From Butyrivibrio sp. (GTDB lineage Bacteria > Bacillota > Clostridia > Lachnospirales > Lachnospiraceae), in the NCBI GenBank assembly GCA_017535785.1, contig JAFXTN010000024.1, positions 1 through 64,000 on the forward strand: a stretch of DNA of 64,000 bases, in the 5' to 3' direction. The position numbers and the translations under genes are program-made. The notes below the pieces were generated by a model. It was not told the origin of the DNA, made no database searches, and worked only from the letters and a program-made list of their open reading frames with translations. Of this stretch, positions 1-64,000 are shown one piece after another (the stretch's first letter is position 1; every line of letters begins with the position of its first letter).

Positions 1-29
1 AGAAAAGAAAAAAGAAAAAACAATCTAAA

Positions 30-57
30 AAAGAATGTCAACCGACATTCTTTTTTT
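30..57. terminator. Bidirectional intrinsic terminator
   Basis: A 10-bp perfect stem (AAAGAATGTC with GACATTCTTT) closes on a 4-base AACC loop. It is preceded by an A-run and followed by a T-run, so it can stop transcription in both directions. It lies just past the stop codon of dtd on the minus strand. Nothing else is seen in the first 89 bases. Confidence 0.75.
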
Positions 58-89
58 GTGTCTTAAACCGGGCCGCTCCCGCCCTCAAC

Positions 90-524
90 TTATATATCAA
101 GAACTATCGTCACAGGTCCGTCGTTTTCTGATGTAACTTTCATATCCGCACCGAACTCTCCTGTTCCGACTTCGAAGCCCCTATCTCTGCACTCCTTGAC
201 CACAAGCTCATATAAAGGTATCGCAAGCTCAGGTCTGGCAGCATCAGTAAATCCGGGTCTTCTCGAAGAACAATCCGCATATAAAGTAAACTGGCTTACG
301 ATAAGGAGCTTCGCTCCGGCATCTTTGGGATTTATGTTCATCTTGCCGTTCTCGTCTTCAAATATCCTAAGGCCACAGATCTTATCGGCCATCTTCTTAG
401 CCTTTTCTTCGGTATCCGATACATGCACACCGAGAAGTACCAGAAAACCTTTATCGATCTCCGCCACTCTCTTACCGTCTATATCAACCGATGCAGATAA
501 TACTCTCGTCAATACCGCTCTCAT
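90..524 (-). CDS. dtd: D-aminoacyl-tRNA deacylase (DTD)
   Basis: This enzyme hydrolyses D-amino acids (and glycine wrongly charged on tRNA-Ala) from tRNA in the cytoplasm, a proofreading step in translation. The 144 residues match the usual length of about 145-150. Both family signatures are present: SQFTLYAD at residues 77-84 and the Gly-cisPro motif GPVT at 136-139, which together form the chirality-selective pocket. The start at 524 is supported by GGAGAG seven bases upstream. It ends next to the bidirectional terminator at 30-57, so any operon partner would lie upstream on the minus strand. The next minus-strand gene upstream, agrD, is separated from it by a strong hairpin, so dtd probably has its own promoter. 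Confidence 0.95.
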   Translation of the reverse strand: MRAVLTRVLSASVDIDGKRVAEIDKGFLVLLGVHVSDTEEKAKKMADKICGLRIFEDENGKMNINPKDAGAKLLIVSQFTLYADCSSRRPGFTDAARPELAIPLYELVVKECRDRGFEVGTGEFGADMKVTSENDGPVTIVLDI

Positions 525-609
525 GTCAATCTCTCCTGTGATAGGTTCCGTTTTATTGGTATTTTAGCATGGCAATTTTCTTCATTCAATCAATATCTTC
601 TTACATAAA

Positions 610-648
610 ACACTTCGGCGCCCTGCATATGGCAGGACGCCGAAGTGT
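610..648 (-). terminator. Terminator of the agrC-agrD minus-strand unit
   Basis: A long hairpin has an 11-bp perfect outer stem (ACACTTCGGCG with CGCCGAAGTGT) and a 5-bp inner stem (CCTGC with GCAGG). On the minus strand it is followed by a short TTTT. It lies 24 bases beyond the agrD stop codon and before dtd, so it most likely ends the agrC-VTC-DUF4956-agrD transcript. The T-tract is weak, so some readthrough is possible. Confidence 0.7.
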
Positions 649-672
649 ATATGTTTAAATGTTCATTGTGTT

Positions 673-819
673 TTATTTTGCTGATAAGAAGCTCTTTAAG
701 CCCTTAGGTGCGAGCGGCTGATGTCCATACATCATGCAACGGTTCTCTGAATTAACCTTTACCGCAGCCCTTGAAAGCTTCTCAAGTCCCTTAGCCAATA
801 TCTTTTTTTCACCCTTCAT
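673..819 (-). CDS. agrD: AgrD-like cyclic autoinducer precursor peptide
   Basis: This is a 48-residue peptide with a strong AAGGAGGTG ribosome site before the ATG. Its layout is that of an AgrD pheromone precursor: a basic amphipathic N-terminal half (residues 1-22, rich in Lys/Leu/Ala), then a core with a single cysteine, NSENRCMMYGHQP (23-35), then a tail PLAPKGLKSFLSAK. Listeria AgrD has Cys plus four residues followed by a (Y/E)(Q/E)P..P..L recognition tail. By analogy, C28-M-M-Y-G32 would be the five-membered thiolactone ring, and HQPLAPKGL the part left after AgrB cleavage; this is inference. The peptide is not adjacent to agrB. It is the last gene of the agrC-VTC-DUF4956 minus-strand unit, 20 bases after the DUF4956 stop. 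Staphylococcal and Listeria agr loci instead run BDCA. Confidence 0.85.
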   Translation of the reverse strand: MKGEKKILAKGLEKLSRAAVKVNSENRCMMYGHQPLAPKGLKSFLSAK

Positions 820-839
820 TGCACGTTCACCTCCTTATA

Positions 840-1517
840 TTACAGTTCTTCACATTTTACTGCGACGGTACGGGAACAACTGATCTCAAGATTTCCGTTT
901 CTTACACGCATTTCATCGATCATCCCTTTGGTGGATGCGCCTGACTGCATAACGATCTTGTAGCTTAGTCTATATAAACTTCCCATTCCGTACGTACGCA
1001 CTTCCTGCAATTCGGCTCTTGCCGTATATTTAGCTAGGATATCATCAAATATACCTTCAAAGTCAAGGCCTTCAGGAATCGTAATCTTCAATAATTTTTC
1101 GTTTTCACCAATGTGAAGACTGTTAAGAATCACGCTCACAAGTGAAAGAATCACAACAAATATAACGGCAATACCAATGTATCCCATACCTGTTGCAAGG
1201 CCCGATGCCATGGCCAGGAAAATACTTGTTATTTCCTTACCGGCTCCCGGTGCCGAACGGAACTTTACCAATGAAAAAGCTCCGGCCACAGCTACTCCCA
1301 CTCCAAGGTTACCGTTAACCAACATGATAATGATCTGCACGATCGCAGGTATCAAAGATAAGGTAACAAAAAAGCTCTTTGAATAGCTGTTCCTCAATGT
1401 ATACATAAATGCTATAAAAATTCCGATAGCAAGTGATGCAAAAGTTGAAACTAGGAAGGTGACCCCCGTAACCATCCCGTTTGTCATAATGGACCCAAAT
1501 ATATAGTCTGCTGTCAT
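840..1517 (-). CDS. DUF4956 membrane protein
   Basis: This is a 225-residue protein with about four hydrophobic segments in its first 140 residues and a soluble C-terminal domain of about 85 residues. The loop GAFSLVKFRSAPG, around residues 79-91, is the conserved signature of the DUF4956 family. Its biochemical function is not known. DUF4956 genes are commonly found beside VTC/CYTH polyphosphate-polymerase and CotH-kinase genes, and the VTC partner is indeed next door here (49-base gap). The ATG at 1517 has AGAAGG upstream. It could be a membrane partner of the polymerase, for example in exporting or anchoring its product, but the sequence does not show this. It is the third gene of a unit starting with agrC and ending with agrD. 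Confidence 0.85.
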   Translation of the reverse strand: MTADYIFGSIMTNGMVTGVTFLVSTFASLAIGIFIAFMYTLRNSYSKSFFVTLSLIPAIVQIIIMLVNGNLGVGVAVAGAFSLVKFRSAPGAGKEITSIFLAMASGLATGMGYIGIAVIFVVILSLVSVILNSLHIGENEKLLKITIPEGLDFEGIFDDILAKYTARAELQEVRTYGMGSLYRLSYKIVMQSGASTKGMIDEMRVRNGNLEISCSRTVAVKCEEL

Positions 1518-1565
1518 TGTTTTTTACCTTCTGTCTTTTTTATAGTATTGCCGATATTCAGTTTT

Positions 1566-2297
1566 TTATACGGCGGTGCTCATTGCCACAAATCGTGGAT
1601 CGTTGCCGCTCATGTAATCGATATAACCTCTTCCATACTTAGAAAATGAAGTCTTTCGAATATTTAGCTCATCCAAAATCCTTGCAAGTTCTACGGACAT
1701 CGCTCCAGCTATCTTAAGTTCCATAAGATGCTGACCGGGCATTAGGATATCCTTGCCCACATTCCCCTCTTTTAACGATAATTTGTCCGTTCTCCATCTG
1801 ATGTTAGTATCAAATGTGATCCTTAGATCCGGATCATTGATCCCCTCCATTGCGATCCTGTCATAAGAGATCGCCATCGCAGGCACTAATTCCCCATAGT
1901 GCTTCTTCATATAATCAATCTCAGTCGATATCTGTGATTGATTTTGTAGCTCTTTTCCCTTTACAAGGTAATCAATTGCTTCAGAATAAGGCATTGAGAT
2001 CCTTCTTTTGTAGACAACACCCTTATACTTTTTCTTGATCTCAATAAAAGCATTGGTGTCATCTGCGGCCACGCCATATGAACGCAATCTGAGTTTTTCC
2101 TTGTAGATTGGCTTATCCAGAGAATTCTCGATAAGAGCAAAATCCGGTGTGTCAAAATAGATGTTCAGAATTGAAGTTTTCCCATAACTATCTACCCTTG
2201 CCATACCTTCAAGTCGTTTTCTCAGCGCTACATATTGCATGTCATCCAAAAGATATTTGACCTCGATCCTCTCGAAGACATCTTTGTAACCCGCCAT
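1566..2297 (-). CDS. Polyphosphate polymerase domain protein (VTC/CYTH fold)
   Basis: This 243-residue soluble protein fits the VTC domain of the CYTH/triphosphate-tunnel superfamily. The basic and acidic strands that line the tunnel are visible in order: ERIEVKYLL (9-17), EKLRLRSYG (67-75), FIEIKKKYKG (84-93), VYKRRIS (95-101), a central ISYDR, and near the end LMELKI. Yeast Vtc4 makes polyphosphate from ATP with such a domain. Bacterial homologues are assumed to handle polyphosphate or another triphosphate, and the substrate here is inference. The start has AAGGAGG seven bases upstream. It lies between agrC and the DUF4956 gene with short gaps, so it is probably co-transcribed with the quorum-sensing kinase. 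Confidence 0.85.
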   Translation of the reverse strand: MAGYKDVFERIEVKYLLDDMQYVALRKRLEGMARVDSYGKTSILNIYFDTPDFALIENSLDKPIYKEKLRLRSYGVAADDTNAFIEIKKKYKGVVYKRRISMPYSEAIDYLVKGKELQNQSQISTEIDYMKKHYGELVPAMAISYDRIAMEGINDPDLRITFDTNIRWRTDKLSLKEGNVGKDILMPGQHLMELKIAGAMSVELARILDELNIRKTSFSKYGRGYIDYMSGNDPRFVAMSTAV

Positions 2298-2389
2298 ATG
2301 TACCTCCTTCGCTCGAGCTAAAACCCATTATAAACGTTTTCGGAGGTCATATTTCTTAGATGTAAAAATTACCGAGTTTTATGTAATTT

Positions 2390-3691
2390 TTAATGGATTC
2401 CATATAGAATTGCGACTACTGTGAATTCTTCGATATTGTCTTTTATCACCACTTCACCGTCGTAATACTTGACCGCTTTCTTCACGGAAGACAGGCCTAT
2501 TCCGTGGTTTTCCTTATCTTCTTTAGTAGTAAAATAAGCCCCGTCACTTCCTCTTCTCTTTTCACTTATGCAGCTGTTCTTGATGCATATACGAAGTATC
2601 CCTTTTTCATAAGACACTTCCACTTTGATATATCTTTTTCCCGGTTCGACCTTATAGCACGCTTCCAGCGCATTTTCCAAAAGATTTCCGAGTATGACAA
2701 CGAGGTGATCGCTCCTGAATTCAAGCTTCGCAGGCACAAATACAGTTGCATCGAAATCTATTCCGTTACTCTTGGCGATCTTGTATTTATGATTGATGAG
2801 CGAATCGATAATAATGTTTCCGCTCCTTGAGATCTCCTCAGCATCTACATTTATACCATCCTTAAGAAGTCTTTCGATATATTCGCAGGCCTCCTCGTTA
2901 TGGCCTTGCTTTATCATCTCAAAAAGACCCGTGAGATGGTTCTTCATATCATGCCTTGTCCTTCTGATCTCGGAATAGAAGTTTTCCTGGTCACTTGCCT
3001 GTGCAGAGCAAAGCTCAAGCTGCTTACAATACAGCCTGTTTTCCGATTTAAGCTCAGCATCAAGGCTTATCTTATCGTAAACCTCGAAGATGATATAGTT
3101 CATAAGAAGGAAAAAACATCCCGAAATAATGGCCATATTGGTATAAACGGTATAATTCGAAGCCAGTAAAAAGAGCCAGTTCATAAGAATGACGCTTATG
3201 ATCGGAATGAGCAGTATAACAGAATAAACTCTTCCCGGAATGTCACTGTGTCTCTTATCTTTTTTGGTCTTACTGAGAACGATATCCATGATAAGAAGCA
3301 GCACTGAGGCCATGTAGCCTCCTGTCTTGTTTCGGATAGCAATGTCAACGCCGACAAATGTCATGATCAAGATGCCCGCAACTTCCATGAGCATATTGAT
3401 AACGCAGATCATTATCGCAAAAAAAGCGCTTCTTTTGATCGGAACGTCCCTCTCGATAACCCCGATGATAAACAGGATAAAAACATTGATACTTATCATG
3501 AGCCAAGGATTTATTGAGTTAATAAAATGATTGGTTAAGATCTGATAGACAATAAAACAAGCCCAGCCTATTTTTCCCGCCACTACGCGATTATTCCTCT
3601 TTCCAAGAAACAGCGTCATCAGCTTTTGAAAAATATAAGCATAAAGAAATGGAACGAATATTTCCGGTATAAGCATTATTAATTCCGTCAT
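2390..3691 (-). CDS. agrC: AgrC-type sensor histidine kinase (GHKL family)
   Basis: This is a membrane kinase that would sense the extracellular cyclic peptide and phosphorylate AgrA. The N-terminal half (about 200 residues) holds five to seven hydrophobic segments and no large external domain, as in AgrC. The cytoplasmic half has the AgrC-style histidine box RRTRHDMKNHL, the ATP-binding N-box LGNLLENALEA, and a G-box GIGLSSVKKAV close to the end. The ATG at 3691 was chosen because GGTGG lies six bases upstream and the protein then begins directly with a membrane helix. A longer reading from 3769 would add 26 residues (459 in all) overlapping the promoter region. It is divergent from agrA-agrB and heads the VTC-DUF4956-agrD unit. 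Confidence 0.88.
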   Translation of the reverse strand: MTELIMLIPEIFVPFLYAYIFQKLMTLFLGKRNNRVVAGKIGWACFIVYQILTNHFINSINPWLMISINVFILFIIGVIERDVPIKRSAFFAIMICVINMLMEVAGILIMTFVGVDIAIRNKTGGYMASVLLLIMDIVLSKTKKDKRHSDIPGRVYSVILLIPIISVILMNWLFLLASNYTVYTNMAIISGCFFLLMNYIIFEVYDKISLDAELKSENRLYCKQLELCSAQASDQENFYSEIRRTRHDMKNHLTGLFEMIKQGHNEEACEYIERLLKDGINVDAEEISRSGNIIIDSLINHKYKIAKSNGIDFDATVFVPAKLEFRSDHLVVILGNLLENALEACYKVEPGKRYIKVEVSYEKGILRICIKNSCISEKRRGSDGAYFTTKEDKENHGIGLSSVKKAVKYYDGEVVIKDNIEEFTVVAILYGIH

Positions 3692-3765
3692 TTTCCCACC
3701 ACCTATAATTTTATAGATACCCCATCTAAACAACATTAAAACATTTTCATACTCCTTTATGCAAC

Positions 3766-3801
3766 ACATGTTTTCAAAACCATGTCAAAATGTGATATAC
3801 T
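3766..3801 (+). promoter_or_regulatory. agrAB promoter with overlapping 20-bp palindrome
   Basis: On the plus strand, TTCAAA (3773-3778), a 17-base spacer and TATACT (3796-3801) make a plausible housekeeping promoter for agrA-agrB. An imperfect palindrome at 3766-3785 (ACATG-TTTTC-AAAAC-CATGT, 16 of 20 positions symmetric) covers the -35 element. Its placement in the divergent agrC/agrA region suggests a regulator site, possibly for AgrA itself. LytTR proteins usually bind direct repeats, so the binding protein is uncertain. Confidence 0.5.
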
Positions 3802-3900
3802 ACGAGGGAAGGGACAGAAAACGTTTAAGTAATTACAGTGAACACATACCCATCCTACAATTTAGAACATTTTATGATTATAGCTTGAAGGAGCACGGAT

Positions 3901-4671
3901 ATGTTAAAAATTGCAATATGCGACGACGACGTAAAACTGGCCGGGTGGCTGGAATCACAGGTTAATACTGAATGCCTTACTAGCGGCATACGTGCCGATA
4001 TCGATATTTTCTACGACGGTCTTCCTCTTGTAAAAAATTTTGAGAACGGAAAAGACTACGATATCATCTTTCTTGATATCGAGATGGAAAATATGGATGG
4101 CATTTCAACTGCCCGAAACATACGTAAATTCAGTAAGGATGTGATCCTTATCTATATATCGGGTTATGACAATTACCTAAAAGAGCTCTTTGAAGTAGAG
4201 CCCTTCCGGTTTCTGTCAAAGCCCGTAAATATCGACAAATTCAAATTGTATTTTAATCAGGCTCTCGGAAAACTGGAAGAAAACGAAGGATACTTCCAAT
4301 ATATCTATAAAAGAGAGTTTATTAAAGTTCCGATAAAAAACATTGCATACTTTGAAAGTTCGAGCCGACTTGTTCATATACACCTAAGTGACGGCACGGT
4401 CAGACAGTTCTACGGAAAAATAAATGATATAGAAAAGAATATAGACAGCAACCGCTTCTTTTTCCTTAGGATCCATCAGTCTTTCCTTATCAACTATAAG
4501 TACGTCAAAAGGATCAGCTATTCATATGTGATCATGCATGTGGGAAATGAAGAAGTCGAGCTTAAGATAAGCGAAAAGAAGCAAAAAGAGATACGTGATA
4601 AGGTGTGCAACATCGCTGTGGCACAAAGCAAATTTGAAAGCAGCGGTTGTCCCAATCATAAAAATCACTAG
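3901..4671 (+). CDS. agrA: AgrA-type response regulator (REC + LytTR)
   Basis: This is a 256-residue transcription regulator. The receiver domain (about 1-125) has the acidic pair in ICDDD, the phosphoacceptor Asp in FLDIEMENMDG (D59) and the conserved Lys in FLSKPVN. The C-terminal LytTR DNA-binding domain (about 135-240) runs from FIKVPIKNIAYFES through RFFFLRIHQSFLINYKYV. AAGGAG precedes the ATG by nine bases. It is followed by agrB eight bases later and is divergent from the kinase agrC. In known agr systems AgrA, once phosphorylated by AgrC, activates the agr promoter; its targets here would include the divergent region and perhaps the VTC-DUF4956 pair. Confidence 0.9.
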   Translation: MLKIAICDDDVKLAGWLESQVNTECLTSGIRADIDIFYDGLPLVKNFENGKDYDIIFLDIEMENMDGISTARNIRKFSKDVILIYISGYDNYLKELFEVEPFRFLSKPVNIDKFKLYFNQALGKLEENEGYFQYIYKREFIKVPIKNIAYFESSSRLVHIHLSDGTVRQFYGKINDIEKNIDSNRFFFLRIHQSFLINYKYVKRISYSYVIMHVGNEEVELKISEKKQKEIRDKVCNIAVAQSKFESSGCPNHKNH

Positions 4672-4679
4672 GGGTAAAA

Positions 4680-5261
4680 ATGGAATTTCTTTCTAAGAAG
4701 CTTACAGATTATATTCTAAAAAAGAATGTGATAGAAAAAGAAAACTATGAAATATATCAATATGGTTTCGAGTCAGCGCTTGAAACCATGTTTTGTTTCG
4801 CATCCGCAATTGCGATCGCGGCATTCATGCACGCTATCCCGCAGGCACTCTTCTTCTCTTTCTTCTTCCTGCTTATGCGTTCATACACAGGAGGCCTGCA
4901 TCTAAAGACCTTTAGAGCGTGTTATATATTCTCATGCCTTTTGCTGGTCGCATGCCTTTTTCTTGCCAAAAATGTGAGCGCATATCCTATAGTATCCACA
5001 ATGATATACGCCGCGTCAGTACTTGTGATCTTGATCACCGGTCCCGTCGATCATCCGAACAAGCCGGTCGAAGAATCAGATAGCAAGAGATTTATGCTCA
5101 GGTCTTATATCATCCTTGGCATCAGTATCGTTACAGCTATTGCGTTATTTATTTCAGGGAACCGCTCATATCTTTTCCTTGAAGCTGTGACCTTTGCTTT
5201 TATAGCAATAACGGGAATTCTCGGAAAAGCCTTTAACAGATACACCGGCGTTACTGACTGA
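4680..5261 (+). CDS. agrB: AgrB-like pheromone-processing membrane protease
   Basis: This is an integral membrane cysteine endopeptidase that trims AgrD and forms the thiolactone ring. Its 193 residues match the AgrB family. The catalytic pair is clear: H74 in RSYTGGLHLKTF and C81 in RACYIF, seven residues apart exactly as His77 and Cys84 of Staphylococcus aureus AgrB. Five or six hydrophobic segments follow the amphipathic N-terminus, and the loop GPVDHPNKPV before the last helices is also typical. It is read with agrA (8-base gap, AGGGG ribosome site). No agrD follows it; the only candidate substrate in the window is the peptide at 673-819. Confidence 0.92.
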   Translation: MEFLSKKLTDYILKKNVIEKENYEIYQYGFESALETMFCFASAIAIAAFMHAIPQALFFSFFFLLMRSYTGGLHLKTFRACYIFSCLLLVACLFLAKNVSAYPIVSTMIYAASVLVILITGPVDHPNKPVEESDSKRFMLRSYIILGISIVTAIALFISGNRSYLFLEAVTFAFIAITGILGKAFNRYTGVTD

Positions 5262-5289
5262 TCTGTTTACCGGTAAAAAGAGCTTTCTC

Positions 5290-6279
5290 CTATTTGTACA
5301 TTGCTATCCGTTCCTTAAGTTCATTCTCAAATCTCTGCGCAACTTCCTTTGGCGCGGTTATTTTTACGCCGTTTCCAAGCGCAAATATCCATCCAAAGAA
5401 CTGATCGCTCAAAGCGACGTTAACGATCGTTTCGCTGTAGCCTTCTTCAGTACTCTTTCTTATCGTTATATCTTTTCCGAATCTATCAAGAAGGATTCCG
5501 ACCATTTCATTCTTAAACATGAGCTTTACGGATGTTTCATCGCCGCCGAACATACCGAAATTCATGCGTGAATAAGCTGCCATATCCAAAGCGGAAAAGG
5601 CTTCCTTGCCTTCTCTTTTTTCTTCAAGATGAACGATCTTTCTCATCTTATCAACTCTGTAATGCTTGATCTTCGATGCGTTGCTGTCATAACCTATAAG
5701 ATAATAATTCTCATCATCAAAAGTAAGAGCCCAGGGGCTTATCTCATACATACCGTCTTTCCTCGGTACCATCTTCTTATCGAGGTTCCACTGAAGATAC
5801 TCAAATCTTATCTTCTTATTGTGAGCAATGGCGTTATGTATCTCATCGACCACGTAGTATATACTCTCATTCATGGTCTTGATCCTACCCTGGACCACAA
5901 CCTGTCTTCGAAGCTGCATAGCTTCATAGTCACTACCAAGGGCAGTAACTTTCTTTATAAGCTCTGAAGATTTTTTCTCCGTAATGAATTTGGAGGATTG
6001 TATGGAATCCACTAAAAGCTTGAGTTCTGCAAGCTCAAAATGCTTGGAACCCACATGATAATAAAAGTGTCTTCCGTATTGTTCCCCGATAACATCAATA
6101 CCAAGAACTCTGAGCGCTTCCATATCATCATACAGACTCTTTCTGTCTGCAGTAACTCCGCGTGCCTCAAGCTGTTCCTTGATCTGCGGCATAGTAAGAA
6201 AATGCTCATCGTCGGTTTTCTCAACCATTATCTTGGCAAGATAATACAACTTAAGCTTTTGATTAGTCCCCTTTGGCAT
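5290..6279 (-). CDS. WYL-domain transcriptional regulator
   Basis: This is a 329-residue cytoplasmic regulator. An N-terminal winged helix (about 1-65) contains TMPQIKEQLEARGVTADRKSLYDDMEAL. A WYL ligand-sensing domain of about 80 residues starts near 150 (RFEYLQWNLDKK, then WALTFDDENYYLIGYD), and a WCX-type C-terminal extension follows. The ATG at 6279 was preferred over a GTG at 6297 because GGGAG lies six bases before it. The gene is 25 bases after the anchored DctP and so is probably the last gene of the kinase-regulator-DctP operon, unusual company for a WYL protein. Ligand and targets are unknown. It converges on agrB with only 28 bases between. Confidence 0.85.
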   Translation of the reverse strand: MPKGTNQKLKLYYLAKIMVEKTDDEHFLTMPQIKEQLEARGVTADRKSLYDDMEALRVLGIDVIGEQYGRHFYYHVGSKHFELAELKLLVDSIQSSKFITEKKSSELIKKVTALGSDYEAMQLRRQVVVQGRIKTMNESIYYVVDEIHNAIAHNKKIRFEYLQWNLDKKMVPRKDGMYEISPWALTFDDENYYLIGYDSNASKIKHYRVDKMRKIVHLEEKREGKEAFSALDMAAYSRMNFGMFGGDETSVKLMFKNEMVGILLDRFGKDITIRKSTEEGYSETIVNVALSDQFFGWIFALGNGVKITAPKEVAQRFENELKERIAMYK

Positions 6280-6304
6280 AGCGTTCTCCCAAAACACATA
6301 AAGA

Positions 6305-7315
6305 TCAATAATCGATTATCTTATTGATAAGCTCCATATCATCGCCACAATATTTTACATACACATCGCTCATAGCGTCTCTGAACTTTTTCTTTTCGTC
6401 TGAAGAAAGCGAGGTTACGATCGTTCCGCTGTCGATAGCTTTTTTCTTGGATCGCTCTTCTCTCTGGATCCAGAGCTGTCTCTCATAAAGCGCCGATTCT
6501 TTGGCACACTCTCTTATTATCTCTTTGTCGGAATCTGAAAACATATTCCAAACAGCCTCAGAACAGATCTGCATCTCGGGAACTCTGACGTGTTCATCGA
6601 TCGTATAATACTTGGCAACCTTACAATGATTCATCGATTCATAAGATGGCCAGTTGTTCTCCGCCGCATCAACTATCCCCTGTTCAAGCGCGGAGTAAAC
6701 ATCTGAATAAACGATCTCAACCGGATTTGCTCCAAGTGCAGAGATCATATCTGCCATTATAGCAGATTCCTGAACTCTTATATTCATTCCCACGCAGTCT
6801 TCGATCGACGTAATGGGTTTATCGCTGCTGTAGAAGTTTCTTGCTCCCGCATCATACCACGAAAGACCGACAAGATTATAATTCCCTGCCTTTTCAAGGA
6901 ATTCATCGCCTATCTCTCCTTCAAGAACTCTCCACATGTGCGCCGAATCATCATACAGATAAGGTAAAAGAAGAACATTCATCTCCGGAATTCTCTCGGC
7001 AAGCTGAGAGACTGAAACTCTGGCAAAAGCAATCCCGCCGTACTTCATTTGATTGATCGCTTCAGCCTCACTTCCAAGCTCCGCTCCGTACTTTATCTTG
7101 ATCTTTATCCTTCCGTTTGTGCGCTCATAAACAAGGTCGGCGAATTTCTGTCCTCCGAGCGTTGTAGGATAATTCTCGGTCTGATTCTCAGCATAAAAAA
7201 GAACATACTCGGGAGCCGTTTCAGTCTTTTTTCTGTTGTCCATAAACCACATGACCACAGCCACGACAGCAGCCGAAAAAACTATGGCCGATGCTATTAT
7301 CCATCTCTTTTTCAT
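6305..7315 (-). CDS. Membrane-anchored DctP-type TRAP binding protein (sensory)
   Basis: This is a 336-residue DctP-family solute receptor. It begins with a single hydrophobic helix (residues 5-23) and then a basic stop (DNRKKTE), with no lipobox cysteine, so it should stay tethered by an N-terminal helix. The binding domain shows the family's conserved carboxylate-binding region, MNIRVQESAIMADMISALGANPVEIVYSDVYSALEQGIVDAAENNWPSY read across its middle. It overlaps the response regulator gene by 4 bases (ATGA) and belongs to the kinase operon, not to the TRAP permease genes, which have their own lipoprotein DctP. It is therefore more likely a ligand-sensing subunit for the kinase than a transport receptor (inference). 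Confidence 0.85.
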   Translation of the reverse strand: MKKRWIIASAIVFSAAVVAVVMWFMDNRKKTETAPEYVLFYAENQTENYPTTLGGQKFADLVYERTNGRIKIKIKYGAELGSEAEAINQMKYGGIAFARVSVSQLAERIPEMNVLLLPYLYDDSAHMWRVLEGEIGDEFLEKAGNYNLVGLSWYDAGARNFYSSDKPITSIEDCVGMNIRVQESAIMADMISALGANPVEIVYSDVYSALEQGIVDAAENNWPSYESMNHCKVAKYYTIDEHVRVPEMQICSEAVWNMFSDSDKEIIRECAKESALYERQLWIQREERSKKKAIDSGTIVTSLSSDEKKKFRDAMSDVYVKYCGDDMELINKIIDY

Positions 7316-8109
7316 GAACCCAAAACTCCGTTTCTGTAATCACTGGGAGTCATTCCCGTCATTCTCTTAAAGACCCTCGCGAAATAATTGGCATCGCGAT
7401 ATCCTGCTTCAGTACTGATATCCTTGATGTTTATAGCAGGGTTTGCGAGAAACTCTTTTGCCTTTCCTATCCTAAGCTCATTTAGATATACGATAAAGCT
7501 CTTTCCGAAATTCTGTTTGAAAAGCTTGCAGAAATAAACATCGGAGTATCCGAGAACACCCGCAACATCCTGAAGAGAAATATCTTCCTTGTAGTGTTCG
7601 TCGATATAATTCTTAGCTTCTCTGACAATGATACTGGACTTGCTATGGTCGGACTCTTCATTATCAATATCAAAAACAGTAGATGAGAGCTCGCTTTCTT
7701 TGGCCGTTGCACCTTCTGCTCTTTCTTTGTTCTTATCGGCGATGCTGAATGCTTCCTCGAAAGCACTTATAAGATCGTCGTCGGAACCCGGCTTTAACAG
7801 ATAATCAAGCGCCTTAACTTCAATAGCTTTTTTGGCATAACTGAATTCATCAAATGCCGTTAAGAATATTATACTGCAATAAGGATCGATATTTCTGATC
7901 TCTTCCGCAGCTTCAAGTCCGCTTTTCCCCGGCATCGCTATATCCAAAAGAGCGATCTGACAGTTGTTTTTGGTAAATTCTTCTACGGCCTCAAAGCCGT
8001 TCTCAGCAAAAAACACCTCGACCTGCTCCGGGAAAAAGCCGTTTATTTTCTTATATATAACCTGTCTTTCGATAGGTTCATCATCTGCAATAAGTACTCT
8101 GTACATCAT
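7312..8109 (-). CDS. Response regulator, REC + AraC-type HTH (YesN-like)
   Basis: This is a DNA-binding regulator of about 265 residues. The receiver domain (1-120) has DDE near the start, the phosphoacceptor in IALLDIAMPGKSG, and Lys in YLLKPGSDDDL. The C-terminal AraC double helix-turn-helix (about 165-262) includes ISLQDVAGVLGYSDVYFCKLFKQNFGKSF and ISTEAGYRDANYFARVFKRMTGMTPSDYR. The start at 8109 (or the next ATG at 8106) follows AAGGAG. It lies 13 bases after its kinase and overlaps the anchored DctP gene. It most likely activates the TRAP transporter operon at 9690-13120. Confidence 0.92.
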   Translation of the reverse strand: MMYRVLIADDEPIERQVIYKKINGFFPEQVEVFFAENGFEAVEEFTKNNCQIALLDIAMPGKSGLEAAEEIRNIDPYCSIIFLTAFDEFSYAKKAIEVKALDYLLKPGSDDDLISAFEEAFSIADKNKERAEGATAKESELSSTVFDIDNEESDHSKSSIIVREAKNYIDEHYKEDISLQDVAGVLGYSDVYFCKLFKQNFGKSFIVYLNELRIGKAKEFLANPAINIKDISTEAGYRDANYFARVFKRMTGMTPSDYRNGVLGS

Positions 8110-8122
8110 TACTCTCCTTGAT

Positions 8123-9613
8123 TTAGTCGGTGTCACCGGCAAGATACGGGAGTGTTATTGTTATAGTTGTACCCACACCTTCCGTGCTTTCGATCTTCAT
8201 GTCACCTTCTTCATACATACCTTTTATTCTTCTGTAGATATTACCGATCCCTATTCCGACACTGCTGTTCTCTTTACCTTCAAGGGACTCGAGTATCTTA
8301 TTAAGCGTCATCTTATCCATGCCCTTTCCGGTATCTTTTATAGCAATGATAAGATTATCCTTCTGTTTGGAAATATCTACAGACACACAGCCTCCCTCAA
8401 CCTTGGGAGATATGCCGTGAATGATACAGTTTTCTATTATCGGCTGAAGCGTGAATGTAGGTACCATTACATTGTCCGCATCTACGGTACAATTAACTTC
8501 ATACTTCACCCTGTCGCCGAATCTCATCTTTTGAAGATACATATAGTCTTCAGAAACTTTAAGTTCCTGAGATAAAAGAACTTCCTTTGCCTGGTTCTTC
8601 AGATTATAACGAAACAGCGAAGAAAGAGCTTTTATCATCTGCTCGGATGTACCCGCGCCCTCAAGATTGGCCATTCCGCCTATAACATTTAAGGTGTTAA
8701 AAAGAAAATGCGGATTGATCTGATTCTTTAAAAGCTCTAGGTTCATCGCATCAAGCTGCTTTTCCGCCTCAAGAGTCTCTACCTCCTGAGCATGAAGCTT
8801 ATCAAGAGCTTCTCTTCTCTCTTCCAATGCTTCAATATATTCACCCGTAGCATATTTCATCTTATTAAACGCAACAACAAGTTCACCAAGCTCATCCTCG
8901 TTGTCAGCTTCTACATCATCTATAAAAAAGTCATTGGCCGCGATCTTTCTCGATGCATTTGCAAGCTTAAGAACCGGCTCCGTTATGGCTTTATTCATCA
9001 TTCTGGAGATCTCAAGGACTATTGAGAACAATAAGATACTGAGTGTGACCGCAATAAGCGGAACCGCAAACACTGTAGGGATAAGCTCCCTGTATTTGGC
9101 ATTTCCGTCCTTCAAAGTAAGATCAACAAACTTTTGAGCATAGCTTATAAGATAGTCCTGCATTGCGTAAACGGAATAAAGCCTTGTCACATAATCATTG
9201 CTAAGCAGATTACCTTCCACGATCTCATCTCTTGAGACACAATATACATCATAACAAGTCCTTAGAGAAAAGAGCTGGGCATATCTGTTCTCACCAAGTC
9301 TGTTATAGTCGAGCGGTACAGCGCTTATCGCTTTTGCCGTTTCACTAAAGGAACTTAGAAGAGCTTCCCTATTCTCTATGGAATTGTTGTTTATAAACTC
9401 ATTAAAACAATCCTTCTCTTTATCGAGAACAGCGACAAGCTCGCCTCCTTTTGAGTTGTCTTCCATTATGTCGTTGACGTCAATTACAAAAAGCCTTATG
9501 AGTATTGCATCAAAAACAATGGCAACCAAAATAGTGAGAAAGACGGTTCCCGTAAAGAGGGATATTTTATTTTTAATTGTGATCTTTTTCCAAAAAGACT
9601 TTATTTTTCCCAT
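8123..9613 (-). CDS. Sensor histidine kinase, YesM/LytS type
   Basis: This is a 496-residue membrane kinase. Transmembrane helices lie at about 17-42 and 179-200 and flank an extracytoplasmic domain of about 135 residues. A HAMP linker follows (about 203-255), then a coiled coil. The His-kinase box LLKNQINPHFLFNTLNV places the phosphorylated His at 302. The HATPase region has PIIENCIIHG and GKGMDKMTLNKI, and ends in GVGTTITITLPYL. No clear Shine-Dalgarno site precedes the ATG at 9613; a hairpin ends 11 bases before it. It is the first gene of the kinase-regulator-DctP-WYL operon. Its modest external domain probably reads the state of the anchored DctP. Confidence 0.92.
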   Translation of the reverse strand: MGKIKSFWKKITIKNKISLFTGTVFLTILVAIVFDAILIRLFVIDVNDIMEDNSKGGELVAVLDKEKDCFNEFINNNSIENREALLSSFSETAKAISAVPLDYNRLGENRYAQLFSLRTCYDVYCVSRDEIVEGNLLSNDYVTRLYSVYAMQDYLISYAQKFVDLTLKDGNAKYRELIPTVFAVPLIAVTLSILLFSIVLEISRMMNKAITEPVLKLANASRKIAANDFFIDDVEADNEDELGELVVAFNKMKYATGEYIEALEERREALDKLHAQEVETLEAEKQLDAMNLELLKNQINPHFLFNTLNVIGGMANLEGAGTSEQMIKALSSLFRYNLKNQAKEVLLSQELKVSEDYMYLQKMRFGDRVKYEVNCTVDADNVMVPTFTLQPIIENCIIHGISPKVEGGCVSVDISKQKDNLIIAIKDTGKGMDKMTLNKILESLEGKENSSVGIGIGNIYRRIKGMYEEGDMKIESTEGVGTTITITLPYLAGDTD

Positions 9614-9623
9614 AATTTTAAAA

Positions 9624-9668
9624 GAAGGCAGCGAATAGTTACTATTAAAGTATTATATCGCTGCCTTC
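9624..9668 (-). terminator. Hairpin with nested -10 box before the kinase operon
   Basis: An 11-bp perfect stem (GAAGGCAGCGA with TCGCTGCCTTC) closes a 23-base loop, and on the minus strand it is followed by TTTTAAAATT and then the kinase ATG. It lies after the YcxB-like gene and would end the TRAP operon. The loop holds a perfect minus-strand TATAAT (9652-9657). A transcript starting there would lack the left arm and so could not form the terminator. No good -35 is visible. Confidence 0.5.
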
Positions 9669-9689
9669 GATAAATTTCTATTTTTCTTT

Positions 9690-10160
9690 TTATTTACGAA
9701 TCTTTTTGCACAAGAATTCGAAGAATTCTTCCTTCTCATCTCCAAGGATCCTGTTGGTGAGCATATATCCGTGGCTTGTGTCAGACATAACGATTATCAT
9801 ATTGGTCTGCTTAATGGCATTGGATATCTTGTTCCACATGATATCCTCATGCTTGCCTTCGCTGTCCACATGAACTCCGTTATCATCAAACATAAGCTCA
9901 ACTCTGCCCGGCAGGTTCTCAAGCTGCTTGACGCTTCTTCCGTATATTGCAAGAGGTTGAATAACCGGAAAAAGTAAGCATCCGATGATCATAAGGGTTC
10001 TTATAAAGCCTCCGGTCGTACTCCAAAAATGAAGTGTCATCATTATCATGGCTACCGTAAATACAACATTTATAATTCCAATAAATGAGCGGTAAATACG
10101 AAGCATTGATATGAACCAAAGATCCTTGGGCTTAACATCCGAAATAAATCTGTATTCCAT
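9690..10160 (-). CDS. YcxB-like membrane protein of the TRAP operon
   Basis: This is a 156-residue protein with two hydrophobic segments (about 27-47 and 52-72) and a C-terminal soluble domain of about 75 residues. The C-terminal pattern VELMFDDNGVHVDSEGKHEDIMWNKI...IIVMSDTSHGYMLTNRILGDEKEEFFEFL resembles the YcxB-like domain, a family of unknown function. It follows dctM after only 12 bases and has AAGGAC upstream, so it is probably translated from the TRAP mRNA. YcxB-like proteins are not a standard TRAP component. I cannot assign a role. Confidence 0.7.
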   Translation of the reverse strand: MEYRFISDVKPKDLWFISMLRIYRSFIGIINVVFTVAMIMMTLHFWSTTGGFIRTLMIIGCLLFPVIQPLAIYGRSVKQLENLPGRVELMFDDNGVHVDSEGKHEDIMWNKISNAIKQTNMIIVMSDTSHGYMLTNRILGDEKEEFFEFLCKKIRK

Positions 10161-10172
10161 ATAACTGTCCTT

Positions 10173-11468
10173 TTATTTAGCAAACAAGTTAGGTAAGAAC
10201 ATGCTGATCTCAGGTATAAATGTGAGAAGCATAAGTACTATGATCATGCATAAATAGAAAGGAAGTGTTGCCTTTACAACCTTCTCCATCCTAACCTTAC
10301 CAACAGCGGAACCGATGAACAATACTGCTCCAACAGGAGGAGTAAGAAGTCCGATACCACAGTTAAGGATTATCATGATACCAAACTGTATCGGATTGAT
10401 TCCGATAGACTGAGCTATAGGAAGAAGGATAGGTGTAGCTATCAAAATGATAGGAGCCATATCCATGATGCATCCGAGTACAAGAAGTATCAGGTTAAGA
10501 AGAAGTGCTATCAAAACAGGATTACGTGTAAGTCCGATGATAGCGTTTGCAGCAAGGTCCGGTACATGAAGAGTTGTGAGACAGTATCCGAATACACTTG
10601 ATGTTGCGATAAGGATAAGCACGATCGAAAGTGTATCTATGCACTGCTCAAGAGTCTTCCAAAGTCCCTTAAGATCTATTCCTCTGTAGATGAACAAGCT
10701 TACGATAAGGGAATAGATAACAGCTATAGCTGCAGATTCCGTAGCGGTGAACAATCCTCCTACTACTCCGAATACTACGATAACAACAGCTGCAAGAGCC
10801 CAGAATGATGTAACGAACTGCTTTAAGAACTTAATAAATTCAAACTTATCTCCCTTAGGGTAATGTCTCTTTTTGGAGATGATGTATGATCCAACCATAA
10901 GAGATAATGCAAGAAGTGCTCCTGGAATATATCCTGCGAGGAAAAGGCTTCCTACTGAAACTCCGCCAGCACTCATCGCATAAATTACCATGTTGTGGCT
11001 CGGAGGGACTAAAAGTCCCTCACAAGAAGATGTTATCGTAACCGCAGTTGAGAAGTCATCATCATATCCCTGCTCAACCATCATAGGAATAAGAATACTA
11101 CCAAGTGAAGCTGTATCTGCTGCAGCCGATCCCGAAATACCACCAAAGAAGTATGAAGCAACGATATTAACCATAGCCATACCGCCGGTCATCCATCCTA
11201 CACAGGAATTTGCAAGTGCGATCAGCTTTTCCGATATACCTCCGGTACCCATTATGCATCCCATTGTGATGAAGAACGGTACCGCCATCAAACTAAAGGA
11301 GTTGATTCCCTTAACCATATGCTGACATACGGTTGTAAGAGGGAGTCCCTGATATAACAAACAAAAAATTGAAGATAATGCTACTGCATATGCAATCTGG
11401 AATCTCAGCATAATCATAACGAGAAAGCTCGCAAGCAATATAACAATAGCGGTTGTATTTACTGCCAT
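10173..11468 (-). CDS. dctM: TRAP transporter large permease (DctM family)
   Basis: This is the main transport subunit of a tripartite ATP-independent periplasmic transporter, which takes up an organic acid driven by an ion gradient. Its 431 residues and about 12 hydrophobic segments fit DctM. Family landmarks include GSAAADTASLGSILIPMMVEQGYDDDF, the loop SHNMVIYAMSAGGVSVGSLFLAGYIPG, and ILNCGIGLLTPPVGAVLF near the end. It overlaps the dctQ stop by one base (TAATG) and has GGAGGAG as its ribosome site. The substrate cannot be read from the permease; dicarboxylates or sugar acids are typical for the family. Confidence 0.95.
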   Translation of the reverse strand: MAVNTTAIVILLASFLVMIMLRFQIAYAVALSSIFCLLYQGLPLTTVCQHMVKGINSFSLMAVPFFITMGCIMGTGGISEKLIALANSCVGWMTGGMAMVNIVASYFFGGISGSAAADTASLGSILIPMMVEQGYDDDFSTAVTITSSCEGLLVPPSHNMVIYAMSAGGVSVGSLFLAGYIPGALLALSLMVGSYIISKKRHYPKGDKFEFIKFLKQFVTSFWALAAVVIVVFGVVGGLFTATESAAIAVIYSLIVSLFIYRGIDLKGLWKTLEQCIDTLSIVLILIATSSVFGYCLTTLHVPDLAANAIIGLTRNPVLIALLLNLILLVLGCIMDMAPIILIATPILLPIAQSIGINPIQFGIMIILNCGIGLLTPPVGAVLFIGSAVGKVRMEKVVKATLPFYLCMIIVLMLLTFIPEISMFLPNLFAK

Positions 11469-12004
11469 TACTTATTCTCCTCCTTTATAACTATGCTTTT
11501 AATGTGATTGTATATTTGCTCGAGTTCGAAAACGAACATCGCTATTCCCGCTACCGGGATAGGAAAATATAACCAGAATCTGGAAAGGAAAGGCATACTT
11601 ACATAAGAACCCTTGCTTCCGATAGTCTGTGCATACTTCATTCCTACCACGATCATGACGATTGAAAGAGCCAGAACAAAAACATCATTTAAGATATCAA
11701 GCGCCTTCAAAAGCTTCTTGGGGAAATATACATCAAGTGCTGTCATACGAATATGCGCGCCACGTCTTATAGCAAGAGCCGCGGATAACACAGCCATGTA
11801 AGCCATGAGTGTAAGAACAACTTCTTCACTCCATGCAGGATCGTGAATAGCATGATTATATTTACTCAAATATCTGCATGCAACACTCACACTTGTTATC
11901 AGGATATCTGCAATAAGTAAAAGCTTGCAGACAAAGAGCATAACTTTATATGTCACATCATATAAAGGTTTGATCTTATCAACCTGTTTAAAAAAGCCTT
12001 CCAT
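11468..12004 (-). CDS. dctQ: TRAP transporter small permease (DctQ family)
   Basis: This is a 178-residue four-helix membrane protein that pairs with DctM. Hydrophobic segments lie at about 20-42, 65-82, 103-122 and 143-163. The conserved DctQ region appears as WSEEVVLTLMAYMAVLSAALAIRRGAHIRMTALDVYFP (roughly 58-96), including the EE and RRGAHI landmarks. It lies 15 bases after dctP with an AGAGG ribosome site and runs directly into dctM. A normal member of the family in length and order. Confidence 0.93.
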   Translation of the reverse strand: MEGFFKQVDKIKPLYDVTYKVMLFVCKLLLIADILITSVSVACRYLSKYNHAIHDPAWSEEVVLTLMAYMAVLSAALAIRRGAHIRMTALDVYFPKKLLKALDILNDVFVLALSIVMIVVGMKYAQTIGSKGSYVSMPFLSRFWLYFPIPVAGIAMFVFELEQIYNHIKSIVIKEENK

Positions 12005-12019
12005 AAAAAACCTCTTTCC

Positions 12020-13120
12020 TTACTTCATGTCTACTATCTTCTGATAGAGATCTTCCTGTCCTTTTGTATTCTCAGCGATAACACTCTTAACAGCTTCCTG
12101 CCAAGGAGTGATATCATCAACCTCAACGATGTTTACACCGTCTGCCTTAAGCTGGTCAAGTACTTCCTTCTCCTTCTCCTCAGAGATTGAACGGTTATAC
12201 TCTGATGCCACCTTACCTGCCTCTACAAGGATATCCTGCTGCTCAGGTGTAAGTGACTCCCATGCCTTATCTGTGATAACAACCTGGATAGCGCCAAGTG
12301 TATGTCCGTCAAGGATCATGTTAGGTGCAACCTCAGGGAATGCTTTTGACTTGTAGTTAGCAATGGGCTGCTCAGCACCGTCAACAGTACCTGTCTGAAG
12401 TGCCTGATAAAGCTCGTTGAAATCTACTACTGTAGGAGAAGCGCCAAGTCCCTTAACAAGACCGTTCATTACAGGGTCATTTGAAACACGAAGCTTCATT
12501 CCCTTAAGGTCTTCAATTCCTGAAATTTCCTTTGCTGTAAAGAAATGACGGAAACCTTCCTCACCATAGAAAAGACCTCTGATTCCGCTACCTTTTTCTG
12601 AGGGCTCCAGAAGGAACTCCTGAGCAAGATCTGATGTAGCGAAATTCCAGAAATGATCACGGCTTACGAATGTGTAAGGAAGTGAAAGGAGCATAGACTT
12701 CTCTCCACCGTAAGGTGTAAGAGCGAAAGCTGAAATTCTTGACATAGCGATCGTATCGCCGCCACCGAGCATTGTATCAAGTACGTCATTCTCTGATCCG
12801 AGAACTCCGCCGGGCTGAAGATCGATGATGATAGATCCTTTAGATCTCTTCTCAACTTCTTCCTTGAACTTAGCATCTGTCATACCAACGATGGTATCAA
12901 GGTTATTAACCTCTGCCATAACAAGCGTAATAGCGTCTGCTGCAGGTGTTACTGTCTCTGCCTCAGCTTCTGCTTCTGTAGCTTCAGCTGCAGGAGCTTC
13001 CTCTGTAGTTGCAGGTGTCTGCGCAGGAGCTGCAGGTGCTTCAGGAGCTGAAACGCCGCAAGCTGTCATGGAAACAACAGTTGCTACTGCCAATAATGTT
13101 GAAATAATTTTTTTCTTCAT
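12020..13120 (-). CDS. dctP: TRAP transporter substrate-binding lipoprotein (DctP)
   Basis: This is a 366-residue extracytoplasmic receptor. The signal peptide ends in a lipobox SMTAC with Cys21, so it is lipid-anchored. An Ala/Pro/Glu/Thr-rich linker (about 23-62) separates the anchor from the binding domain. The DctP core includes IIIDLQPGGVLGSENDVLDTM, the substrate-binding MKLRVSNDPVMNGLVKGLGASPTVVDFNELYQALQTGTVDGAEQP read across about 200-245, and a C-terminal helix. It is first of the dctP-dctQ-dctM-YcxB-like operon, preceded by the hairpin/promoter at 13147-13183. It differs from the DctP at 6305-7315, which lacks a lipobox and sits with the kinase. Confidence 0.95.
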   Translation of the reverse strand: MKKKIISTLLAVATVVSMTACGVSAPEAPAAPAQTPATTEEAPAAEATEAEAEAETVTPAADAITLVMAEVNNLDTIVGMTDAKFKEEVEKRSKGSIIIDLQPGGVLGSENDVLDTMLGGGDTIAMSRISAFALTPYGGEKSMLLSLPYTFVSRDHFWNFATSDLAQEFLLEPSEKGSGIRGLFYGEEGFRHFFTAKEISGIEDLKGMKLRVSNDPVMNGLVKGLGASPTVVDFNELYQALQTGTVDGAEQPIANYKSKAFPEVAPNMILDGHTLGAIQVVITDKAWESLTPEQQDILVEAGKVASEYNRSISEEKEKEVLDQLKADGVNIVEVDDITPWQEAVKSVIAENTKGQEDLYQKIVDMK

Positions 13121-13146
13121 ACCATAACCTCCCTAAAAATTTGAAT

Positions 13147-13183
13147 AAAAAAATGACATTGTCTTTTCGACAATGTCATTATA
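13147..13183 (-). promoter_or_regulatory. prsW terminator with TRAP-operon -10 box nested in it
   Basis: On the minus strand a 12-bp perfect stem (AATGACATTGTC with GACAATGTCATT, 13152-13180) with a 5-base loop is followed by seven T residues, a strong terminator for prsW. A perfect TATAAT (13178-13183) overlaps the upstream edge of the stem. Initiation about seven bases later (near 13171) would drop most of the left arm, so readthrough RNA would terminate while RNA starting here would not. The -35 region is only a T-run. This leaves about 15 bases before the dctP ribosome site. Confidence 0.6.
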
Positions 13184-13282
13184 GGTTATACAAGTATTAC
13201 AAAAAATCGGACATTTTTAAGAATCCTAGTACAATTTTAATCACTTGTACTTTTTTATCCTATTTAGTTTTGTATCAAACAA

Positions 13283-14467
13283 TCAAGTAAGATCTTCAGC
13301 CGTAAATACAGGATTAGGATTGGAAAGTCCGTCAACCAAAGGCTCGTTCTGTATCATGATTGCGGGATCCTGGTTGAATAATTCCTCTGTTGAAGCTGTA
13401 TTCGCATTCTGAGCAGGTGCTGCATTCTGCATAACAGGCTGCTGAACATTCTGAGCTGTGTACTGAGGCTGTTGCATATTCTGTGCCACGTACTGAGACT
13501 GCATGTTCTGTGCTGCGTACTGGGGCTGCTGCATATTCTGTGCCATGTACTGAGGCTGTTGCATTCCCTGCGCTGCGTACTGAGGCTGCTGCATTCCCTG
13601 TGCTGCATTCTGCATATAAGGCTGCTGCATATTCTGTGCCATGTACTGAGGCTGCTGCATGTTCATAGCCATATTCGGCTGCATTGCCATTCCCTGCATC
13701 TGTGTAGGCATTGCCTCACGCATAGCCTGCATGTTTCTTATATTGATAGCTTCCTGTGCACTTACTCCGGGAATAAGCGGAGAATCTGTCTTGGACATAA
13801 GCTTTACCATCTTTATAGCACGTGTGACCATGAATATCTCAAGTGCGATAAATGCCAACATGAAGTATTCATATTCAACCATAAGACAGAAATCATAAAA
13901 TCCGTGGATAACAACGGGAATCCAAAATGCCTTTATAAGATTGGACTTCATTGCCTTCACATTACCGCGAAGCTCATTGCCCTTTGCAAGTCCGAAGTAA
14001 ATACCCATGAATATTCCGAAGATACAATGTCCGGGTACTGACAAAAGAGCTCTTGTAACTCCTACATGAAATCCTCCGGGAAGTACATATAATATATTCT
14101 CAAGTGTGGCAAAACCGAGTGAAGAACATACCGCATAAACGATACCGTCAAAAGAGAAGTTGAACTCTTTGTTCTTCCAGACGAGCAGCTTTAATACCAA
14201 GTACTTGCCGCCCTCTTCGGCAACGCCCACAACTAAGAAAGTCAATAAAAATGTGTGTACGGGATTGGTAACATCACCACGAAAAGCGATATCTAAAATA
14301 TTCTCGCCGATAGTTTCCAAGATAACTGCGGAAATCGTGGAAAGAACTCCCAAGAAAAACACCAATGCCATAAGACCTATAGGTTCTTTCTCGACATTGT
14401 CTGCTTTGTAGATTACGTAAAGTAACACTGCGGCAGGTAGAACTGCCAAAATTGCCAAAATTGTCAT
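13283..14467 (-). CDS. PrsW-like intramembrane metalloprotease with repetitive tail
   Basis: This is a 394-residue membrane protein of the PrsW/CAAX-protease group (glutamic-type or metal-dependent, active inside the membrane). PrsW in Bacillus cleaves the anti-sigma factor RsiW. Conserved active-site elements are present: VAEEGGKYLVLK (EExxK), ATLENILYV (ENxxY), PGHCIFGIF and HGFYDF. About eight hydrophobic segments fill residues 1-215. From about residue 240 to 355 there is a cytosol- or surface-exposed tail made of near-perfect ten-residue repeats of the type MQQPQYxAQN, then an acidic end. PrsW proteins usually end soon after the last helix, so the tail is an addition. Promoter at 14511-14539; terminator at 13152-13180. 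Confidence 0.85.
   Translation of the reverse strand: MTILAILAVLPAAVLLYVIYKADNVEKEPIGLMALVFFLGVLSTISAVILETIGENILDIAFRGDVTNPVHTFLLTFLVVGVAEEGGKYLVLKLLVWKNKEFNFSFDGIVYAVCSSLGFATLENILYVLPGGFHVGVTRALLSVPGHCIFGIFMGIYFGLAKGNELRGNVKAMKSNLIKAFWIPVVIHGFYDFCLMVEYEYFMLAFIALEIFMVTRAIKMVKLMSKTDSPLIPGVSAQEAINIRNMQAMREAMPTQMQGMAMQPNMAMNMQQPQYMAQNMQQPYMQNAAQGMQQPQYAAQGMQQPQYMAQNMQQPQYAAQNMQSQYVAQNMQQPQYTAQNVQQPVMQNAAPAQNANTASTEELFNQDPAIMIQNEPLVDGLSNPNPVFTAEDLT
13441..13657. repeat. Tandem ~30-bp coding repeat in the protease tail
   Basis: About eight direct units of 24-36 bp, mostly 30 bp, encode MQQPQYxAQN variants on the minus strand. The units stay in frame and vary at one codon (Ala, Met, Val, Thr), with one unit lengthened by MQNA. 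Such repeats arise by slippage and may vary in copy number between strains. The array lies wholly inside the protease gene and is not a CRISPR array. Confidence 0.9.
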
Positions 14468-14510
14468 TTAAATTACCCCTTCAACTTTTTTCATATTTAT
14501 TACATTGGTA

Positions 14511-14539
14511 ATGTTAATATATTTGTAAAAAAATGTCAA
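14511..14539 (-). promoter_or_regulatory. Promoter of the PrsW-like gene
   Basis: On the minus strand TTGACA (14534-14539), a 17-base spacer and TAACAT (14511-14516) form a good housekeeping promoter. It lies 44 bases before the start codon and just after the mgtC terminator. Confidence 0.7.
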
Positions 14540-14551
14540 GATAAAAAAAGA

Positions 14552-14580
14552 GCCGTCGGCGGATGTTTTTCGCCGACAGC
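14552..14580 (-). terminator. Terminator after mgtC
   Basis: GCTGTCGGCG pairs with CGCCGACGGC (one G-T pair) around a short loop, followed on the minus strand by CTTTTTTT. It lies 38 bases beyond the mgtC stop codon and closes the ABC transporter-mgtC unit. Confidence 0.8.
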
Positions 14581-14618
14581 CCGTAAATTTCAACTATTTT
14601 GGAGCAAGTATAAAATTG

Positions 14619-15320
14619 TCAGATTTCTTCCACATAATTAACAAATTCCTGCGCATTTAGGAATTCCAATATTTCCTTATGAGAACGTCTTCTATCAAAG
14701 TCAATATCAACTATGATCGCAGCATCGGATGACTGAAGCGTCTTTTCCTTACTCTTTGTCATACTGCTGATCTTACAATTCTCACCGGAAAGCGCCTGTA
14801 TAAGCTTATTTACGCCCTTGGTCTTGTTAACCTCAACATAAACACTCATATACTTACTGTTATCTTCAACGCGCTGACTAAGATGAAGCAAGATGACATT
14901 AGCTATCATTACAAGTGCAAAACAAAGGATTCCCACTATAAGATAGCCGCCTCCGATAGCCATGCCCATACAGGAAGTAACCCACAGCGAAGCTGCTGTA
15001 GTAAGCCCCTTGATCTGCTGTCTTCCTGTGACCAGGATAGTTCCGGCTCCAAGGAAACCGATACCACTTACAACACCCGCAGGTATACGACTCACATCGG
15101 CATTAAGCTCCGGCATCTGTGCCAGATAGATATTAAGCGCAGTCGCTACGGCAGAGCCTAAGCTCACCAGCGCGAAGGTCTTGATCCCGGCGCTATGTCT
15201 TTTGACAATTCTCTCCCAGCCGATAAGACTTCCGAAGAATGTAGCTATTATAAGCCTTATCCCTACGGCTATATCGCTGGTACCTTCCAAAAATTCAAGT
15301 ATTACTCTTGCTTGATCCAT
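14619..15320 (-). CDS. MgtC/SapB family membrane protein
   Basis: This 233-residue protein has about five hydrophobic segments in the first 150 residues. The MgtC signature region reads LIIATFFGSLIGWERIVKRHSAGIKTFALVSLGSAVATALN (about 22-62), with the conserved GxxRxxxxxxAGIKT-type loop, and VSGIGFLGAGTI follows near 85. The C-terminal 80 residues form a small soluble domain (ACT-like position). MgtC proteins are linked to survival at low magnesium and to ATP synthase or phosphate control in some bacteria; no transport activity is settled. It begins 28 bases after the ABC ATPase and shares its terminator, so it is probably co-transcribed with the transporter. Confidence 0.88.
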   Translation of the reverse strand: MDQARVILEFLEGTSDIAVGIRLIIATFFGSLIGWERIVKRHSAGIKTFALVSLGSAVATALNIYLAQMPELNADVSRIPAGVVSGIGFLGAGTILVTGRQQIKGLTTAASLWVTSCMGMAIGGGYLIVGILCFALVMIANVILLHLSQRVEDNSKYMSVYVEVNKTKGVNKLIQALSGENCKISSMTKSKEKTLQSSDAAIIVDIDFDRRRSHKEILEFLNAQEFVNYVEEI

Positions 15321-15348
15321 TGTGTTTACCCCATTTTACCTTCTTAAC

Positions 15349-16410
15349 TTAAAGTGCATAGAGAGTGTTGTCCTCAAAGCTAAGGAATACCTCATCTCCT
15401 ACGCTGTAGATCTTCTTATTCTTGGGGTTGTACTCCTGGATCTTGAGAAGAGTGTCTCCGACAAGAATATGGTAATCCTGATATGCTCCCATGAAGCAAG
15501 AATACTTAACGCTTCCTTTGAGCACTCCCTTATCTCCAAGTATAGCACCTTCCGGCCTAAGTACAACATTACAATCGGATCCGATCGCAAGATTTCCTGT
15601 CGCACAGCTGATCTCAGATTCGGCGATCTCTACCTTATCCTGAGCTTTAACTGTAGCCTTAAGGAAATTAGCCTCACCGATAAAGTCGGCAACAAATTTA
15701 TTATTCGGATAATAATACGCTTCCTGAGGAGTTGATATCTGCTCTACGATACCGCCGTTCATGATGATGACCTTATCAGAAATTGCCATCGCCTCACTCT
15801 GATCGTGTGTTACATATACGGCTGTAATTCCGGCTTCCTGCTGGATCCTTCTTATCTCAGTACGCATTGATACTCTGAGCTTGGCATCAAGGTTTGATAA
15901 AGGCTCATCGAAAAGAAGTACGCCGGGCTCAATTACAAGAGCTCTTGCAAGCGCAACTCTCTGCTGCTGACCACCTGAAAGCTGGTTGGTCATACGGTTC
16001 TCCATTCCTTCAAGACCAACCAGTCCGAGGATATCGGTGACCTTACGCTTGATAGTCTCTTTATCCATCTTGCGAAGCTTAAGTCCGTAAGCTACGTTAT
16101 CGAAGATGTTATAGTGAGGAAGAAGCGCATAGCTCTGGAATACCATAGCTGTGTCACGTTTGTTGGGAGTGAGCGCATTTATAGGCTCATTGCCAAGATA
16201 GATCTCACCTTCGTCAGGGCTTTCAAAGCCTGCTATCATACGAAGAGTTGTTGTCTTTCCGCATCCGGAAGGTCCGAGCAATGTAACGAAGCTGCCGGGT
16301 TCAATCTCAAGATTAGCGTCTTTTACCGCATAGAAATCTTTTCCTGTCTTAGGATCTTTATAAATTTTTGAAATGTGTTCCAGACGAACACCCTTTTTCT
16401 CTTTAGCCAT
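15349..16410 (-). CDS. ABC transporter ATP-binding protein (Fe3+/phosphonate/spermidine type)
   Basis: This is a 353-residue ATPase that powers the permease encoded just upstream. Motifs in order: Walker A GPSGCGKTT (about 43-51), Q-loop MVFQSYALLPHYN, signature LSGGQQQRVALARAL (about 143-157), Walker B GVLLFDEPLSNLD, and switch His in YVTHDQSEAM. A TOBE-type regulatory domain fills about 245-353. The family (FbpC/PotA/PhnT-like) serves iron, 2-aminoethylphosphonate, phosphoglycerate or polyamines, so the substrate rests on the binding protein at 18226. It starts 15 bases after the permease stop. Confidence 0.92.
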   Translation of the reverse strand: MAKEKKGVRLEHISKIYKDPKTGKDFYAVKDANLEIEPGSFVTLLGPSGCGKTTTLRMIAGFESPDEGEIYLGNEPINALTPNKRDTAMVFQSYALLPHYNIFDNVAYGLKLRKMDKETIKRKVTDILGLVGLEGMENRMTNQLSGGQQQRVALARALVIEPGVLLFDEPLSNLDAKLRVSMRTEIRRIQQEAGITAVYVTHDQSEAMAISDKVIIMNGGIVEQISTPQEAYYYPNNKFVADFIGEANFLKATVKAQDKVEIAESEISCATGNLAIGSDCNVVLRPEGAILGDKGVLKGSVKYSCFMGAYQDYHILVGDTLLKIQEYNPKNKKIYSVGDEVFLSFEDNTLYAL

Positions 16411-16425
16411 TTTACACCTCTTTCG

Positions 16426-18138
16426 TTAATCGTTTGTCTGTACTCTGCGGCTTGTTCCGAAATACTTCATGAGTATGTTCATGATAAGCACCGCACTGTA
16501 GGTTATGAGAATAAGAATCGTCGCAAACGCGCAGGCAATTCCGTATGCACCCTTCTCTGCAAACTCATTGATCTGTACAGTGATGAGCAGATACGAAGGT
16601 GTAACCAAAAGAATTATCGCACTGATAGCGGTAATGCTTCGAACAAATGATGTTACGAATCCGCTCAGGAAGCTGTCCTTGATAAGCGGAAGCGTTACAG
16701 TCATAAATACCTTAAAGCTGTCAGCGCCCATATCGTAAGCAGATTCCTCGATACTCTTATCGATCTGTCTGAGAGCCGATATACCGCTTCGTGTTCCGGT
16801 AGGAAGGCTTCGAACGATAAATACTATAACAAGGATCGCACCTGTTCCGTACAGTCCCTGAAGGATCCCGCTTCCGAAGAGTCCGCCTGAAAAGCCTCTG
16901 ATATATCCGATACCGAGAACCGTTCCGGGAACAGCCATGGCAAGCATTGATACCGCTTCGATAAATCCTTTTGCCTTGAACTTTCTCTTAACTACAAGAT
17001 AAGAGATGATCATTGACAAAAGAGCTGTGATAGGCGCAGAGATAAGTGACAAAACAAAGCTGTCCTTAAACGCCTTAAATCCTTTGTACTTCTTAAATAC
17101 CTGGCCGAACCACTTGAATGTAAGATGGAAATCATATCCCCATGTACGGAACATAGCTCCGAAAGGTACGCATATATACATAAGGATTACAAATATCGCA
17201 AGTGCGCTGCAAAGTATTGTAAGAGGAACGGTAACGCTCTTATCAGTGATGAGCATACGCTCTCTTGATGCTTTACCTGAAAGAGTTGCCGTACTCTTCG
17301 CCTCCAGATAGTACTTCTGAACGACAAACATGAGAAGTGTGATTCCCAAAAGTACTACAGCCATTGCCGCAGCACCCTGTTTGTCATAAGCACCTGTGAT
17401 CTGAAGGTAAATGGTTGTTGCAAGTGTATCGTATGAACCACCGATGATCATCGGGTTTGCGAAATCCGCGATAGACTCGATAAACGTTACAAGGAACGCA
17501 TTTCCGAGACCCGGAAGGATCAGTGGTAATGTAACCGTCATAAATACCTTAAATCTGGAAGCGCCCATATCTCTTGCCGCTTCCTCCAATGAAGGATCGA
17601 TATTCTTAAGGAGACCCTTGAGCATCATATAGCAAACCGGAAAGAACGTAAGGGTCTGAACGATCGCGATTCCCCAGAAGCCGTAAACACTGTTATCGTA
17701 TATCTTTAAAAGGAAACGAGTGATGATACCAGCTTTACCGAAAAGCATGATCATCGATAATGAAAGAACAAATGGTGGTGATACAACGGGAAGCATGGAT
17801 ACGACTCTGAAAAGTCCCTCCATGAATCTTGTGCGGAGCTTTACATACACCTCGACATAGGCAAACAAAAGACCTATGAGAGCTGATGCAATACCAACAA
17901 GAAATCCTACTTTCAATGTGTTGCTTATGGCACGTCTGAAATTCGGAAGCGCCATAACACGCTTAAAAGTATCGAGAGTTAATCCCGTTTCGGAAACGAA
18001 GCTGTCCACAAGCAGAATTGCAAGCGGATATAAGATAAATATAGTCAAAAAAACAATCAAAAGCGCGATGGTTGTCACCATTATGGGATCGGCCATCAGC
18101 TTCTTCCTGTCAAGGCTGGCACTTTGACTCTTTGCCAT
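16426..18138 (-). CDS. Fused ABC permease with two transport domains (FbpB type)
   Basis: This is a 570-residue permease containing two complete binding-protein-dependent transport domains in one chain, about 12 hydrophobic segments. Each half carries an EAA loop: LEEAARDMGASRFKVFMTVTLPLILPG in the first and IEESAYDMGADSFKVFMTVTLPLIKDS in the second. Two-domain chains of this kind are typical of iron(III), phosphonate and phosphoglycerate importers. The ATG at 18138 is supported by AAGGAGG eight bases before it; a longer reading to 18219 would run back into the hairpin region. It is separated from the binding-protein gene by a hairpin (18182-18211). Confidence 0.92.
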   Translation of the reverse strand: MAKSQSASLDRKKLMADPIMVTTIALLIVFLTIFILYPLAILLVDSFVSETGLTLDTFKRVMALPNFRRAISNTLKVGFLVGIASALIGLLFAYVEVYVKLRTRFMEGLFRVVSMLPVVSPPFVLSLSMIMLFGKAGIITRFLLKIYDNSVYGFWGIAIVQTLTFFPVCYMMLKGLLKNIDPSLEEAARDMGASRFKVFMTVTLPLILPGLGNAFLVTFIESIADFANPMIIGGSYDTLATTIYLQITGAYDKQGAAAMAVVLLGITLLMFVVQKYYLEAKSTATLSGKASRERMLITDKSVTVPLTILCSALAIFVILMYICVPFGAMFRTWGYDFHLTFKWFGQVFKKYKGFKAFKDSFVLSLISAPITALLSMIISYLVVKRKFKAKGFIEAVSMLAMAVPGTVLGIGYIRGFSGGLFGSGILQGLYGTGAILVIVFIVRSLPTGTRSGISALRQIDKSIEESAYDMGADSFKVFMTVTLPLIKDSFLSGFVTSFVRSITAISAIILLVTPSYLLITVQINEFAEKGAYGIACAFATILILITYSAVLIMNILMKYFGTSRRVQTND

Positions 18139-18181
18139 TACTAAGTCCTCCTTGTCAAAATAAGTGCAGTGAGATAATAAA

Positions 18182-18211
18182 TGGGGCGGATCTTTTGTAT
18201 AACCCGCCCCA
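18182..18211 (-). terminator. Attenuating hairpin between binding protein and permease
   Basis: TGGGGCGG pairs with CCGCCCCA around a 14-base loop, with a modest TTTATTAT tract after it on the minus strand. It lies between the binding-protein stop and the permease ribosome site. Such hairpins often give partial termination and protect the upstream mRNA, so more binding protein than permease is made. Confidence 0.65.
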
Positions 18212-18225
18212 AATAGCATTAAATA

Positions 18226-19404
18226 TTATTCAGTCTGGAAACGATCGTCTGCAGCACTTCCGAGTGCATTCATAACTTCTTCGATGTACTTGGGAGTGTT
18301 CTCTTTTGCATCCTCAAAGTCATATTTCATAACGTTCTCGGGATCAAGACCGAACTGTGCTGCTACTTCAGGCTGCTTAGCATTGTCAAGAACGAGGAAC
18401 TGATAAGAACCGTTCTGAGCTGCAAGCTCTACGCACTCAGGGCTAAGAGCGTACTCAATCCAAAGCTTAGCTGCATTGGGATGCTTAGCTCCCTTGAAGA
18501 TTGCTGTTGCACCAACCTCGAATGATGTTCCTGATGAAGGAATGATAAGTCCGATGTTGCCGTATCCGTTATCAACGATCTGTGTGATACCATCATGAAG
18601 GAATCCGATACCAACAACACACTCACCTGTACCAACGTTCTTAGAAGGGCCTGAACCTGACTTTGTGTAAACCTCAATGTTCTTATCAAGATCTACAAGG
18701 TACTTGATACCTTCATCATGTCCGTATTTCTGGATCATTGTATTGATAACAAGCTTAGCTGTTCCTGCTGTGTTGTAGTTTGAAAGCCATACAAGGCCTT
18801 TGTACTTGGGATCGAGAAGATCCTTCCAATCAGCGGGAGTATCAACGTTCATACGCTGAAGTTCGTCCATGTTAACCATAAATCCAAGGATTCCCTTGTA
18901 AATACCGTACCAATATCCATCAGCATCGCGATACATGTCGCTCAAAAGATGGCTTGCATTCTGTGCATCATATGCTTCGAGAAGACCCTCGCTTGCAGCA
19001 ACGTTATAAGGATCGGTTGTACCGCCGAACCAAACGTCTCCTGAAGGATTGCCGTTCTCTTCCTCTATCTTACTCTGAACCTCACCGGTTGAAAGACGCT
19101 GATATGTAACCTTTACTCCATAAAGCTCCTGGAAATGCTCACAAGCTGCTGCAAGATACTCTTCCTCGCAGGAACCGTAAACAACGAGCTCTCCCTCAGC
19201 CTTAGCTGCTTCGATAAGCTCATCTAAGTTTGCTGTATCCCCTGCAGCCTCAGGTGCTGCCTCCTGTGCGGGCTCTGCAGCTGCCTCTGCGGGTGCCTCT
19301 TCCTTGGGTGCAGCCTCGGGAGCAGCCGGTGCGGAATTACCTCCACATCCAACAACACCAATAGCCATGAGTCCGGCCAATACCATTGCTAATCTCTTTT
19401 TCAT
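18226..19404 (-). CDS. ABC substrate-binding lipoprotein, iron/phosphonate family
   Basis: This is a 392-residue extracytoplasmic receptor. The signal peptide ends in a lipobox IGVVGCGG (Cys20), followed by an Ala/Pro/Glu-rich linker to about residue 60. The mature domain is of the FbpA/AfuA type, with LVVYGSCEEEYLAAACEHFQELYGVKVTYQRLSTGEV at its start and DVWFGGTTDPYNVAASEGLLEAY next. No classical pair of iron-binding tyrosines can be assigned by eye, so phosphonate or an organophosphate is as likely as iron. It heads the transporter-mgtC operon and has its own promoter region (19405-19512) with an inverted repeat. Confidence 0.9.
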   Translation of the reverse strand: MKKRLAMVLAGLMAIGVVGCGGNSAPAAPEAAPKEEAPAEAAAEPAQEAAPEAAGDTANLDELIEAAKAEGELVVYGSCEEEYLAAACEHFQELYGVKVTYQRLSTGEVQSKIEEENGNPSGDVWFGGTTDPYNVAASEGLLEAYDAQNASHLLSDMYRDADGYWYGIYKGILGFMVNMDELQRMNVDTPADWKDLLDPKYKGLVWLSNYNTAGTAKLVINTMIQKYGHDEGIKYLVDLDKNIEVYTKSGSGPSKNVGTGECVVGIGFLHDGITQIVDNGYGNIGLIIPSSGTSFEVGATAIFKGAKHPNAAKLWIEYALSPECVELAAQNGSYQFLVLDNAKQPEVAAQFGLDPENVMKYDFEDAKENTPKYIEEVMNALGSAADDRFQTE

Positions 19405-19419
19405 TATCCTTCTCCTTTC

Positions 19420-19436
19420 ATCAAATAAAATTTGAT
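19420..19436. promoter_or_regulatory. Inverted repeat upstream of the ABC binding-protein gene
   Basis: ATCAAAT-AAA-ATTTGAT is a perfect 7-3-7 inverted repeat 16 bases before the start codon at 19404, overlapping the region just before the GGAGAAGG ribosome site. The position suits an operator or an mRNA element. The adjacent AraC-type regulator (19550) is one possible binder, though AraC regulators usually use direct repeats. Confidence 0.4.
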
Positions 19437-19512
19437 AATAATATTCTAGAAAAAAGAAAGATCTTTAAATACCTATATTTCTGTTTTCTTATCCGAATTT
19501 CTGAACAAAAAA

Positions 19513-19537
19513 TGAACCTCCTCAATCCGAAGGTTCA
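19513..19537 (-). terminator. Terminator of the kinase-regulator operon
   Basis: TGAACCT pairs with AGGTTCA around an 11-base loop, followed on the minus strand by TTTTTT. It lies 12 bases past the regulator stop codon at 19550 and separates the sensory operon from the transporter genes. Confidence 0.75.
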
Positions 19538-19549
19538 CTTTTAAAGATA

Positions 19550-20317
19550 TCAGTTCAAAAACTCAGACGGAGCAACCTCCGTATAGCGCTTAAATACTGA
19601 GCTGAAATGTTTATAATCCGTAAAGCCGGTCATATCCGAAACTTCATAAACTTTGTATTTACCGGTTTCAAGAAGCCTAATCGCCTGCTGAACACGGTAC
19701 TTATTAAGAAAATCAAGATAGCTTGTTCCCGTCGCCTCTTTAAACTTTCTTGAAAGATAGCTTCCCGATACGCCAAGCTGCTCAGAAAACATCTCTATAC
19801 TGATCTTTTCAGCGTAGCGTTCCTTGGTCGCATCAAGAACGTATTTCACATAATCATTGTCCTTATCCTGCTTGATAAAGACCGTTTCAATATCTTCCAC
19901 AGGCTTTTGCTTCTTGGAAAATTCCTGGAACTTATGCTCTTTTTCTATCTCTCCGATTATCTTCTCAACGTCTTTTTTAAGTTCTTCCTCGGAAGCAGGC
20001 TTCATGAGATATGCGGAAACATCAAGATCTATCGCAGCCTTCGCGTATTCAAAATCCGCATAGCTCGTAAGAATGATGCTCTTAAAATCACCTATACCGT
20101 TTTTCTTTGCCTCTCTTATCATCTCTATTCCGTCCATGACAGGCATCATGATATCGGCAAGTACGATATCGGGCTCAAGCTCTTTTATCTTCTCAAGTCC
20201 CTCTTTACCGTTACAGGCTTCTCCCGCGATGGTGCATCCCATGCCCATCCAGTCCATGGTATATGCGATTCCTTTTCTGATGATATCTTCATCTTCAACT
20301 ATCAATACTCTGTACAT
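19550..20317 (-). CDS. Response regulator, REC + AraC-type HTH (YesN-like)
   Basis: This is a DNA-binding regulator of about 255 residues. The receiver (1-120) has VEDED, the phosphoacceptor in IVLADIMMPVMDG and Lys in YLMKPASEEE. The AraC domain (about 155-255) contains ISIEMFSEQLGVSGSYLSRKFKEATGTSY and VSDMTGFTDYKHFSSVFKRYTEVAPSEF. The ATG at 20317 was preferred to a TTG at 20323 because AAGGA then sits nine bases upstream. It follows the kinase after 18 bases and ends at a terminator. The likely target is the neighbouring ABC transporter operon starting at 19404. Confidence 0.92.
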   Translation of the reverse strand: MYRVLIVEDEDIIRKGIAYTMDWMGMGCTIAGEACNGKEGLEKIKELEPDIVLADIMMPVMDGIEMIREAKKNGIGDFKSIILTSYADFEYAKAAIDLDVSAYLMKPASEEELKKDVEKIIGEIEKEHKFQEFSKKQKPVEDIETVFIKQDKDNDYVKYVLDATKERYAEKISIEMFSEQLGVSGSYLSRKFKEATGTSYLDFLNKYRVQQAIRLLETGKYKVYEVSDMTGFTDYKHFSSVFKRYTEVAPSEFLN

Positions 20318-20335
20318 ATCCAAAAATCCTTCTTA

Positions 20336-22000
20336 TCACTCACTCATCTTCTTAGGGATAGTGATCCTTACCAGTGTTCCCTCATCTTTTTTACTAGAGA
20401 TATCAAGTCCGAAATCTCCGTTGTACATAAGACTTATCCTGCGATGGATATTATAAAGTCCGTAGTGGGAAGACGTATTCCTATCTTCTTTAAGATTGGT
20501 CCTTATCTCCTCAAGAAGCTCCTCGTCTATTCCCGCACCGTCATCTTCGCAGATGAATATCAGCTTCTCCTGCATCTGATAACCTCTTATACTGACAGTC
20601 AGCTTCTCCTGTCCGTTAAAGCCGTATTTGACTGCATTTTCCAAAAGAGGCTGAATGAGAAGCTTAGGTATGAGGCAATCCATTATATCATCCTGAACCT
20701 CTATATTATAAGCAAAACGCTTATTAAATCTGATCTGCAGGATATTGAGATAATACTGAAGGTGATCCAAATCCTCTTTTACCGTAACTTCTTCTCTTAC
20801 TTCCTTGATACTGTATCTAAGCAGTCCCGACAAAGAAACTATCATCTTATCGGCCGCGACCGCATCGATCCTTGCCATGAACCTTATATTATCAAGTGTA
20901 TTAAAGATAAAGTGCGGGTTAAACTGACTCTCAAGCTGCTTCACCTGTGAAAAAGCAACGTTCTCCGCAAGCTCCTTATTCCTTCCGATCTGCTCCTTAA
21001 GTCCTTCGAGCATCGCATTAAAGTCATCACCGATTATCTGAAATTCCTTGCTGCTGTTTATATCAAGCTTAACGTCAAGCTTACCCTTCTGAACTTCTTC
21101 AAAAGCATCTTCTATCTTCTTGATATCTCTTGTATACTTCACCGAGCTTATCGCTGTGCTCTTTACCGAGATAAGCGCGATAGCAAAAAATATCAGCGCG
21201 ATTATCACAACTATCAACCATATCATATGAACACTTCTGTTCACATCATTGACCGTATACACAATGAGCCCCTTATCGAGCACTGTCCTGTATGAATAAA
21301 ACAGATTTCCGTCACGCTTGATAAAACCGACTTCCGAGCTTATAGTGGCATCTATCTGTCCAAACTCATCCTGAAGCCCTCTGGTGTTTGAAGCATACAC
21401 CCAGCCGTGCTTATCGGTGATAAGAACGTATCTGTTCTGGCTGCTTATAGCCTCCGACATCACTTCTTTCGGAATGATATATACGATCGCGATCTGCAAT
21501 TTGTCGCCTTCATATACGCCCTTCGACACGCAGAGATTACCGCTGTACAGCGTAACCTTCGTCTGTCCCTTATATTTATTTATGACGTTCCATATTCCCC
21601 AGTTTGAATATTCCGAGCCTGTAAGAAAGACCGGAACATGATCCTTACTGGTAAAAAGAGCTTCCTTAGAAGGCGACAGCACTATAAGATTTCCTATATC
21701 CCCGTACTCATTCGTATCCTCGTAAAGTATCTTGAAAAGATCGTTGGCAGGCACCGAATACTCTTCTTTTTTTAATGCGTCGGCTGTTTTATCAACCATA
21801 TTGCAATAAACATCAAGCTTTTGAGTTATCTCTTCGCTCGCCGCTTTATTCTCCTGCTCATTGGATGAAGCCATGAACGTAAGCCAGGAAAAGATAAAAA
21901 GAACGAGCGCAGCCATGACGATCGCCGCAACGGGAACAATGGAAAACCTTATGAAAGTCCTTCTTATATTCTCTTGAAAGGAGCGCACTTCTTTAGCCAT
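20336..22000 (-). CDS. Sensor histidine kinase, YesM/LytS type
   Basis: This is a 554-residue membrane kinase. Helices at about 17-42 and 262-282 flank an external sensory domain of about 220 residues with the look of a Cache fold. A HAMP-like linker and coiled coil lead to the His box QLESQFNPHFIFNTLDNIRF (about 340-360) and the HATPase motifs PLLENAVKYGFNG and DDGAGIDEELL. It overlaps the anchored binding-protein gene by 8 bases, implying translational coupling. It would phosphorylate the AraC regulator downstream. The partner ligand is presumably the substrate of the nearby ABC transporter. Confidence 0.92.
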   Translation of the reverse strand: MAKEVRSFQENIRRTFIRFSIVPVAAIVMAALVLFIFSWLTFMASSNEQENKAASEEITQKLDVYCNMVDKTADALKKEEYSVPANDLFKILYEDTNEYGDIGNLIVLSPSKEALFTSKDHVPVFLTGSEYSNWGIWNVINKYKGQTKVTLYSGNLCVSKGVYEGDKLQIAIVYIIPKEVMSEAISSQNRYVLITDKHGWVYASNTRGLQDEFGQIDATISSEVGFIKRDGNLFYSYRTVLDKGLIVYTVNDVNRSVHMIWLIVVIIALIFFAIALISVKSTAISSVKYTRDIKKIEDAFEEVQKGKLDVKLDINSSKEFQIIGDDFNAMLEGLKEQIGRNKELAENVAFSQVKQLESQFNPHFIFNTLDNIRFMARIDAVAADKMIVSLSGLLRYSIKEVREEVTVKEDLDHLQYYLNILQIRFNKRFAYNIEVQDDIMDCLIPKLLIQPLLENAVKYGFNGQEKLTVSIRGYQMQEKLIFICEDDGAGIDEELLEEIRTNLKEDRNTSSHYGLYNIHRRISLMYNGDFGLDISSKKDEGTLVRITIPKKMSE

Positions 22001-23015
22001 TTTCGCCCTCCTTTAAGATCCTATCAAACTCTTTTATCCATTTATCCTTTTCGGAAATGACTTTCTTTCTGTCGACGGGAAGATTGTTTATCTTATATCC
22101 CGGAACAACCAGACTTGAATTTTCCACATCGTTTCTGACAGACCTTCTTCCAAGATCGCTCGCCATATATTGCTGCGCGTCCTTAGAAGTCATAAAATCC
22201 GCAAACTTTATCGCATTCTCGATCCTCTTGGAATCCTTTCCTATATAGATCCCATCCGGAGTTGAGACAACACCCTCTTTCATGTATACGATGCTCACAT
22301 GCTTATCGCTCTTGAGCATTGTAACGGCGGCCTCTTCAAAAGTAAGGCCGACAGCGTACTTTCCGTTTGCAACTCCTTGATAGACCAAAGATGAACTGTC
22401 TAAAAGCTTACCGTCAAGTTGTGAGATGAATTTCCTTACATAATCCCAGCCTGCATCCGGTTCGCCTTCTCCCATCGCATAGAGCATATTTACAAGATGC
22501 TCAAAAGAAGATGAAGAACTTCCGGGATCACCGAATGCGATCTTTCCTTTAAGCGCAGGATTCAAAAGATCCGCATATCCCGTGATCTGTGTATCGCCTA
22601 TAAGATCGTTGTTGACCATAAGGACACTGGGCACATTCGAAAAACATGTGACCGTACTTCCTTCATTCTTAAAGGCATCCATATATTCATTTTTGTTGGG
22701 AGTAACGTACGAATAGAAGTCATCCAAATAAGGGCCGACCGAAAGCAGAGATCCGCCCCACATTATATCCACATCATCATCATTTACAATGCTGTCTATC
22801 GCTGCAGACGTTCCGCAGCTTCTAAGATCAACGGAGATACCCGTTTCGTTTTCGAATTCCTGAATGAGAGGGATCACAAACTCAATCGGATGCGGCGAAA
22901 CAACAACAAGCTTGTCTTCCTCCTCGATCTCATAGCTTCTTCCTCTCCAGTCAATATATATAACAAGCGCAGCCAAAAGAATCACAAAAAGAGCTGCAAT
23001 ACCCCATTTTTTCAT
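21993..23015 (-). CDS. Membrane-anchored iron/phosphonate-type binding protein (sensory)
   Basis: This is a 340-residue binding protein of the same broad family as the transporter receptor at 18226. It starts MKKWGIAALFVILLAALVIY with no lipobox cysteine, so a single N-terminal helix should hold it in the membrane. The binding domain begins DKLVVVSPHPIEFVIPLIQEFENETGISV and includes VDIMWGGSLLSVGPYLDDF and a C-terminal ASDLGRRSVRNDVE. It overlaps the kinase gene by 8 bases and follows the EAL-like gene after 12 bases. This context points to a role as the kinase's ligand-sensing subunit, as for PgtC-type and XylFII-type sensors. Confidence 0.87.
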   Translation of the reverse strand: MKKWGIAALFVILLAALVIYIDWRGRSYEIEEEDKLVVVSPHPIEFVIPLIQEFENETGISVDLRSCGTSAAIDSIVNDDDVDIMWGGSLLSVGPYLDDFYSYVTPNKNEYMDAFKNEGSTVTCFSNVPSVLMVNNDLIGDTQITGYADLLNPALKGKIAFGDPGSSSSSFEHLVNMLYAMGEGEPDAGWDYVRKFISQLDGKLLDSSSLVYQGVANGKYAVGLTFEEAAVTMLKSDKHVSIVYMKEGVVSTPDGIYIGKDSKRIENAIKFADFMTSKDAQQYMASDLGRRSVRNDVENSSLVVPGYKINNLPVDRKKVISEKDKWIKEFDRILKEGENG

Positions 23016-23027
23016 ACCCCAAGATCC

Positions 23028-24956
23028 TTATCCGTTTTTGAGCACCTCAACAAACTGCTCCTTGGAAAGCGGCACTGAGAAGTAACTACCAAAAACATAA
23101 TCTGCATAAATATCCTCTATCATATCATAGTATTCCAAAGATTCTACTCCCGTGATAAGAACATTCTTTCCGAGCTCTTTTATCATATCGGCCTTTCTTC
23201 CCAGAGTGATGTGGCCTTGCGACATTCCCATCTTATCTATGAAGGATTTCATATTGAGAATGACTCCGTCAAATTTTGGTATGTTGTCGTCCTTATCGTC
23301 AAGATAACTTATCCTGTAATCACCAAGGAAAACGCGTATATCACTCTTCTTAAGCCTATTAAGAGCATATGCCGCCCTCTCTTCGTCCGCATCAAAAATG
23401 TTCTGGCTGATGTCGACCGCAATACCCGTAACGTCGATATTGTACTTGGCAACAAGATCTGTGATGGCGGTTGTCATTTCTTCATTAAGGACTTTCCGTG
23501 AAAGCGCATGGATAAGCATAAGGTCAAAAGAGCCTGATACAGCCTCTTCGAACTCGCCGTCAAGGAAGTCAAAGATGTCCTCGATCATCATCTTTTGAAG
23601 AACTTCTTCGAGATTGTATTTTTCCGCAACACTGATAAGCTCTTCAAAAGACACATCTCCGATATCAGTGTCTTCAAGAGCAATAAGCGCTTCCGCGCCC
23701 TTTATCTTGTTGTCTTTCTTAGAAAAGATAGGTTTGTATTTAACCTTGAAATGTCTGCTGTTGATACCCTTTACAATAGCTTTTTCGACGTCGATCCTTC
23801 TCTTTACTTCATCGAGATCATGCCACATAAAGATACTGCCGTAGTCGTTATCACCGATCGTTGATTCGCCCAGCAGCATTATATCCTCGGTGCTTGTAAA
23901 CATGTCAGGTGAGCTCACGCACAGAATGACAGGATTTATATAGATCTCCTGCTTCTTAACCTTAAAGCTCTTGTCGAACCTGGTCTTTATATCAAAGATA
24001 AGCTTCTTGACTTCTTTCTCCTGAGCCTGAGGACAGATGATATAAAAGCATGATATCTCATCGGTATATACATCAAATTTCTCCGCTGCAACAAAAAGAT
24101 ATTTCGCTATCTCCTGTTTAACAAGCTCAAAGCAGTCATATCCTATGATAGTCTGATAGAGCTCGACATTTTCAATACGTAAGCAGATGACATGAAATTC
24201 TTTTTTCAAAAAGATATTCTTTTCAAGGTCTGTCATAAGAGCATTTCTGTTAAAAAGACCTGTGATGGAATCTGTTCTGTCATCATCCTTTTCAAGAAGG
24301 ATCATGATACCCATAAGTCCTACGGCTTCGCACAAAAGCTCACAGTTAAATGCCGGGAATACCATCTGGACAACGATTCCGACAACAGCAAGGGCAAGGA
24401 AATAGATAAGTGATATTTTCTTTAGTCTGTCAATATTGGTCCAATATATCACAAGCGTCACAATGCACATGATAAAAAACAGTGCACTTAAAACGTAAGC
24501 AACATAGACGAGCGGTCCTCTTCGGAAGATCAGATCAGAGCTGGCATAAAAAGTTATCTTGGTAAACGGATTGGAAAAAACAAGTAATTCAAGGATCACT
24601 ACCGGAATACCTACGATATAGTAAAACTTCTTGGTGAGTAAATGGTGGATACCACAAACTCTTATTATGTAGTAATAAAAGATCGGCATCATGAGAAAAT
24701 GCGTCGAATAGTAGATATATTTAGGAAAATAGCACAGAGATATCCTGACAAAATACGGCGCTGAAGAAGCATAAGAAAGTGTGGATACCATTCCTGTTAT
24801 CGAGTCCACAAAGACTATGATCAAAAGCGCAATAAGGAGACGGTTCCTAACAGTCTTTTTCTTCCTGATAGCAACCAAGCATAAGATACTTGTTAAACTG
24901 ACTGCCAGAGAAGCGATCAAAAAATTTAGGCTTCCCATTGAAATTCCTTCAAGCAT
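23028..24956 (-). CDS. 7TM protein with degenerate GGDEF and EAL domains
   Basis: This is a 642-residue membrane protein. About seven helices fill residues 1-220. A GGDEF-like domain follows (DSITGLFNRNAL near 230), but where GGDEF should stand the chain reads VYTDEISCFYI. The EAL-like domain (about 400-640) has GAEALIAL instead of EALxRW, KYKPIF for the usual QPI, and LGDYRISYLDD in place of DDFGTGYSSL, with VILN where the catalytic KID would be. Both domains are therefore probably inactive and may act as binding or partner modules. An alternative start is 24938. It is 12 bases upstream of the anchored binding protein, in one operon with it, the kinase and the regulator. Confidence 0.88.
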   Translation of the reverse strand: MLEGISMGSLNFLIASLAVSLTSILCLVAIRKKKTVRNRLLIALLIIVFVDSITGMVSTLSYASSAPYFVRISLCYFPKYIYYSTHFLMMPIFYYYIIRVCGIHHLLTKKFYYIVGIPVVILELLVFSNPFTKITFYASSDLIFRRGPLVYVAYVLSALFFIMCIVTLVIYWTNIDRLKKISLIYFLALAVVGIVVQMVFPAFNCELLCEAVGLMGIMILLEKDDDRTDSITGLFNRNALMTDLEKNIFLKKEFHVICLRIENVELYQTIIGYDCFELVKQEIAKYLFVAAEKFDVYTDEISCFYIICPQAQEKEVKKLIFDIKTRFDKSFKVKKQEIYINPVILCVSSPDMFTSTEDIMLLGESTIGDNDYGSIFMWHDLDEVKRRIDVEKAIVKGINSRHFKVKYKPIFSKKDNKIKGAEALIALEDTDIGDVSFEELISVAEKYNLEEVLQKMMIEDIFDFLDGEFEEAVSGSFDLMLIHALSRKVLNEEMTTAITDLVAKYNIDVTGIAVDISQNIFDADEERAAYALNRLKKSDIRVFLGDYRISYLDDKDDNIPKFDGVILNMKSFIDKMGMSQGHITLGRKADMIKELGKNVLITGVESLEYYDMIEDIYADYVFGSYFSVPLSKEQFVEVLKNG

Positions 24957-24979
24957 ACCTTTTCCCTTTTGTATAAAAC

Positions 24980-26122
24980 TTAAAGCTCGTCAAAAAATAT
25001 AGGACCATCTTTATCAATATCTTTTCCGCCGGCATGTGCCTTAAAAAGCTTATCGATATCGGTTATCCCGTCTTCCGTTCCGGCCTGGATGATTCTTGCA
25101 TTGAGCGTTACTATCCTACCACCGTAGGTCCAAAACTCCTTAAATCTTTCATATACCTCTTCGGCAATTTTCTTTGCTTTTTTCTCCGATATCTCGGGAC
25201 ATACCAAAAAGAAGCTATTGACTCCAACTCTGTATACGTCGTACTTTTCGCTTATTGATTTAAGGAACTTAACGACCTCGCTCAGTATCTTTTCATAATC
25301 CGCATATGTATGAAGTCTTCTCAATATTTCCTCATTCAGGATGTCTATGAAGATCACGTCGAAAGGTCTCTTGTACTTAAACGCGATCATCATGTCATTT
25401 ATAAGAGCGTTTTTGTTATATGCCTTGGTCGTGTAATCCCTTCTGTCATCGTCGTTTTCGAGGATGAGCATCATACCCATCGCACCTATCGCATCGCACA
25501 GAAGCTCACAGCTTATATTGCTGAATATCATCTGGATGAGAGTTCCGATAAGGACAAGAATGTAAAAATAGATGAGCGCGATCTGCTCCATTCTTTTTAA
25601 CAGATCCCAATACAAAAAGATAAAGATCGCCGACAATATAAAATACAGGCCGCCTATGATGTAGACCAAATAAACGCCCCATTCCCTGGAATATACTAGG
25701 TTATCGTCGATGGTATAAATAAGATGGAACCATGGGTTTGTTAAGATCATGAGTTCCGAGATCACAAAAGGAAGGTGAACGGCGATCGCTCCAAGACCTC
25801 TGATCTTGTGCTCAACACCGCACTTAAGCATAGTGTATCTTGCAACTATCGGTGCTATAGCAAAGTGAGTCGCAAAATACAGCATTTCGTTTAGATTACG
25901 AAGAAATAACGCGGTCTCAGGCACCATGTCGTAACCGCGTATAATTTCGCCATAGATAGCGGAAAAAGTATCTATGGCGAGAATAATAATAAGCGAATTA
26001 AATAATCTGTTTCTGAATTTAAGTCTGCTGGGTATTATCAGCTTGTAGATTATGCATGTCACACTGACAATAAGTGCCGACAGATTAAAAGCAATTACTC
26101 CGAATGTCTGATCACTAAACAT
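24980..26122 (-). CDS. 7TM protein with degenerate GGDEF-like domain
   Basis: This is a 380-residue paralogue of the N-terminal two-thirds of its downstream neighbour. Both share seven helices (about 1-215), a charged DD..DD.R linker (LENDDDRRDYTTKAYNKNAL) and the same overall GGDEF-like fold. Again the catalytic signature is missing: RVGVNSFFLVCPE replaces the GGDEF hairpin, so diguanylate cyclase activity is unlikely. It ends soon after the GGDEF-like region (DIDKDGPIFFDEL) and has no EAL domain. Gaps of 24 bases on either side place it inside the operon that runs from the HDOD gene to the AraC regulator. Tandem duplication is the likely origin. Confidence 0.85.
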   Translation of the reverse strand: MFSDQTFGVIAFNLSALIVSVTCIIYKLIIPSRLKFRNRLFNSLIIILAIDTFSAIYGEIIRGYDMVPETALFLRNLNEMLYFATHFAIAPIVARYTMLKCGVEHKIRGLGAIAVHLPFVISELMILTNPWFHLIYTIDDNLVYSREWGVYLVYIIGGLYFILSAIFIFLYWDLLKRMEQIALIYFYILVLIGTLIQMIFSNISCELLCDAIGAMGMMLILENDDDRRDYTTKAYNKNALINDMMIAFKYKRPFDVIFIDILNEEILRRLHTYADYEKILSEVVKFLKSISEKYDVYRVGVNSFFLVCPEISEKKAKKIAEEVYERFKEFWTYGGRIVTLNARIIQAGTEDGITDIDKLFKAHAGGKDIDKDGPIFFDEL

Positions 26123-26146
26123 AACGCTACCCCACGTCGCGTTTCC

Positions 26147-27373
26147 TTAGCCTACAGGAATAAGATCTCTGTACCACCTTAGAGCCGAAAGATATGCTTC
26201 ATAAACTTTTTTCATATCCATGTTTCCAAGGACCATAAGTCTGGAAACCTCTGTCCAATCCGCATCCTCGTATTTCTTAACGAATTCGAGAACGGGTGCA
26301 AGCTCTCCCTTTCCCTCGAGAAGAGCACTTCTGACATTCTTGGATACCACAACCATATCAAGAGCTTCTTTCATGGTCTTTTCAAGCATGATATCAAGCG
26401 CTGAGAAAAGTCCCATGAGGAACAGCTCGGGAGCCTGCATTGCCATCTCGAAGCTTTCCGCGAGATTCTCCGCAAATTTGGCTCTTATCATGACAAGTCT
26501 TGTGATCTCCGAAGGCTTGTCCGCACACAGCTCTTTGGTAACGGCTGTGTTGATCCACCTCTTAAGTTCTTTCTGTCCAAGCATCGCTGCCGCATGTCTT
26601 ATGGATGTGATCTCGGAATTAAGAGCCATTCTGTTTACTATCTCAAGAAGTGAGATAACAAGCGCCGGGTCTTTTCCGATCACATCTGCCGCATCGGTCA
26701 GATCGTAGTCCGGTGCGTTAACGACATTGAGTAGCTCTATATAGTTGACCTTCAAAGGATTGACCTGAATCTCGGAATGCTTGATAGGCATTCTGAAGAA
26801 CCCGCCTTCGTAGAGGTCGTATCCGCCGTCCTTTGTGAGCATCTCATAATCTTCCTGAGAATCTACATTGACAGCGCAAAGTTTTATGTTGGGATATACG
26901 TTGCTGAAATAGATCTTTGCTTTCGCAATATCTATCTTGGCGTGATTCAATAAAATGTAATCACATTGATTGAGGATCTCTCTGTATGGTTCAAAGCTTG
27001 ATATCGGAAGCTTTCTCATCGCAAGCTTGTAGCCTTGCTGCTTTAGCTCTTTTACCCTCTTGATATAATTCTCCTCGGGCAAAATAGTGTTGTCCATCAA
27101 AAGTACAACCTTATTTGCGGGAACCGTACACTGTAAAGAAATCTCTGCAAATAATGAAAACTGATTTATCGGAACAAATACTTCTTTTCCACCTGAAAGA
27201 GTGCCAACGCCCATGCTACTTACTACTTCAAGTTCATGAACCGTTCCGGCACCGTCAAATCTGGCTCCACCCTCCATCTCGGGGTTTAAAAAGTGGTTTT
27301 CCTTTCGAGCAAATACTGAATAAGCACACACTGACATTTTCTCGTCAAACAAAGGAATCAACGTCGCAAGCAT
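26147..27373 (-). CDS. EAL-like/HDOD signalling protein (YuxH type)
   Basis: This is a 408-residue cytoplasmic protein. The N-terminal 190 residues follow the YuxH-type degenerate EAL plan (for example VFVPINQFSLF and CDYILLNHAKIDIAKAKIYF). The C-terminal half is an HDOD domain with VNYIELLNVVNAPDYDLTDAADVIGKDPALVISLLEIVNRMA and SIRHAAAMLGQKELKRWI. HDOD proteins take part in signalling and motility control in several phyla; the activity is undefined. GAAAGGAG precedes the ATG, and a promoter (27421-27449) lies 48 bases upstream. It appears to be the first gene of the six-gene operon that ends with the regulator at 19550. Confidence 0.87.
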   Translation of the reverse strand: MLATLIPLFDEKMSVCAYSVFARKENHFLNPEMEGGARFDGAGTVHELEVVSSMGVGTLSGGKEVFVPINQFSLFAEISLQCTVPANKVVLLMDNTILPEENYIKRVKELKQQGYKLAMRKLPISSFEPYREILNQCDYILLNHAKIDIAKAKIYFSNVYPNIKLCAVNVDSQEDYEMLTKDGGYDLYEGGFFRMPIKHSEIQVNPLKVNYIELLNVVNAPDYDLTDAADVIGKDPALVISLLEIVNRMALNSEITSIRHAAAMLGQKELKRWINTAVTKELCADKPSEITRLVMIRAKFAENLAESFEMAMQAPELFLMGLFSALDIMLEKTMKEALDMVVVSKNVRSALLEGKGELAPVLEFVKKYEDADWTEVSRLMVLGNMDMKKVYEAYLSALRWYRDLIPVG

Positions 27374-27420
27374 TAATTTCTCCTTTCTCGTTTACACAAG
27401 ATAAATTACCACTCATTAAT

Positions 27421-27449
27421 ATTTTAACCCATTATTGTGATTTAACCAA
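27421..27449 (-). promoter_or_regulatory. Promoter of the HDOD-to-AraC-regulator operon
   Basis: On the minus strand TTGGTT (27444-27449), a 17-base spacer and TAAAAT (27421-27426) form a fair housekeeping promoter between the glycosyltransferase stop and the HDOD gene. No other promoter of this quality was seen before the kinase and binding-protein genes downstream. Confidence 0.55.
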
Positions 27450-27468
27450 GAATTTTTATATTATTTCG

Positions 27469-28386
27469 TTATTTTTCGTACGTAGTCTTATCAACTATAA
27501 ACTTAGGTCTGCCCTTCACTTCCTCATAGATCTTAGAGATATAAAAGCCTATGACTCCAAGTCCAAACATAATGGCAGAACTGGTCAGACACTGAAGGAT
27601 GATAACTGTTGTAAATCCCTCTTTGGCTGTTCCCATAAAGTATCTTACGAGTGCCTCTATGACTGAGTAGAGGCCAAGCAAGAACACGAGGACTCCGAGG
27701 AATGTAACAACCTGTAACGGAGCGGATGTAAAAGATGAGATATTGGTTACCGCATACTTAAATAAAGATACGGTGCTCCACTTGGAATTGCCCGCTTCCC
27801 TCTCTCTTACATCATATTCAACTTCCGTGGATCTAAAGCCGATCCAGGAAGAAAGAGCTCTGAAAAACGCATTCTTCTCATTCATGTTAAGAAGGACATT
27901 CACTGCTTTTCTGTCCAGAAGCTTAAAATCCGATGCTCTGGACATATCAAAGCCAACGGCATCAGTCATGATGTTGTAAAAGCTCTTGGCTGCAAATCTA
28001 TGAAATCCGCTCTCTTTGCCTCTGCTTGTCTTAACGCCTTCTACGATCTCATATCCCTGCTCCCAGAGTCTGTACATTCCAACGATCTTCTCCGGCGGAT
28101 GCTGAAGATCACAGTCGATAACAACGACGCAATCTCCTTTAGATTCATAAAGTCCCGCAAAAATAGCGGATTCTTTTCCGAAATTTCTGGAAAAGCAAAC
28201 GCCCTTTACATTTGGGTTCTTGGCTGCTTCATCTTCTATAACGTTCCAGGTATTGTCCTTGGAACCGTCGTTAATAAAAAGAAGCTCATGGTCTATTCCG
28301 GCTTCTTTAAGGATCTTATCAATGGTCTGAGAAGCTTTGGAGATCATCTCCTCTTCATTGTATGCGGGTATAACTACAGAAAGCAC
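27469..28386 (-). CDS. Family 2 glycosyltransferase (GtrB/DPM1-like)
   Basis: This is a 305-residue membrane-bound glycosyltransferase that probably loads a sugar onto a polyprenyl phosphate carrier. The N-terminal GT-A domain starts LSVVIPAYNEEEMI, and the nucleotide/metal motif is VVIDCDLQHPPEKIVGMY. Two C-terminal helices (about 225-250 and 262-285) end in ISKIYEEVKGRPKFIV, the typical tail of this group. The start codon is GTG at 28386, with GGAGG eight bases before it. It stands apart from the HDOD operon and no partner flippase or glycosyltransferase is nearby. Which sugar it handles cannot be told. Confidence 0.9.
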   Translation of the reverse strand: MLSVVIPAYNEEEMISKASQTIDKILKEAGIDHELLFINDGSKDNTWNVIEDEAAKNPNVKGVCFSRNFGKESAIFAGLYESKGDCVVVIDCDLQHPPEKIVGMYRLWEQGYEIVEGVKTSRGKESGFHRFAAKSFYNIMTDAVGFDMSRASDFKLLDRKAVNVLLNMNEKNAFFRALSSWIGFRSTEVEYDVREREAGNSKWSTVSLFKYAVTNISSFTSAPLQVVTFLGVLVFLLGLYSVIEALVRYFMGTAKEGFTTVIILQCLTSSAIMFGLGVIGFYISKIYEEVKGRPKFIVDKTTYEK

Positions 28387-28512
28387 TGTGTTTTCCTCCG
28401 TTCATAAGAATAATATCTGTGGCTCATTATACCATTAATGTGATAAAATTTTATATATATACAATTGAATACCTTATTTAAAATTTTTTCTTTTGCGAAA
28501 GGAATAATAATT

Positions 28513-29976
28513 ATGAATGCTGAACAATATCGCAGAGCTAACAAAAGCAGTTTCATAGTAACTTTGATCGTGCTTGCTTGCGGACTCTTTCTTACAGTAT
28601 TTTCATTTATCCACAACGGACCGAGCCTTGGCCGAAACGCAATCATAGTGGCGACGGCAATTGCCGCTGTCATGGTAGTGATCGGAAACACCAAGTTTAA
28701 TACCGTTAAAGCCGGATCCATCCTTATAATGGGCGGAGCAACCGTTTTTTATCTGGTATTTCTTATCGCAGAAGACAACATGATAAACTTTGCATTCGGA
28801 ATACCGATCCTTATTTGCAGCATCATCTATCTTAACGTTAGATTGTGTAAGGTTGGGATTTCAGCCATAGGACTGTCTTATATACTCTTGGTAATAAAGA
28901 CATATGTTTCAACAGGTTCCCTTGATCTGAATCTCCTGACGGTATTTATAACGCTTGCACTTGCCGCCGTTGCCAGTCTTTCAACGGTTAGTCTTCTTAC
29001 TAAGTTTAATGAGGAAAACAATTATGTTATCAACTCCCACGCTGAGAAGACTCTCGCTACCGGCAACAACATGGCTGAGATCGCAAACAGCATCACAGAT
29101 CTTTTCAATTCATCACAGGAAGATCTGATGAGCCTTCAGAATATCATAGAATCACAGCATTCCGGAATGCAGGATATAGCAGACAGTATGGAAAGCACCG
29201 CTCAGTCTATAACCAAGCAGGCTGAGAAGGTTCAACAGATACAGGAACAGACAGATTCAACCGAGAAGCACAGGATCGAGATGACAACCGCTTCCGACAG
29301 CACACAAAATGCCATCACCGAGGGTGTACGTGTCATTGAAGATCTTAAGGTTAAATCAAGAGATGTATCCACTGCCAGCAAGATAACCGTTGACGCCACA
29401 CAGGCGGTAATGAACAAGGTTGAAGAGGTTCAGAATATCGTAGGATCGATCATGTCGATCTCAACACAGACCAATCTCCTTGCTCTTAACGCAAGCATTG
29501 AGGCTGCAAGAGCCGGCGAAGCCGGAAAAGGCTTTGCAGTCGTTGCCAATAACGTGCGAGAGCTTGCAGCAGAGACCAACACAGCGTCAACCGAGATAAC
29601 AAACATAATAGCCGAACTTAACGAGGATGTACAAAAAGCCATCGCAAGTATTGATGACACGGTAAATACCGTTGGCGAACAGAATGAAATGATCGAATCA
29701 GTAGGTGAAAGCTTCAACAGCATCAACGAAAATGTATCAGAGATGCTAACCCGCTTCGCTCAGATCGCAGAAGGAATGAAATCGATAGCAGAATCGACGA
29801 CAGAGATCAATGACAGTATTTCCAATCTCTCCGCTACTAGCGAAGAAGTCGCTTCTCTTTCAAACGAGGGTGCTCAAGCTTCAGAACAGGCAGTTGAGAA
29901 ATTCGAAGCCTTTAAGATGATCCTTCTGGATATATTCCAACAAGCCAATAAGCTCAGAGATATGCAGACAAACTAA
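28513..29976 (+). CDS. Methyl-accepting chemotaxis protein, no extracellular domain
   Basis: This is a 487-residue chemoreceptor. Six short hydrophobic segments occupy about 15-185 with only small loops between them, so there is no external ligand domain; sensing is probably done by the membrane part. The signalling domain follows, with the conserved hairpin tip [41 protein letters not shown]. The ATG at 28513 was chosen because AAAGGA sits eight bases upstream and the alternative upstream start lacks a site. It is divergent from the glycosyltransferase and followed by a strong terminator, so it is a single-gene unit. No CheW or CheA gene is in the window. Confidence 0.92.
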   Translation: MNAEQYRRANKSSFIVTLIVLACGLFLTVFSFIHNGPSLGRNAIIVATAIAAVMVVIGNTKFNTVKAGSILIMGGATVFYLVFLIAEDNMINFAFGIPILICSIIYLNVRLCKVGISAIGLSYILLVIKTYVSTGSLDLNLLTVFITLALAAVASLSTVSLLTKFNEENNYVINSHAEKTLATGNNMAEIANSITDLFNSSQEDLMSLQNIIESQHSGMQDIADSMESTAQSITKQAEKVQQIQEQTDSTEKHRIEMTTASDSTQNAITEGVRVIEDLKVKSRDVSTASKITVDATQAVMNKVEEVQNIVGSIMSISTQTNLLALNASIEAARAGEAGKGFAVVANNVRELAAETNTASTEITNIIAELNEDVQKAIASIDDTVNTVGEQNEMIESVGESFNSINENVSEMLTRFAQIAEGMKSIAESTTEINDSISNLSATSEEVASLSNEGAQASEQAVEKFEAFKMILLDIFQQANKLRDMQTN

Positions 29977-29996
29977 GCATTTTAAAAGAATGTAAT

Positions 29997-30030
29997 GGCA
30001 TTGGGACACGTTCTCAATGCCTATTTTTTT
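29997..30030 (+). terminator. Terminator of the chemoreceptor gene
   Basis: GGCATTGGGA pairs with TCTCAATGCC (one G-T pair) around a 5-base loop, followed by TATTTTTTT. It lies 20 bases past the stop codon. Confidence 0.85.
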
Positions 30031-30091
30031 ATCCTAAATAATTAATCGTAATTTCGTTTATAAAATTTTCATATTTATTGACACAAAAAGG

Positions 30092-30121
30092 TTAACTTTT
30101 TGCATGAAAATACGATATAAT
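30092..30121 (+). promoter_or_regulatory. Promoter of the 57-residue protein gene
   Basis: TTAACT (30092-30097), an 18-base spacer and a perfect TATAAT (30116-30121) lie about 65 bases before the small gene. A TTGACA at 30078-30083 is too far from this -10 to pair with it. Confidence 0.5.
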
Positions 30122-30186
30122 TATAAATAACAGATAAATACTAGCATGTAATTATCTGACTATTTACGGAAGGAGGAAATACGTGT

Positions 30187-30360
30187 ATGACAGCTACATA
30201 CGACATTAAAACAGAAGTACTGGACTGCATTCACAAGGATTTTGATAACGAATATTATACCGATCCCGAGAAGGTAGCTCGAGTTACCGGTTTACCATTG
30301 GGAATTGTTTTTGATATGCTCATTGAGCTCAAGCACCAGGGTCAACTTGGAAAACATTGA
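30187..30360 (+). CDS. Small protein of 57 residues, winged-helix-like
   Basis: This is a short gene with its own AAGGAGG site (ten bases before the ATG), upstream promoter and downstream terminator, all of which support it being real. The protein runs MTATYDIKTEVLDCIHKD, then a charged middle, then TDPEKVARVTGLPLGIVFDMLIELKHQGQLGKH. The spacing of helices (DPEKVARVTGLP... IVFDMLIELKHQGQL) looks like the helix-turn-helix and wing entry of a small DNA-binding domain, in which the last Leu-Gly would begin the wing. This is a reading by eye; no family is assigned. A regulator or adaptor is possible. Confidence 0.65.
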   Translation: MTATYDIKTEVLDCIHKDFDNEYYTDPEKVARVTGLPLGIVFDMLIELKHQGQLGKH

Positions 30361-30410
30361 TCATTTCTTATTAGAGAATGGAGAATACAATGGAAGATCT
30401 GGTAAATTAA

Positions 30411-30446
30411 AGGTCCTATGCCGACGTGCGCATGGGACCTCTTCTT
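30411..30446 (+). terminator. Terminator of the 57-residue protein gene
   Basis: AGGTCCTATGC pairs with GCATGGGACCT (one T-G pair) around an 8-base loop, then CTTCTT. The T-tract is broken but the stem is strong. It separates the small gene from the lipoprotein gene. Confidence 0.7.
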
Positions 30447-30473
30447 AATTAATGATTGAAATAACGATAGTCT

Positions 30474-30502
30474 TTGGACTTTTAGCGTATATATGCTATA
30501 CT
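30474..30502 (+). promoter_or_regulatory. Extended -10 promoter of the lipoprotein gene
   Basis: TTGGAC (30474-30479), an exact 17-base spacer and TATACT (30497-30502) preceded by TGC (extended -10) make one of the best promoters in the window. The start codon of the lipoprotein lies 48 bases beyond. Confidence 0.75.
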
Positions 30503-30550
30503 ATTATCTGTGTTAATAGAATTGTAATATGTTATAGGAGACTTCCATTC

Positions 30551-31291
30551 ATGAATATATTTAAAAAAGTGGGCTCATTGGCCCTTATACTTGCTATCAC
30601 GACAACATCTATTTTGGGCTGCTCTTCTGCAGATAAGACTGCTGCGCAGGAAACCGTAACTGCTTTTCTTGATATCATTAAGAGCGGTTCATCCGAGAAT
30701 ATCGAGCAGTATGCCTCAGAAGAAGTCACAAGCGGTGAATTCGTAAAGTCGTTTGATTCCGAATATCTTATCAAGCAGCTCAAGGAAGGTCTTGAGACAG
30801 AAGAAGTCGATCAGGATACAAACGCTAAGCTTGATGAATTATTCGGAAGTATATCAGGCATGGTGAGCGGCTACGAGATTACCAAGGTCGCTATAGACAA
30901 AAAGAACTCCGCTACTGCTATCGTAAAGATCAACACAACTTTCCCCGTTAACATCTTCGGAAGCAGCGAAACAAGAAGCAAGGTTGAGGAAGCTGCACAA
31001 AAATATCACGATGAGCACGACGAGGAGATATCTAACCTTTTCAAGGATCTCGGCGAAGATGAAGCAAACAAAGAGCTTTATAAGAAAAGAATTCAGGTAG
31101 CTTTAGATACCTACAATAAGATCATTTCGGAATCAAGTCCGGAAACATATGCCATGGTATTTTCATTAGAAAAGAACACTGAGACAGATTCATGGTACGT
31201 AACTGATATATCATCATTTGACAGCTCCGTGAAAGGAAAGACCGAAGCGGCAACAGAAACCGCCACTACAGGCGAAAACAGTTCCAACTAA
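30551..31291 (+). CDS. Secreted lipoprotein of unknown function
   Basis: This is a 246-residue protein with a signal peptide ending in the lipobox SILGCSS, so it is lipid-anchored outside the cell. The domain that follows (AAQETVTAFLDIIKSGSSENIEQYASEEV..., about 28-130) has the pattern of the NTF2-like/DUF4878 or DUF5105 lipoproteins of Clostridia, small folds of unknown role. The C-terminus ends in a Thr/Ala/Glu tail. The ATG at 30551 has AGGAG ten bases upstream and lies 48 bases after a strong promoter; a longer reading from 30452 would start before that promoter. It is a single-gene unit converging on the COG0523 GTPase gene. Confidence 0.82.
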   Translation: MNIFKKVGSLALILAITTTSILGCSSADKTAAQETVTAFLDIIKSGSSENIEQYASEEVTSGEFVKSFDSEYLIKQLKEGLETEEVDQDTNAKLDELFGSISGMVSGYEITKVAIDKKNSATAIVKINTTFPVNIFGSSETRSKVEEAAQKYHDEHDEEISNLFKDLGEDEANKELYKKRIQVALDTYNKIISESSPETYAMVFSLEKNTETDSWYVTDISSFDSSVKGKTEAATETATTGENSSN

Positions 31292-31297
31292 AACAAG

Positions 31298-31330
31298 AAC
31301 CGTGTACATACGATATGTACACGGTTTTAT
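31298..31330. terminator. Bidirectional terminator, lipoprotein/CobW
   Basis: A perfect 12-bp stem (AACCGTGTACAT with ATGTACACGGTT) with a 5-base loop is followed by TTTT on the plus strand; an A-rich flank serves the minus strand. It lies between two convergent genes. Confidence 0.85.
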
Positions 31331-31341
31331 TATGTCTTAAT

Positions 31342-32289
31342 TTAGATCATGACTCTTCGTCTTGTATTCTTATCCGCTCCGCACATGCGATCTCTCAATT
31401 TCTTTTCATCAAGATATTTACCGATAAATACGCACTGACATCCGTCATCCGGAGAATCGGTTATCGCATACATCCTATCGGCAAGATCGAACCTAAGTAT
31501 CTCATTATTGACCCAGAGAGTGCCTTTGGCTCTTGCCACATGACCGAACTCTCCTCTCAGGCAATCTTCCAATATCTGGATAAGCTGTCCGGGATTATGA
31601 AGTCCCGCCTTTGTTATGCTGACCTGTGAAAAAGAATCTGTGCCTTCACCTTCGGAAGCGACAGTATTTACCGAAGCTCCCTCGCCGTTTGGATCCTGCA
31701 TGAGTGAATCCCACCACTCTTGATCCATCTTGGAATAGTGTTCATAGGTGATCTCAGCACCCGGATTTATCTTTAATATCTCATCTGCGACTTCTTTTAT
31801 CTCATCCGCAGGAATATTCTCACATTTAGAAAATACCACTCTCTTTGCATTGGCAACCTGATCGGTATAGAGCTCGGGCCACTCCTTCATGTTATTCCTA
31901 TAAGTCTGAGGCGAAAGGACCACGATTGGCTCAAGTAAAGAAACAGCCGGACCGATAAGAGGTTTTAAGTTCTCAATGATACTGCTCAGCCTTCCCACTC
32001 CGGTAGGTTCTATGATCAGATAATCCGGACTTATAGATGAATAGATGGCAAAAACCGAATTTACAAAGCTGTCCTTCATCGTACAGCAAACGCAGCCTTC
32101 CATAAATTCGAGAATCTTGATCTCATTGTCTTTTTTGGATGATTCATTTTGAAGCTCCAGAGAATCAAGGTTGTTGTCGCCATATTCATTCTCAAGTATT
32201 ACAGGCTGCTTGTCGGTTCTTTTTATGATTTCCTTGATGAACGTAGTTTTACCCGCACCGAGAAATCCGGATATAAGTAAAATTTGCAT
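31342..32289 (-). CDS. CobW/COG0523-family GTPase (metal chaperone type)
   Basis: This is a 315-residue P-loop GTPase. Walker A is GFLGAGKTTF (about 8-17), the metal-binding CxCC motif is EGCVCCTMKDSF (about 64-75), and the DxxG-like segment YLIIEPTGVGRL follows. A C-terminal CobW_C domain ends the protein. COG0523 proteins deliver zinc, cobalt or other metals to client enzymes using GTP. The gene begins 56 bases after the zinc-type alcohol dehydrogenase and runs the same way, with a terminator hairpin between them. The dehydrogenase is therefore a tempting client, but this is inference. GGAG lies upstream of the ATG at 32289. Confidence 0.9.
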   Translation of the reverse strand: MQILLISGFLGAGKTTFIKEIIKRTDKQPVILENEYGDNNLDSLELQNESSKKDNEIKILEFMEGCVCCTMKDSFVNSVFAIYSSISPDYLIIEPTGVGRLSSIIENLKPLIGPAVSLLEPIVVLSPQTYRNNMKEWPELYTDQVANAKRVVFSKCENIPADEIKEVADEILKINPGAEITYEHYSKMDQEWWDSLMQDPNGEGASVNTVASEGEGTDSFSQVSITKAGLHNPGQLIQILEDCLRGEFGHVARAKGTLWVNNEILRFDLADRMYAITDSPDDGCQCVFIGKYLDEKKLRDRMCGADKNTRRRVMI

Positions 32290-32309
32290 AAGTTATCTCC
32301 GTAAAAATA

Positions 32310-32332
32310 GGGCGGCCGGATTAGGGCCGCCC
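32310..32332 (-). terminator. Terminator of the alcohol dehydrogenase gene
   Basis: GGGCGGCC pairs with GGCCGCCC around a 7-base loop, followed on the minus strand by TATTTTTA. It lies between the dehydrogenase stop and the GTPase start; partial readthrough could still join the two. Confidence 0.75.
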
Positions 32333-32345
32333 ATAAATTTTATTA

Positions 32346-33413
32346 TTAAGGCTGGTTATCAAGGATAACAACAGGCTTGATGAGCTCTGCAGGCTTATCC
32401 TTCATAAGCTGAAGCGCCTCCGGGATATGCTCCCAACCATGGAATACATGAGTAGAAAGCTTGCTAACATCGAGCTTGCCTGAAGAAACAAGTGCTCCAA
32501 GCTTCTCCATACGAAGTCTTCCACCGGGCATAAGTCCGCCCTGAAGCTGCTTGTGTCCCATTCCAACGCCCCACTCTACACGAGGGATTGTGATATAGTC
32601 ACCGCTTCCGAGATAGTTAACGTTACCAATCTTTCCGCCGGGCTTAAGAGCCTTAACAGCAGATTCGAATGTCTGAACGCCACCACCTGCAACGACAACT
32701 CTGTCTACGCCGACACCGTTTGTCATAGCAAGAACCTGATCCTCGATAGTTCCGTTCTTGTAGCTGATGAACTCATCTGCTCCGTAGAACTTAGCTGCCT
32801 CAACACATGTAGGACGAGTTCCTACAGCGATGATGCGAGATGCACCACGAAGACGAGCACCTGCTACGCTCATAAGTCCAACAGGTCCGATACCGATTAC
32901 AAGAACAGTATCACCGAACTGTACATCAGCAAGCTCTACGCCATGGAAACCTGTGGGAACCATATCTGAAAGCATACAAGCATCCTCAAGAGTCATGCCT
33001 TCGGGCATGTGTGCGAGGTTACCGTCTGCATCATTTACATGGAAAAATTCTGAATCAAGACCATCCTTGAAGTTGGAGAATTTCCAACCTGCGAGCATTC
33101 CGTTAGAATGCATTGAGAAACCTGCCTGAGCCTCAAGTGAGTTCCAGTCGGGTGTGATAGCAGGAACAAGAACCTTGTCGCCGGGCTTAAAGTCTTTAAC
33201 CATACTACCAACTTCTACTACCTCGGCACATCCCTCGTGTCCAAGGATCATGTTATGACGATCGCCAACAGCACCTTCCCATACTGTGTGCACATCTGAT
33301 GTGCAGATAGCGATTGCCAAAGGACGGCAGATAGCGTCCATAGGGCCGCAAGCCGGGCGTTCTTTTTCAATCCAGCCCACCTCGCCGATTTTCAGCATTG
33401 CAAAACCTTTCAT
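32346..33413 (-). CDS. adh: NADP-dependent secondary alcohol dehydrogenase (zinc type)
   Basis: This is a 355-residue cytosolic enzyme that interconverts secondary alcohols such as 2-propanol with ketones, or reduces aldehydes. It aligns closely with the Thermoanaerobacter brockii and Clostridium beijerinckii enzymes from its first residues (MKGFAMLKIGEVGWIEKE). The catalytic zinc ligands fall at the family positions C37, H59, E60 and D150. The cofactor loop GIGPVGL is followed by G198-T199-R200 and Y218, the set that selects NADPH over NADH in the T. brockii enzyme (Ser199 there). AAAGGAG precedes the ATG. A strong promoter (33472-33500) and a terminator make it a single-gene unit. In fermentation it would use surplus NADPH. 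Confidence 0.94.
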   Translation of the reverse strand: MKGFAMLKIGEVGWIEKERPACGPMDAICRPLAIAICTSDVHTVWEGAVGDRHNMILGHEGCAEVVEVGSMVKDFKPGDKVLVPAITPDWNSLEAQAGFSMHSNGMLAGWKFSNFKDGLDSEFFHVNDADGNLAHMPEGMTLEDACMLSDMVPTGFHGVELADVQFGDTVLVIGIGPVGLMSVAGARLRGASRIIAVGTRPTCVEAAKFYGADEFISYKNGTIEDQVLAMTNGVGVDRVVVAGGGVQTFESAVKALKPGGKIGNVNYLGSGDYITIPRVEWGVGMGHKQLQGGLMPGGRLRMEKLGALVSSGKLDVSKLSTHVFHGWEHIPEALQLMKDKPAELIKPVVILDNQP

Positions 33414-33464
33414 CTTTGTAACTCCTTTTTACATTATTTTTGTAATACCTAAAGCATGTAACAA

Positions 33465-33500
33465 CGTTAATATTATAACGCATTCTGAGATAGCTGTCAT
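33465..33500 (-). promoter_or_regulatory. Promoter of adh with inverted repeat over the -10
   Basis: On the minus strand ATGACA (33495-33500), an exact 17-base spacer and a perfect TATAAT (33472-33477) form a strong promoter. A 5-6-5 inverted repeat CGTTA-N6-TAACG (33465-33480) covers the -10 box, a place where a repressor could block polymerase. It does not match the Rex consensus (TTGTTAA-N4-TTAACAA). Confidence 0.75.
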
Positions 33501-33577
33501 CATGTTTTTAACGGTAAAACACTAATAATTTAGATATTTCCAAAGAAAAAAAAACGTTTTACAAAATACGATTTTTA

Positions 33578-34537
33578 TCAATTTACAATATTTCTTTTTT
33601 CTCCGTTCATGAATGCGAGAACATTCTTTTTAACTTCCGAAAGACATCTCTTTCTGGCCTCGGTACTTCCCCATGCCATATGAGGTGTAACAAAGAGCTT
33701 ACCGCTGTCCTGAATATCCAGAAGAGGTGAATTCTTAGCCATAGGCTCGGGATTGAGAACATCAAGTCCTGCGGCCTTTATCTTGCCCTCTTTAAGTGCA
33801 TCCGCAAGATCCTTTTCATTTACTACCGCACCTCTTGCCACATTGATGAGTATCGCCGTCTCTTTCATCTTCTCAAAGGCGTCCTTATTGAAGAGCTCCC
33901 TTGTCCTGTCAGTGAGGGGACAATGTATGGATATCACATCGCTTCTCTTAAGGAGTTCATCGAACTCTACTCTCTCATATTCGGTACAGGTGCTGTTTCC
34001 GGATGCGGAGTAAAAGATAACATTCGCTCCGAACGCCGCAGCGATCTTGGCAACCTTCTTTCCGATATTACCCATTCCGACAATTCCGTATGTCTTTCCG
34101 TCAAGCTCTTCGAAAGGAATATCAAGGCAACAAAAATGCGGCTGATCCGCATATCCTCCACTCTTTACAAACTCGTCGTAGTGACGGCAGTTCTCCATAA
34201 GATAAAATAAAAGCGCAAAAGTATGCTGAGCAACAGAAGCTGTTGAGTAATTGACTACATTCGCAACCTTAACACCGTGTCTGTTGCACGCTTCGATATT
34301 TGCATTGTCAAAGCCTGTCGCAAACTCACATATAAGCTTGAGCTTCGGAGCTGCATCAAGGATCACATCGGATATAGCACTTTTGTTTATCATAAGCACT
34401 TCTGCATCCTTTAGCCTCTCCTGTGCATTCTCGTCCGTGATCTTATCCGGATAATAGGTCACTTCTCCAAGATCGTCATAAAGGCTGTAATCCATATCTG
34501 AGCCTACACTGTCAATATCTGCTACTACTACTTTCAT
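33578..34537 (-). CDS. D-2-hydroxyacid dehydrogenase (glycerate/hydroxypyruvate type)
   Basis: This is a 319-residue NAD-dependent dehydrogenase. The Rossmann motif is GIVGMGNIGKKVAKIA (about 148-163). The catalytic region has INVARGAVVNEKDL (Arg), a Glu in DVLNPEPMAK and the active-site His in VTPHMAWGS near residue 289. The pattern fits glycerate dehydrogenase/hydroxypyruvate reductase best, but D-lactate or another 2-oxoacid cannot be excluded. The ATG at 34537 is preferred over 34543 because GGAG then stands seven bases upstream. It lies between the terminator of the GGDEF gene and the adh promoter, so it is a separate unit. Confidence 0.9.
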   Translation of the reverse strand: MKVVVADIDSVGSDMDYSLYDDLGEVTYYPDKITDENAQERLKDAEVLMINKSAISDVILDAAPKLKLICEFATGFDNANIEACNRHGVKVANVVNYSTASVAQHTFALLFYLMENCRHYDEFVKSGGYADQPHFCCLDIPFEELDGKTYGIVGMGNIGKKVAKIAAAFGANVIFYSASGNSTCTEYERVEFDELLKRSDVISIHCPLTDRTRELFNKDAFEKMKETAILINVARGAVVNEKDLADALKEGKIKAAGLDVLNPEPMAKNSPLLDIQDSGKLFVTPHMAWGSTEARKRCLSEVKKNVLAFMNGEKRNIVN

Positions 34538-34586
34538 GATCATTCTCCGTAAAATTAAAAATTGAATTAAATAGCGACAAATAAAT

Positions 34587-34620
34587 CGCCCGGTAGATAT
34601 TCTATCACATCTGCCGGGCG
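34587..34620 (-). terminator. Terminator of the pepF-to-GGDEF operon
   Basis: CGCCCGGTAGAT pairs with ATCTGCCGGGCG (one T-G pair) around a 10-base loop, with ATTTATTTG after it on the minus strand. It lies 20 bases past the GGDEF stop codon. Confidence 0.75.
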
Positions 34621-34640
34621 GTAACTTATTATTTTTTGCT

Positions 34641-36080
34641 TTATCTCTGGCGAACAGCCTTCATCTGTTTCTTGTTTTCGTACATCTCACGATCGGCACG
34701 TTTTAATACCGAATATGCCGTTTCGTCAATATTGTCATCATAGATCGCAACACCGATCGCAGCGGATATTCTCTCCCAAGGCTGAAGCTCCTTGTCATTC
34801 TGAAGCTCATCCATCCTTGCTTTCATCTTGCCGATCAACATATCTCTATGCTCAAAATCCCTGTTCTCAAGAAGAACAACGAACTCATCGCCACCAATCC
34901 TGAATACCGGTGAATGCTCGAATGTATCGCAGATAAGCTTACACATATTCTTGATATAAAGATCTCCGCATTCATGTCCGAAGGTATCATTGATGCGCTT
35001 GAGGTAATTTATATCCACCATTATCATTCCGAACTTCGCAGTCTGGGTGATGATATCCGAATTAAGTCTTACTTCTGTCTTATCGTAAGCCGCTTTATTC
35101 TTTACTCCGGTGAGGGCATCCCTTAAAGCAAAGTCATTAACCTTGGTCATCTCAAGAGCCATATTGTCGATCTTATTGGCTGAAACAATGATCTCCTCAA
35201 CATAACTCTGCATATCCTTGGACATGCTTACAATCGTATCGGACAATGATTCAAGCTCATCTCCCGTATGGATTCCAGGATCCTCAAGTACAAGCATCGA
35301 AGGATCTTTTTGAAGATGACTTCTCTTAGCAAAATCCGAAGCACTCTTTTCGATCTTCTGAAGCGGAACTATAACTCTTCTCTGCAACCAGAATACCATT
35401 ATAGCCGCAAATACGATCGCAAGTATAAGTGCGAAAAGAGCTATTACCATCACGTACTCTTTAAGCACACGATCAACTTCCGCAAGACTTACACCGGTTG
35501 ACAACATGCAGACCGCCTTACCGTCAGCAGTCCTTACAATAGCTTCGGCGCCATACTCATCACCAAAATCACTTTGTTCAACCTTATAAACGGGTTCTTT
35601 AAGCGTATCCATCTCCCCGTATAATCGTTCAAGATCCGAAGGAGCAAAGAAAGCTCCGAGCATATCTCCAAGATTAGGTAACGGAATATCAGGGTTGAGA
35701 TCGTAGCCGGCTTTTTCGCCTTCACTCAATCCGGACACTACTTGCATAAGATCATACTTCCCATCAACCATAACAGGCTTTGTAAGTACAATATAATCAA
35801 GATCGTCCCACTTACGCTCCTGTTCAAGGAATAAGGTCATTTCCTCAAACTTCTCGGATTTCTGACCGGTCTCGATACACTTATCGAGATCTTCCGCATC
35901 GATCCTATCAAGCGTAATATTTACAACAACTTCAAGCCTACTCGTATACATATCCATCAAGCTTGTCCTGAAAATATAAAAGCTTATGGCACTGAGCACG
36001 ACGCACAGGAACACAATGATCAACATGCATACCAAAATAATGTGGAACTTAAGTGAATTCTCATAATTTTTCTTCATCAT
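34641..36080 (-). CDS. Membrane diguanylate cyclase (HAMP-GGDEF)
   Basis: This is a 479-residue protein that should make cyclic di-GMP. Helices at about 13-35 and 208-230 bracket an external sensory domain of about 170 residues. A HAMP region follows (RRVIVPLQKIEKSASDFAKRS), then a coiled coil and a GGDEF domain with DALTGVKNKAAYD and an intact active site FRIGGDEFVVLLE near 405. Unlike the GGDEF-like domains at 23028 and 24980, this one keeps its catalytic residues. The start may be 36080 or the next ATG at 36077 (MMKKN). It is the last gene of the pepF-GNAT-trmH-pgm unit, 54 bases after pgm. Confidence 0.92.
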   Translation of the reverse strand: MMKKNYENSLKFHIILVCMLIIVFLCVVLSAISFYIFRTSLMDMYTSRLEVVVNITLDRIDAEDLDKCIETGQKSEKFEEMTLFLEQERKWDDLDYIVLTKPVMVDGKYDLMQVVSGLSEGEKAGYDLNPDIPLPNLGDMLGAFFAPSDLERLYGEMDTLKEPVYKVEQSDFGDEYGAEAIVRTADGKAVCMLSTGVSLAEVDRVLKEYVMVIALFALILAIVFAAIMVFWLQRRVIVPLQKIEKSASDFAKRSHLQKDPSMLVLEDPGIHTGDELESLSDTIVSMSKDMQSYVEEIIVSANKIDNMALEMTKVNDFALRDALTGVKNKAAYDKTEVRLNSDIITQTAKFGMIMVDINYLKRINDTFGHECGDLYIKNMCKLICDTFEHSPVFRIGGDEFVVLLENRDFEHRDMLIGKMKARMDELQNDKELQPWERISAAIGVAIYDDNIDETAYSVLKRADREMYENKKQMKAVRQR

Positions 36081-36134
36081 TCTACCCTCATAAAAGATGC
36101 TGAATCAAAACTACAAAAGCCCTACGTAAATAGA

Positions 36135-37829
36135 TCACTCAACCGAATTGATAAGTCCGAATATTTCCTCTTTTATTTGTTTATTTGTCAAAAGAGCATT
36201 CTCTCTTGAGTTTCTGTTTGAATAAAAATAAAACTTTATCTTAGGTTCCGTTCCACTTGGTCTTATAGCAAACCATGAACCGTTATCGAGGAAAAGCCTG
36301 ATCGCGTTCTGCGGCGGAATGTCCTCGTATCCGTTTATGTAATCGATGACCTTTTCCGTCTTAGCACCCGCAACCTCTGTCGGTATATTCTCTCTAAACC
36401 ACTTCATCATACGCTGTATTCTCTGAGCCCCCGGAATACCTTCAAGTACGATGTTGGGTTCATCTTCTGCAAAAAATCCATACTTTGCATAGATTTCCTG
36501 AAGTACGTCCCAAAGTGTCTTTCCCTGCTTTCTGTAATATGCAGCGGCTTCCGCAACCAACATTCCTGCTGAGATTCCGTCTTTATCACGGATATCCTCG
36601 CATACCGCATATCCTACAGACTCCTCATATCCGAAGAGATATGTATATCCGTTATCGTGAAGATAAGGGATCTTTCCGCAGATGTTCTTAAAGCCTGTGA
36701 GCGTTTCAAACATCTCCACGCCGTAAGCGCTTGCCATTATAGTTGAAAGAGTAGAAGTAACGATCGACTTTACCATGGCTCCTTTTTCAGGTAAAGTTCC
36801 CGCGGACTTGTGTCCCTCAAGAACATAATTGACCAAAAGATATCCTGTCTGATTGCCGTTAAGCGGGATATAATTGCCGTTGTCGTCTCGGATCTCGATA
36901 GCAAATCTGTCGGCATCGGGATCTGTCGCCATAAGGAGCTCTGCTCCAAACTCTCTTCCGTACTGCTCGCTAAGCTTAAACGCCTTGGGATCCTCCGGAT
37001 TGGGATATCCTACCGTAGTAAAATCGGGATCGGGATTCTCCTGCTCAGGAACTATCTTCCAATTCGTAAATCCTCTATCCGTGAGCATCTGTCTGAACGG
37101 AATGGAACCGCATCCGTTAAGAGGCGTATATACAAGAGGAATGCCCAGATCGAGCTCATCGCCTTCGTGTATAGCCATTCCCTCTATCTTATCAAGGTAC
37201 TCTCTGTCGTATTTCTCCGAAAGGACCGTGATCATTCCGGACTTTACGCCCTCATCAAAATCGGAAGTCTTAATACCCGTCCAGATATCGACTTTATTGA
37301 TCTCTTCCGTCATTCCGTCCGCAACATCGGAAGAAACCTGACATCCGTCATCCCAATAAGCCTTATATCCGTTATACTCCTTGGGATTATGAGAAGCCGT
37401 GATATTGATTCCCGATGTAGTTCCGAGCCTTCTGATCATAAATGCAAGCTCAGGTGTAGGTCTGAGATCCGGGAATGTATATACTTTAATACCGTTTGCC
37501 GCAAAGATACCTGCCGCAAACATAGAAAATTCTTTTGAAAAATGTCTGGGATCATGAGCAATGACAATACCCTTGTCCATAGCTTCCTTACCCTTTGATA
37601 CGATATAGGCAGCAACACCCTGAGATGCCTTGCCTACTGTAAGAAAGTTCATTCTATTGGTTCCGGCACCAACTTTACCGCGAAGGCCGGCAGTACCAAA
37701 TGAAAGATCCTGATAGAATCTGTCCTCTATTTCTTTGTCATCACCCTTTATAGAAAGGAGTTCTGCCTTAAGAGGATCACTGTCCTTAAGATTTGTAAGC
37801 CATTCATTATACCTTGTAATATAATCCAT
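36135..37829 (-). CDS. pgm: Phosphoglucomutase/phosphomannomutase
   Basis: This is a 564-residue cytosolic alpha-D-phosphohexomutase that interconverts sugar 1- and 6-phosphates and feeds glycogen, UDP-glucose and cell-wall sugars. Family motifs in order: the active serine loop TASHNPKEYNG (about 142-152), the metal loop ATDPDADRFAIEI (about 300-312), the sugar-binding GYEESVGYAV, and the phosphate-binding RPSGTEPKIKFY near the end. The length fits the large PgcA-like group of Firmicutes. It lies 59 bases after trmH and before the cyclase gene in one run. Confidence 0.94.
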   Translation of the reverse strand: MDYITRYNEWLTNLKDSDPLKAELLSIKGDDKEIEDRFYQDLSFGTAGLRGKVGAGTNRMNFLTVGKASQGVAAYIVSKGKEAMDKGIVIAHDPRHFSKEFSMFAAGIFAANGIKVYTFPDLRPTPELAFMIRRLGTTSGINITASHNPKEYNGYKAYWDDGCQVSSDVADGMTEEINKVDIWTGIKTSDFDEGVKSGMITVLSEKYDREYLDKIEGMAIHEGDELDLGIPLVYTPLNGCGSIPFRQMLTDRGFTNWKIVPEQENPDPDFTTVGYPNPEDPKAFKLSEQYGREFGAELLMATDPDADRFAIEIRDDNGNYIPLNGNQTGYLLVNYVLEGHKSAGTLPEKGAMVKSIVTSTLSTIMASAYGVEMFETLTGFKNICGKIPYLHDNGYTYLFGYEESVGYAVCEDIRDKDGISAGMLVAEAAAYYRKQGKTLWDVLQEIYAKYGFFAEDEPNIVLEGIPGAQRIQRMMKWFRENIPTEVAGAKTEKVIDYINGYEDIPPQNAIRLFLDNGSWFAIRPSGTEPKIKFYFYSNRNSRENALLTNKQIKEEIFGLINSVE

Positions 37830-37888
37830 ATTTTGTCCTCTCTGTTTATGTTATCTAGCTATTATTTTACCATTTTTTCGAATATAAA

Positions 37889-38713
37889 TCACCTATTACC
37901 GAATTGCCAAAATACAACCGCACTGCATGCTGCTACATTCAATGAATCCACATTGTGGCTCATGGGGATCTTCACGCAATAGTCGCTTTCCTTTATGGTT
38001 TCGGGCAAAAGACCGTACCCCTCGGAGCCAAGTAATATCGCAAGCTTCTCCTCTTTGTTAAGTTCCTCGTCTCCAAGCTCTGCTGTATCGTCCCTTAGTG
38101 CAAGTGCAACAGTCTTAAAACCATGCTCTTTTAAGGAGCTTATCGCCATATCCTTAGGGATATAAGTCCAGGGAAGAGCGAATATCGTGCCCATCGATAC
38201 TCTCGCAGCTCTCCTGTAAAGCGGATCCGCACAGCCTGAAGTAAAGAGTATGGCGTCCATATTAAGCGCGGCGGCATTTCTGACTATCGCTCCAACATTG
38301 GTAGGATTGGTGACATTCTCAAGTACCGCTATCCTATGTGCATCCTTACAGATATCAGTCACCGCAGGAAGCGCTTTTCTCTTCATTGCACACAGAAGTC
38401 CTCTTGTGAGGTTATATCCCGTAATAGTGCTTAAAACATCCATAGAAGCAACATATACGGGGATATCGCACTGCATCCTTTCACATCTTGATAGGACCTC
38501 TTTGGCTTCCTTATCGAGCTGATCGTCTTGAACAAGAATGGATGCAGGCTCGTATCCCGCATCCATTGCTCTCTCTATTACTTTGGCACTCTCAGCTATA
38601 AACAGCCCAAGCTCAGGCTCGTAGATCCTGCTAAGCTGATTTTCCGAGAGCTCATGATATATCCTAAGTTCATCCGTATTAAGGTCTTTAACGTCAATCA
38701 GTCTATATCCCAT
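37889..38713 (-). CDS. SpoU/TrmH-family RNA 2'-O-methyltransferase
   Basis: This is a 274-residue RNA methyltransferase using S-adenosylmethionine. The trefoil-knot domain (about 110-274) shows the SpoU motifs: NPTNVGAIVRNAAAL (motif 1), ILLGSEGYGLLPE (motif 2) and IPMSHNVDSLNVAACSAVVFW (motif 3). The N-terminal 100 residues form an RNA-substrate-binding domain. The target nucleotide in rRNA or tRNA is unknown. It overlaps the acetyltransferase gene by 16 bases, a sign of translational coupling. Confidence 0.92.
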   Translation of the reverse strand: MGYRLIDVKDLNTDELRIYHELSENQLSRIYEPELGLFIAESAKVIERAMDAGYEPASILVQDDQLDKEAKEVLSRCERMQCDIPVYVASMDVLSTITGYNLTRGLLCAMKRKALPAVTDICKDAHRIAVLENVTNPTNVGAIVRNAAALNMDAILFTSGCADPLYRRAARVSMGTIFALPWTYIPKDMAISSLKEHGFKTVALALRDDTAELGDEELNKEEKLAILLGSEGYGLLPETIKESDYCVKIPMSHNVDSLNVAACSAVVFWQFGNR

Positions 38714-39264
38714 TCTCCAAACCTTACCGCACCGGGCTTATCCGTGTGCTTACCAAGCATCTTCTCCATCCATATCATGTCGTACCACTTACCGAACTTA
38801 TAGCCGCTGTCATGGAAGATACCGACGATCCTGTAGCCCATCTTCTCATGGAATCTGCAGCTGTCATTGGTCAGATTATCATCGGTCCTGTCGCCGTCAA
38901 GGTAAGCTATGCAGGCATTGGCATTTAGGATACCCATATCTGCCAAAGACTTCTCCAAAGCGTCATAAAGCTTCCTTCCAACGCCTTCTCTTTTGCAGTC
39001 TTCTCTGACATAAACTGTCGTCTCTACTGACCAGTCATAAGCTTTTCTGCCCTTAAAGGTCGTAGCATATGCGTAGCCTACGATCTTTCCGTTATCTACA
39101 GCCTTGATATACGGAAAATTTGCCGAGATATCTCTTATACGTGCTGTAAACTCCTCTACTGAAGGAACCTCGTATTCAAAAGAGATAGCGGTCTTTTCCA
39201 CATAAGGAGCATAGATCGAAAGCAGCTCCTTCGCATCAGCCGGTGTTACCTTTTCTATTGTCAT
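38698..39264 (-). CDS. GNAT acetyltransferase (phosphinothricin N-acetyltransferase-like)
   Basis: This is a 188-residue acetyl-CoA-dependent transferase. The acetyl-CoA pyrophosphate loop reads CKREGVGRKLYDALEKSL near 98-115 (an R/Q-x-x-G-x-G/A form), and the overall pattern, from IRDISANFPYIKAVDNGKIVGYAYATTFKGRKAYDWSVETTVYV to KMGYRIVGIFHDSGYKFGKWYDMIWMEK, is that of the Pat/Bar/YncA group. Such enzymes acetylate small amines, methionine derivatives or glufosinate; the natural substrate here is unknown. It begins five bases after pepF and overlaps trmH. Confidence 0.9.
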   Translation of the reverse strand: MTIEKVTPADAKELLSIYAPYVEKTAISFEYEVPSVEEFTARIRDISANFPYIKAVDNGKIVGYAYATTFKGRKAYDWSVETTVYVREDCKREGVGRKLYDALEKSLADMGILNANACIAYLDGDRTDDNLTNDSCRFHEKMGYRIVGIFHDSGYKFGKWYDMIWMEKMLGKHTDKPGAVRFGEWDID

Positions 39265-39269
39265 TTCTC

Positions 39270-40946
39270 TTATAAACCTACCTTCTTACTCATCTCAGCA
39301 GATAACTCAGCAATTGTACCATCCTTAAACGGGCTCTTTATGCCGACTTGAGCAAGCTCATTTTCATAGAAATCCTTGGCAGATAATTTGCAAAGCTCAA
39401 GATAATGCTCCCAAGCCTCCTTATAATCCTTATCCATCCAAACCTTAAACTGCATGGCAACTACGCTTGCAAGAACATAATCGATGTAGTAGAAAGGATT
39501 CCAGAAGATATGTCCCTGTCTCTGCCAATATCCACCTGCCGAGAAGAAAGGATCGCTCTCAAAATCAAGCCAGGGTCTGTAAATCTTCTCAAGCTCATTC
39601 CATGCATTCTTTCTTTCTGCCGGAGTCATGTCCGGATTGTCGTAAACAATATGCTGGAATTCGTCGACCATACAGCCGTAAGGGATAAAGGTGATCGCAT
39701 CCTGCATGTGCATCTTGCGATAATCATCCGCTCTGTCTCCGAAGAACTTATCCATCCAGTCGTAGGTGAAATATTCCATAGACATAGAATGGATCTCAGC
39801 GGTCTCCATTGTTATGTCGTTCTTTTCAAGGATATCCTCATCTCTTGTTAAATAGCCCTGGAAGGCGTGTCCGCACTCATGTGTGATAACGTCAACGTCT
39901 CCGCTTGTTCCGTTGAAATTAGCAAAGATGATCGGCGCCTTATACTTGGGGATAAACTCCATGTAACCGCCCTGTTTCTTGGTCTTTCTTCCAAGAACAT
40001 CAAACAGCTCACTGTCCATCATGAAATCAAAAAACTCTTTGGTCTCGGGAGACAATTCGCTGTACATATCCTGTCCGGCCTTAAGGATTTCCTCAGGTGT
40101 TCCGGTAGGTGCGGGATTACCGTTTTTAAAGTAAACGTCTTCATCATAGTACTTGAGTTCTTCAACACCGATCTGCTTTCTTCTGCCCTCCTGCAGCTTC
40201 GTGACAAAGGGGACAAAAGACTCTTTGACCTGCTTTCTGAAGTTCTCAACCTCGGCTCTTCTGTATGAATTTCTGTTCATGCGATTATAGCCAAGCTCAA
40301 CATATGAATCGTAACCAAGCTCTTTAGCCTGCTCTGTTCTATTTTTTACAAGCTTATCGAATATATCATCGATCTCATCCGTAACCGATAAAAAGAAGTC
40401 GGAAAGAGCCTTCCATGCTCTCTTTCTAACGTCTCTGTCATTGTCGGTCATCTTCTTATAAAGAAGGGAAATATTGTAGATCTCACCGTCAAAAGGAATC
40501 TTGGCGGATGCGATTATCTTGTCATACTTGGCGATAAGCGCGTTTTCCTCCTGCATAAGGGGAAGTATCTTATCGTTTATGGACTTGTTGGCAAGCTCCA
40601 TGTTCTTAAATGCAACCTTACTTATCTTTTCTTCAAGATAAGCTCTGTATGGTGACTCATATACCACCTTGAGGTAATCATTTTGAAGCTGTGCAACAAT
40701 AGGGGAAATCTCATCAATGTACTCTTTTTCTTCTTCGTAGTACTTATCTGTGGTATCGATATCATAACGGAATCTACCGATAACGAAATTGGACCAGATT
40801 TCTCCTCTCATCTTATAGTACTTCATGTGGAGGTCAAACTGCTCCTCGCCGCTCTTGGCGTTCTTGCTGTCTGAAATAAGCTTTTCAAAAAAAGCTTTTA
40901 CCTCATCCATATTAAGTCTTTCAAAAGGGATTTCGGAAAATTTCAT
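39270..40946 (-). CDS. M3 family oligoendopeptidase (PepF-like)
   Basis: This is a 558-residue cytosolic zinc peptidase that breaks down short peptides. The zinc-binding motif is HECGHAFQGYL (about 355-365, HExxH form), and the third ligand is expected in METAEIHSMSMEYF about 25 residues on. The length fits the shorter M3 oligoendopeptidases of Clostridia. AAGG lies about ten bases before the ATG. A perfect TATAAT on the minus strand (40979-40984), just past the mmsB terminator, is the likely -10 for the five-gene operon pepF-GNAT-trmH-pgm-GGDEF, though its -35 is poor. Confidence 0.93.
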   Translation of the reverse strand: MKFSEIPFERLNMDEVKAFFEKLISDSKNAKSGEEQFDLHMKYYKMRGEIWSNFVIGRFRYDIDTTDKYYEEEKEYIDEISPIVAQLQNDYLKVVYESPYRAYLEEKISKVAFKNMELANKSINDKILPLMQEENALIAKYDKIIASAKIPFDGEIYNISLLYKKMTDNDRDVRKRAWKALSDFFLSVTDEIDDIFDKLVKNRTEQAKELGYDSYVELGYNRMNRNSYRRAEVENFRKQVKESFVPFVTKLQEGRRKQIGVEELKYYDEDVYFKNGNPAPTGTPEEILKAGQDMYSELSPETKEFFDFMMDSELFDVLGRKTKKQGGYMEFIPKYKAPIIFANFNGTSGDVDVITHECGHAFQGYLTRDEDILEKNDITMETAEIHSMSMEYFTYDWMDKFFGDRADDYRKMHMQDAITFIPYGCMVDEFQHIVYDNPDMTPAERKNAWNELEKIYRPWLDFESDPFFSAGGYWQRQGHIFWNPFYYIDYVLASVVAMQFKVWMDKDYKEAWEHYLELCKLSAKDFYENELAQVGIKSPFKDGTIAELSAEMSKKVGL

Positions 40947-41002
40947 AACTAATAACCTTCTTTCATTTCTATCGTTCCATTATATCATTAATAAAAAAAA
41001 GA

Positions 41003-41028
41003 GGAGCGCCTGCTTAAACAGGCGCTCC
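41003..41028 (-). terminator. Terminator of the sugar ABC transporter operon
   Basis: A perfect 10-bp stem (GGAGCGCCTG with CAGGCGCTCC) with a 6-base loop is followed on the minus strand by CTTTTTTTT. It ends the chvE-mmsA-mmsB unit 50 bases after the mmsB stop. Confidence 0.88.
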
Positions 41029-41077
41029 TTGTAAATTTAATCATATACCCCTATAAGATTAACCCTCACTAAAAAGA

Positions 41078-42268
41078 TCAGTTCTTTGCGAAAAGCTTAC
41101 CGCCACGCTTTGAAACTACGTCGAAGATAACGGCTGCAAGAAGAACGACACCTTTTACTACCTTCTGCATGTTGGCATCGACACCCATAAGTGACATACC
41201 AAGGTTAATTACACCCATAAGAACCGCACCGATAATAACCCCGGGAACTGTACCGATTCCGCCGTAAGCAGATGCTCCACCGATGAAGCAGGAACCGATA
41301 GCATCCATCTCGTAGTTCTGGCCATATGTAGGCTGAGCTGATGTAAGTCTGGCGATTGTAACCATTGCTGCAAGTGCTGCAAGGAATCCCATGTTTGTGT
41401 ATGCAAGGAAGTAAACCTTGTCTGTGTTGATACCTGATAGCTTTGTAGCCTTTTCGTTGCCACCTACTGCATAGAAGTGACGACCGATAGTTGTGTTACC
41501 TGTGATATAAGCATATACAAGAATAACTGCAAGAACCCAGATAAGAACAGTAGGAATACCCTTGTGCTGAGCAAGCTTATAAGCAAAAGCCATGATAACG
41601 GCAACGATTGCAACAAGCTTACCAACAAAGATCCAAAGTGCCTCAACCTCATAATTCTTGGTCTTTTTCTTGATACGTGATCCGAACTGTGTAAGTACGT
41701 ATACTGTAGCAGCTACAAGACCACCGAGAAGACATGTAAGGTTAAGTGTTCCGTTTCCGAATACATCGTGGATATAACAATCTGCACCGCCACCAAAGAG
41801 GTTGACGAATGTAGTCTTATTAGTGATTGATACTGTAAGACCGTTAAGTACTACGTTTGAAAGTCCTCTGAATGCAAGCATACCTGCAAGTGTAACGATG
41901 AAAGGAGGAATTCTGACAAACGCGATCCAGAAGCCCTGGAATGCACCGATCGCTGTACCAACTGCGATCATGATAATGATCGTAAGCCAAACAGGTACAC
42001 CCTTATTAACCATAAGAGTTGCACCAACTGCACCAACGAAACATACAACCGATCCAACAGAAAGGTCGATGTTACCACCGGTTAAGATACAAAGAAGCAT
42101 ACCGGTTGCAAGAATAAATACGTATGCGTTCTGTGAGATCAAGTTACTAACGTTCATGGGAAGAAGAAGCGCTCCGCCTGTTCTCCATGAAAAGAATGCT
42201 ACTACAATGATCAAAACAAAGATCATAGTATATTTTTTTAAAAATCCAAGAATTTGCTGTCCGCTCAT
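41078..42268 (-). CDS. mmsB: Multiple-monosaccharide ABC transporter permease
   Basis: This is a 396-residue sugar permease of the RbsC/GguB family. About ten to twelve hydrophobic segments are seen, with the typical ATGMLLCILTGGNIDLSVGSVVCF near 55-78 and the conserved GGNEKATKLSGINTDKVYF and GASAYGGIGTVPGVIIGAVLMG further on. Its length, larger than RbsC, matches the GguB/MmsB group that works with ChvE-type receptors on arabinose, galactose, xylose and glucose. Its ATG overlaps the ATPase stop by one base (TAATG). Confidence 0.94.
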   Translation of the reverse strand: MSGQQILGFLKKYTMIFVLIIVVAFFSWRTGGALLLPMNVSNLISQNAYVFILATGMLLCILTGGNIDLSVGSVVCFVGAVGATLMVNKGVPVWLTIIIMIAVGTAIGAFQGFWIAFVRIPPFIVTLAGMLAFRGLSNVVLNGLTVSITNKTTFVNLFGGGADCYIHDVFGNGTLNLTCLLGGLVAATVYVLTQFGSRIKKKTKNYEVEALWIFVGKLVAIVAVIMAFAYKLAQHKGIPTVLIWVLAVILVYAYITGNTTIGRHFYAVGGNEKATKLSGINTDKVYFLAYTNMGFLAALAAMVTIARLTSAQPTYGQNYEMDAIGSCFIGGASAYGGIGTVPGVIIGAVLMGVINLGMSLMGVDANMQKVVKGVVLLAAVIFDVVSKRGGKLFAKN

Positions 42269-43815
42269 TATTTAACCTCCTTATTTCCGGATGACTGCAA
42301 GATATAAGTCATAATTTTTTCCTGAGTAGCGTCTTTACCATCAAGCTCTCCTACCATCTGGCCTTCGTTCATAACATATATTCTGTCACACATGCCAAGA
42401 ATTTCAGGAAGCTCGGAAGAAATCATGATAACTGATTTTCCTTCCGCAACGAGCTGGTTGATAATACAGTAAATTTCATATTTAGCACCTACGTCGATAC
42501 CTCTTGTAGGTTCATCGAGGATAAGTATGTCCGGATTAGCAAACATCCACTTAGCAAGAAGAACCTTCTGCTGGTTACCACCACTAAGGTTTCCAACATT
42601 CTGTTCTACAGTAGGACATTTTGTCTTTAGCTTTTCCTTATACTCTTTCGCAACAGATACTTCCTTATCCTTATCGATAACGGAACGATTACTTACTTCT
42701 TCAAGATTAGCAAGTGTTGTATTTATCTTGATGGGATTGGTAAGAATAAGTCCGTTTCCTTTACGATCCTCAGTAACATAAGCAAGCTTATGTCTGATCG
42801 CATCTTTAACAGATTTAAGGTGAACTTCCTTGCCGTTAATAAAGAGCTGTCCCGAAATATTCTCTCCGTAGCTCTTACCAAAAATACTCATGGCAAGTTC
42901 TGTTCTTCCGGCACCCATAAGTCCGGAAATTCCGACAACCTCACCTTTTCTGACATTAAGATTGACGTTCTTTACTATCTTTTTATCAGTATATAAAGGA
43001 TGGTAAACATTCCAATTCTTAACTTCCATCATCACATCGCCGATATGAGATTCTCTCTTAGGGAATCTGTCTGAAAGTTCACGACCAACCATTCCCTTAA
43101 TGATCCTAGCCTCTGAGATGTCATCTACACCCTTTGTAAGGGTCTCAATAGTTGAACCGTCACGGATAACCGTGATCTTATCAGCTACATAAGAAATCTC
43201 GTTAAGCTTATGAGAAATGATGATAGATGTAAGGCCCTGTTCCTTCTTAAGCTTGAGCATAAGATCAAGAAGTGCCTTAGAATCACTCTCATTAAGTGAT
43301 GATGTGGGCTCATCGAGAATAAGAAGTCTTGCGTTCTTTGAAAGAGCCTTCGCAATCTCAACAAGCTGCTGTTTACCAACACCAATATCCTTAATCAATG
43401 TCTGAGTACTGTCCTTAAGTCCGACAATATCCAGATATTTACGAGCCAAAGCGTTTGTTTCGTTCCAATCGATCTTGAGAGAATTACCTCTCTCATTACC
43501 AAGGAACATGTTTTCAGCTATTGTAAGATAAGGAATAAGTGCAAGCTCCTGATGAATGATAACTATTCCTTTTTCTTCACTGTTCTTTATATCTTCGAAT
43601 TTGCAAACCTCGGAGTCATATATGATATCACCTTCATAGGATCCGTAAGGATAAATTCCACTAAGCACGTTCATCAGTGTAGATTTACCAGCGCCATTCT
43701 CTCCAACCAGCGCGTGAATTTCGCCCTCTTCAACCTGAAGATTTACATTATCCAAGGCTTTCACACCGGGGAAGGTTTTGGTGATATTCTTCATTTCCAA
43801 TAATATCTTCGCCAA
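42268..43815 (-). CDS. mmsA: Multiple-monosaccharide ABC transporter ATPase
   Basis: This is a 515-residue ATPase with two nucleotide-binding domains in tandem, as in GguA/RbsA/XylG. The first has [11 protein letters not shown], a signature region around [15 protein letters not shown] and Walker [14 protein letters not shown]. The second has [13 protein letters not shown] (a degenerate Walker A, normal for this family), [15 protein letters not shown] and [15 protein letters not shown]. It sits between the receptor and permease genes in the order chvE-mmsA-mmsB. The 118 bases before it hold a GC-rich hairpin (43870-43891). Confidence 0.95.
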
Positions 43816-43869
43816 GTTTACCCCTCCTTATTAAATAAATTAAGATTAGTCATTTTTTTCCTATAAAGA

Positions 43870-43891
43870 GGCGGGTCTTATAAGGCCCGCC
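43870..43891 (-). terminator. Intercistronic hairpin between chvE and mmsA
   Basis: GGCGGG pairs with CCCGCC, with an inner CTTATAAG palindrome extending the stem, then TCTTTATAGG on the minus strand. Weak as a full terminator. It resembles the hairpin after the other ABC receptor (18182-18211) and probably raises the receptor-to-permease ratio. Confidence 0.6.
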
Positions 43892-43933
43892 CCCCTGTTT
43901 ATATTGTTTTGTAAAAATTGATCACTTAAGAAA

Positions 43934-45100
43934 TTACTTAAGATCATCCTCTGTGTAATAACCTGAATCGATGAGAAGAGTCTTATAGTTATCTGCATCA
44001 GCGAATACAGGCTCGCAAAGGTATGAAGGAACTTTGATCACACCGTTATCATAAGACTCTGTATCATTTACAGGAGCCTCGCCGCCCTTCATGATAGCAT
44101 CAACCATCTTTACAGTCTGAGCTGCAAGATCACGAGTATCCTTAAAGATAGACATTGACTGCTTGCCATTATCAAGCATAAGCTTAACGTTAGGCTTATC
44201 GCAATCCTGACCTGTAACTATAGGCCAATTATCATGTGAACCTGCGTAGTTAGCCTGAAGTGAATTGATTGCACCAAGTGCTGTTGAGTCGTTTGAGCAA
44301 AGAACTGCGTCAAGCTTTGTTCCATCTGCGTAGTTAGCAGAGATGATAGCATCCATTCTTGACTGAGCTGCTTCTGTTGCCCATCCGGGTGTAGCAACCT
44401 TATCAAACTCAACCTGTCCGGACTTAACAACGAGTACACCACTGTCGATGTAAGGCTGAAGAACTTCCATAGCACCGCCATAGAAGAATCTAGCGTTGTT
44501 ATCACCGGGATCTCCTGTGAAGATCTCAAGGTTGAAAGGTCCCTTCTGATTCTTAAGATCAAGCTTCTCTTCGATGTATTGACCCTGCTTTGTTCCTACC
44601 AGCTTGTTATCGAATGTAGCATAGTAGTTAACAGCGTCAGATGCCATGATAAGACGGTCGTATGCGATAACAGCAACGCCGGCTTCCTTAGCCTGCTGAA
44701 GAACTGTTCCGAGTGAATCACCTTCGATAGGAGCGATTACAAGCACCTTATCGCCTGCACTGATCATGTTCTCGATCTGAGAAACCTGTGTAGGAATGTC
44801 GTTAGAAGCATACTGAAGGTCAACCTCATATCCGGCTTCCTCAAGCTGCTTCTTCATGTTGTCACCGTCCTGGTTCCATCTCTGAAGATCCTTAGTAGGC
44901 ATTGAAACACCAACTTTTCCGCCGGCAGCGGGTGCCTCTGCGGGTGCTTCTGCTTCTGCTGCAGGTGCTTCCTCTGCTGTCTCAGCAGGAGCTTCTGCTG
45001 CGGGTGCTTCTGCTGCAGGTGCTGCAGCTGAGCCGCATCCTACAAGTGCTGAAGTAACCATAGCAACTGAAAGAAGTGCGCCAATGATCTTTTTCTTCAT
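43934..45100 (-). CDS. chvE: Multiple-sugar-binding lipoprotein (ChvE type)
   Basis: This is a 388-residue sugar receptor. The signal peptide ends in ALVGCGS (Cys22), followed by a long Ala/Pro/Glu linker to about residue 60. The periplasmic-binding-protein type 1 domain starts KVGVSMPTKDLQRWNQDGDNMKKQLEEAGYEVDLQYASND, the start characteristic of the ChvE/MmsE group, and includes VIAYDRLIMASDAVNYYATFDNKLVG and the sugar-contacting GQDCDKPNVKLM. It supplies the MmsAB transporter encoded downstream. The promoter region 45101-45234 contains an inverted repeat (45136-45151). Confidence 0.94.
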   Translation of the reverse strand: MKKKIIGALLSVAMVTSALVGCGSAAAPAAEAPAAEAPAETAEEAPAAEAEAPAEAPAAGGKVGVSMPTKDLQRWNQDGDNMKKQLEEAGYEVDLQYASNDIPTQVSQIENMISAGDKVLVIAPIEGDSLGTVLQQAKEAGVAVIAYDRLIMASDAVNYYATFDNKLVGTKQGQYIEEKLDLKNQKGPFNLEIFTGDPGDNNARFFYGGAMEVLQPYIDSGVLVVKSGQVEFDKVATPGWATEAAQSRMDAIISANYADGTKLDAVLCSNDSTALGAINSLQANYAGSHDNWPIVTGQDCDKPNVKLMLDNGKQSMSIFKDTRDLAAQTVKMVDAIMKGGEAPVNDTESYDNGVIKVPSYLCEPVFADADNYKTLLIDSGYYTEDDLK

Positions 45101-45135
45101 AACTGTTATTTCCTCCCTATGAAATATAGTTTTTT

Positions 45136-45151
45136 GCAGATTTATATCTGC
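45136..45151. promoter_or_regulatory. Inverted repeat in the chvE promoter region
   Basis: GCAGAT-TTAT-ATCTGC is a perfect 6-4-6 inverted repeat 36 bases before the chvE start. On the minus strand the centre reads ATATAAAT, a possible -10, so the repeat could be an operator over the promoter or a hairpin in the leader. The evidence does not decide between these. Confidence 0.35.
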
Positions 45152-45234
45152 TCTTTACAAATAACAATCTAACACAAAAAAAATAGGAATAATTTATGAT
45201 GTTCTGTAAATTTTTACTATCAAAAAATATAGAA

Positions 45235-45274
45235 ATCCGACTATGCTAGCATTTTTTTGCTGTCATAGTCGGAT
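45235..45274 (-). terminator. Terminator of the sugar-sensing operon
   Basis: A perfect 11-bp stem (ATCCGACTATG with CATAGTCGGAT) closes an 18-base loop, and on the minus strand TTTCTATATTTTTT follows. It lies between the binding lipoprotein stop (45312) and the chvE promoter. Confidence 0.7.
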
Positions 45275-45311
45275 GTATTAATTTTGTGCTATGTGTGATA
45301 TTGATATTGCG

Positions 45312-46388
45312 TCAATCAGGCATTTTATCAACATGATAGCGATATACTTCCTCTTTTAGGTGGAATCCGCTACCAATGATGACATCATCTATATTATCCA
45401 CCGTAACACTTTGAGGTTCAATCTTCAGATAAGGAACATCATAGCTTCCGTCATTTATCGTTGAAATATTGCTATCCGATAAGGTCTTGGTCTTAACGAG
45501 TTCGATAGTGCTGGCCGCAGCCTGCTTTGCAAGCTTTTCGATAGGCTTATACACCGTCATAAGCTGAGTACCTTCAACTATTCTCTGGCAGGCAACGATA
45601 TCAGCATCCTGGCCGACTAATATCTTTTGTCCTGAAAGCCTTCTCTCAGCAAGCGCCTGGGTAACTCTTGTAGCGAGATCGTCATTTCCGCACATTATCG
45701 CATCGGCTTCATTTACCTTGTCCATGTTGTTATACATGTACTCATAAGCCACCTCAGCTCTCCAGCCGTCCGCATATATGCAGTCTATTATCTCGTTGTT
45801 GTTCTGTCTCATAACTTCGCGGAAGCCTGACTCCACCAGAGGAACGTTGTTATCGGACGGTGATCCGCAGATCATTATGACCTTTCCGTTTCTTACTCCG
45901 GCCGATGCTATCGCTTCGCCCATCATATTTCCAACCATCTCGTTGTCAAAAGAAATATAGAGATCGACATCCGCATCATTGATCAGTCTATCGTAAGCAA
46001 CTACAACTATCCCTGCTTCCTTAGCCTTTTTTACCGATTCACTCAGAGCATTTGAATCGATGCAGATAATGACGAGCGCATCCACACCTTTCTTAATAAG
46101 CAGATCGATCAGTCTCTTTTGTTCTTCGATATCACCGTTGGCATTACGTACATCTACTTCAGCTCCGAGTTCCTTGGCAATAGATCCGAATACATCTCTG
46201 TCCCTTTGCCATCTCTCTATGACAAATGAATCAAAGCACATTCCTATCTGTATCTTGTCGTCATCTACAGTTCCCGAAGTGCTTTTGACAGCATTTTCGC
46301 TTCCGCAACCCAAAAGACATGAAATAACCAGAGTAAGTGTGAGGAATAATGATATCAGCTTAGTAGTATTTTTTTGCCTTCCTGTCAT
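45312..46388 (-). CDS. Sugar-binding lipoprotein in the sensory operon
   Basis: This is a 358-residue periplasmic-binding-protein type 1 receptor with a lipobox SCLLGCGS (Cys near 28). The sugar-binding domain reads IQIGMCFDSFVIERWQRDRDVFGSIAKELGAEVDVRNANGD and carries VVVAYDRLINDADVDLYISFDNEMVGNMMG and VGQDADIVACQ, close to ChvE in pattern. Start 46388 was chosen because AGGAGG lies 12 bases upstream, inside the end of the regulator gene. It is the last gene of the sensory operon and ends at a terminator, with no permease after it. It may be a second receptor sharing MmsAB, or a second input for the sensor. Confidence 0.88.
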   Translation of the reverse strand: MTGRQKNTTKLISLFLTLTLVISCLLGCGSENAVKSTSGTVDDDKIQIGMCFDSFVIERWQRDRDVFGSIAKELGAEVDVRNANGDIEEQKRLIDLLIKKGVDALVIICIDSNALSESVKKAKEAGIVVVAYDRLINDADVDLYISFDNEMVGNMMGEAIASAGVRNGKVIMICGSPSDNNVPLVESGFREVMRQNNNEIIDCIYADGWRAEVAYEYMYNNMDKVNEADAIMCGNDDLATRVTQALAERRLSGQKILVGQDADIVACQRIVEGTQLMTVYKPIEKLAKQAAASTIELVKTKTLSDSNISTINDGSYDVPYLKIEPQSVTVDNIDDVIIGSGFHLKEEVYRYHVDKMPD

Positions 46389-46392
46389 TATC

Positions 46393-47988
46393 TTATTTTC
46401 CCTCCTTAAACTCGGTGGGTGTAACACCTACATTCTTCTTAAAGCTTCTGCTGAAATAATTGGGGTCGGTATATCCGCAGGCAACACATATCTCCTTCAT
46501 CGACATATCTGAATTAAGAAGGAGCTCTTTTGCCTTATCGATCCTTATGTTGGTAAGGTACTCGATGAAGTTAAGGCCGCTCTCTTCCTTAAACAGCTTA
46601 CTGAAATAATAAGGAGAGATATTTACATACCTTGATACGTCGTCGAGCGATATCTCCTTGGAGAAATTATCCGAAATATATAATTTGGCATTCTTGATGA
46701 TGTCGTTACTCTTTTCTTCTCTCTTACTCCTGACGTTTCTGCACGCTTCGGTAAGCTTGTTTATATACCACTGCTTCAAGCCTTCCGCAGTCTCGATCGC
46801 CATGAGTTCAGGAAGATAATTGTCTCTGGAAGAGTATTTATAGGTCTGACCTCCGTTCATAAACGAAAGTCTCTCTGCATAAAGTGCAAATTCAAGAACC
46901 TTAATGCGCATTGACTGAAGATCGCCGTTCTCAGCTCTTTTGCACATCCAGTCAGTGTACTTCTCAGCGGTAACGAGCATCTGATTGAGATCTCCGTTAC
47001 TTACCGCGTCAAACATCGGCTTCTCAAGCTCGATCGGATAATCGTCCTCGTAATTGCAGCCTATGACAAGGTCGTCGGCGTGCGCAACAGAACCGGTCGT
47101 AGCTATAAGCGCATTAAGAGCTTCTCTGTAGGAATCACTGAGCTCTCTTAACGGTCTTACTCCGCCTATTCCGATCCTGAACGAGATATCGGTCTTTTTC
47201 TTAAGTCCTCTGGCAAGCTCTCTTGCTCTGTCGATAAGCTCGGTCCTTTCGTTGTATTCCATCTTGGGATTTTCAAAAGGAATGAGCACCGCGATCTTAT
47301 TGGCCATGACGTTTCCTATCTTGCAGGAAAAATAGTCTTTTACGGCGTCTCTTATCTCCTGATATCTGGTGGATATCTTGACTGAGCTTCCGATCGCATT
47401 GGTCATATGATTGCCTTCCTGCTTATCACCGCAAACAATGGACATCATATATCCGTAGTTTTCGTTGATACCAAGGATGGTCTTATAGTTGTCAAAATCC
47501 TCTTCAAAATGCTCCTGAAGAAGAATGTCGTAGATAAGTCCGTTTTCTAAAATGGGCTCTATCGTCTCAAGCTTTTCTTTTATCTTAAGCTCGTTACTTC
47601 TCTTTTCTCTCTCTCCGTCGATCTTGGCCATGGCTTTTCTCAGAACGTCAACTACCTTGGCCTTTTCCATGGGTTTATTTATGTACTCAAGAACGCCTAG
47701 CTTTATCGCCTCTTTTGCGTAGTCGAATTTATCGTACGCAGACATAACGACAAATACCGTTCCCGATGAAAAGCGCTTGATCTCTCTTATTGCCTCTATT
47801 CCGTTGATACCCGGCATATGAATGTCCATAACCGCAATGTCGGGTCTGAATCTCTCCGCAAGCTCAATAACGCTCCTGCCGGTCTTGGCAAACTGAACCT
47901 CGCATTCGCTTCCGAACTCTTTCTCGATTATGAATTTCATTGAATCGATGACTATTCCTTCGTCATCGGCGATCATTATCCTGTACAT
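46393..47988 (-). CDS. Response regulator, REC + AraC-type HTH (YesN)
   Basis: This is a 531-residue regulator. The receiver (1-120) has IADDEG, the phosphoacceptor in DIAVMDIHMPGINGIE and Lys in YINKPMEKAKV. A central region of about 270 residues, typical of long YesN proteins, links to an AraC domain (about 430-530) with ISLDDVSRYVNISPYYFSKLFKEESGLNF and ICVACGYTDPNYFSRSFKKNVGVTPTEF. It follows the kinase after 51 bases and is followed by the lipoprotein after 4 bases. The chvE-mmsAB operon is the expected target. Confidence 0.92.
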   Translation of the reverse strand: MYRIMIADDEGIVIDSMKFIIEKEFGSECEVQFAKTGRSVIELAERFRPDIAVMDIHMPGINGIEAIREIKRFSSGTVFVVMSAYDKFDYAKEAIKLGVLEYINKPMEKAKVVDVLRKAMAKIDGEREKRSNELKIKEKLETIEPILENGLIYDILLQEHFEEDFDNYKTILGINENYGYMMSIVCGDKQEGNHMTNAIGSSVKISTRYQEIRDAVKDYFSCKIGNVMANKIAVLIPFENPKMEYNERTELIDRARELARGLKKKTDISFRIGIGGVRPLRELSDSYREALNALIATTGSVAHADDLVIGCNYEDDYPIELEKPMFDAVSNGDLNQMLVTAEKYTDWMCKRAENGDLQSMRIKVLEFALYAERLSFMNGGQTYKYSSRDNYLPELMAIETAEGLKQWYINKLTEACRNVRSKREEKSNDIIKNAKLYISDNFSKEISLDDVSRYVNISPYYFSKLFKEESGLNFIEYLTNIRIDKAKELLLNSDMSMKEICVACGYTDPNYFSRSFKKNVGVTPTEFKEGK

Positions 47989-48039
47989 GAAAAAACTCCG
48001 TATCTTAAATTAGCGGCAAAATCTCTGCATTTACAGCCG

Positions 48040-49518
48040 TCAGTTTGATTCCTCGTAAGGAAGGCGTATGATGACTTCACAACCCATGTTTTCTCCCTTA
48101 CTCTCTATATTAAACGAGTTGTCACTCTCTGTGTAAAGTCTGAGTCTTGAAATAACGTTATCCATTCCGATTCCGTTATTGTCATACTGATGCTCTTTGT
48201 GCTGCCAGCGACCGCTCATTATCTTTTCGATATCTTCCGGGCTTATGCCCTTGCCGTTATCCAATATGCTGATGCAGACATTCTTGTCCTCTCGGTAAAC
48301 CTTAAGAGTGATCTTACCCCTGTCTCCCATCTCTCTGATACCGTGGTTAACGGCATTTTCAACTATGGGCTGCAGGATCATGTTGGGCATGGTAACATCG
48401 AGCAGTCTTTCATCCACCTGCTTATCATAACCTATATCACCCGAAAAACGAACGTTGAGGATCCTGATGTAATTATCTACAAGAGTTACCTCTTCTCTTA
48501 TGGTCGCATCGGTCTTTTTGCCGTTTACGTTGTATCTGAAAAAGTCCGCTACAGTCTGAACATATTCATAGGTCTTGTCGGCGCCCTCCATCATTGCAAG
48601 CTGAGCTCCGGCATTGAGCGTGTTAAAAAGAAAATGCGGGTTGATCTGCGCCTGCAGATACTTAAGCTGAGCATCCTTAAGATGGGATTCCATCATCAGC
48701 TCTTTTTCCTGCATGTATCTTTCCTTTTCCATGCTCTCTCTTATCTTCTCAATGTACTGCTTGATGCTGATGACCATCTTATTAAAAGCATTGAGCACGG
48801 TTCCGATCTCATCATTATATGACATCTCCGGAAGTTCCGTATCGAAATTACCTTCCGCAACTTCATTGGCTGAATCGGCAAGGCGTCTTAGCGGCATGAT
48901 TATAGTGCTGACAAAGCTTGTTACAATCAATATATTGCCCGCCATGACAAGCGTGATCACGATAAAGCTTATGAACTCGTAGTGTCTGAAAGCATTGTTA
49001 AGTTCGGAATAATGCTTGGAGTTATTTACAAAGAGCTCCAGGTTCAGACTAGTGATGTATGCGTTGATATATTCATACATCGCCGTTGAATTCTCATAGC
49101 ATGCACGATACTCCTCTACGTTACGTCCGCGCTTAGCTTCGATAGTCTTAGCAACTTCATCAAGATAATTCTGAGACATATTCTTGATATTTCTTTCCAT
49201 TCTTCCGAAGGAAAGCTCTGTTATCTTGTCATCAAGCTTCTCTTTAAGGAGATCAAAATGCTGTGCGTTCTTATAATAGTTTTCAAGTGAATCCGATGTC
49301 TTGGAGCTCAGATACTCGGTCATCGAATCCTGCACATTGCTAAGGGATGTCGAGAGTTCGTTGAGGTTTCTGTTGTCCTGATAGACCATTTCCATCTCAA
49401 CCGACATACTGTTGATCCCAAGCAGCAAAAAGATATTTACAACAAATATTATGATATTGGTCAGCACGCAGATACTAACGATCTTATACTGAAGGGGCTT
49501 ATCGAGAAATCTATTCAT
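48040..49518 (-). CDS. Sensor histidine kinase, YesM/LytS type
   Basis: This is a 492-residue membrane kinase. Helices at about 9-32 and 178-200 bracket a helical external domain of about 145 residues (four-helix bundle in appearance). HAMP (MPLRRLADSANEVAEGNFDTEL) and a coiled coil lead to the His box YLQAQINPHFLFNTLNAGAQL and HATPase motifs PIVENAVNHGIREMG and DNGKGISPEDIEK. The ATG at 49518 has GGGGG upstream and overlaps the anchored binding-protein gene by 8 bases, as in the second module. The lack of a ligand-binding fold of its own suits reading the state of the anchored binding protein. Confidence 0.92.
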   Translation of the reverse strand: MNRFLDKPLQYKIVSICVLTNIIIFVVNIFLLLGINSMSVEMEMVYQDNRNLNELSTSLSNVQDSMTEYLSSKTSDSLENYYKNAQHFDLLKEKLDDKITELSFGRMERNIKNMSQNYLDEVAKTIEAKRGRNVEEYRACYENSTAMYEYINAYITSLNLELFVNNSKHYSELNNAFRHYEFISFIVITLVMAGNILIVTSFVSTIIMPLRRLADSANEVAEGNFDTELPEMSYNDEIGTVLNAFNKMVISIKQYIEKIRESMEKERYMQEKELMMESHLKDAQLKYLQAQINPHFLFNTLNAGAQLAMMEGADKTYEYVQTVADFFRYNVNGKKTDATIREEVTLVDNYIRILNVRFSGDIGYDKQVDERLLDVTMPNMILQPIVENAVNHGIREMGDRGKITLKVYREDKNVCISILDNGKGISPEDIEKIMSGRWQHKEHQYDNNGIGMDNVISRLRLYTESDNSFNIESKGENMGCEVIIRLPYEESN

Positions 49519-50593
49519 CCTGCTCAACCCCCTTCGCTTTATGATACAACTCGACATTATTCTTATTTATAAGGATAACGTCAGCTGTATAGTACTGGTT
49601 GGTGCTTCCGTATTCATAATAATCTGAAAGAGCACTTATACAATATTCACCAAGCTGCTTGGTATCAATACCGATAGTAGCGTAAACCGTTCCTTTTTCA
49701 ATTTCTCTGATGATCGCTTCGGAGTCATAGTATCCTAGGATATCCGTCTGTCCAACCCTGTTAAAATCTACCAGCGCCTGATACGCACATACGGTATTGA
49801 GCTCATTGAGACAGACGATAACATCGGGAATATCATCCGCAAAGAATATATCTCTTATAGACTCCTCTACAGAGAACGCATTGGTATTATTTACAGTGAT
49901 CATGTTGAGCGTAAAATCGGAGCCTTCGGGCTTATTCTGTTCGATCACATCTTTTATCGCAGAAATGAGAATATTCTGGCCTGTCTCTTTTGCATCCGAA
50001 TCGATAAGGATGGCAATATTGGTCATATTCGATCCATCGGTATAGCCTGTGGTATTCTCCTTATCCTTCATGATGTTGATTATCTGTTTGCCATACTCTT
50101 TTCCGATGTTGTAACTACCGATACCAACATAGCTCAGTCTGTCGGAGTGAGTATTGTCGCTGTAAAGAGTCACAACAGGAATGCCTTTTGCTTCCGCATC
50201 ATCAATAAGTGCCGTCATCTCATCAGATTCGTTGGCATAAACCATAATGCCGTCAACCTTGGAGGCGATAGCTATTTTCATAAGCTGTTCACAGGAATAC
50301 TGAGTGGGAAGATTATCTCCCAAAAGATCCACATAGATATTCTGCTCCTGGGCGGCGTCAAATGCACCCTTATATATCTCCTGCCAGAAGTCAGACTTAT
50401 AGTTGTCCGTTATCATAACGTAATACTTATCATAGACCTTGTCGTCGGACTGCACATTATACCTTAAGATGTTGAATCTAAATACAACAAGACCTACGAC
50501 AATAACAAGTATCACAAAAAGAACCGTAAGTGATAGGATCACATTTGATCTATTGAGTTTCTTTCTTATAAAATCAAGTGAATTTTTACTCAT
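49511..50593 (-). CDS. Membrane-anchored sugar-binding protein (sensory, XylFII-like)
   Basis: This is a 360-residue periplasmic-binding-protein type 1 domain (residues about 55-345) behind a single N-terminal helix (about 17-41, VILSLTVLFVILVIVVGLVV). There is no lipobox cysteine, so it is a membrane-tethered protein. Sugar-binding features include VMITDNYKSDFWQEIYKGAFDAAQEQNIYVDLLGDN and DILGYYDSEAIIREIEKG. It overlaps the kinase by 8 bases. C. beijerinckii XylFII, which binds xylose and activates LytS, has the same design and gene order. The ligand here is unknown but probably one of the sugars carried by MmsAB. Confidence 0.88.
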   Translation of the reverse strand: MSKNSLDFIRKKLNRSNVILSLTVLFVILVIVVGLVVFRFNILRYNVQSDDKVYDKYYVMITDNYKSDFWQEIYKGAFDAAQEQNIYVDLLGDNLPTQYSCEQLMKIAIASKVDGIMVYANESDEMTALIDDAEAKGIPVVTLYSDNTHSDRLSYVGIGSYNIGKEYGKQIINIMKDKENTTGYTDGSNMTNIAILIDSDAKETGQNILISAIKDVIEQNKPEGSDFTLNMITVNNTNAFSVEESIRDIFFADDIPDVIVCLNELNTVCAYQALVDFNRVGQTDILGYYDSEAIIREIEKGTVYATIGIDTKQLGEYCISALSDYYEYGSTNQYYTADVILINKNNVELYHKAKGVEQDE

Positions 50594-50617
50594 AATATAA
50601 CCACAATTATAACAGCA

Positions 50618-52285
50618 TCAATCAGAAAGTGTATCATCAAAATATGCTTTTCTGTTTATCAGCCATTCATTGACCTCTCGGGCCCTGTCCTCTTCACTGC
50701 CTTCCTCACGAGCCCATCTTACATCATCCATCGCCATCGACGGAGCGATCGAAGATATTGCTCCCGGAAGATAATCATCTATGATACTCTGAAGCGAAGG
50801 TGACAGCTTATTAAGATATATATCCTTTTCCAGAAGATGTACGTCATTAAATCCGCTAAGTTCGCCGTACCATCCGCCAAGCTCGATCCTGTCGTTGTAA
50901 GCAAATCTCGCATCCGAGTAGAAGTCATCCGTCATGGACTTATCGTAGTCCCAGATAGGACCTCCGTATATCTTGTCATCGCCGGCAAGCTTATACATGA
51001 AAAGACTTCCGTCGGAATAATCCTGCAGTGCAAAAAAATCCTGCATAAGGCACATGGTGCTCCAGCTCTCAACATCAAGGTAATCATTGTATGAAAGCCC
51101 CGTATCATGATTTATCCCATCATCGCTGTAAACGGCTTTTTCGGCCTGTCTGACATAATCCGCGATATAATAGGTCTCATCCTTCGAAGCATACTGCGGC
51201 GAATTGATCACGACAGTCTTGTTCTGCGTATTAAACCAGCTGTTAACGTACTGCTCTTCCTGAGGTCTTCCCTCAAGATCAAACTCCATCAGATAACATC
51301 CCGATATGTCATCCGGATCATTATCAAGAATACTGTATTTTATCTCATCTCTTGTCTTTTCATCTATTATCTCAGACTTCGGAACATCTGTGAGTAAAAC
51401 GCTGTTTACGCGCTTATTGTCAGCATCAAGATTTTGCTCAAAGTTTACGCTTCCGCCCCTTGAGTTGATCCTTGTGGAAATAAGATAGAGTCCTGCGTAT
51501 TCTCCGTTCACATATAGGTTTACATGCCTAAACTGCGGCGAATACTTCATCCCTATCATATCTGCTGCCTTATAAACAATGGCATCCTTAAGATTGGAAG
51601 GATCCATATAATTGGCTATCAGCGCATATTTCGATGACGGAGCCATTCCAAAAAGTTCTATATCATCCGACAGATTTATCCTAAGAGGTCTCTTGGGGCA
51701 CGAAGCCCATGTAGAGCCGCCTCTTCCTCCTGTCACGCACGGTAGCATCCTGTCATATTTGCCATCTGTTCCCGTAGTTATCATCACCGCATTCAGAATG
51801 GCATATCTGTCGGTAAAAACAGAATCTGACTCCTCCTCTTTGGTTGTGATAAACACGGTATTTAAATTGTCTGCAACGTACACAGAAAGAAGGCCTTCGC
51901 AGATCAATCTTCCTTGGCGATCCAAAAGCCTTATATCAGCATCTTTAATTTCAGTTGGAATCTCGGAATCCGAATTATAGATCCGCCCGTTTATCTCCAG
52001 TCTGGTACCTTTCGGAAGCTTACACTTATAGCTTCCAACCACATCCGTAGAATACGGTAAAAAGAAAAACCATTGAGCATTTTCCCGGTCATCACCGGCT
52101 TCTTCATCGTAGCTATGACACATACAGACCTCATTGCCAAAAGAGCTGCTCCCGTAATAAACAGCTACTTTATCAAAGCCCACGGGTACAGTATCTTTTT
52201 TGTCCTTCGATACGATGAACGGCACTGACAACAAAGCCAATGAAATGCTCAAAAAAAGAAATAATTTAATATTTAAAGCTCTCAA
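50618..52285 (-). CDS. CotH-family kinase, secreted or membrane-anchored
   Basis: This is a 555-residue protein with an N-terminal helix (about 6-25) acting as signal or anchor. The rest fits the CotH kinase fold: KRPLRINLSDDIELFGMAPSSKYALIANYMDPSNLKDAIVYKAADMIG (about 200-248), FRHVNLYVNGEYAGLYLIST, and the metal-binding IYGGPIWDYDKSMTDDF near 435-450. CotH phosphorylates spore-coat proteins in Bacillus; extracellular homologues are also found with surface and cellulosome proteins. Its partners VTC and DUF4956, often adjacent in other genomes, are here 48 kb away. It lies 21 bases after the receiver protein and 24 bases before the anchored binding protein, possibly in one transcript. Confidence 0.88.
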   Translation of the reverse strand: MRALNIKLFLFLSISLALLSVPFIVSKDKKDTVPVGFDKVAVYYGSSSFGNEVCMCHSYDEEAGDDRENAQWFFFLPYSTDVVGSYKCKLPKGTRLEINGRIYNSDSEIPTEIKDADIRLLDRQGRLICEGLLSVYVADNLNTVFITTKEEESDSVFTDRYAILNAVMITTGTDGKYDRMLPCVTGGRGGSTWASCPKRPLRINLSDDIELFGMAPSSKYALIANYMDPSNLKDAIVYKAADMIGMKYSPQFRHVNLYVNGEYAGLYLISTRINSRGGSVNFEQNLDADNKRVNSVLLTDVPKSEIIDEKTRDEIKYSILDNDPDDISGCYLMEFDLEGRPQEEQYVNSWFNTQNKTVVINSPQYASKDETYYIADYVRQAEKAVYSDDGINHDTGLSYNDYLDVESWSTMCLMQDFFALQDYSDGSLFMYKLAGDDKIYGGPIWDYDKSMTDDFYSDARFAYNDRIELGGWYGELSGFNDVHLLEKDIYLNKLSPSLQSIIDDYLPGAISSIAPSMAMDDVRWAREEGSEEDRAREVNEWLINRKAYFDDTLSD

Positions 52286-52306
52286 AGAATCCCCCGTCCC
52301 AATACT

Positions 52307-53065
52307 TTATCTACTCATTATAAAGAATTCTTCCAATTTATCCAAGAGCTCTCTTTTATCGATCGTCTTTAAAAGATATCCCTCCGGCTTAAGAGAAACA
52401 ACGCTCATAACGCTGTCCTTGTCGCTCTTTCCGGTTAGAAAGATCACAGGTATATTCTTAGTCTCGGGGTCACTTCTGAGCATTTCAAGGACCTGCGGTC
52501 CCGAAGTGATCGGCATCTCATGATCGAGAAGGATAAGATCGGCCTTGTTCTTGCCAAGCCACTTGATAGCCTGAAGTCCGGAACTTGCCATAGATACTTT
52601 ATATTTATCTCTCAGCCATTCTCTTACAAGATTAAGATAGCTCGGATCGTCGTCAACGACCAGGACTGTCTTTTTGAATTCACCCTGCTCGGCCTTATTG
52701 AACTGCTCTTTTACCATCATAATATATTCCGCATTGTCGATCGGTCTGAGCATTGACTTATATATAAGCTCCAAAGGAACATTCTTTTGAATAAAAACAA
52801 TATCATTCTTCTCGCCGATAGGGATCATCATCTTGTCTTCGTCTGTAAGCCTATCGATCAAAAAACGCAATACGCTATCATCCGGTCTGTCACCATCATT
52901 CATATAAATAGTGACAAGATCGGTTCCCTCCCAATCCATTCCGATAGCGTTGACATCAAAAGGTTCGAAGACACCTACCATTCCGGATTCATTTATCTTT
53001 TGTACGAGTACTTTTACAAGGAAGGTCTCCTTTTCCCCGATTACCATGATGCGTTTCTTTTGCAT
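52307..53065 (-). CDS. Tandem-receiver protein (pseudo-REC + REC)
   Basis: This is a 252-residue protein without an output domain. The C-terminal half (about 130-250) is a complete receiver with VLVVDDDPSYL, the phosphoacceptor in LILLDHEMPITSGP, the Thr in VIFLTGKSD and Lys in GYLLKTIDKRELL. The N-terminal half (1-115) has the length and alternating pattern of a receiver (KRIMVIGEKETFLVKVLVQKI...) but lacks the acidic pair and the phosphoacceptor, so it is a degenerate receiver or related fold. It probably relays or buffers phosphate from the hybrid kinase at 55601. A 90-base gap with a possible promoter precedes it. Confidence 0.87.
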   Translation of the reverse strand: MQKKRIMVIGEKETFLVKVLVQKINESGMVGVFEPFDVNAIGMDWEGTDLVTIYMNDGDRPDDSVLRFLIDRLTDEDKMMIPIGEKNDIVFIQKNVPLELIYKSMLRPIDNAEYIMMVKEQFNKAEQGEFKKTVLVVDDDPSYLNLVREWLRDKYKVSMASSGLQAIKWLGKNKADLILLDHEMPITSGPQVLEMLRSDPETKNIPVIFLTGKSDKDSVMSVVSLKPEGYLLKTIDKRELLDKLEEFFIMSR

Positions 53066-53108
53066 TTTGTCTCCTTAACGGTAAACAATTAGATAATATA
53101 ATAATATC

Positions 53109-53126
53109 ACATTATTAACGTAATGT
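53109..53126. promoter_or_regulatory. Inverted repeat and possible promoter before the receiver gene
   Basis: ACATTA-TTAACG-TAATGT is a 6-6-6 inverted repeat in the 90-base gap upstream of the receiver gene. On the minus strand a TTCAAC and a TATTAT flank it at about 18 bases, so it may mark an internal promoter with an operator in the spacer. Confidence 0.35.
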
Positions 53127-53155
53127 TGAATATCTAAATACGTCTTTTAAAAGCT

Positions 53156-55561
53156 TTATTTTCTTATCCTGATGTCCGTAAGCGCACACTGATCCCCCGT
53201 TAGCGCAACGTATACGTCCTCATGTCCCGCGGGAACAAAGGTCACACATTTTATATTTATGCCCGCGTTCTTAGTTTCCATAGTTATCCTGTTTCTTCTT
53301 CTCAGGAAAAAGACCTCGCACTCATAGCCTCTTTTGTTTATCTTCTTCCATTCATCCCATCCGCCAAAAGAGTCTTCTCTTTTTACCGTCAGTTCATTGT
53401 TGGCAAGCTCGTTTTCGGTGGCATCCTCGCCGTCAAGTCTAAAGCAGCAATGCTCCAGATATTCATCTCCCTCCGGAACTCCAAACGGCGCAGAAAAGAG
53501 AAGGACATAAGCACAGTGCCATATAAGATTTGCTGTAGGTAGGCTCATGGTGCGGAACTTGATCCTCAGTCCGTCGGTTACAGGTATCGCCTTGGAATAA
53601 GCTTTTCTGTATCCCTCAACCTGAACATTCGGGATATCTCCCTCGATATGATTGACGAAGCTTATCTCCTGAACTATCCTCGGTATGGTCTTCTCATCGG
53701 TGATCTCGTCTGTTCTTTCTATAGCGACATTCATCATCTGACAGTGTTCGCCGGAAAAAGCCAAATAGCAATATCTTATAGCATCAGGAAGTGCTATAGT
53801 AACATCCACCTGCTGCCTCTCATTAGTTATAACTATACGAACATGATCCCTGTACTTCATCATCGCGACGTCGTAGTGGGACAGTCCTTCCTTGACACGC
53901 TCAAGCTCATTTTCATTAGGGATCACACTGACTCTTATATCTCTTGCGGCAGTGTCTATCACATGTCCGTCCACCCATATCTCGCCGTATTCAAGATAAT
54001 CAAGTATCCTTATCTGCCTATCATCTGTATGTACACAGCCATCATGTGAATCAAAAAGAATGATCGCCGGTATGGAAACAGCTTCATCAAATCCAACCTC
54101 AGGCTGGCAATCAAAGCTTATGATGCTCTTTCTGTCCGTTATCTGTATTCCTTCCGAGATATGCTCTTTATACTCGCCAAAAGACATTTCTCCAAGTTCA
54201 AGGATATCCTCGCTGTTTCTCGTCTCGAGATAATTGTCTTTTTCCCTCATCATATACTGCGTATCATGATCTATCATATCTACCATGATGTCGCATAACT
54301 TCGGATCAAGCTGTGTTCCCGCTTTCTTAAGGATCTCTTCTCTGACCGTACTCTGCGGCATAGGATCTCGATAGCTCTTTTTGGAGGTCATGCCGTCGTA
54401 CTCATCCGCCACGGCAACTATCCTTGCATATATAGGTATGTTTTCACCGGAAAGGCCTTCGGGATAGCCTTTTCCGTCATATCTCTCATGATGATATTTG
54501 GCTCCTATATAAAGAGACGGAAACTCATCAATGTTTTCAAGGAACTCCGCACCTATCTCGGAATGCTTTTTAAATTGCTTATCTTCATCATCCGTAAGCC
54601 CTGTATCTTTTTTTATGATCTCATCGGAAACACCGATCTTTCCGACATCATGCATAAGTCCTGCGAAATAAGCTTCATCGCATTCTTTTTCATTCATTCC
54701 CGCAAGCCTGGCTATTTCTTTTGAATATCCGGCAACTCTTAGAGAATGCCCCTTCGTATGTTCAACCTTCGCATCTATAGCCGTAACAAGAGCAGAAGCC
54801 GTTTTTTCATACAGCCTTCTAAGACTCTCATGAGCTCCTTTTAAGGTATCGATCTCAATCTTGTTGGCTCTTTCAACCCTCTCATTCATATCTATGAGAG
54901 CAAATATATAAAGTCCTACAACCATCGATACCGCAGCAATATCAACGAACGAGAAGCCGTATATAAAAAGCTGCACAAAAGAGGCCACCAGACAGACTAT
55001 ATCAAACAAAAGAACCGAAAAAGCAAGTCTACCGTTAAGATATTTCCAGTACATTATCAGTGTTATTATCTGCAATAACATGATCGTATAAGGAAAAACA
55101 TAGCTTAGACCAAACCACGAAGTTCTGTGGTATATATTGTTTTCATCAAAGTAATAATAAAGATTCGTAAACTGAGAAAAGATCACCATAAAAAGCGCAA
55201 TCCCGCCAAGTACATACGATATCTTCAGTCCCCTTGGTGTTTTGGAGATCCCACCCTCTGTCTTCAAAAGATCATCAAGATAAATACTGATCATGAGAAG
55301 TACAAATACCGTCATAAGGAAAACAAAGAAATTTCCTATCCTTGCGGCATAGATCCCGTGTTTATCGGTCTGGCCTCTGTACAGATAAGAGATCCTGTCG
55401 GCTTCAAGCCATATAGCCGCACCGATCTGCATCAATAACAGTATCGTCTTTCTGCGCTTTGACATTATCCTTCCGATAAAGGTAAAAAGAGCTACGAACG
55501 CACATACAGAGGCAAGTGCAAGCATGATATCAACTTGAAAGATTTTCAGTGTTTCCAACAT
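53156..55561 (-). CDS. 7TM HD-GYP phosphodiesterase with duplicated beta-rich C-terminus
   Basis: This is an 801-residue membrane protein. About seven helices fill residues 1-225. The HD-GYP domain (about 260-440) is complete: AGLMHDVGKIG, the HSEIGAEFL helix and HHERYDGKGYPEGL, followed by ARIVAVADEYDGMTS. It should degrade cyclic di-GMP. The last 310 residues are unlike any usual partner. They are beta-rich and contain two related segments, YLAFSGEHCQMMNVAIERT near 625 and VYVALTGDQCALTDIRIRK at the very end, suggesting two copies of one fold. I do not recognise this domain. It is in line with the hybrid kinase upstream (39-base gap). Confidence 0.87.
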   Translation of the reverse strand: MLETLKIFQVDIMLALASVCAFVALFTFIGRIMSKRRKTILLLMQIGAAIWLEADRISYLYRGQTDKHGIYAARIGNFFVFLMTVFVLLMISIYLDDLLKTEGGISKTPRGLKISYVLGGIALFMVIFSQFTNLYYYFDENNIYHRTSWFGLSYVFPYTIMLLQIITLIMYWKYLNGRLAFSVLLFDIVCLVASFVQLFIYGFSFVDIAAVSMVVGLYIFALIDMNERVERANKIEIDTLKGAHESLRRLYEKTASALVTAIDAKVEHTKGHSLRVAGYSKEIARLAGMNEKECDEAYFAGLMHDVGKIGVSDEIIKKDTGLTDDEDKQFKKHSEIGAEFLENIDEFPSLYIGAKYHHERYDGKGYPEGLSGENIPIYARIVAVADEYDGMTSKKSYRDPMPQSTVREEILKKAGTQLDPKLCDIMVDMIDHDTQYMMREKDNYLETRNSEDILELGEMSFGEYKEHISEGIQITDRKSIISFDCQPEVGFDEAVSIPAIILFDSHDGCVHTDDRQIRILDYLEYGEIWVDGHVIDTAARDIRVSVIPNENELERVKEGLSHYDVAMMKYRDHVRIVITNERQQVDVTIALPDAIRYCYLAFSGEHCQMMNVAIERTDEITDEKTIPRIVQEISFVNHIEGDIPNVQVEGYRKAYSKAIPVTDGLRIKFRTMSLPTANLIWHCAYVLLFSAPFGVPEGDEYLEHCCFRLDGEDATENELANNELTVKREDSFGGWDEWKKINKRGYECEVFFLRRRNRITMETKNAGINIKCVTFVPAGHEDVYVALTGDQCALTDIRIRK

Positions 55562-55600
55562 ATCTTTCTTCCTTTCCGTTTACTTACCATCCGGATCCGG

Positions 55601-58600
55601 TCACTCTATTCCCAGGATCTTTTCCATTTCTTCCCAGTTAAACAGTTTCAGATACTTCTCAAGCTCTTTTACCTTTTCCTGATCTTCCTTAGGCAAACGA
55701 TATTCTCTAAGCTGCTTTATTACCATCTCCGTACCGTCGTAGTCCATCATCGGCACAAGCTCTTTAAGTGCAGCATATCCGTCTGCAAGATCATCCGCGG
55801 AAATGTCGGCCTTATCACTGTCATCCTCTACTTCCGCTTCCTTTATCTTTTCAAGCTTATCTTCATATTCCCTGTAATCCTTCATAAGCTCATCTATATT
55901 GGCCTTAATATACTCAATATCTTCTGCGTTTCCTGCATCCTCCATGAGTCTAAAGCGCTCAGAAAGATCGAGCGCTCCTATTATCCTTGAAGAACTCTTG
56001 AGCGCATGGACCTTTATCGTATAGAGCTTTATATCTCCGTCATTATATGCATTTTCTATTACCTCGGCGTTGTCCTTAAGCGTATTTACGAACATTTTGA
56101 CAGAATCGATATATGCACTTGCTCCGCCGCAGTACTTGATACCGTCTTCCACGGAAATATCGGGAATATCCTTGAGCCATTCAAACTCTGCAGGAAGAAC
56201 GTTATCTACCGATTCCGCATCATCCTCGGTAGGTTTCATCATGATATTCTCAGGCAGATGCTTCATGATGGCATTCTCTACCTGAACGGTATCTATAGGC
56301 TTTGAAAGGAAACCATCGAAGCCTTTTTCTATGTAGAAGGCTTCACCCAATGTTCCGTTTGCTGTAAGAGCGTAAACGGGAAGGTTGGGATATGATTTTC
56401 TTATATGCTCAAGTGTCTCGATACCGTCCATTCCGGGCATCATATGATCCAAAAGAACAACATTAAAGTTTCCTGTCTTAAGCTTCTCAAGACACTCTTT
56501 TCCGCTCTCTGCAGTCGTTATAAACATCTTTGTAGGTTTCAAAAGACCTTTTATAACGGCGAGATTCATCGGGTTATCATCGACGATAAGGATATCCGCT
56601 TCGGGCGCAATAAACTTAGGAACATAAACTCCCTTGCCGGAAGTATCTTCCTCTTCGCGGAATGCACCTATCTCCTTTTCATCGATTATCTTCTGTGACA
56701 GCGTAAATATGAACTCACTGCCCTCTCCGTACTCACTCTCGCACCAGAGCTTTCCGTTCATAAGCTGCGCAAACTGCCTCGAAATATCAAGTCCAAGTCC
56801 CGTTCCCTGTATAGAACTGTTCTTTTCCTCATCCAGACGTTCGTATGCGCTAAAGAGCTTATCTATATCTTCTTTCTTTACACCTATTCCGGTATCTTTT
56901 ACCGATATCCTAAGGCCGCAGGAAAGATCGTTCTTTTCCGTTACCCATATCTTTAATGTAAAGCCGCCCTCTTCTGTGTATTTAACGGCATTGGTAAGTA
57001 AATTTAAGACGATCTGCTTTATCTTACCCTCATCTCCGTAGAGTCTTACAGGCGTTGTGGGATCCACATCAACGTCAAAGTAAAGCTTTTTGGCTTCGCT
57101 TCTGACCCTGATCATCTTTATCAAGGAGCGAAGCATTTCTTCCACATCGTATTCCTGTTCAACAAGATGCATCTTGCCGGATTCGATCTTCGAGATATCT
57201 AGAAGGTCGTTGATAAGGCTAAGCAGTGACTCCGTTGCACCTTTTATGTCATGAGCATATCCAAGGATCGTCTGATAATAATCACCGGGGACATTACTTC
57301 CGTCCTCTCTTATTATCATTTCATCCATTCCAAGGATAGTGTTGATGGGCGTTCTTATCTCGTGAGACATATTTGCCAGGAATCTGGATTTCGCTTCATT
57401 TGCTCTCTCTGCTTCCTCTTTACTTTCCTGGATCTCAAGATACTGTCTTCTGATGATAGTCCCATTCATGATGCGCCATACAAGGATTCCGACAAGCGAA
57501 ATTATAAGCACCGAAATAAGCGCTCTCACCGTAACAAGTTCAAGCAGCTGAGGTTCTTTTCTTATGTTAAAAGAGGTATCTGAAAAAACAGTCTTTTTAT
57601 CTCTTCCGAGTATCTGTATATGAAGTACATAGTTACCATAGCCAAGCCCGGTATATTCGAGATTGGTAAGCTTACTCTGCTCTATGGTGATTCCTTCATC
57701 ATCTGTTCCTTCCATGAAAACCCTTACCATCGGGTTTGCCATACTGTAATCAAGTACGGCGGGTATGATCTGCGTTCTTCCGTTTCCCGCCGGAATATCA
57801 TATACTCCGTTCTCATCGGGAAGTATGATCTCTCCGTCATAAAGTATTGCGGCGATCGCAGTTTTTATATATAGCTTCTCATCATGGAAATCATTGATGT
57901 TTACTTTGGATACTCCGCTTCCTCCGGCGATATAAAGATTACCGTCATCCGAAAGATAACTGTAGCTATGCGCTACCGGAATACTTGTAAGACCGTTTAT
58001 TATCGTATAAAGTCTGTAATCTGAAATGTTGTCTTCAAATACCGCCTGCGCCTTAACTATATATATTCCTTGAGATGACATAAACCAATAATTTCCCTCA
58101 TCATCGAGGAATACGTCAAATACATTGTTATACGGGAACGTGGTTACTTTCTTAATAGCACCGTCCTTCATGTACTCAACCGAATTGGAGGTTATTATCC
58201 AAAGAAGGTCGTTTTTATTATCCCGTTTAAGTCTCATGATGACGTCACTGGAAAGCTTTTCATCAAACTTATAAAGTCTGTCCTTATCAAGGATATAAAC
58301 GCCGCCTCCGTCGGTTCCTATATACACTTTGCCTTCTTCACCCTCGGCAATAGTAAGTATGACGGTAGTATTAAGTCCGTCATTACCTCCATAGGTCTTT
58401 ACTATCTCATTATCTTTTATGACAACTATACCGTCGTTCGTTCCTACAACTATTGTCCCGTCAGACATCTCGCAAGTACACCTTATCTCATTGCTCGGCA
58501 TTCCGCTTCCTACGGTGTACGCAATTATCGAATCATCTTTTTTATAACGTATAAGACCTTTACTGTCAGAAAAAGTAGATATCCAAAGATTTCCGTTTCT

Positions 58601-59854
58601 GTCGGTCATAAAATGTCTGATCCTTGTTGTTTTCAAGTATTTCGTCAGATCGTTGGTAACGGACTTATGTCCAAGTCCCTCTATATAAAGTCCGTTATCG
58701 GTTCCTACATAGAGTTCACCACCGTAATAACATGTTGCATTTACTACTTCATCGGGGATATCCGCAAGCGCAGTGTAATTTTTGAAGTTGTTCACAACAA
58801 GCTTCATGATTCCCTGCCTTGAAGAAGCAAACCACATATTTCCCTGATAATCCGAGGTCTGCATCTCTATAGCCGCTTTCAGCGGAAGATCCTCAAGCAC
58901 ATTGAATCTTCCTACTTCATTGAAATAACCTATTACAGAGCCTGAAGAAGCCCATACTCTTTCGCAGTCATAGCTGAGCCAGTGGATCTCTCCGGCATCG
59001 GTTGCATCATAAGTTATAAGAGCATCCTTATCAGCTCCGAAAGCACCGTAATAAATATTTCCGGATTCTGTACCAAAGTACAAAATGCCGGGTTCATGCG
59101 GATCCGGAAGTATAGTTGTTATAAGTCCTGTTCCGAGATCTTCACTTTTAATATATTTGGTGATCGTATCACGAGACACCATAAAAACAGCTCCGCTCTT
59201 ACCCTGACCGTAAACATTTCCGGCCGCATCGGAAACGAGCTTAAGAACTCTCTCATTATTTATCCTGTCATCCTTGACGTGATGGAGCGTCATTTCCTTA
59301 TCCACATAATCAACGCCCGCCATTGAACCTATGTAGATATTTCCGTGCATATCCTCAGCAAAAGATCTGATAGAGGATGAAGACAGTCCATCTTCTTTCG
59401 AGAAGTGGATATACTGATTATCTGATATGACAACAACACCGTTATCATTGGTTCCGACCCAGATCCTTCCCTTACTGTCTTCAAATATATATCTTCCGTT
59501 TGTAAGCCCTGTACTTGATGGAAATCTTTCAAAAGACGAACCGTCATATCTTATTATTCCCGAATATCCGCCTATCCAGATATAGCCGTCTGATGCTCCG
59601 AGAATACAGTTAGCTTCGGAAGTAGGTATACCGTTTTTGGCATCATAGATCTTGGCCATGTAACCAACATCGCCAAGCTGTCCGGACGCAGCATATCCTC
59701 CGCCTTTCATAAGAGCGTCGTTCTCTTCCGATAGCGCTAAGATCTCATCCTCGGTGGCATAAACAGGCATATCAAAAGCGATAAAACACTCCGCTAAGAT
59801 CAAGAATAAAAGGAGAATCGTAATATGAAGTTTTTTCATATACTTTCCTGCCAT
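55601..59854 (-). CDS. Hybrid histidine kinase: propeller sensor, HK, REC, Hpt
   Basis: This is a 1417-residue one-chain phosphorelay. A signal peptide or helix (about 10-28) is followed by an external region of about 700 residues rich in two-component propeller repeats (GYIWIGGYSGIIRYDG, GRIWVGTNDNGVVVI and many like it) and a Y_Y_Y domain (MVRVFMEGTDDEG...LGYGNYVLHIQI). A helix (LISVLIISLVGILVW) leads to HisKA FLANMSHEIRTPINTIL, HATPase LNLLTNAVKYTEEGG, receiver ILIVDDNPMNLAV...VLLDHMMPGMDG, and an Hpt with VHALKSSSRIIGA. No DNA-binding domain is fused. The ATG at 59854 has GGAGG nine bases upstream. Such propeller hybrids in Bacteroides sense glycan breakdown; the ligand here is unknown. 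Confidence 0.92.
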   Translation of the reverse strand: MAGKYMKKLHITILLLFLILAECFIAFDMPVYATEDEILALSEENDALMKGGGYAASGQLGDVGYMAKIYDAKNGIPTSEANCILGASDGYIWIGGYSGIIRYDGSSFERFPSSTGLTNGRYIFEDSKGRIWVGTNDNGVVVISDNQYIHFSKEDGLSSSSIRSFAEDMHGNIYIGSMAGVDYVDKEMTLHHVKDDRINNERVLKLVSDAAGNVYGQGKSGAVFMVSRDTITKYIKSEDLGTGLITTILPDPHEPGILYFGTESGNIYYGAFGADKDALITYDATDAGEIHWLSYDCERVWASSGSVIGYFNEVGRFNVLEDLPLKAAIEMQTSDYQGNMWFASSRQGIMKLVVNNFKNYTALADIPDEVVNATCYYGGELYVGTDNGLYIEGLGHKSVTNDLTKYLKTTRIRHFMTDRNGNLWISTFSDSKGLIRYKKDDSIIAYTVGSGMPSNEIRCTCEMSDGTIVVGTNDGIVVIKDNEIVKTYGGNDGLNTTVILTIAEGEEGKVYIGTDGGGVYILDKDRLYKFDEKLSSDVIMRLKRDNKNDLLWIITSNSVEYMKDGAIKKVTTFPYNNVFDVFLDDEGNYWFMSSQGIYIVKAQAVFEDNISDYRLYTIINGLTSIPVAHSYSYLSDDGNLYIAGGSGVSKVNINDFHDEKLYIKTAIAAILYDGEIILPDENGVYDIPAGNGRTQIIPAVLDYSMANPMVRVFMEGTDDEGITIEQSKLTNLEYTGLGYGNYVLHIQILGRDKKTVFSDTSFNIRKEPQLLELVTVRALISVLIISLVGILVWRIMNGTIIRRQYLEIQESKEEAERANEAKSRFLANMSHEIRTPINTILGMDEMIIREDGSNVPGDYYQTILGYAHDIKGATESLLSLINDLLDISKIESGKMHLVEQEYDVEEMLRSLIKMIRVRSEAKKLYFDVDVDPTTPVRLYGDEGKIKQIVLNLLTNAVKYTEEGGFTLKIWVTEKNDLSCGLRISVKDTGIGVKKEDIDKLFSAYERLDEEKNSSIQGTGLGLDISRQFAQLMNGKLWCESEYGEGSEFIFTLSQKIIDEKEIGAFREEEDTSGKGVYVPKFIAPEADILIVDDNPMNLAVIKGLLKPTKMFITTAESGKECLEKLKTGNFNVVLLDHMMPGMDGIETLEHIRKSYPNLPVYALTANGTLGEAFYIEKGFDGFLSKPIDTVQVENAIMKHLPENIMMKPTEDDAESVDNVLPAEFEWLKDIPDISVEDGIKYCGGASAYIDSVKMFVNTLKDNAEVIENAYNDGDIKLYTIKVHALKSSSRIIGALDLSERFRLMEDAGNAEDIEYIKANIDELMKDYREYEDKLEKIKEAEVEDDSDKADISADDLADGYAALKELVPMMDYDGTEMVIKQLREYRLPKEDQEKVKELEKYLKLFNWEEMEKILGIE

Positions 59855-59890
59855 ATAAGACAACCTCCAAAGCTTTGGGCCTCTCATGAT

Positions 59891-62017
59891 CTATGAATAC
59901 TTTCTCAGTACATTTTTTACCTCGGCAAAAGAGTCCTCAAAAGCTTCTACACATTTTGGATCAAATCTCGTTCCGGAACCGTCAAGGATCACTTCAAGAG
60001 CATCCTGATACGAAGCAGCATCCTTATAAACTCTTAGTGAAGTTACCGCATCAAAAGTATCGGCTATTGCCATGATACGCGCCGAAAGCGGAATGACTTC
60101 TCCGTGAAGTCCCTCGGGATATCCCGTTCCGTCCCAATGTTCATGATGATAAGCTGCCATATTTCTTGCTTCTTTTAAGTAGTTCTCTCCCTCTACGGTA
60201 CTTATAGTATTTTCCAGTATCTTTTTTCCTTCTGTTGTATGAGTCTTCATGATCTCGAATTCTTCGTCAGTAAGCGCATCAGGCTTATTAAGGATCGAAT
60301 CCGGTATCTTGATCTTTCCAATATCATATAGAGGCGTCGACATCTCGACATCCTTCATATATTTGAGCGTGAGTTTCTCTGTGTAATATCCTTTTCGCTT
60401 TAATCCCTCCAAGATAATGCGCACATATGCAGTGGTCTTTTGGATATGTGCCTTGGAATCGATATTCTGGCTCTCGACAATATCAGCCATTGTAGCGACC
60501 AGTCCCGCCTGCATTTTTTCATTGGATCTTGCAAGCATCATGACACTTCGCATCTGCTCGGCTGTAGTATTCGCCATTTGACATATTGAGTTATACAGCA
60601 TTTCAAGCTCGTCATTGGTCCGTATATCGAGCTTTTCAAGCTCGCGGACACTCTCATCGAGTTTTTCCTGATCCTCGATACTCTCCATAAATGTATCTAT
60701 ACGTTTTTCCAAGGAGCCGATAGGATATACCAGATTATGCGATGCCATAAGGATTCCGCTCGACATTATCAGGCAGAAAAAGCCTGAAAATGCAAGTATC
60801 ATCTTGATGACATATCTTTTCAAAAAACTTGCGTAGTCTTCATAAGTGACATCTGCAATAACATAAAATGAACTGTTAGGATCGTCGGTCTTGACCACGT
60901 TATAAGAAGATATCTTATATCCGAAATCTCTGATAGTTTCCCTTATACTCTGCTTATCATCTCCGATAAAAGCAAAAAACGAATCGGTGTCTTCAAGTTT
61001 GCCGCCAACTATGCCGCTACTCTGAAACTTTTCATCCGTATCAAGGATCGTGAACACACCTTCAGGGTTTTTATAATAGATATAAATTCGCTCCAAAAGA
61101 GGGATCGAATCTGTCAAAGACTTAAGCATTTCATTATATTGCTGATACCTGACTCCCTTGTAATTAAAGATCTCTGTCTTTGCCTCGGCAAATATCTCAA
61201 GATATCTTGAATCCATGTTTGTTACAACAAATCGGGACATGTCGGAAGCCATTTCTCTTCCTCTACCTTTGGCCTCCTCATAATTGATCCTCGTACTTAC
61301 AACTCCCAGCACACCTGAAGTAAACAGTGCAACAAGGATGAGTATGATAAGCACCTTTATCATCAATGATGTTTTGCCTTTTTCTTTGGTCTGTGTTATT
61401 TCCTTTCTCTGCGCATTGGTTAAAGGTGTCTGTTTCCATTTACTTATCCTGTACTGAGTTCTCTTTTCGACAGGGACGAGCTTATACATTCCGTATGCAA
61501 CCATTACGGTTATGAGCTTATCTACGAAATTAAGTCCTATAACGAGGATGAAGCTTGCGATCACATATCTCTTTTCATCCATTCCCGCCATCAATCTGGC
61601 AGTCTCGGATATATATTCAAGCTGAGGTTCTCCGAGAAGCAACCATTGAATGGCAATACCGAATAATCCGCTCACAAGAGCAGATTCTATGATAAAGAAG
61701 ATGAGATTTTTTATGGTCTTATTGTCTCTGATAATGAAATAAGTCGCTCTGATCGCCACATATACGCCGATCAGCGAGTAACAGATAGAATCTGGGATAA
61801 AGAAGCCGTATATGATATTGGTCAGGACAGCGACCAATATTCCGGATAACGGTCCCCAGACAAAAGACATAAAGATAGACCCAATGGTATCTAAATAGAT
61901 CGGCAGATTGAGATGCGCAGTCAATCTGAGAAAAAGGATATTGATCGCAGTGCACGATAGTATCCATCCCACGAAAGCCAAACTCTGTTTTTTGATTTTT
62001 TGTGTCGCTGCTCTCAC
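59891..62017 (-). CDS. Membrane HD-GYP-like protein with ECF-type transmembrane domain
   Basis: This is a 708-residue protein. The first 180 residues form a five- to six-helix domain with LPIYLDTIGSIFMSFVWGPLSGILVAVLTNIIYGFF, which resembles the S-component of ECF vitamin transporters. Another helix (about 217-237) starts an external sensory region of about 165 residues, then a helix, a HAMP-like linker and an HD-GYP domain (about 520-705). The GYP half is intact (YHHEHWDGTGYPEGLHG), but the HD motif reads PLYDIGKI, Tyr in place of the metal-binding His. Activity may be lost or altered. It ends 36 bases before the hybrid kinase start. A terminator upstream makes it the first gene of its run. 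Confidence 0.86.
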   Translation of the reverse strand: MRAATQKIKKQSLAFVGWILSCTAINILFLRLTAHLNLPIYLDTIGSIFMSFVWGPLSGILVAVLTNIIYGFFIPDSICYSLIGVYVAIRATYFIIRDNKTIKNLIFFIIESALVSGLFGIAIQWLLLGEPQLEYISETARLMAGMDEKRYVIASFILVIGLNFVDKLITVMVAYGMYKLVPVEKRTQYRISKWKQTPLTNAQRKEITQTKEKGKTSLMIKVLIILILVALFTSGVLGVVSTRINYEEAKGRGREMASDMSRFVVTNMDSRYLEIFAEAKTEIFNYKGVRYQQYNEMLKSLTDSIPLLERIYIYYKNPEGVFTILDTDEKFQSSGIVGGKLEDTDSFFAFIGDDKQSIRETIRDFGYKISSYNVVKTDDPNSSFYVIADVTYEDYASFLKRYVIKMILAFSGFFCLIMSSGILMASHNLVYPIGSLEKRIDTFMESIEDQEKLDESVRELEKLDIRTNDELEMLYNSICQMANTTAEQMRSVMMLARSNEKMQAGLVATMADIVESQNIDSKAHIQKTTAYVRIILEGLKRKGYYTEKLTLKYMKDVEMSTPLYDIGKIKIPDSILNKPDALTDEEFEIMKTHTTEGKKILENTISTVEGENYLKEARNMAAYHHEHWDGTGYPEGLHGEVIPLSARIMAIADTFDAVTSLRVYKDAASYQDALEVILDGSGTRFDPKCVEAFEDSFAEVKNVLRKYS

Positions 62018-62065
62018 CCGGCCATTCTCCTACAATTCAAACACTAGATCATATCAGGATATAAA

Positions 62066-62096
62066 GAGGCGGTAACGAAATGAACATTACCGCCTC
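62066..62096 (-). terminator. Terminator of the chemoreceptor gene at the window edge
   Basis: A perfect 10-bp stem (GAGGCGGTAA with TTACCGCCTC) with an 11-base loop is followed on the minus strand by TTTATATCC. It lies 35 bases past the chemoreceptor stop codon. Confidence 0.78.
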
Positions 62097-62131
62097 CAAC
62101 TTCTTAATAAGTCAAGTCAAACACTATTCTT

Positions 62132-64000
62132 TTATTCTTCAGGTAATTCTTCGGAAATTTCTTCCGGAACTTCTTCCCAAACTTCTTCCGGAGCTTCGTC
62201 TGAAATCTTAAATACATCGATATCCTTCTGTACATCGTTTGCGATATCGGAAATCTGTGTAGCGATCGAAGAAACTTCTTCCATCATGTTGCTTACAACA
62301 GATGTAGAAGCACTGGTCTCCTGAGTTGTTGCGGCATTGGTCTCTGCGATCGATGACAGCGATTCAACAACACCGACAACGGATTCACGGATATTATCAA
62401 GTCTCTCAACCGTTGACGAGATCTCATCGATACTGTCGAGGTTATTGATGATCTCATCCTCAACCGAACCGAATATCTCCTTGGTCTGCTGAACATATTC
62501 ATTCTGTCTGTCAATTATCTTCTTAACGTCATCCATAGCCTCGATAGATCTCTTAGAGTTATCGATGAGCTGCTGGATGATATCGTTGATCTCCTTAGTT
62601 GTATCTGCAGTCTGTGAAGCAAGTGAACCGATCTCACCGGCAACAACCGCAAATCCGCGTCCCGCATCTCCTGCTCTTGCAGCCTCAATAGAAGCATTCA
62701 GTGACAAAAGATTGGTCTGGGTAGCGATAGATGCGATAAGCTCGGAAGCCTTTGCGATCTGGTCTGCGGAATGGCTTGTCTCTGCCGTCTGCTCGTACAT
62801 CGCATCGACCGCCTGCTTGGTCTTTTCGTTGACCTCTCCGAGTTCTCGAAGGATCTCTCCCGCCTTCTTGGAAGAATCCTGCATGGACTGAGAAGCCTCT
62901 TTTAACTGCATTGTCTTTTCCTTGGTCTCCTCAACCATAACACCGATCTCTTTTACGGAATCGGTAGCGTTCTTGGTCTCGATAGACTGATTGGTTGCGC
63001 CCTGGGCGATATCATGAACCGCTACATCTACCTGTCCGATGGACTCAAGTGTAGACTCAGAGTTCTCACGAAGCTTGCCGGATCCGCTCTGCAGATTTCC
63101 TGACAAAGTTCTGAGCGATCTGATAGTCGATTCCACGGCTCCCGAAAGGTTCTTGGTAGCATTTGCGATAAGTCCGACCTCATCCTTACGTCCGTCGTAT
63201 TTAGCAAGTGCAGCCTGTTTGGTGATATCAAGTGTTCCAAGATCCTTGATAACGTGTGTAACTCCCTCGATATCCTTGGATATTGCTTTGGATACAAGGA
63301 TGACTCCTACAAGTGAAAGGATGAACACGATAACAGTCAAAATAAGAATCTTATTACTAAGAGCATTTATATCGCTCATGAAATCACTTTCGGGATCTTC
63401 TACTATGAAACAGAATCCGAAAGCGGGGATACTTCTGTATGACATAATCATCTTGCCGGTTCCCGCTCTGTTAAACATAAAGAATCCCTCGGGATTTTCC
63501 TGCATTTTTTCAATTGCAGCAAGGTGATTTGGATCTTCGATTGCTACTCCAAGAAGTGCGGGATCGGGTGCAAATACATAAGCCGGAGGTGAATCGGTAT
63601 TGGGGTCTCCACTGCTAAGCAGATACATCTGCGCCTCATCAAGTCCCTCGGCGCTAAGTCCGACGATAATATCCTGAAGCTCTTCAACATAAACGCAGCC
63701 TCCGACAAAACCTATGGCCTTGCCCGCTGCATTATAAACATTTGAAAAAGCCATCGCAACGTTCGTATTGGTTGCCGGCGAAAGAACAATACCTGCTACA
63801 AACTGTCCGCCCAGTGTATCAATGATCTGAGTGAAGCCTGCAAGTTCGGCATTGGCTATCTGTCCGACAAATGATTTATCGGTATGAGTGTAAACCTTGG
63901 TGGCATCATCGGCTACGTACATACTCTCTATGTCAGATCTGGTCGTGACAATACTCTCTAAAGCCTTCTGTGCATCCTGCTGTGCCTCCGCGTCGTCTAC
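62132..64000 (-). CDS. Methyl-accepting chemotaxis protein (5' end outside window)
   Basis: This chemoreceptor is cut by the window edge: the reading frame stays open upstream of the first in-window ATG (63922) to base 64000, adding [16 protein letters not shown] and more before it. At least 622 residues are visible. A Cache-type external domain (ending in [18 protein letters not shown]), a helix [19 protein letters not shown] and a HAMP region precede the signalling domain with [40 protein letters not shown]. The C-terminus is an acidic tail ([18 protein letters not shown]) rather than a CheR-docking pentapeptide. The start and full sensor domain cannot be described from this window. Confidence 0.92.

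Follow-up and report, generated by a model that had tools for sequence, protein, structure and literature searches.

The window, a 64,000-nucleotide stretch of Butyrivibrio sp. DNA (contig JAFXTN010000024.1, positions 1 to 64,000), includes three modules that we read as receptor-kinase-regulator nutrient sensors. Modules 1 (TRAP type) and 2 (iron/phosphonate type) would have one sensory receptor each. Module 3 (sugar type) would be a four-gene sensor with two receptors, of which one (x) would be sensory and a probable sugar binder and the other (a) a probable coupler. The probability of this reading is put at about 70%. A single gut-type bacterium would thereby employ binding proteins from three transporter types, unrelated to one another, as antennae of its kinases. 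The reuse of nutrient-binding proteins as antennae of sensor kinases is an already known design. What is new here concerns module 3, apparently a sugar sensor with two receptors that is conserved in Clostridia and in which the pairing of a binder with an anchored partner would differ from the one-receptor textbook cases. Ligand hypotheses are also gained for YesM-type kinases. Of the 12 such kinases found in the genome, 11 have a binding-protein gene recognised by Pfam in their locus.

From the observed gene content, gene coupling, conservation and co-evolution, we infer a common mechanism. The tethered binding protein would sit on the ectodomain of the YesM-type kinase, ligand binding would switch the kinase, the kinase would phosphorylate the AraC-type regulator, and the regulator would turn on the adjoining transporter at its promoter.

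Gene content and conservation of the modules

The features of the three modules are as follows.

Module 1 (TRAP type)
6305..7315, minus strand: helix-anchored DctP-family (TRAP-type) sensor receptor; PF03480, E 2.2e-74; conserved Arg180; without lipobox
7312..8142, minus strand: REC-AraC response regulator; PF00072 and PF12833; ATG start probably near 8106-8109
8123..9613, minus strand: YesM-type histidine kinase with 141-aa ectodomain; PF06580, HATPase_c, HAMP
9690..10160, minus strand: small YcxB-like membrane protein, encoded between the genes for the kinase and the TRAP permease; PF14317, E 4.2e-08
10173..13120, minus strand: whole TRAP transporter; PF06808, PF04290, PF03480
10173-11468, minus strand: DctM
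11468-12004, minus strand: DctQ
12020-13120, minus strand: DctP lipoprotein (transport); PF03480

Module 2 (iron/phosphonate type)
15349..19404, minus strand: iron/2-aminoethylphosphonate-type ABC transporter (ATPase, fused permease, lipoprotein solute-binding protein, SBP); PF00005, PF00528, SBP_bac_6
18226-19404, minus strand: iron/phosphonate-type lipoprotein SBP; SBP_bac_6/8; closest NCBIfam phnS2, under its cut-off
19550..20323, minus strand: REC-AraC response regulator; Response_reg and AraC HTH
20336..22000, minus strand: YesM-type histidine kinase with 217-aa ectodomain of the double-Cache kind; PF06580
21993..23015, minus strand: helix-anchored HptA-like receptor; SBP_bac_6/8; 6lki E 7.8e-38, 6lkg E 9.9e-38; without lipobox

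Module 3 (sugar type)
41078..45100, minus strand: sugar ABC transporter (permease, ATPase, ChvE-type SBP); PF02653, PF00005, PF13407, NF040907
43934-45100, minus strand: ChvE-type lipoprotein SBP; above the NCBIfam ChvE cut-off (478.8 vs 460)
45312..46427, minus strand: second receptor (x), XylF-like lipoprotein with lipobox; PRK10355 XylF 270 bits, under its cut-off; conserved pocket residues; likely ATG start 46388
46393..47988, minus strand: REC-GGDEF_2-AraC response regulator; domain matches
48040..49557, minus strand: YesM-type histidine kinase with 148-aa ectodomain (48976-49419), consensus AKRGRN; PF06580; start likely 49518
49511..50593, minus strand: helix-anchored XylFII-like receptor (a); Peripla_BP_4; XylFII 5xsd, E 6.5e-23; without conserved sugar-pocket residues

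All genes of the three modules named in the original prediction were found at their coordinates. The N-termini of all three anchored receptors lack a lipobox, the three kinases match PF06580 and HATPase_c, and the three regulators match Response_reg and the AraC HTH domain. The expected overlaps were also recovered from the coordinates, namely 8 bases between receptor and kinase in module 2 (21993-22000) and 4 bases between receptor and regulator in module 1 (7312-7315); the 8-base overlap in module 3 holds if the kinase begins at the internal ATG 49518, the longest open reading frame giving 47 bases. The gene order is kinase-regulator-receptor in module 1 and receptor-kinase-regulator in modules 2 and 3. 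Two genes had been left out, those for the XylF-like lipoprotein (45312-46427) and the YcxB-like protein (9690-10160), the latter having homologues in five other loci of one locus set and in many loci of another. The prediction of one plan used three times stands for the receptor/kinase/regulator set and fails for the sugar module as the same triad, since a second, more sugar-competent receptor is present there. All three modules lie within 44 kb. This was considered as a meaningful feature and is treated as incidental, because three congeneric genomes, compared for the TRAP and sugar types, carry these two sensors on separate contigs.

Homologue loci were sought by receptor sequence alone, and coupling of SBP, kinase and regulator genes was conserved across genomes, most strongly in the sugar type and partially in the iron type. 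In the latter, a kinase lies directly 3' of the receptor in 11/21 loci having an ORF. The kinase-coupled iron-type receptors do not form one clade, and their functions may therefore differ. For 11/22 of the TRAP-type family matches, the sequence retrieved around the receptor includes a YesM kinase gene in the same orientation, and the remaining 11 have no adjoining kinase, six of them being transport copies beside DctQ/DctM. A kinase is present in 81 of the 89 loci of the closer TRAP sensor clade, a count that leaves out ten family matches out of the 22: L089, truncated by the start of its contig, and L095-L103, which are more remote and include several transport copies.

The anchored receptors might instead function chiefly in transport, held by an unusual tether, with their linkage to kinases reflecting merely operon co-regulation, which we consider highly improbable. 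In Gram-positive bacteria, SBPs that serve transport are as a rule lipoproteins tethered to the membrane; a tether alone is thus compatible with transport, and single SBPs in transporter-kinase operons do occur among the iron-type homologues. However, each module in the window has its own, separate lipoprotein transport SBP, and TRAP-type receptors were also found sharing an operon with an ABC transporter (L090, L091) or beside a CitMHS-like permease (L102). Sensor and transport DctPs share 30% identity in the window and are set apart by 26 fixed positions, and in the tree the sensor DctP groups with other sensor copies, apart from its own transport DctP. As rows were labelled sensor/transport, or a/x/t in the sugar set, by the best-matching window protein, the single clades in these trees (from which duplicates L165, L213 and L226 were taken out) arise partly by construction; operon position and distance correlations are free of this labelling. 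As judged by partial correlations over the 51/84 TRAP loci that are complete, the sensor DctP tracks the kinase (0.53, 0.24-0.64) and not the transport DctP, DctQ or DctM (0.06, 0.05 and 0.09, respectively). Two points count against the main reading here: the kinase is followed by the transport DctP as well (0.22, 0.04-0.38), and for the TRAP kinase ectodomain, which is saturated, the partial correlation with the sensor is nil (0.04).

A second receptor in the sugar module

Module 3 is a four-gene cassette of anchored receptor, kinase, regulator and second receptor, and not a triad. Receptor a adjoins the kinase in 32/32 loci of the family, the window included, and in 19 of the 20 loci fetched from outside the family; in the twentieth (L249), the gene next to a encodes a fusion of kinase ectodomain and regulator. 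A helix was called in a in 50/52 loci, and the other two have a Cys inside the helix. The second receptor, x, is located 3' of the regulator in all 51 assessable loci, from eight families. These comprise 31 loci in the family, including the window (L146 ends before x), and 20 outside it (11 genera, 7 families), with x detected by tblastn in L149 and L150. The gap from regulator to x has a median of -4 (n=29), and that from x to the transport SBP 169 (n=24). Terminator-like hairpins were found in 3 of 25 sugar gaps, as compared with a shuffled mean of 0.05.

This position, overlapping or abutting the regulator and separated from the transport operon, speaks against an alternative that we regard as unlikely, namely that module 3 is simply a XylFII-LytS/YesN system of the usual sort, with x as the transporter's own leftover XylF and the permease used jointly by x and the ChvE-type protein. 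The full sugar pocket retained by x and the match of a to XylFII would both be expected under that alternative. However, the divergence of x follows that of the sensory genes much more closely than that of the transporter: over the 35/52 loci with all parts present, distance correlations are 0.83 for x with a and 0.84 for x with the kinase ectodomain, as compared with 0.41 for x with the transport SBP and 0.93 for the transport SBP with the ATPase. The pattern repeats, more weakly, when the set is limited to 26 family loci and when one outlier is removed. Co-inheritance in one operon by itself yields correlated trees, and the sugar loci show modest partial correlations (x with a, 0.36; x with the ectodomain, 0.29; a with the ectodomain, 0.17). 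The value for x with the transport SBP is slightly above zero (0.18, 0.01-0.34), in keeping with the leftover alternative, and x could thus also feed the permease. Against it, x persists with no transporter recognised after it in 7/17 assessable loci outside the family, coexists in L242 with a further XylF-like protein beside transporter genes, and is helix-anchored in 6/51 loci (4 genera).

We read x, encoded at 45312-46427, as part of the sensor rather than of the transporter. As pocket residues are conserved in x and in the transport SBP and not in a, x is probably the sugar binder. Receptor a (49511-50593), without the usual sugar-contacting residues, would probably be a fixed partner that couples sugar-loaded x to the kinase. 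Alternatively, a may sense something else. In the form in which a and x have separate ligands whose signals are combined by the kinase, this is unlikely; a does have conserved positions of its own (D146, R152, T267 and N278, among others, in its own numbering), and its pocket is variable, as would be the case for a ligand that is not that of x or that changes from species to species, but such a pocket equally fits loss of binding. A wider version of the coupler reading can be offered tentatively, at less than even odds. It posits a four-component sugar sensor, widespread in Clostridia, in which x docks on a, which would have lost sugar binding and become the signalling adaptor of the AKRGRN-motif kinase, the cassette being an evolutionary unit placed on exchangeable transporters or on none.

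Kinase ectodomains and known systems

The ectodomains of the sugar kinases align without gaps over 32 loci, with A95, K96, R97 and R99 in at least 90% of them. A profile of these 32 sequences matched no LytS chain at E<=1, though the module 3 ectodomain may share the LytS fold despite the lack of a sequence match. The TRAP ectodomain profile gave a weak match to the LytS ectodomain (5xsj_L, E 0.016), outranked by an unrelated short helical match (7y9n, E 0.00048). The profile of module 2 (9 sequences) matched the 3by9 sensor at E 6.1e-08; its five matches at E<=1, including 3by9 and chemoreceptors, contain none titled HptS, in a set that may not contain HptS. A common ectodomain for the three kinases was considered and is not supported by hhalign, which gave a probability of 1.4% (E 0.037, 131 columns) for the TRAP and sugar ectodomains and nothing for the other two pairs.

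Module 3 resembles XylFII-LytS/YesN of Clostridium beijerinckii, which responds to D-xylose, in being a receptor/kinase/regulator unit beside a sugar ABC transporter and in the best solved match of receptor a, XylFII (5xsd, the best of 18 PDB sequences matched). The precedent drawn in the original prediction thus holds for the receptor and, by sequence, not for the kinase ectodomain; the weak LytS ectodomain match belongs to the TRAP kinase. Since the module 3 ectodomain is not recognisable as LytS, the name XylFII-LytS is an analogy rather than a statement of membership. Compared with the system as described in the accessible parts of reviews, module 3 adds the XylF-like receptor and a ChvE-type transport SBP. 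XylFII is described as xylose-loaded in its complex in the available text of PMC6321045, which indicates that receptors of the kind of a can bind ligand and counts against the coupler reading.

The best solved matches of the module 2 receptor are the 6lki and 6lkg chains, titled solute-binding protein, which we take to be HptA. In the portions of the sources available, HptA is a known kinase co-receptor for glucose-6-phosphate in Staphylococcus aureus (PMC8774646, PMC8534201), the order hptA-hptS-hptR is the same as the receptor-kinase-regulator order of module 2, and HptASR controls the antiporter UhpT (PMC8774646). The genes beside module 2 instead encode an ABC transporter of the SBP-dependent kind, which has a lipoprotein of its own.

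Module 1 is comparable to DctB-DctS-DctR of Bacillus subtilis, which senses C4-dicarboxylates. DctB belongs to the TRAP/DctP family, the B. subtilis control genome matches PF03480, and DctS is a kinase of the DcuS/CitA kind. In contrast, the kinase of module 1 is YesM-type (PF06580), is paired with an AraC regulator and neighbours a TRAP system. DctB is reported as a membrane co-receptor of the kinase DctS (PMC6978683). The idea of a general modular sensor built from binding proteins is supported, but the claimed spread to iron and TRAP types has precedents in HptA and DctB. Neither a TRAP-type receptor with a YesM kinase nor a second receptor in XylFII-type cassettes was found in the parts of the literature searched, subscription papers being mostly outside coverage.

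In CuaD-CuaS-CuaR of Ruminiclostridium cellulolyticum, which responds to cellobiose, the sensory SBP contacts the kinase by two-hybrid analysis, according to the part of PMC10384115 available. As in the modules studied here, a dedicated sensory SBP with its own kinase is kept apart from the transport SBP. CuaD differs, as far as that text goes, in being a lipoprotein resembling family-1 SBPs and the sole sensory receptor of its system.

Tethers and upstream regions

The helix anchor is not the defining trait. Kinase-coupled receptors of the same kinds with lipoboxes occur elsewhere in the same genome (L001, L004, L009) and in many relatives, and the helix is therefore not essential to kinase-coupled receptors; those of modules 1 and 2 can be tethered by helix or lipid in relatives. 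Lipobox calls in L130, L241 and L245 were judged false by eye, and those in L112, L116 and L094 were re-read. Among the 89 loci of the TRAP sensor clade, receptors adjoining the regulator gave 53 helix and 7 lipoprotein calls, the latter including two judged false (L176, L181), one undecided (L158), one transport SBP (L207) and three true (L171, L211, L234). Distal receptors gave 14 lipoprotein calls, one helix and four without a clear call (L009, L094, L201, L210). The loci with the kinase after the sensor (L093) or with a fragmentary kinase (L172) have a helix, and all eight loci without a kinase in range have a lipoprotein. About six switches between helix and lipid are the fewest on the best tree, a quick tree with many weak branches. 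Anchor type was also considered as a functional marker, as it follows gene order. However, gene order changes only twice on the tree, leaving one or two independent pairs, and the link is thus mostly shared descent, so that anchor type is set aside as a marker.

No clear regulator site was found in 68 upstream regions of TRAP loci; TATAAT is present in 52 of these, as compared with about 15 in shuffles.

Three receptor-kinase-regulator modules and their precedents

The receptor, kinase and regulator genes of the three predicted modules were all recognised by Pfam and NCBIfam searches at the positions originally given, and the features considered here are as follows.

6305-7315, module 1 (TRAP), anchored sensor DctP
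7312-8142, module 1, regulator
8123-9613, module 1, kinase
9690-10160, YcxB-like membrane protein (PF14317)
12020-13120, module 1, transport DctP (DctP_t)
18226-19404, module 2 (iron/phosphonate type), lipoprotein solute-binding protein (SBP)
19550-20323, module 2, regulator
20336-22000, module 2, kinase
21993-23015, module 2, anchored receptor
43934-45100, module 3 (sugar), transport SBP
45312-46427, module 3, second, XylF-like receptor (x)
49511-50593, module 3, anchored receptor (a)

In the window, the receptors belong to the unrelated families DctP, SBP_bac_6/8 and Peripla_BP_4, and the same searches placed PF06580 in all three kinases and the REC-AraC architecture in all three regulators. 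As predicted, the anchored receptors lack a lipobox and begin with a hydrophobic helix, the transport copies carry lipoboxes, and the gene overlaps (8 bases in two modules, 4 bases with the regulator in the first) are of the lengths originally given. Two genes had been missed, namely the XylF-like lipoprotein x, which starts four bases past the module 3 regulator given an ATG start at 46388, and the YcxB-like protein, whose gene separates the TRAP permease from the kinase and keeps a conserved position between the permease and the sensor genes. It is highly probable (about 0.9) that all three modules are binding-protein-coupled kinases.

Among solved structures, a is closest to XylFII, which we take the best PDB match, 5xsd (6.5e-23), to represent, and the best solved match of the module 2 receptor, 6lki (7.8e-38), is presumably HptA of S. 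aureus. Excerpts of PMC6321045 and PMC9769921 link 5XSJ to LytS-XylFII, and review passages describe glucose-6-phosphate binding by HptA and its contact with HptS (PMC8774646, PMC8534201), as well as DctB as the membrane co-receptor of B. subtilis DctS (PMC6978683). Further excerpts present CuaD, an SBP found beside a kinase, as dedicated to cellobiose sensing (PMC10384115) and activation of receptors by SBPs as general and widespread (PMC9602780). The observation behind the original prediction is confirmed and its interpretation as a general modular sensor partly supported: SBP-kinase sensors are borne out, but their spread across receptor families had already been established by HptA, DctB, CuaD and the SBP-activated receptors in general. 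Within this known general design, the new forms are the sugar cassette with its two receptors and the TRAP/YesM version; the literature searched, available in part, included neither a YesM kinase paired with a TRAP-type receptor nor a second receptor within XylFII-like cassettes.

The second receptor of the sugar cassette

Receptor a had 32 matches in 31 of 120 family genomes (E<=1e-20) and was present in 33 of 291 class genomes (E<=1e-50); outside the family, 20 of 27 matches, from 11 genera and 7 families, were fetched. The kinase gene came next after a in all 32 family loci (window included) and, among the 20 outside loci, in all but L249, and x followed the regulator in all 51 assessable loci (in L146 the contig stops first). 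The median distance was -4 bases from regulator to x (n=29) and +169 from x to the transport SBP (n=24). With rows labelled by similarity, the 52 rows of a formed a single clade (support 100), as did the 51 of x (support 99).

In the 35 of 52 loci with all parts (L249 excluded), a, x, kinase and regulator co-evolved, their distances correlating at 0.73-0.85; the correlation was 0.93 between transport SBP and ATPase and only 0.30-0.41 between the sensory and transport blocks. This pattern persisted among 26 family loci and was still seen once one transport outlier had been removed (25 loci), x then correlating at 0.62-0.64 with the sensory parts versus 0.24-0.30 with the transport parts. Partial correlations were modest for x-a (0.36), x-ectodomain (0.29) and a-ectodomain (0.17), and that of x with the transport SBP was 0.18 (0.01-0.34). 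Of the 17 outside loci that could be assessed, 7 (from 6 genera) had no transporter that phmmer with our own reference set recognised within 3-4 kb downstream of x; L254, one of these cassettes, has an ABC ATPase ~6 kb upstream, and in L240 the gene after x encodes a lipoprotein without assigned identity. A helix anchors x, too, at 6 of the 51 loci, which represent 4 genera. We consider it likely that x belongs to the sensor.

Fourteen positions of x form a candidate pocket (R72, W73, D76, Y145, D146, R147, D192, N194, W222, N248, D249, D274, Q288 and K294). All are at least 95% conserved among 49 aligned rows of x and likewise among 38 of the transport SBP, and all except W73 are replaced or variable in a (52 rows), the profile alignment placing them in the same columns where checked. 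By this alignment the window a has Y-S at D146-R147, E at D249 and Y at D274 (x numbering). An excerpt of PMC2630998 includes D89, R90 and D215 among the pocket residues of ribose-binding protein; D146/R147 and D274 of x would correspond to these, and the whole list probably represents pocket residues. Since these positions are kept in x and the transport SBP and not in a, x appears capable of binding the kind of sugar that the transport SBP binds, and a does not resemble a standard sugar-binding protein. However, excerpts of PMC6321045 describe XylFII as xylose-loaded on LytS, which weighs against a strong claim that a cannot bind, and the odds that x rather than a is the main sugar binder are roughly even.

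Most likely, extracellular sugar would load x, which would then engage a and the kinase ectodomain; the YesM kinase would phosphorylate the AraC regulator, which would turn on the ABC operon from a putative promoter. Gene content and order, conservation, co-evolution and the kept pocket of x were observed directly; the contacts, the ligand and the direction of signalling are, like the promoter, predicted. Modules 1 and 2 may follow the same scheme with one receptor each.

In two of the cassettes lacking a recognised downstream transporter, L251 and L254, a glycogen synthase gene directly follows the four-gene sensor cassette. In L249 (8404-10365), a single protein stands in place of kinase and regulator, joining the sensory ectodomain and HAMP directly to the GGDEF_2 and AraC parts of the regulator; Pfam recognised neither a kinase nor a receiver domain in it. 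Among 6 genomes from the family concerned, just one has this fusion, which is possibly a deletion or assembly error.

TRAP-type and iron-type sensors

The module 1 sensor, used as query, gave 22 matches in 14 of 120 family genomes, its own included (E<=1e-40), and was present in 7 of 291 class genomes (E<=1e-70); the best 80 of 204 named relatives were kept, the top match (70%) being a Butyrivibrio MAG. Judged by these relatives, the host of the window is probably a Butyrivibrio-like Lachnospiraceae. A same-strand YesM kinase lay in the fetched stretch for 11 of the 22 family matches (window, L009, L084-L086, L090, L091, L093, L094, L096 and L102). Six of the other 11 (L087-L089, L092, L095, L097-L101 and L103) are transport copies adjoining DctQ or DctM, and L089 and L095 stop at contig edges. 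When the 77 of 80 named loci that yielded an ORF were combined with 12 of the 22 family loci, a same-strand YesM kinase was found within ~10 kb upstream or 4 kb downstream in 81 of the resulting 89 loci, which include three duplicates and the out-of-clade L009. Transporter-YcxB-kinase-regulator-sensor and kinase-regulator-transporter-sensor were the common gene orders. In L092, a YcxB-like protein adjoins the sensor DctP, with no kinase within the fetched stretch.

The window sensor and transport DctPs are 30% identical, and the two kinds separate in the tree, with 61 transport rows in one clade, partly by construction as rows were labelled by similarity. Where every part was present (51 of 84 loci), the partial correlation of sensor DctP with the kinase cytoplasmic part was 0.53 (bootstrap 0.24-0.64), and those with DctP_t, DctQ and DctM were 0.06, 0.05 and 0.09; DctP_t gave 0.34 with DctQ and a lower 0.22 (0.04-0.38) with the kinase. 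Pooling the kinase ectodomain with the cytoplasmic part gave 0.44 for sensor-kinase, 0.34 for DctP_t-kinase and 0.03, 0.12 and 0.19 for sensor-transporter; the ectodomain alone, which is saturated, had no partial correlation with the sensor (0.04). Arg180, presumably the carboxylate-binding Arg of the DctP family, and Arg159 are common to sensor and transport DctP, and 26 other positions are fixed differently.

In L090 and L091 the TRAP-type receptor shares its operon with a kinase of this kind and a sugar ABC transporter, and in L102 it adjoins a CitMHS-like permease and a sulfatase; hence, receptor and transporter families can be mismatched. The tether of TRAP sensors changed at least 6 times on the best tree (fewest-change count). 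Upstream of the transport DctP (~13121-13200), TATAAT, present in 52 of 68 relatives' regions, is directly followed by a hairpin (9-base stem, T-run) before the ribosome site, as judged by eye, and L159 has a similar hairpin.

The module 2 receptor had 22 matches in 19 of 120 family genomes (E<=1e-20). It is directly followed by kinase and regulator in 11 of the 21 loci with an ORF (L117 yielded none); others are lone transport SBPs, for the most part in operons that contain a kinase as well. The kinase-coupled receptors fall into more than one clade, the best tree requiring 3 changes, at least 2 of which are imposed by branches with good support; the design was thus gained or lost more than once. 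The receptor of the window groups with that of L104 (support 100/100). The module 2 kinase has a double-Cache ectodomain (3by9, 6.1e-08), and modules 1 and 2 thus differ in the part that would meet the receptor, the module 1 ectodomain profile giving a weak, almost full-length match to LytS (E 0.016-0.018), outranked by a short, unrelated helical match. Directly upstream of the module 2 receptor (23028-27373), EAL/weak GGDEF, weak GGDEF and HDOD proteins are encoded in a row on the same strand.

YesM kinases across the genome

A genome-wide count found 12 PF06580 kinases in the genome (2.9 Mb, 39 contigs, 90.8% complete). An SBP gene recognised by Pfam accompanies 11 of them (the window modules, L001 and L003-L009); at the twelfth, L002, a 583-aa lipoprotein that matched no Pfam family adjoins two permease-looking membrane proteins. 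At seven of the 12 loci the kinase seems to have an SBP of its own, either a second one or one with no permease: window modules 1-3, L001 (sugar SBP between kinase and regulator), L003 (no adjoining permease), L004 (HptA-like) and L009 (TRAP-type). A predicted uncleaved helix occurs only in the window modules, the other four having lipoboxes. L007 also has two SBPs, and the four DctP-family matches in the genome form two pairs, each at a locus with a YesM kinase. At L006 (5333-5785), a YesM regulator is separated from its sugar SBP by the gene for a 150-aa lipoprotein without a Pfam family.
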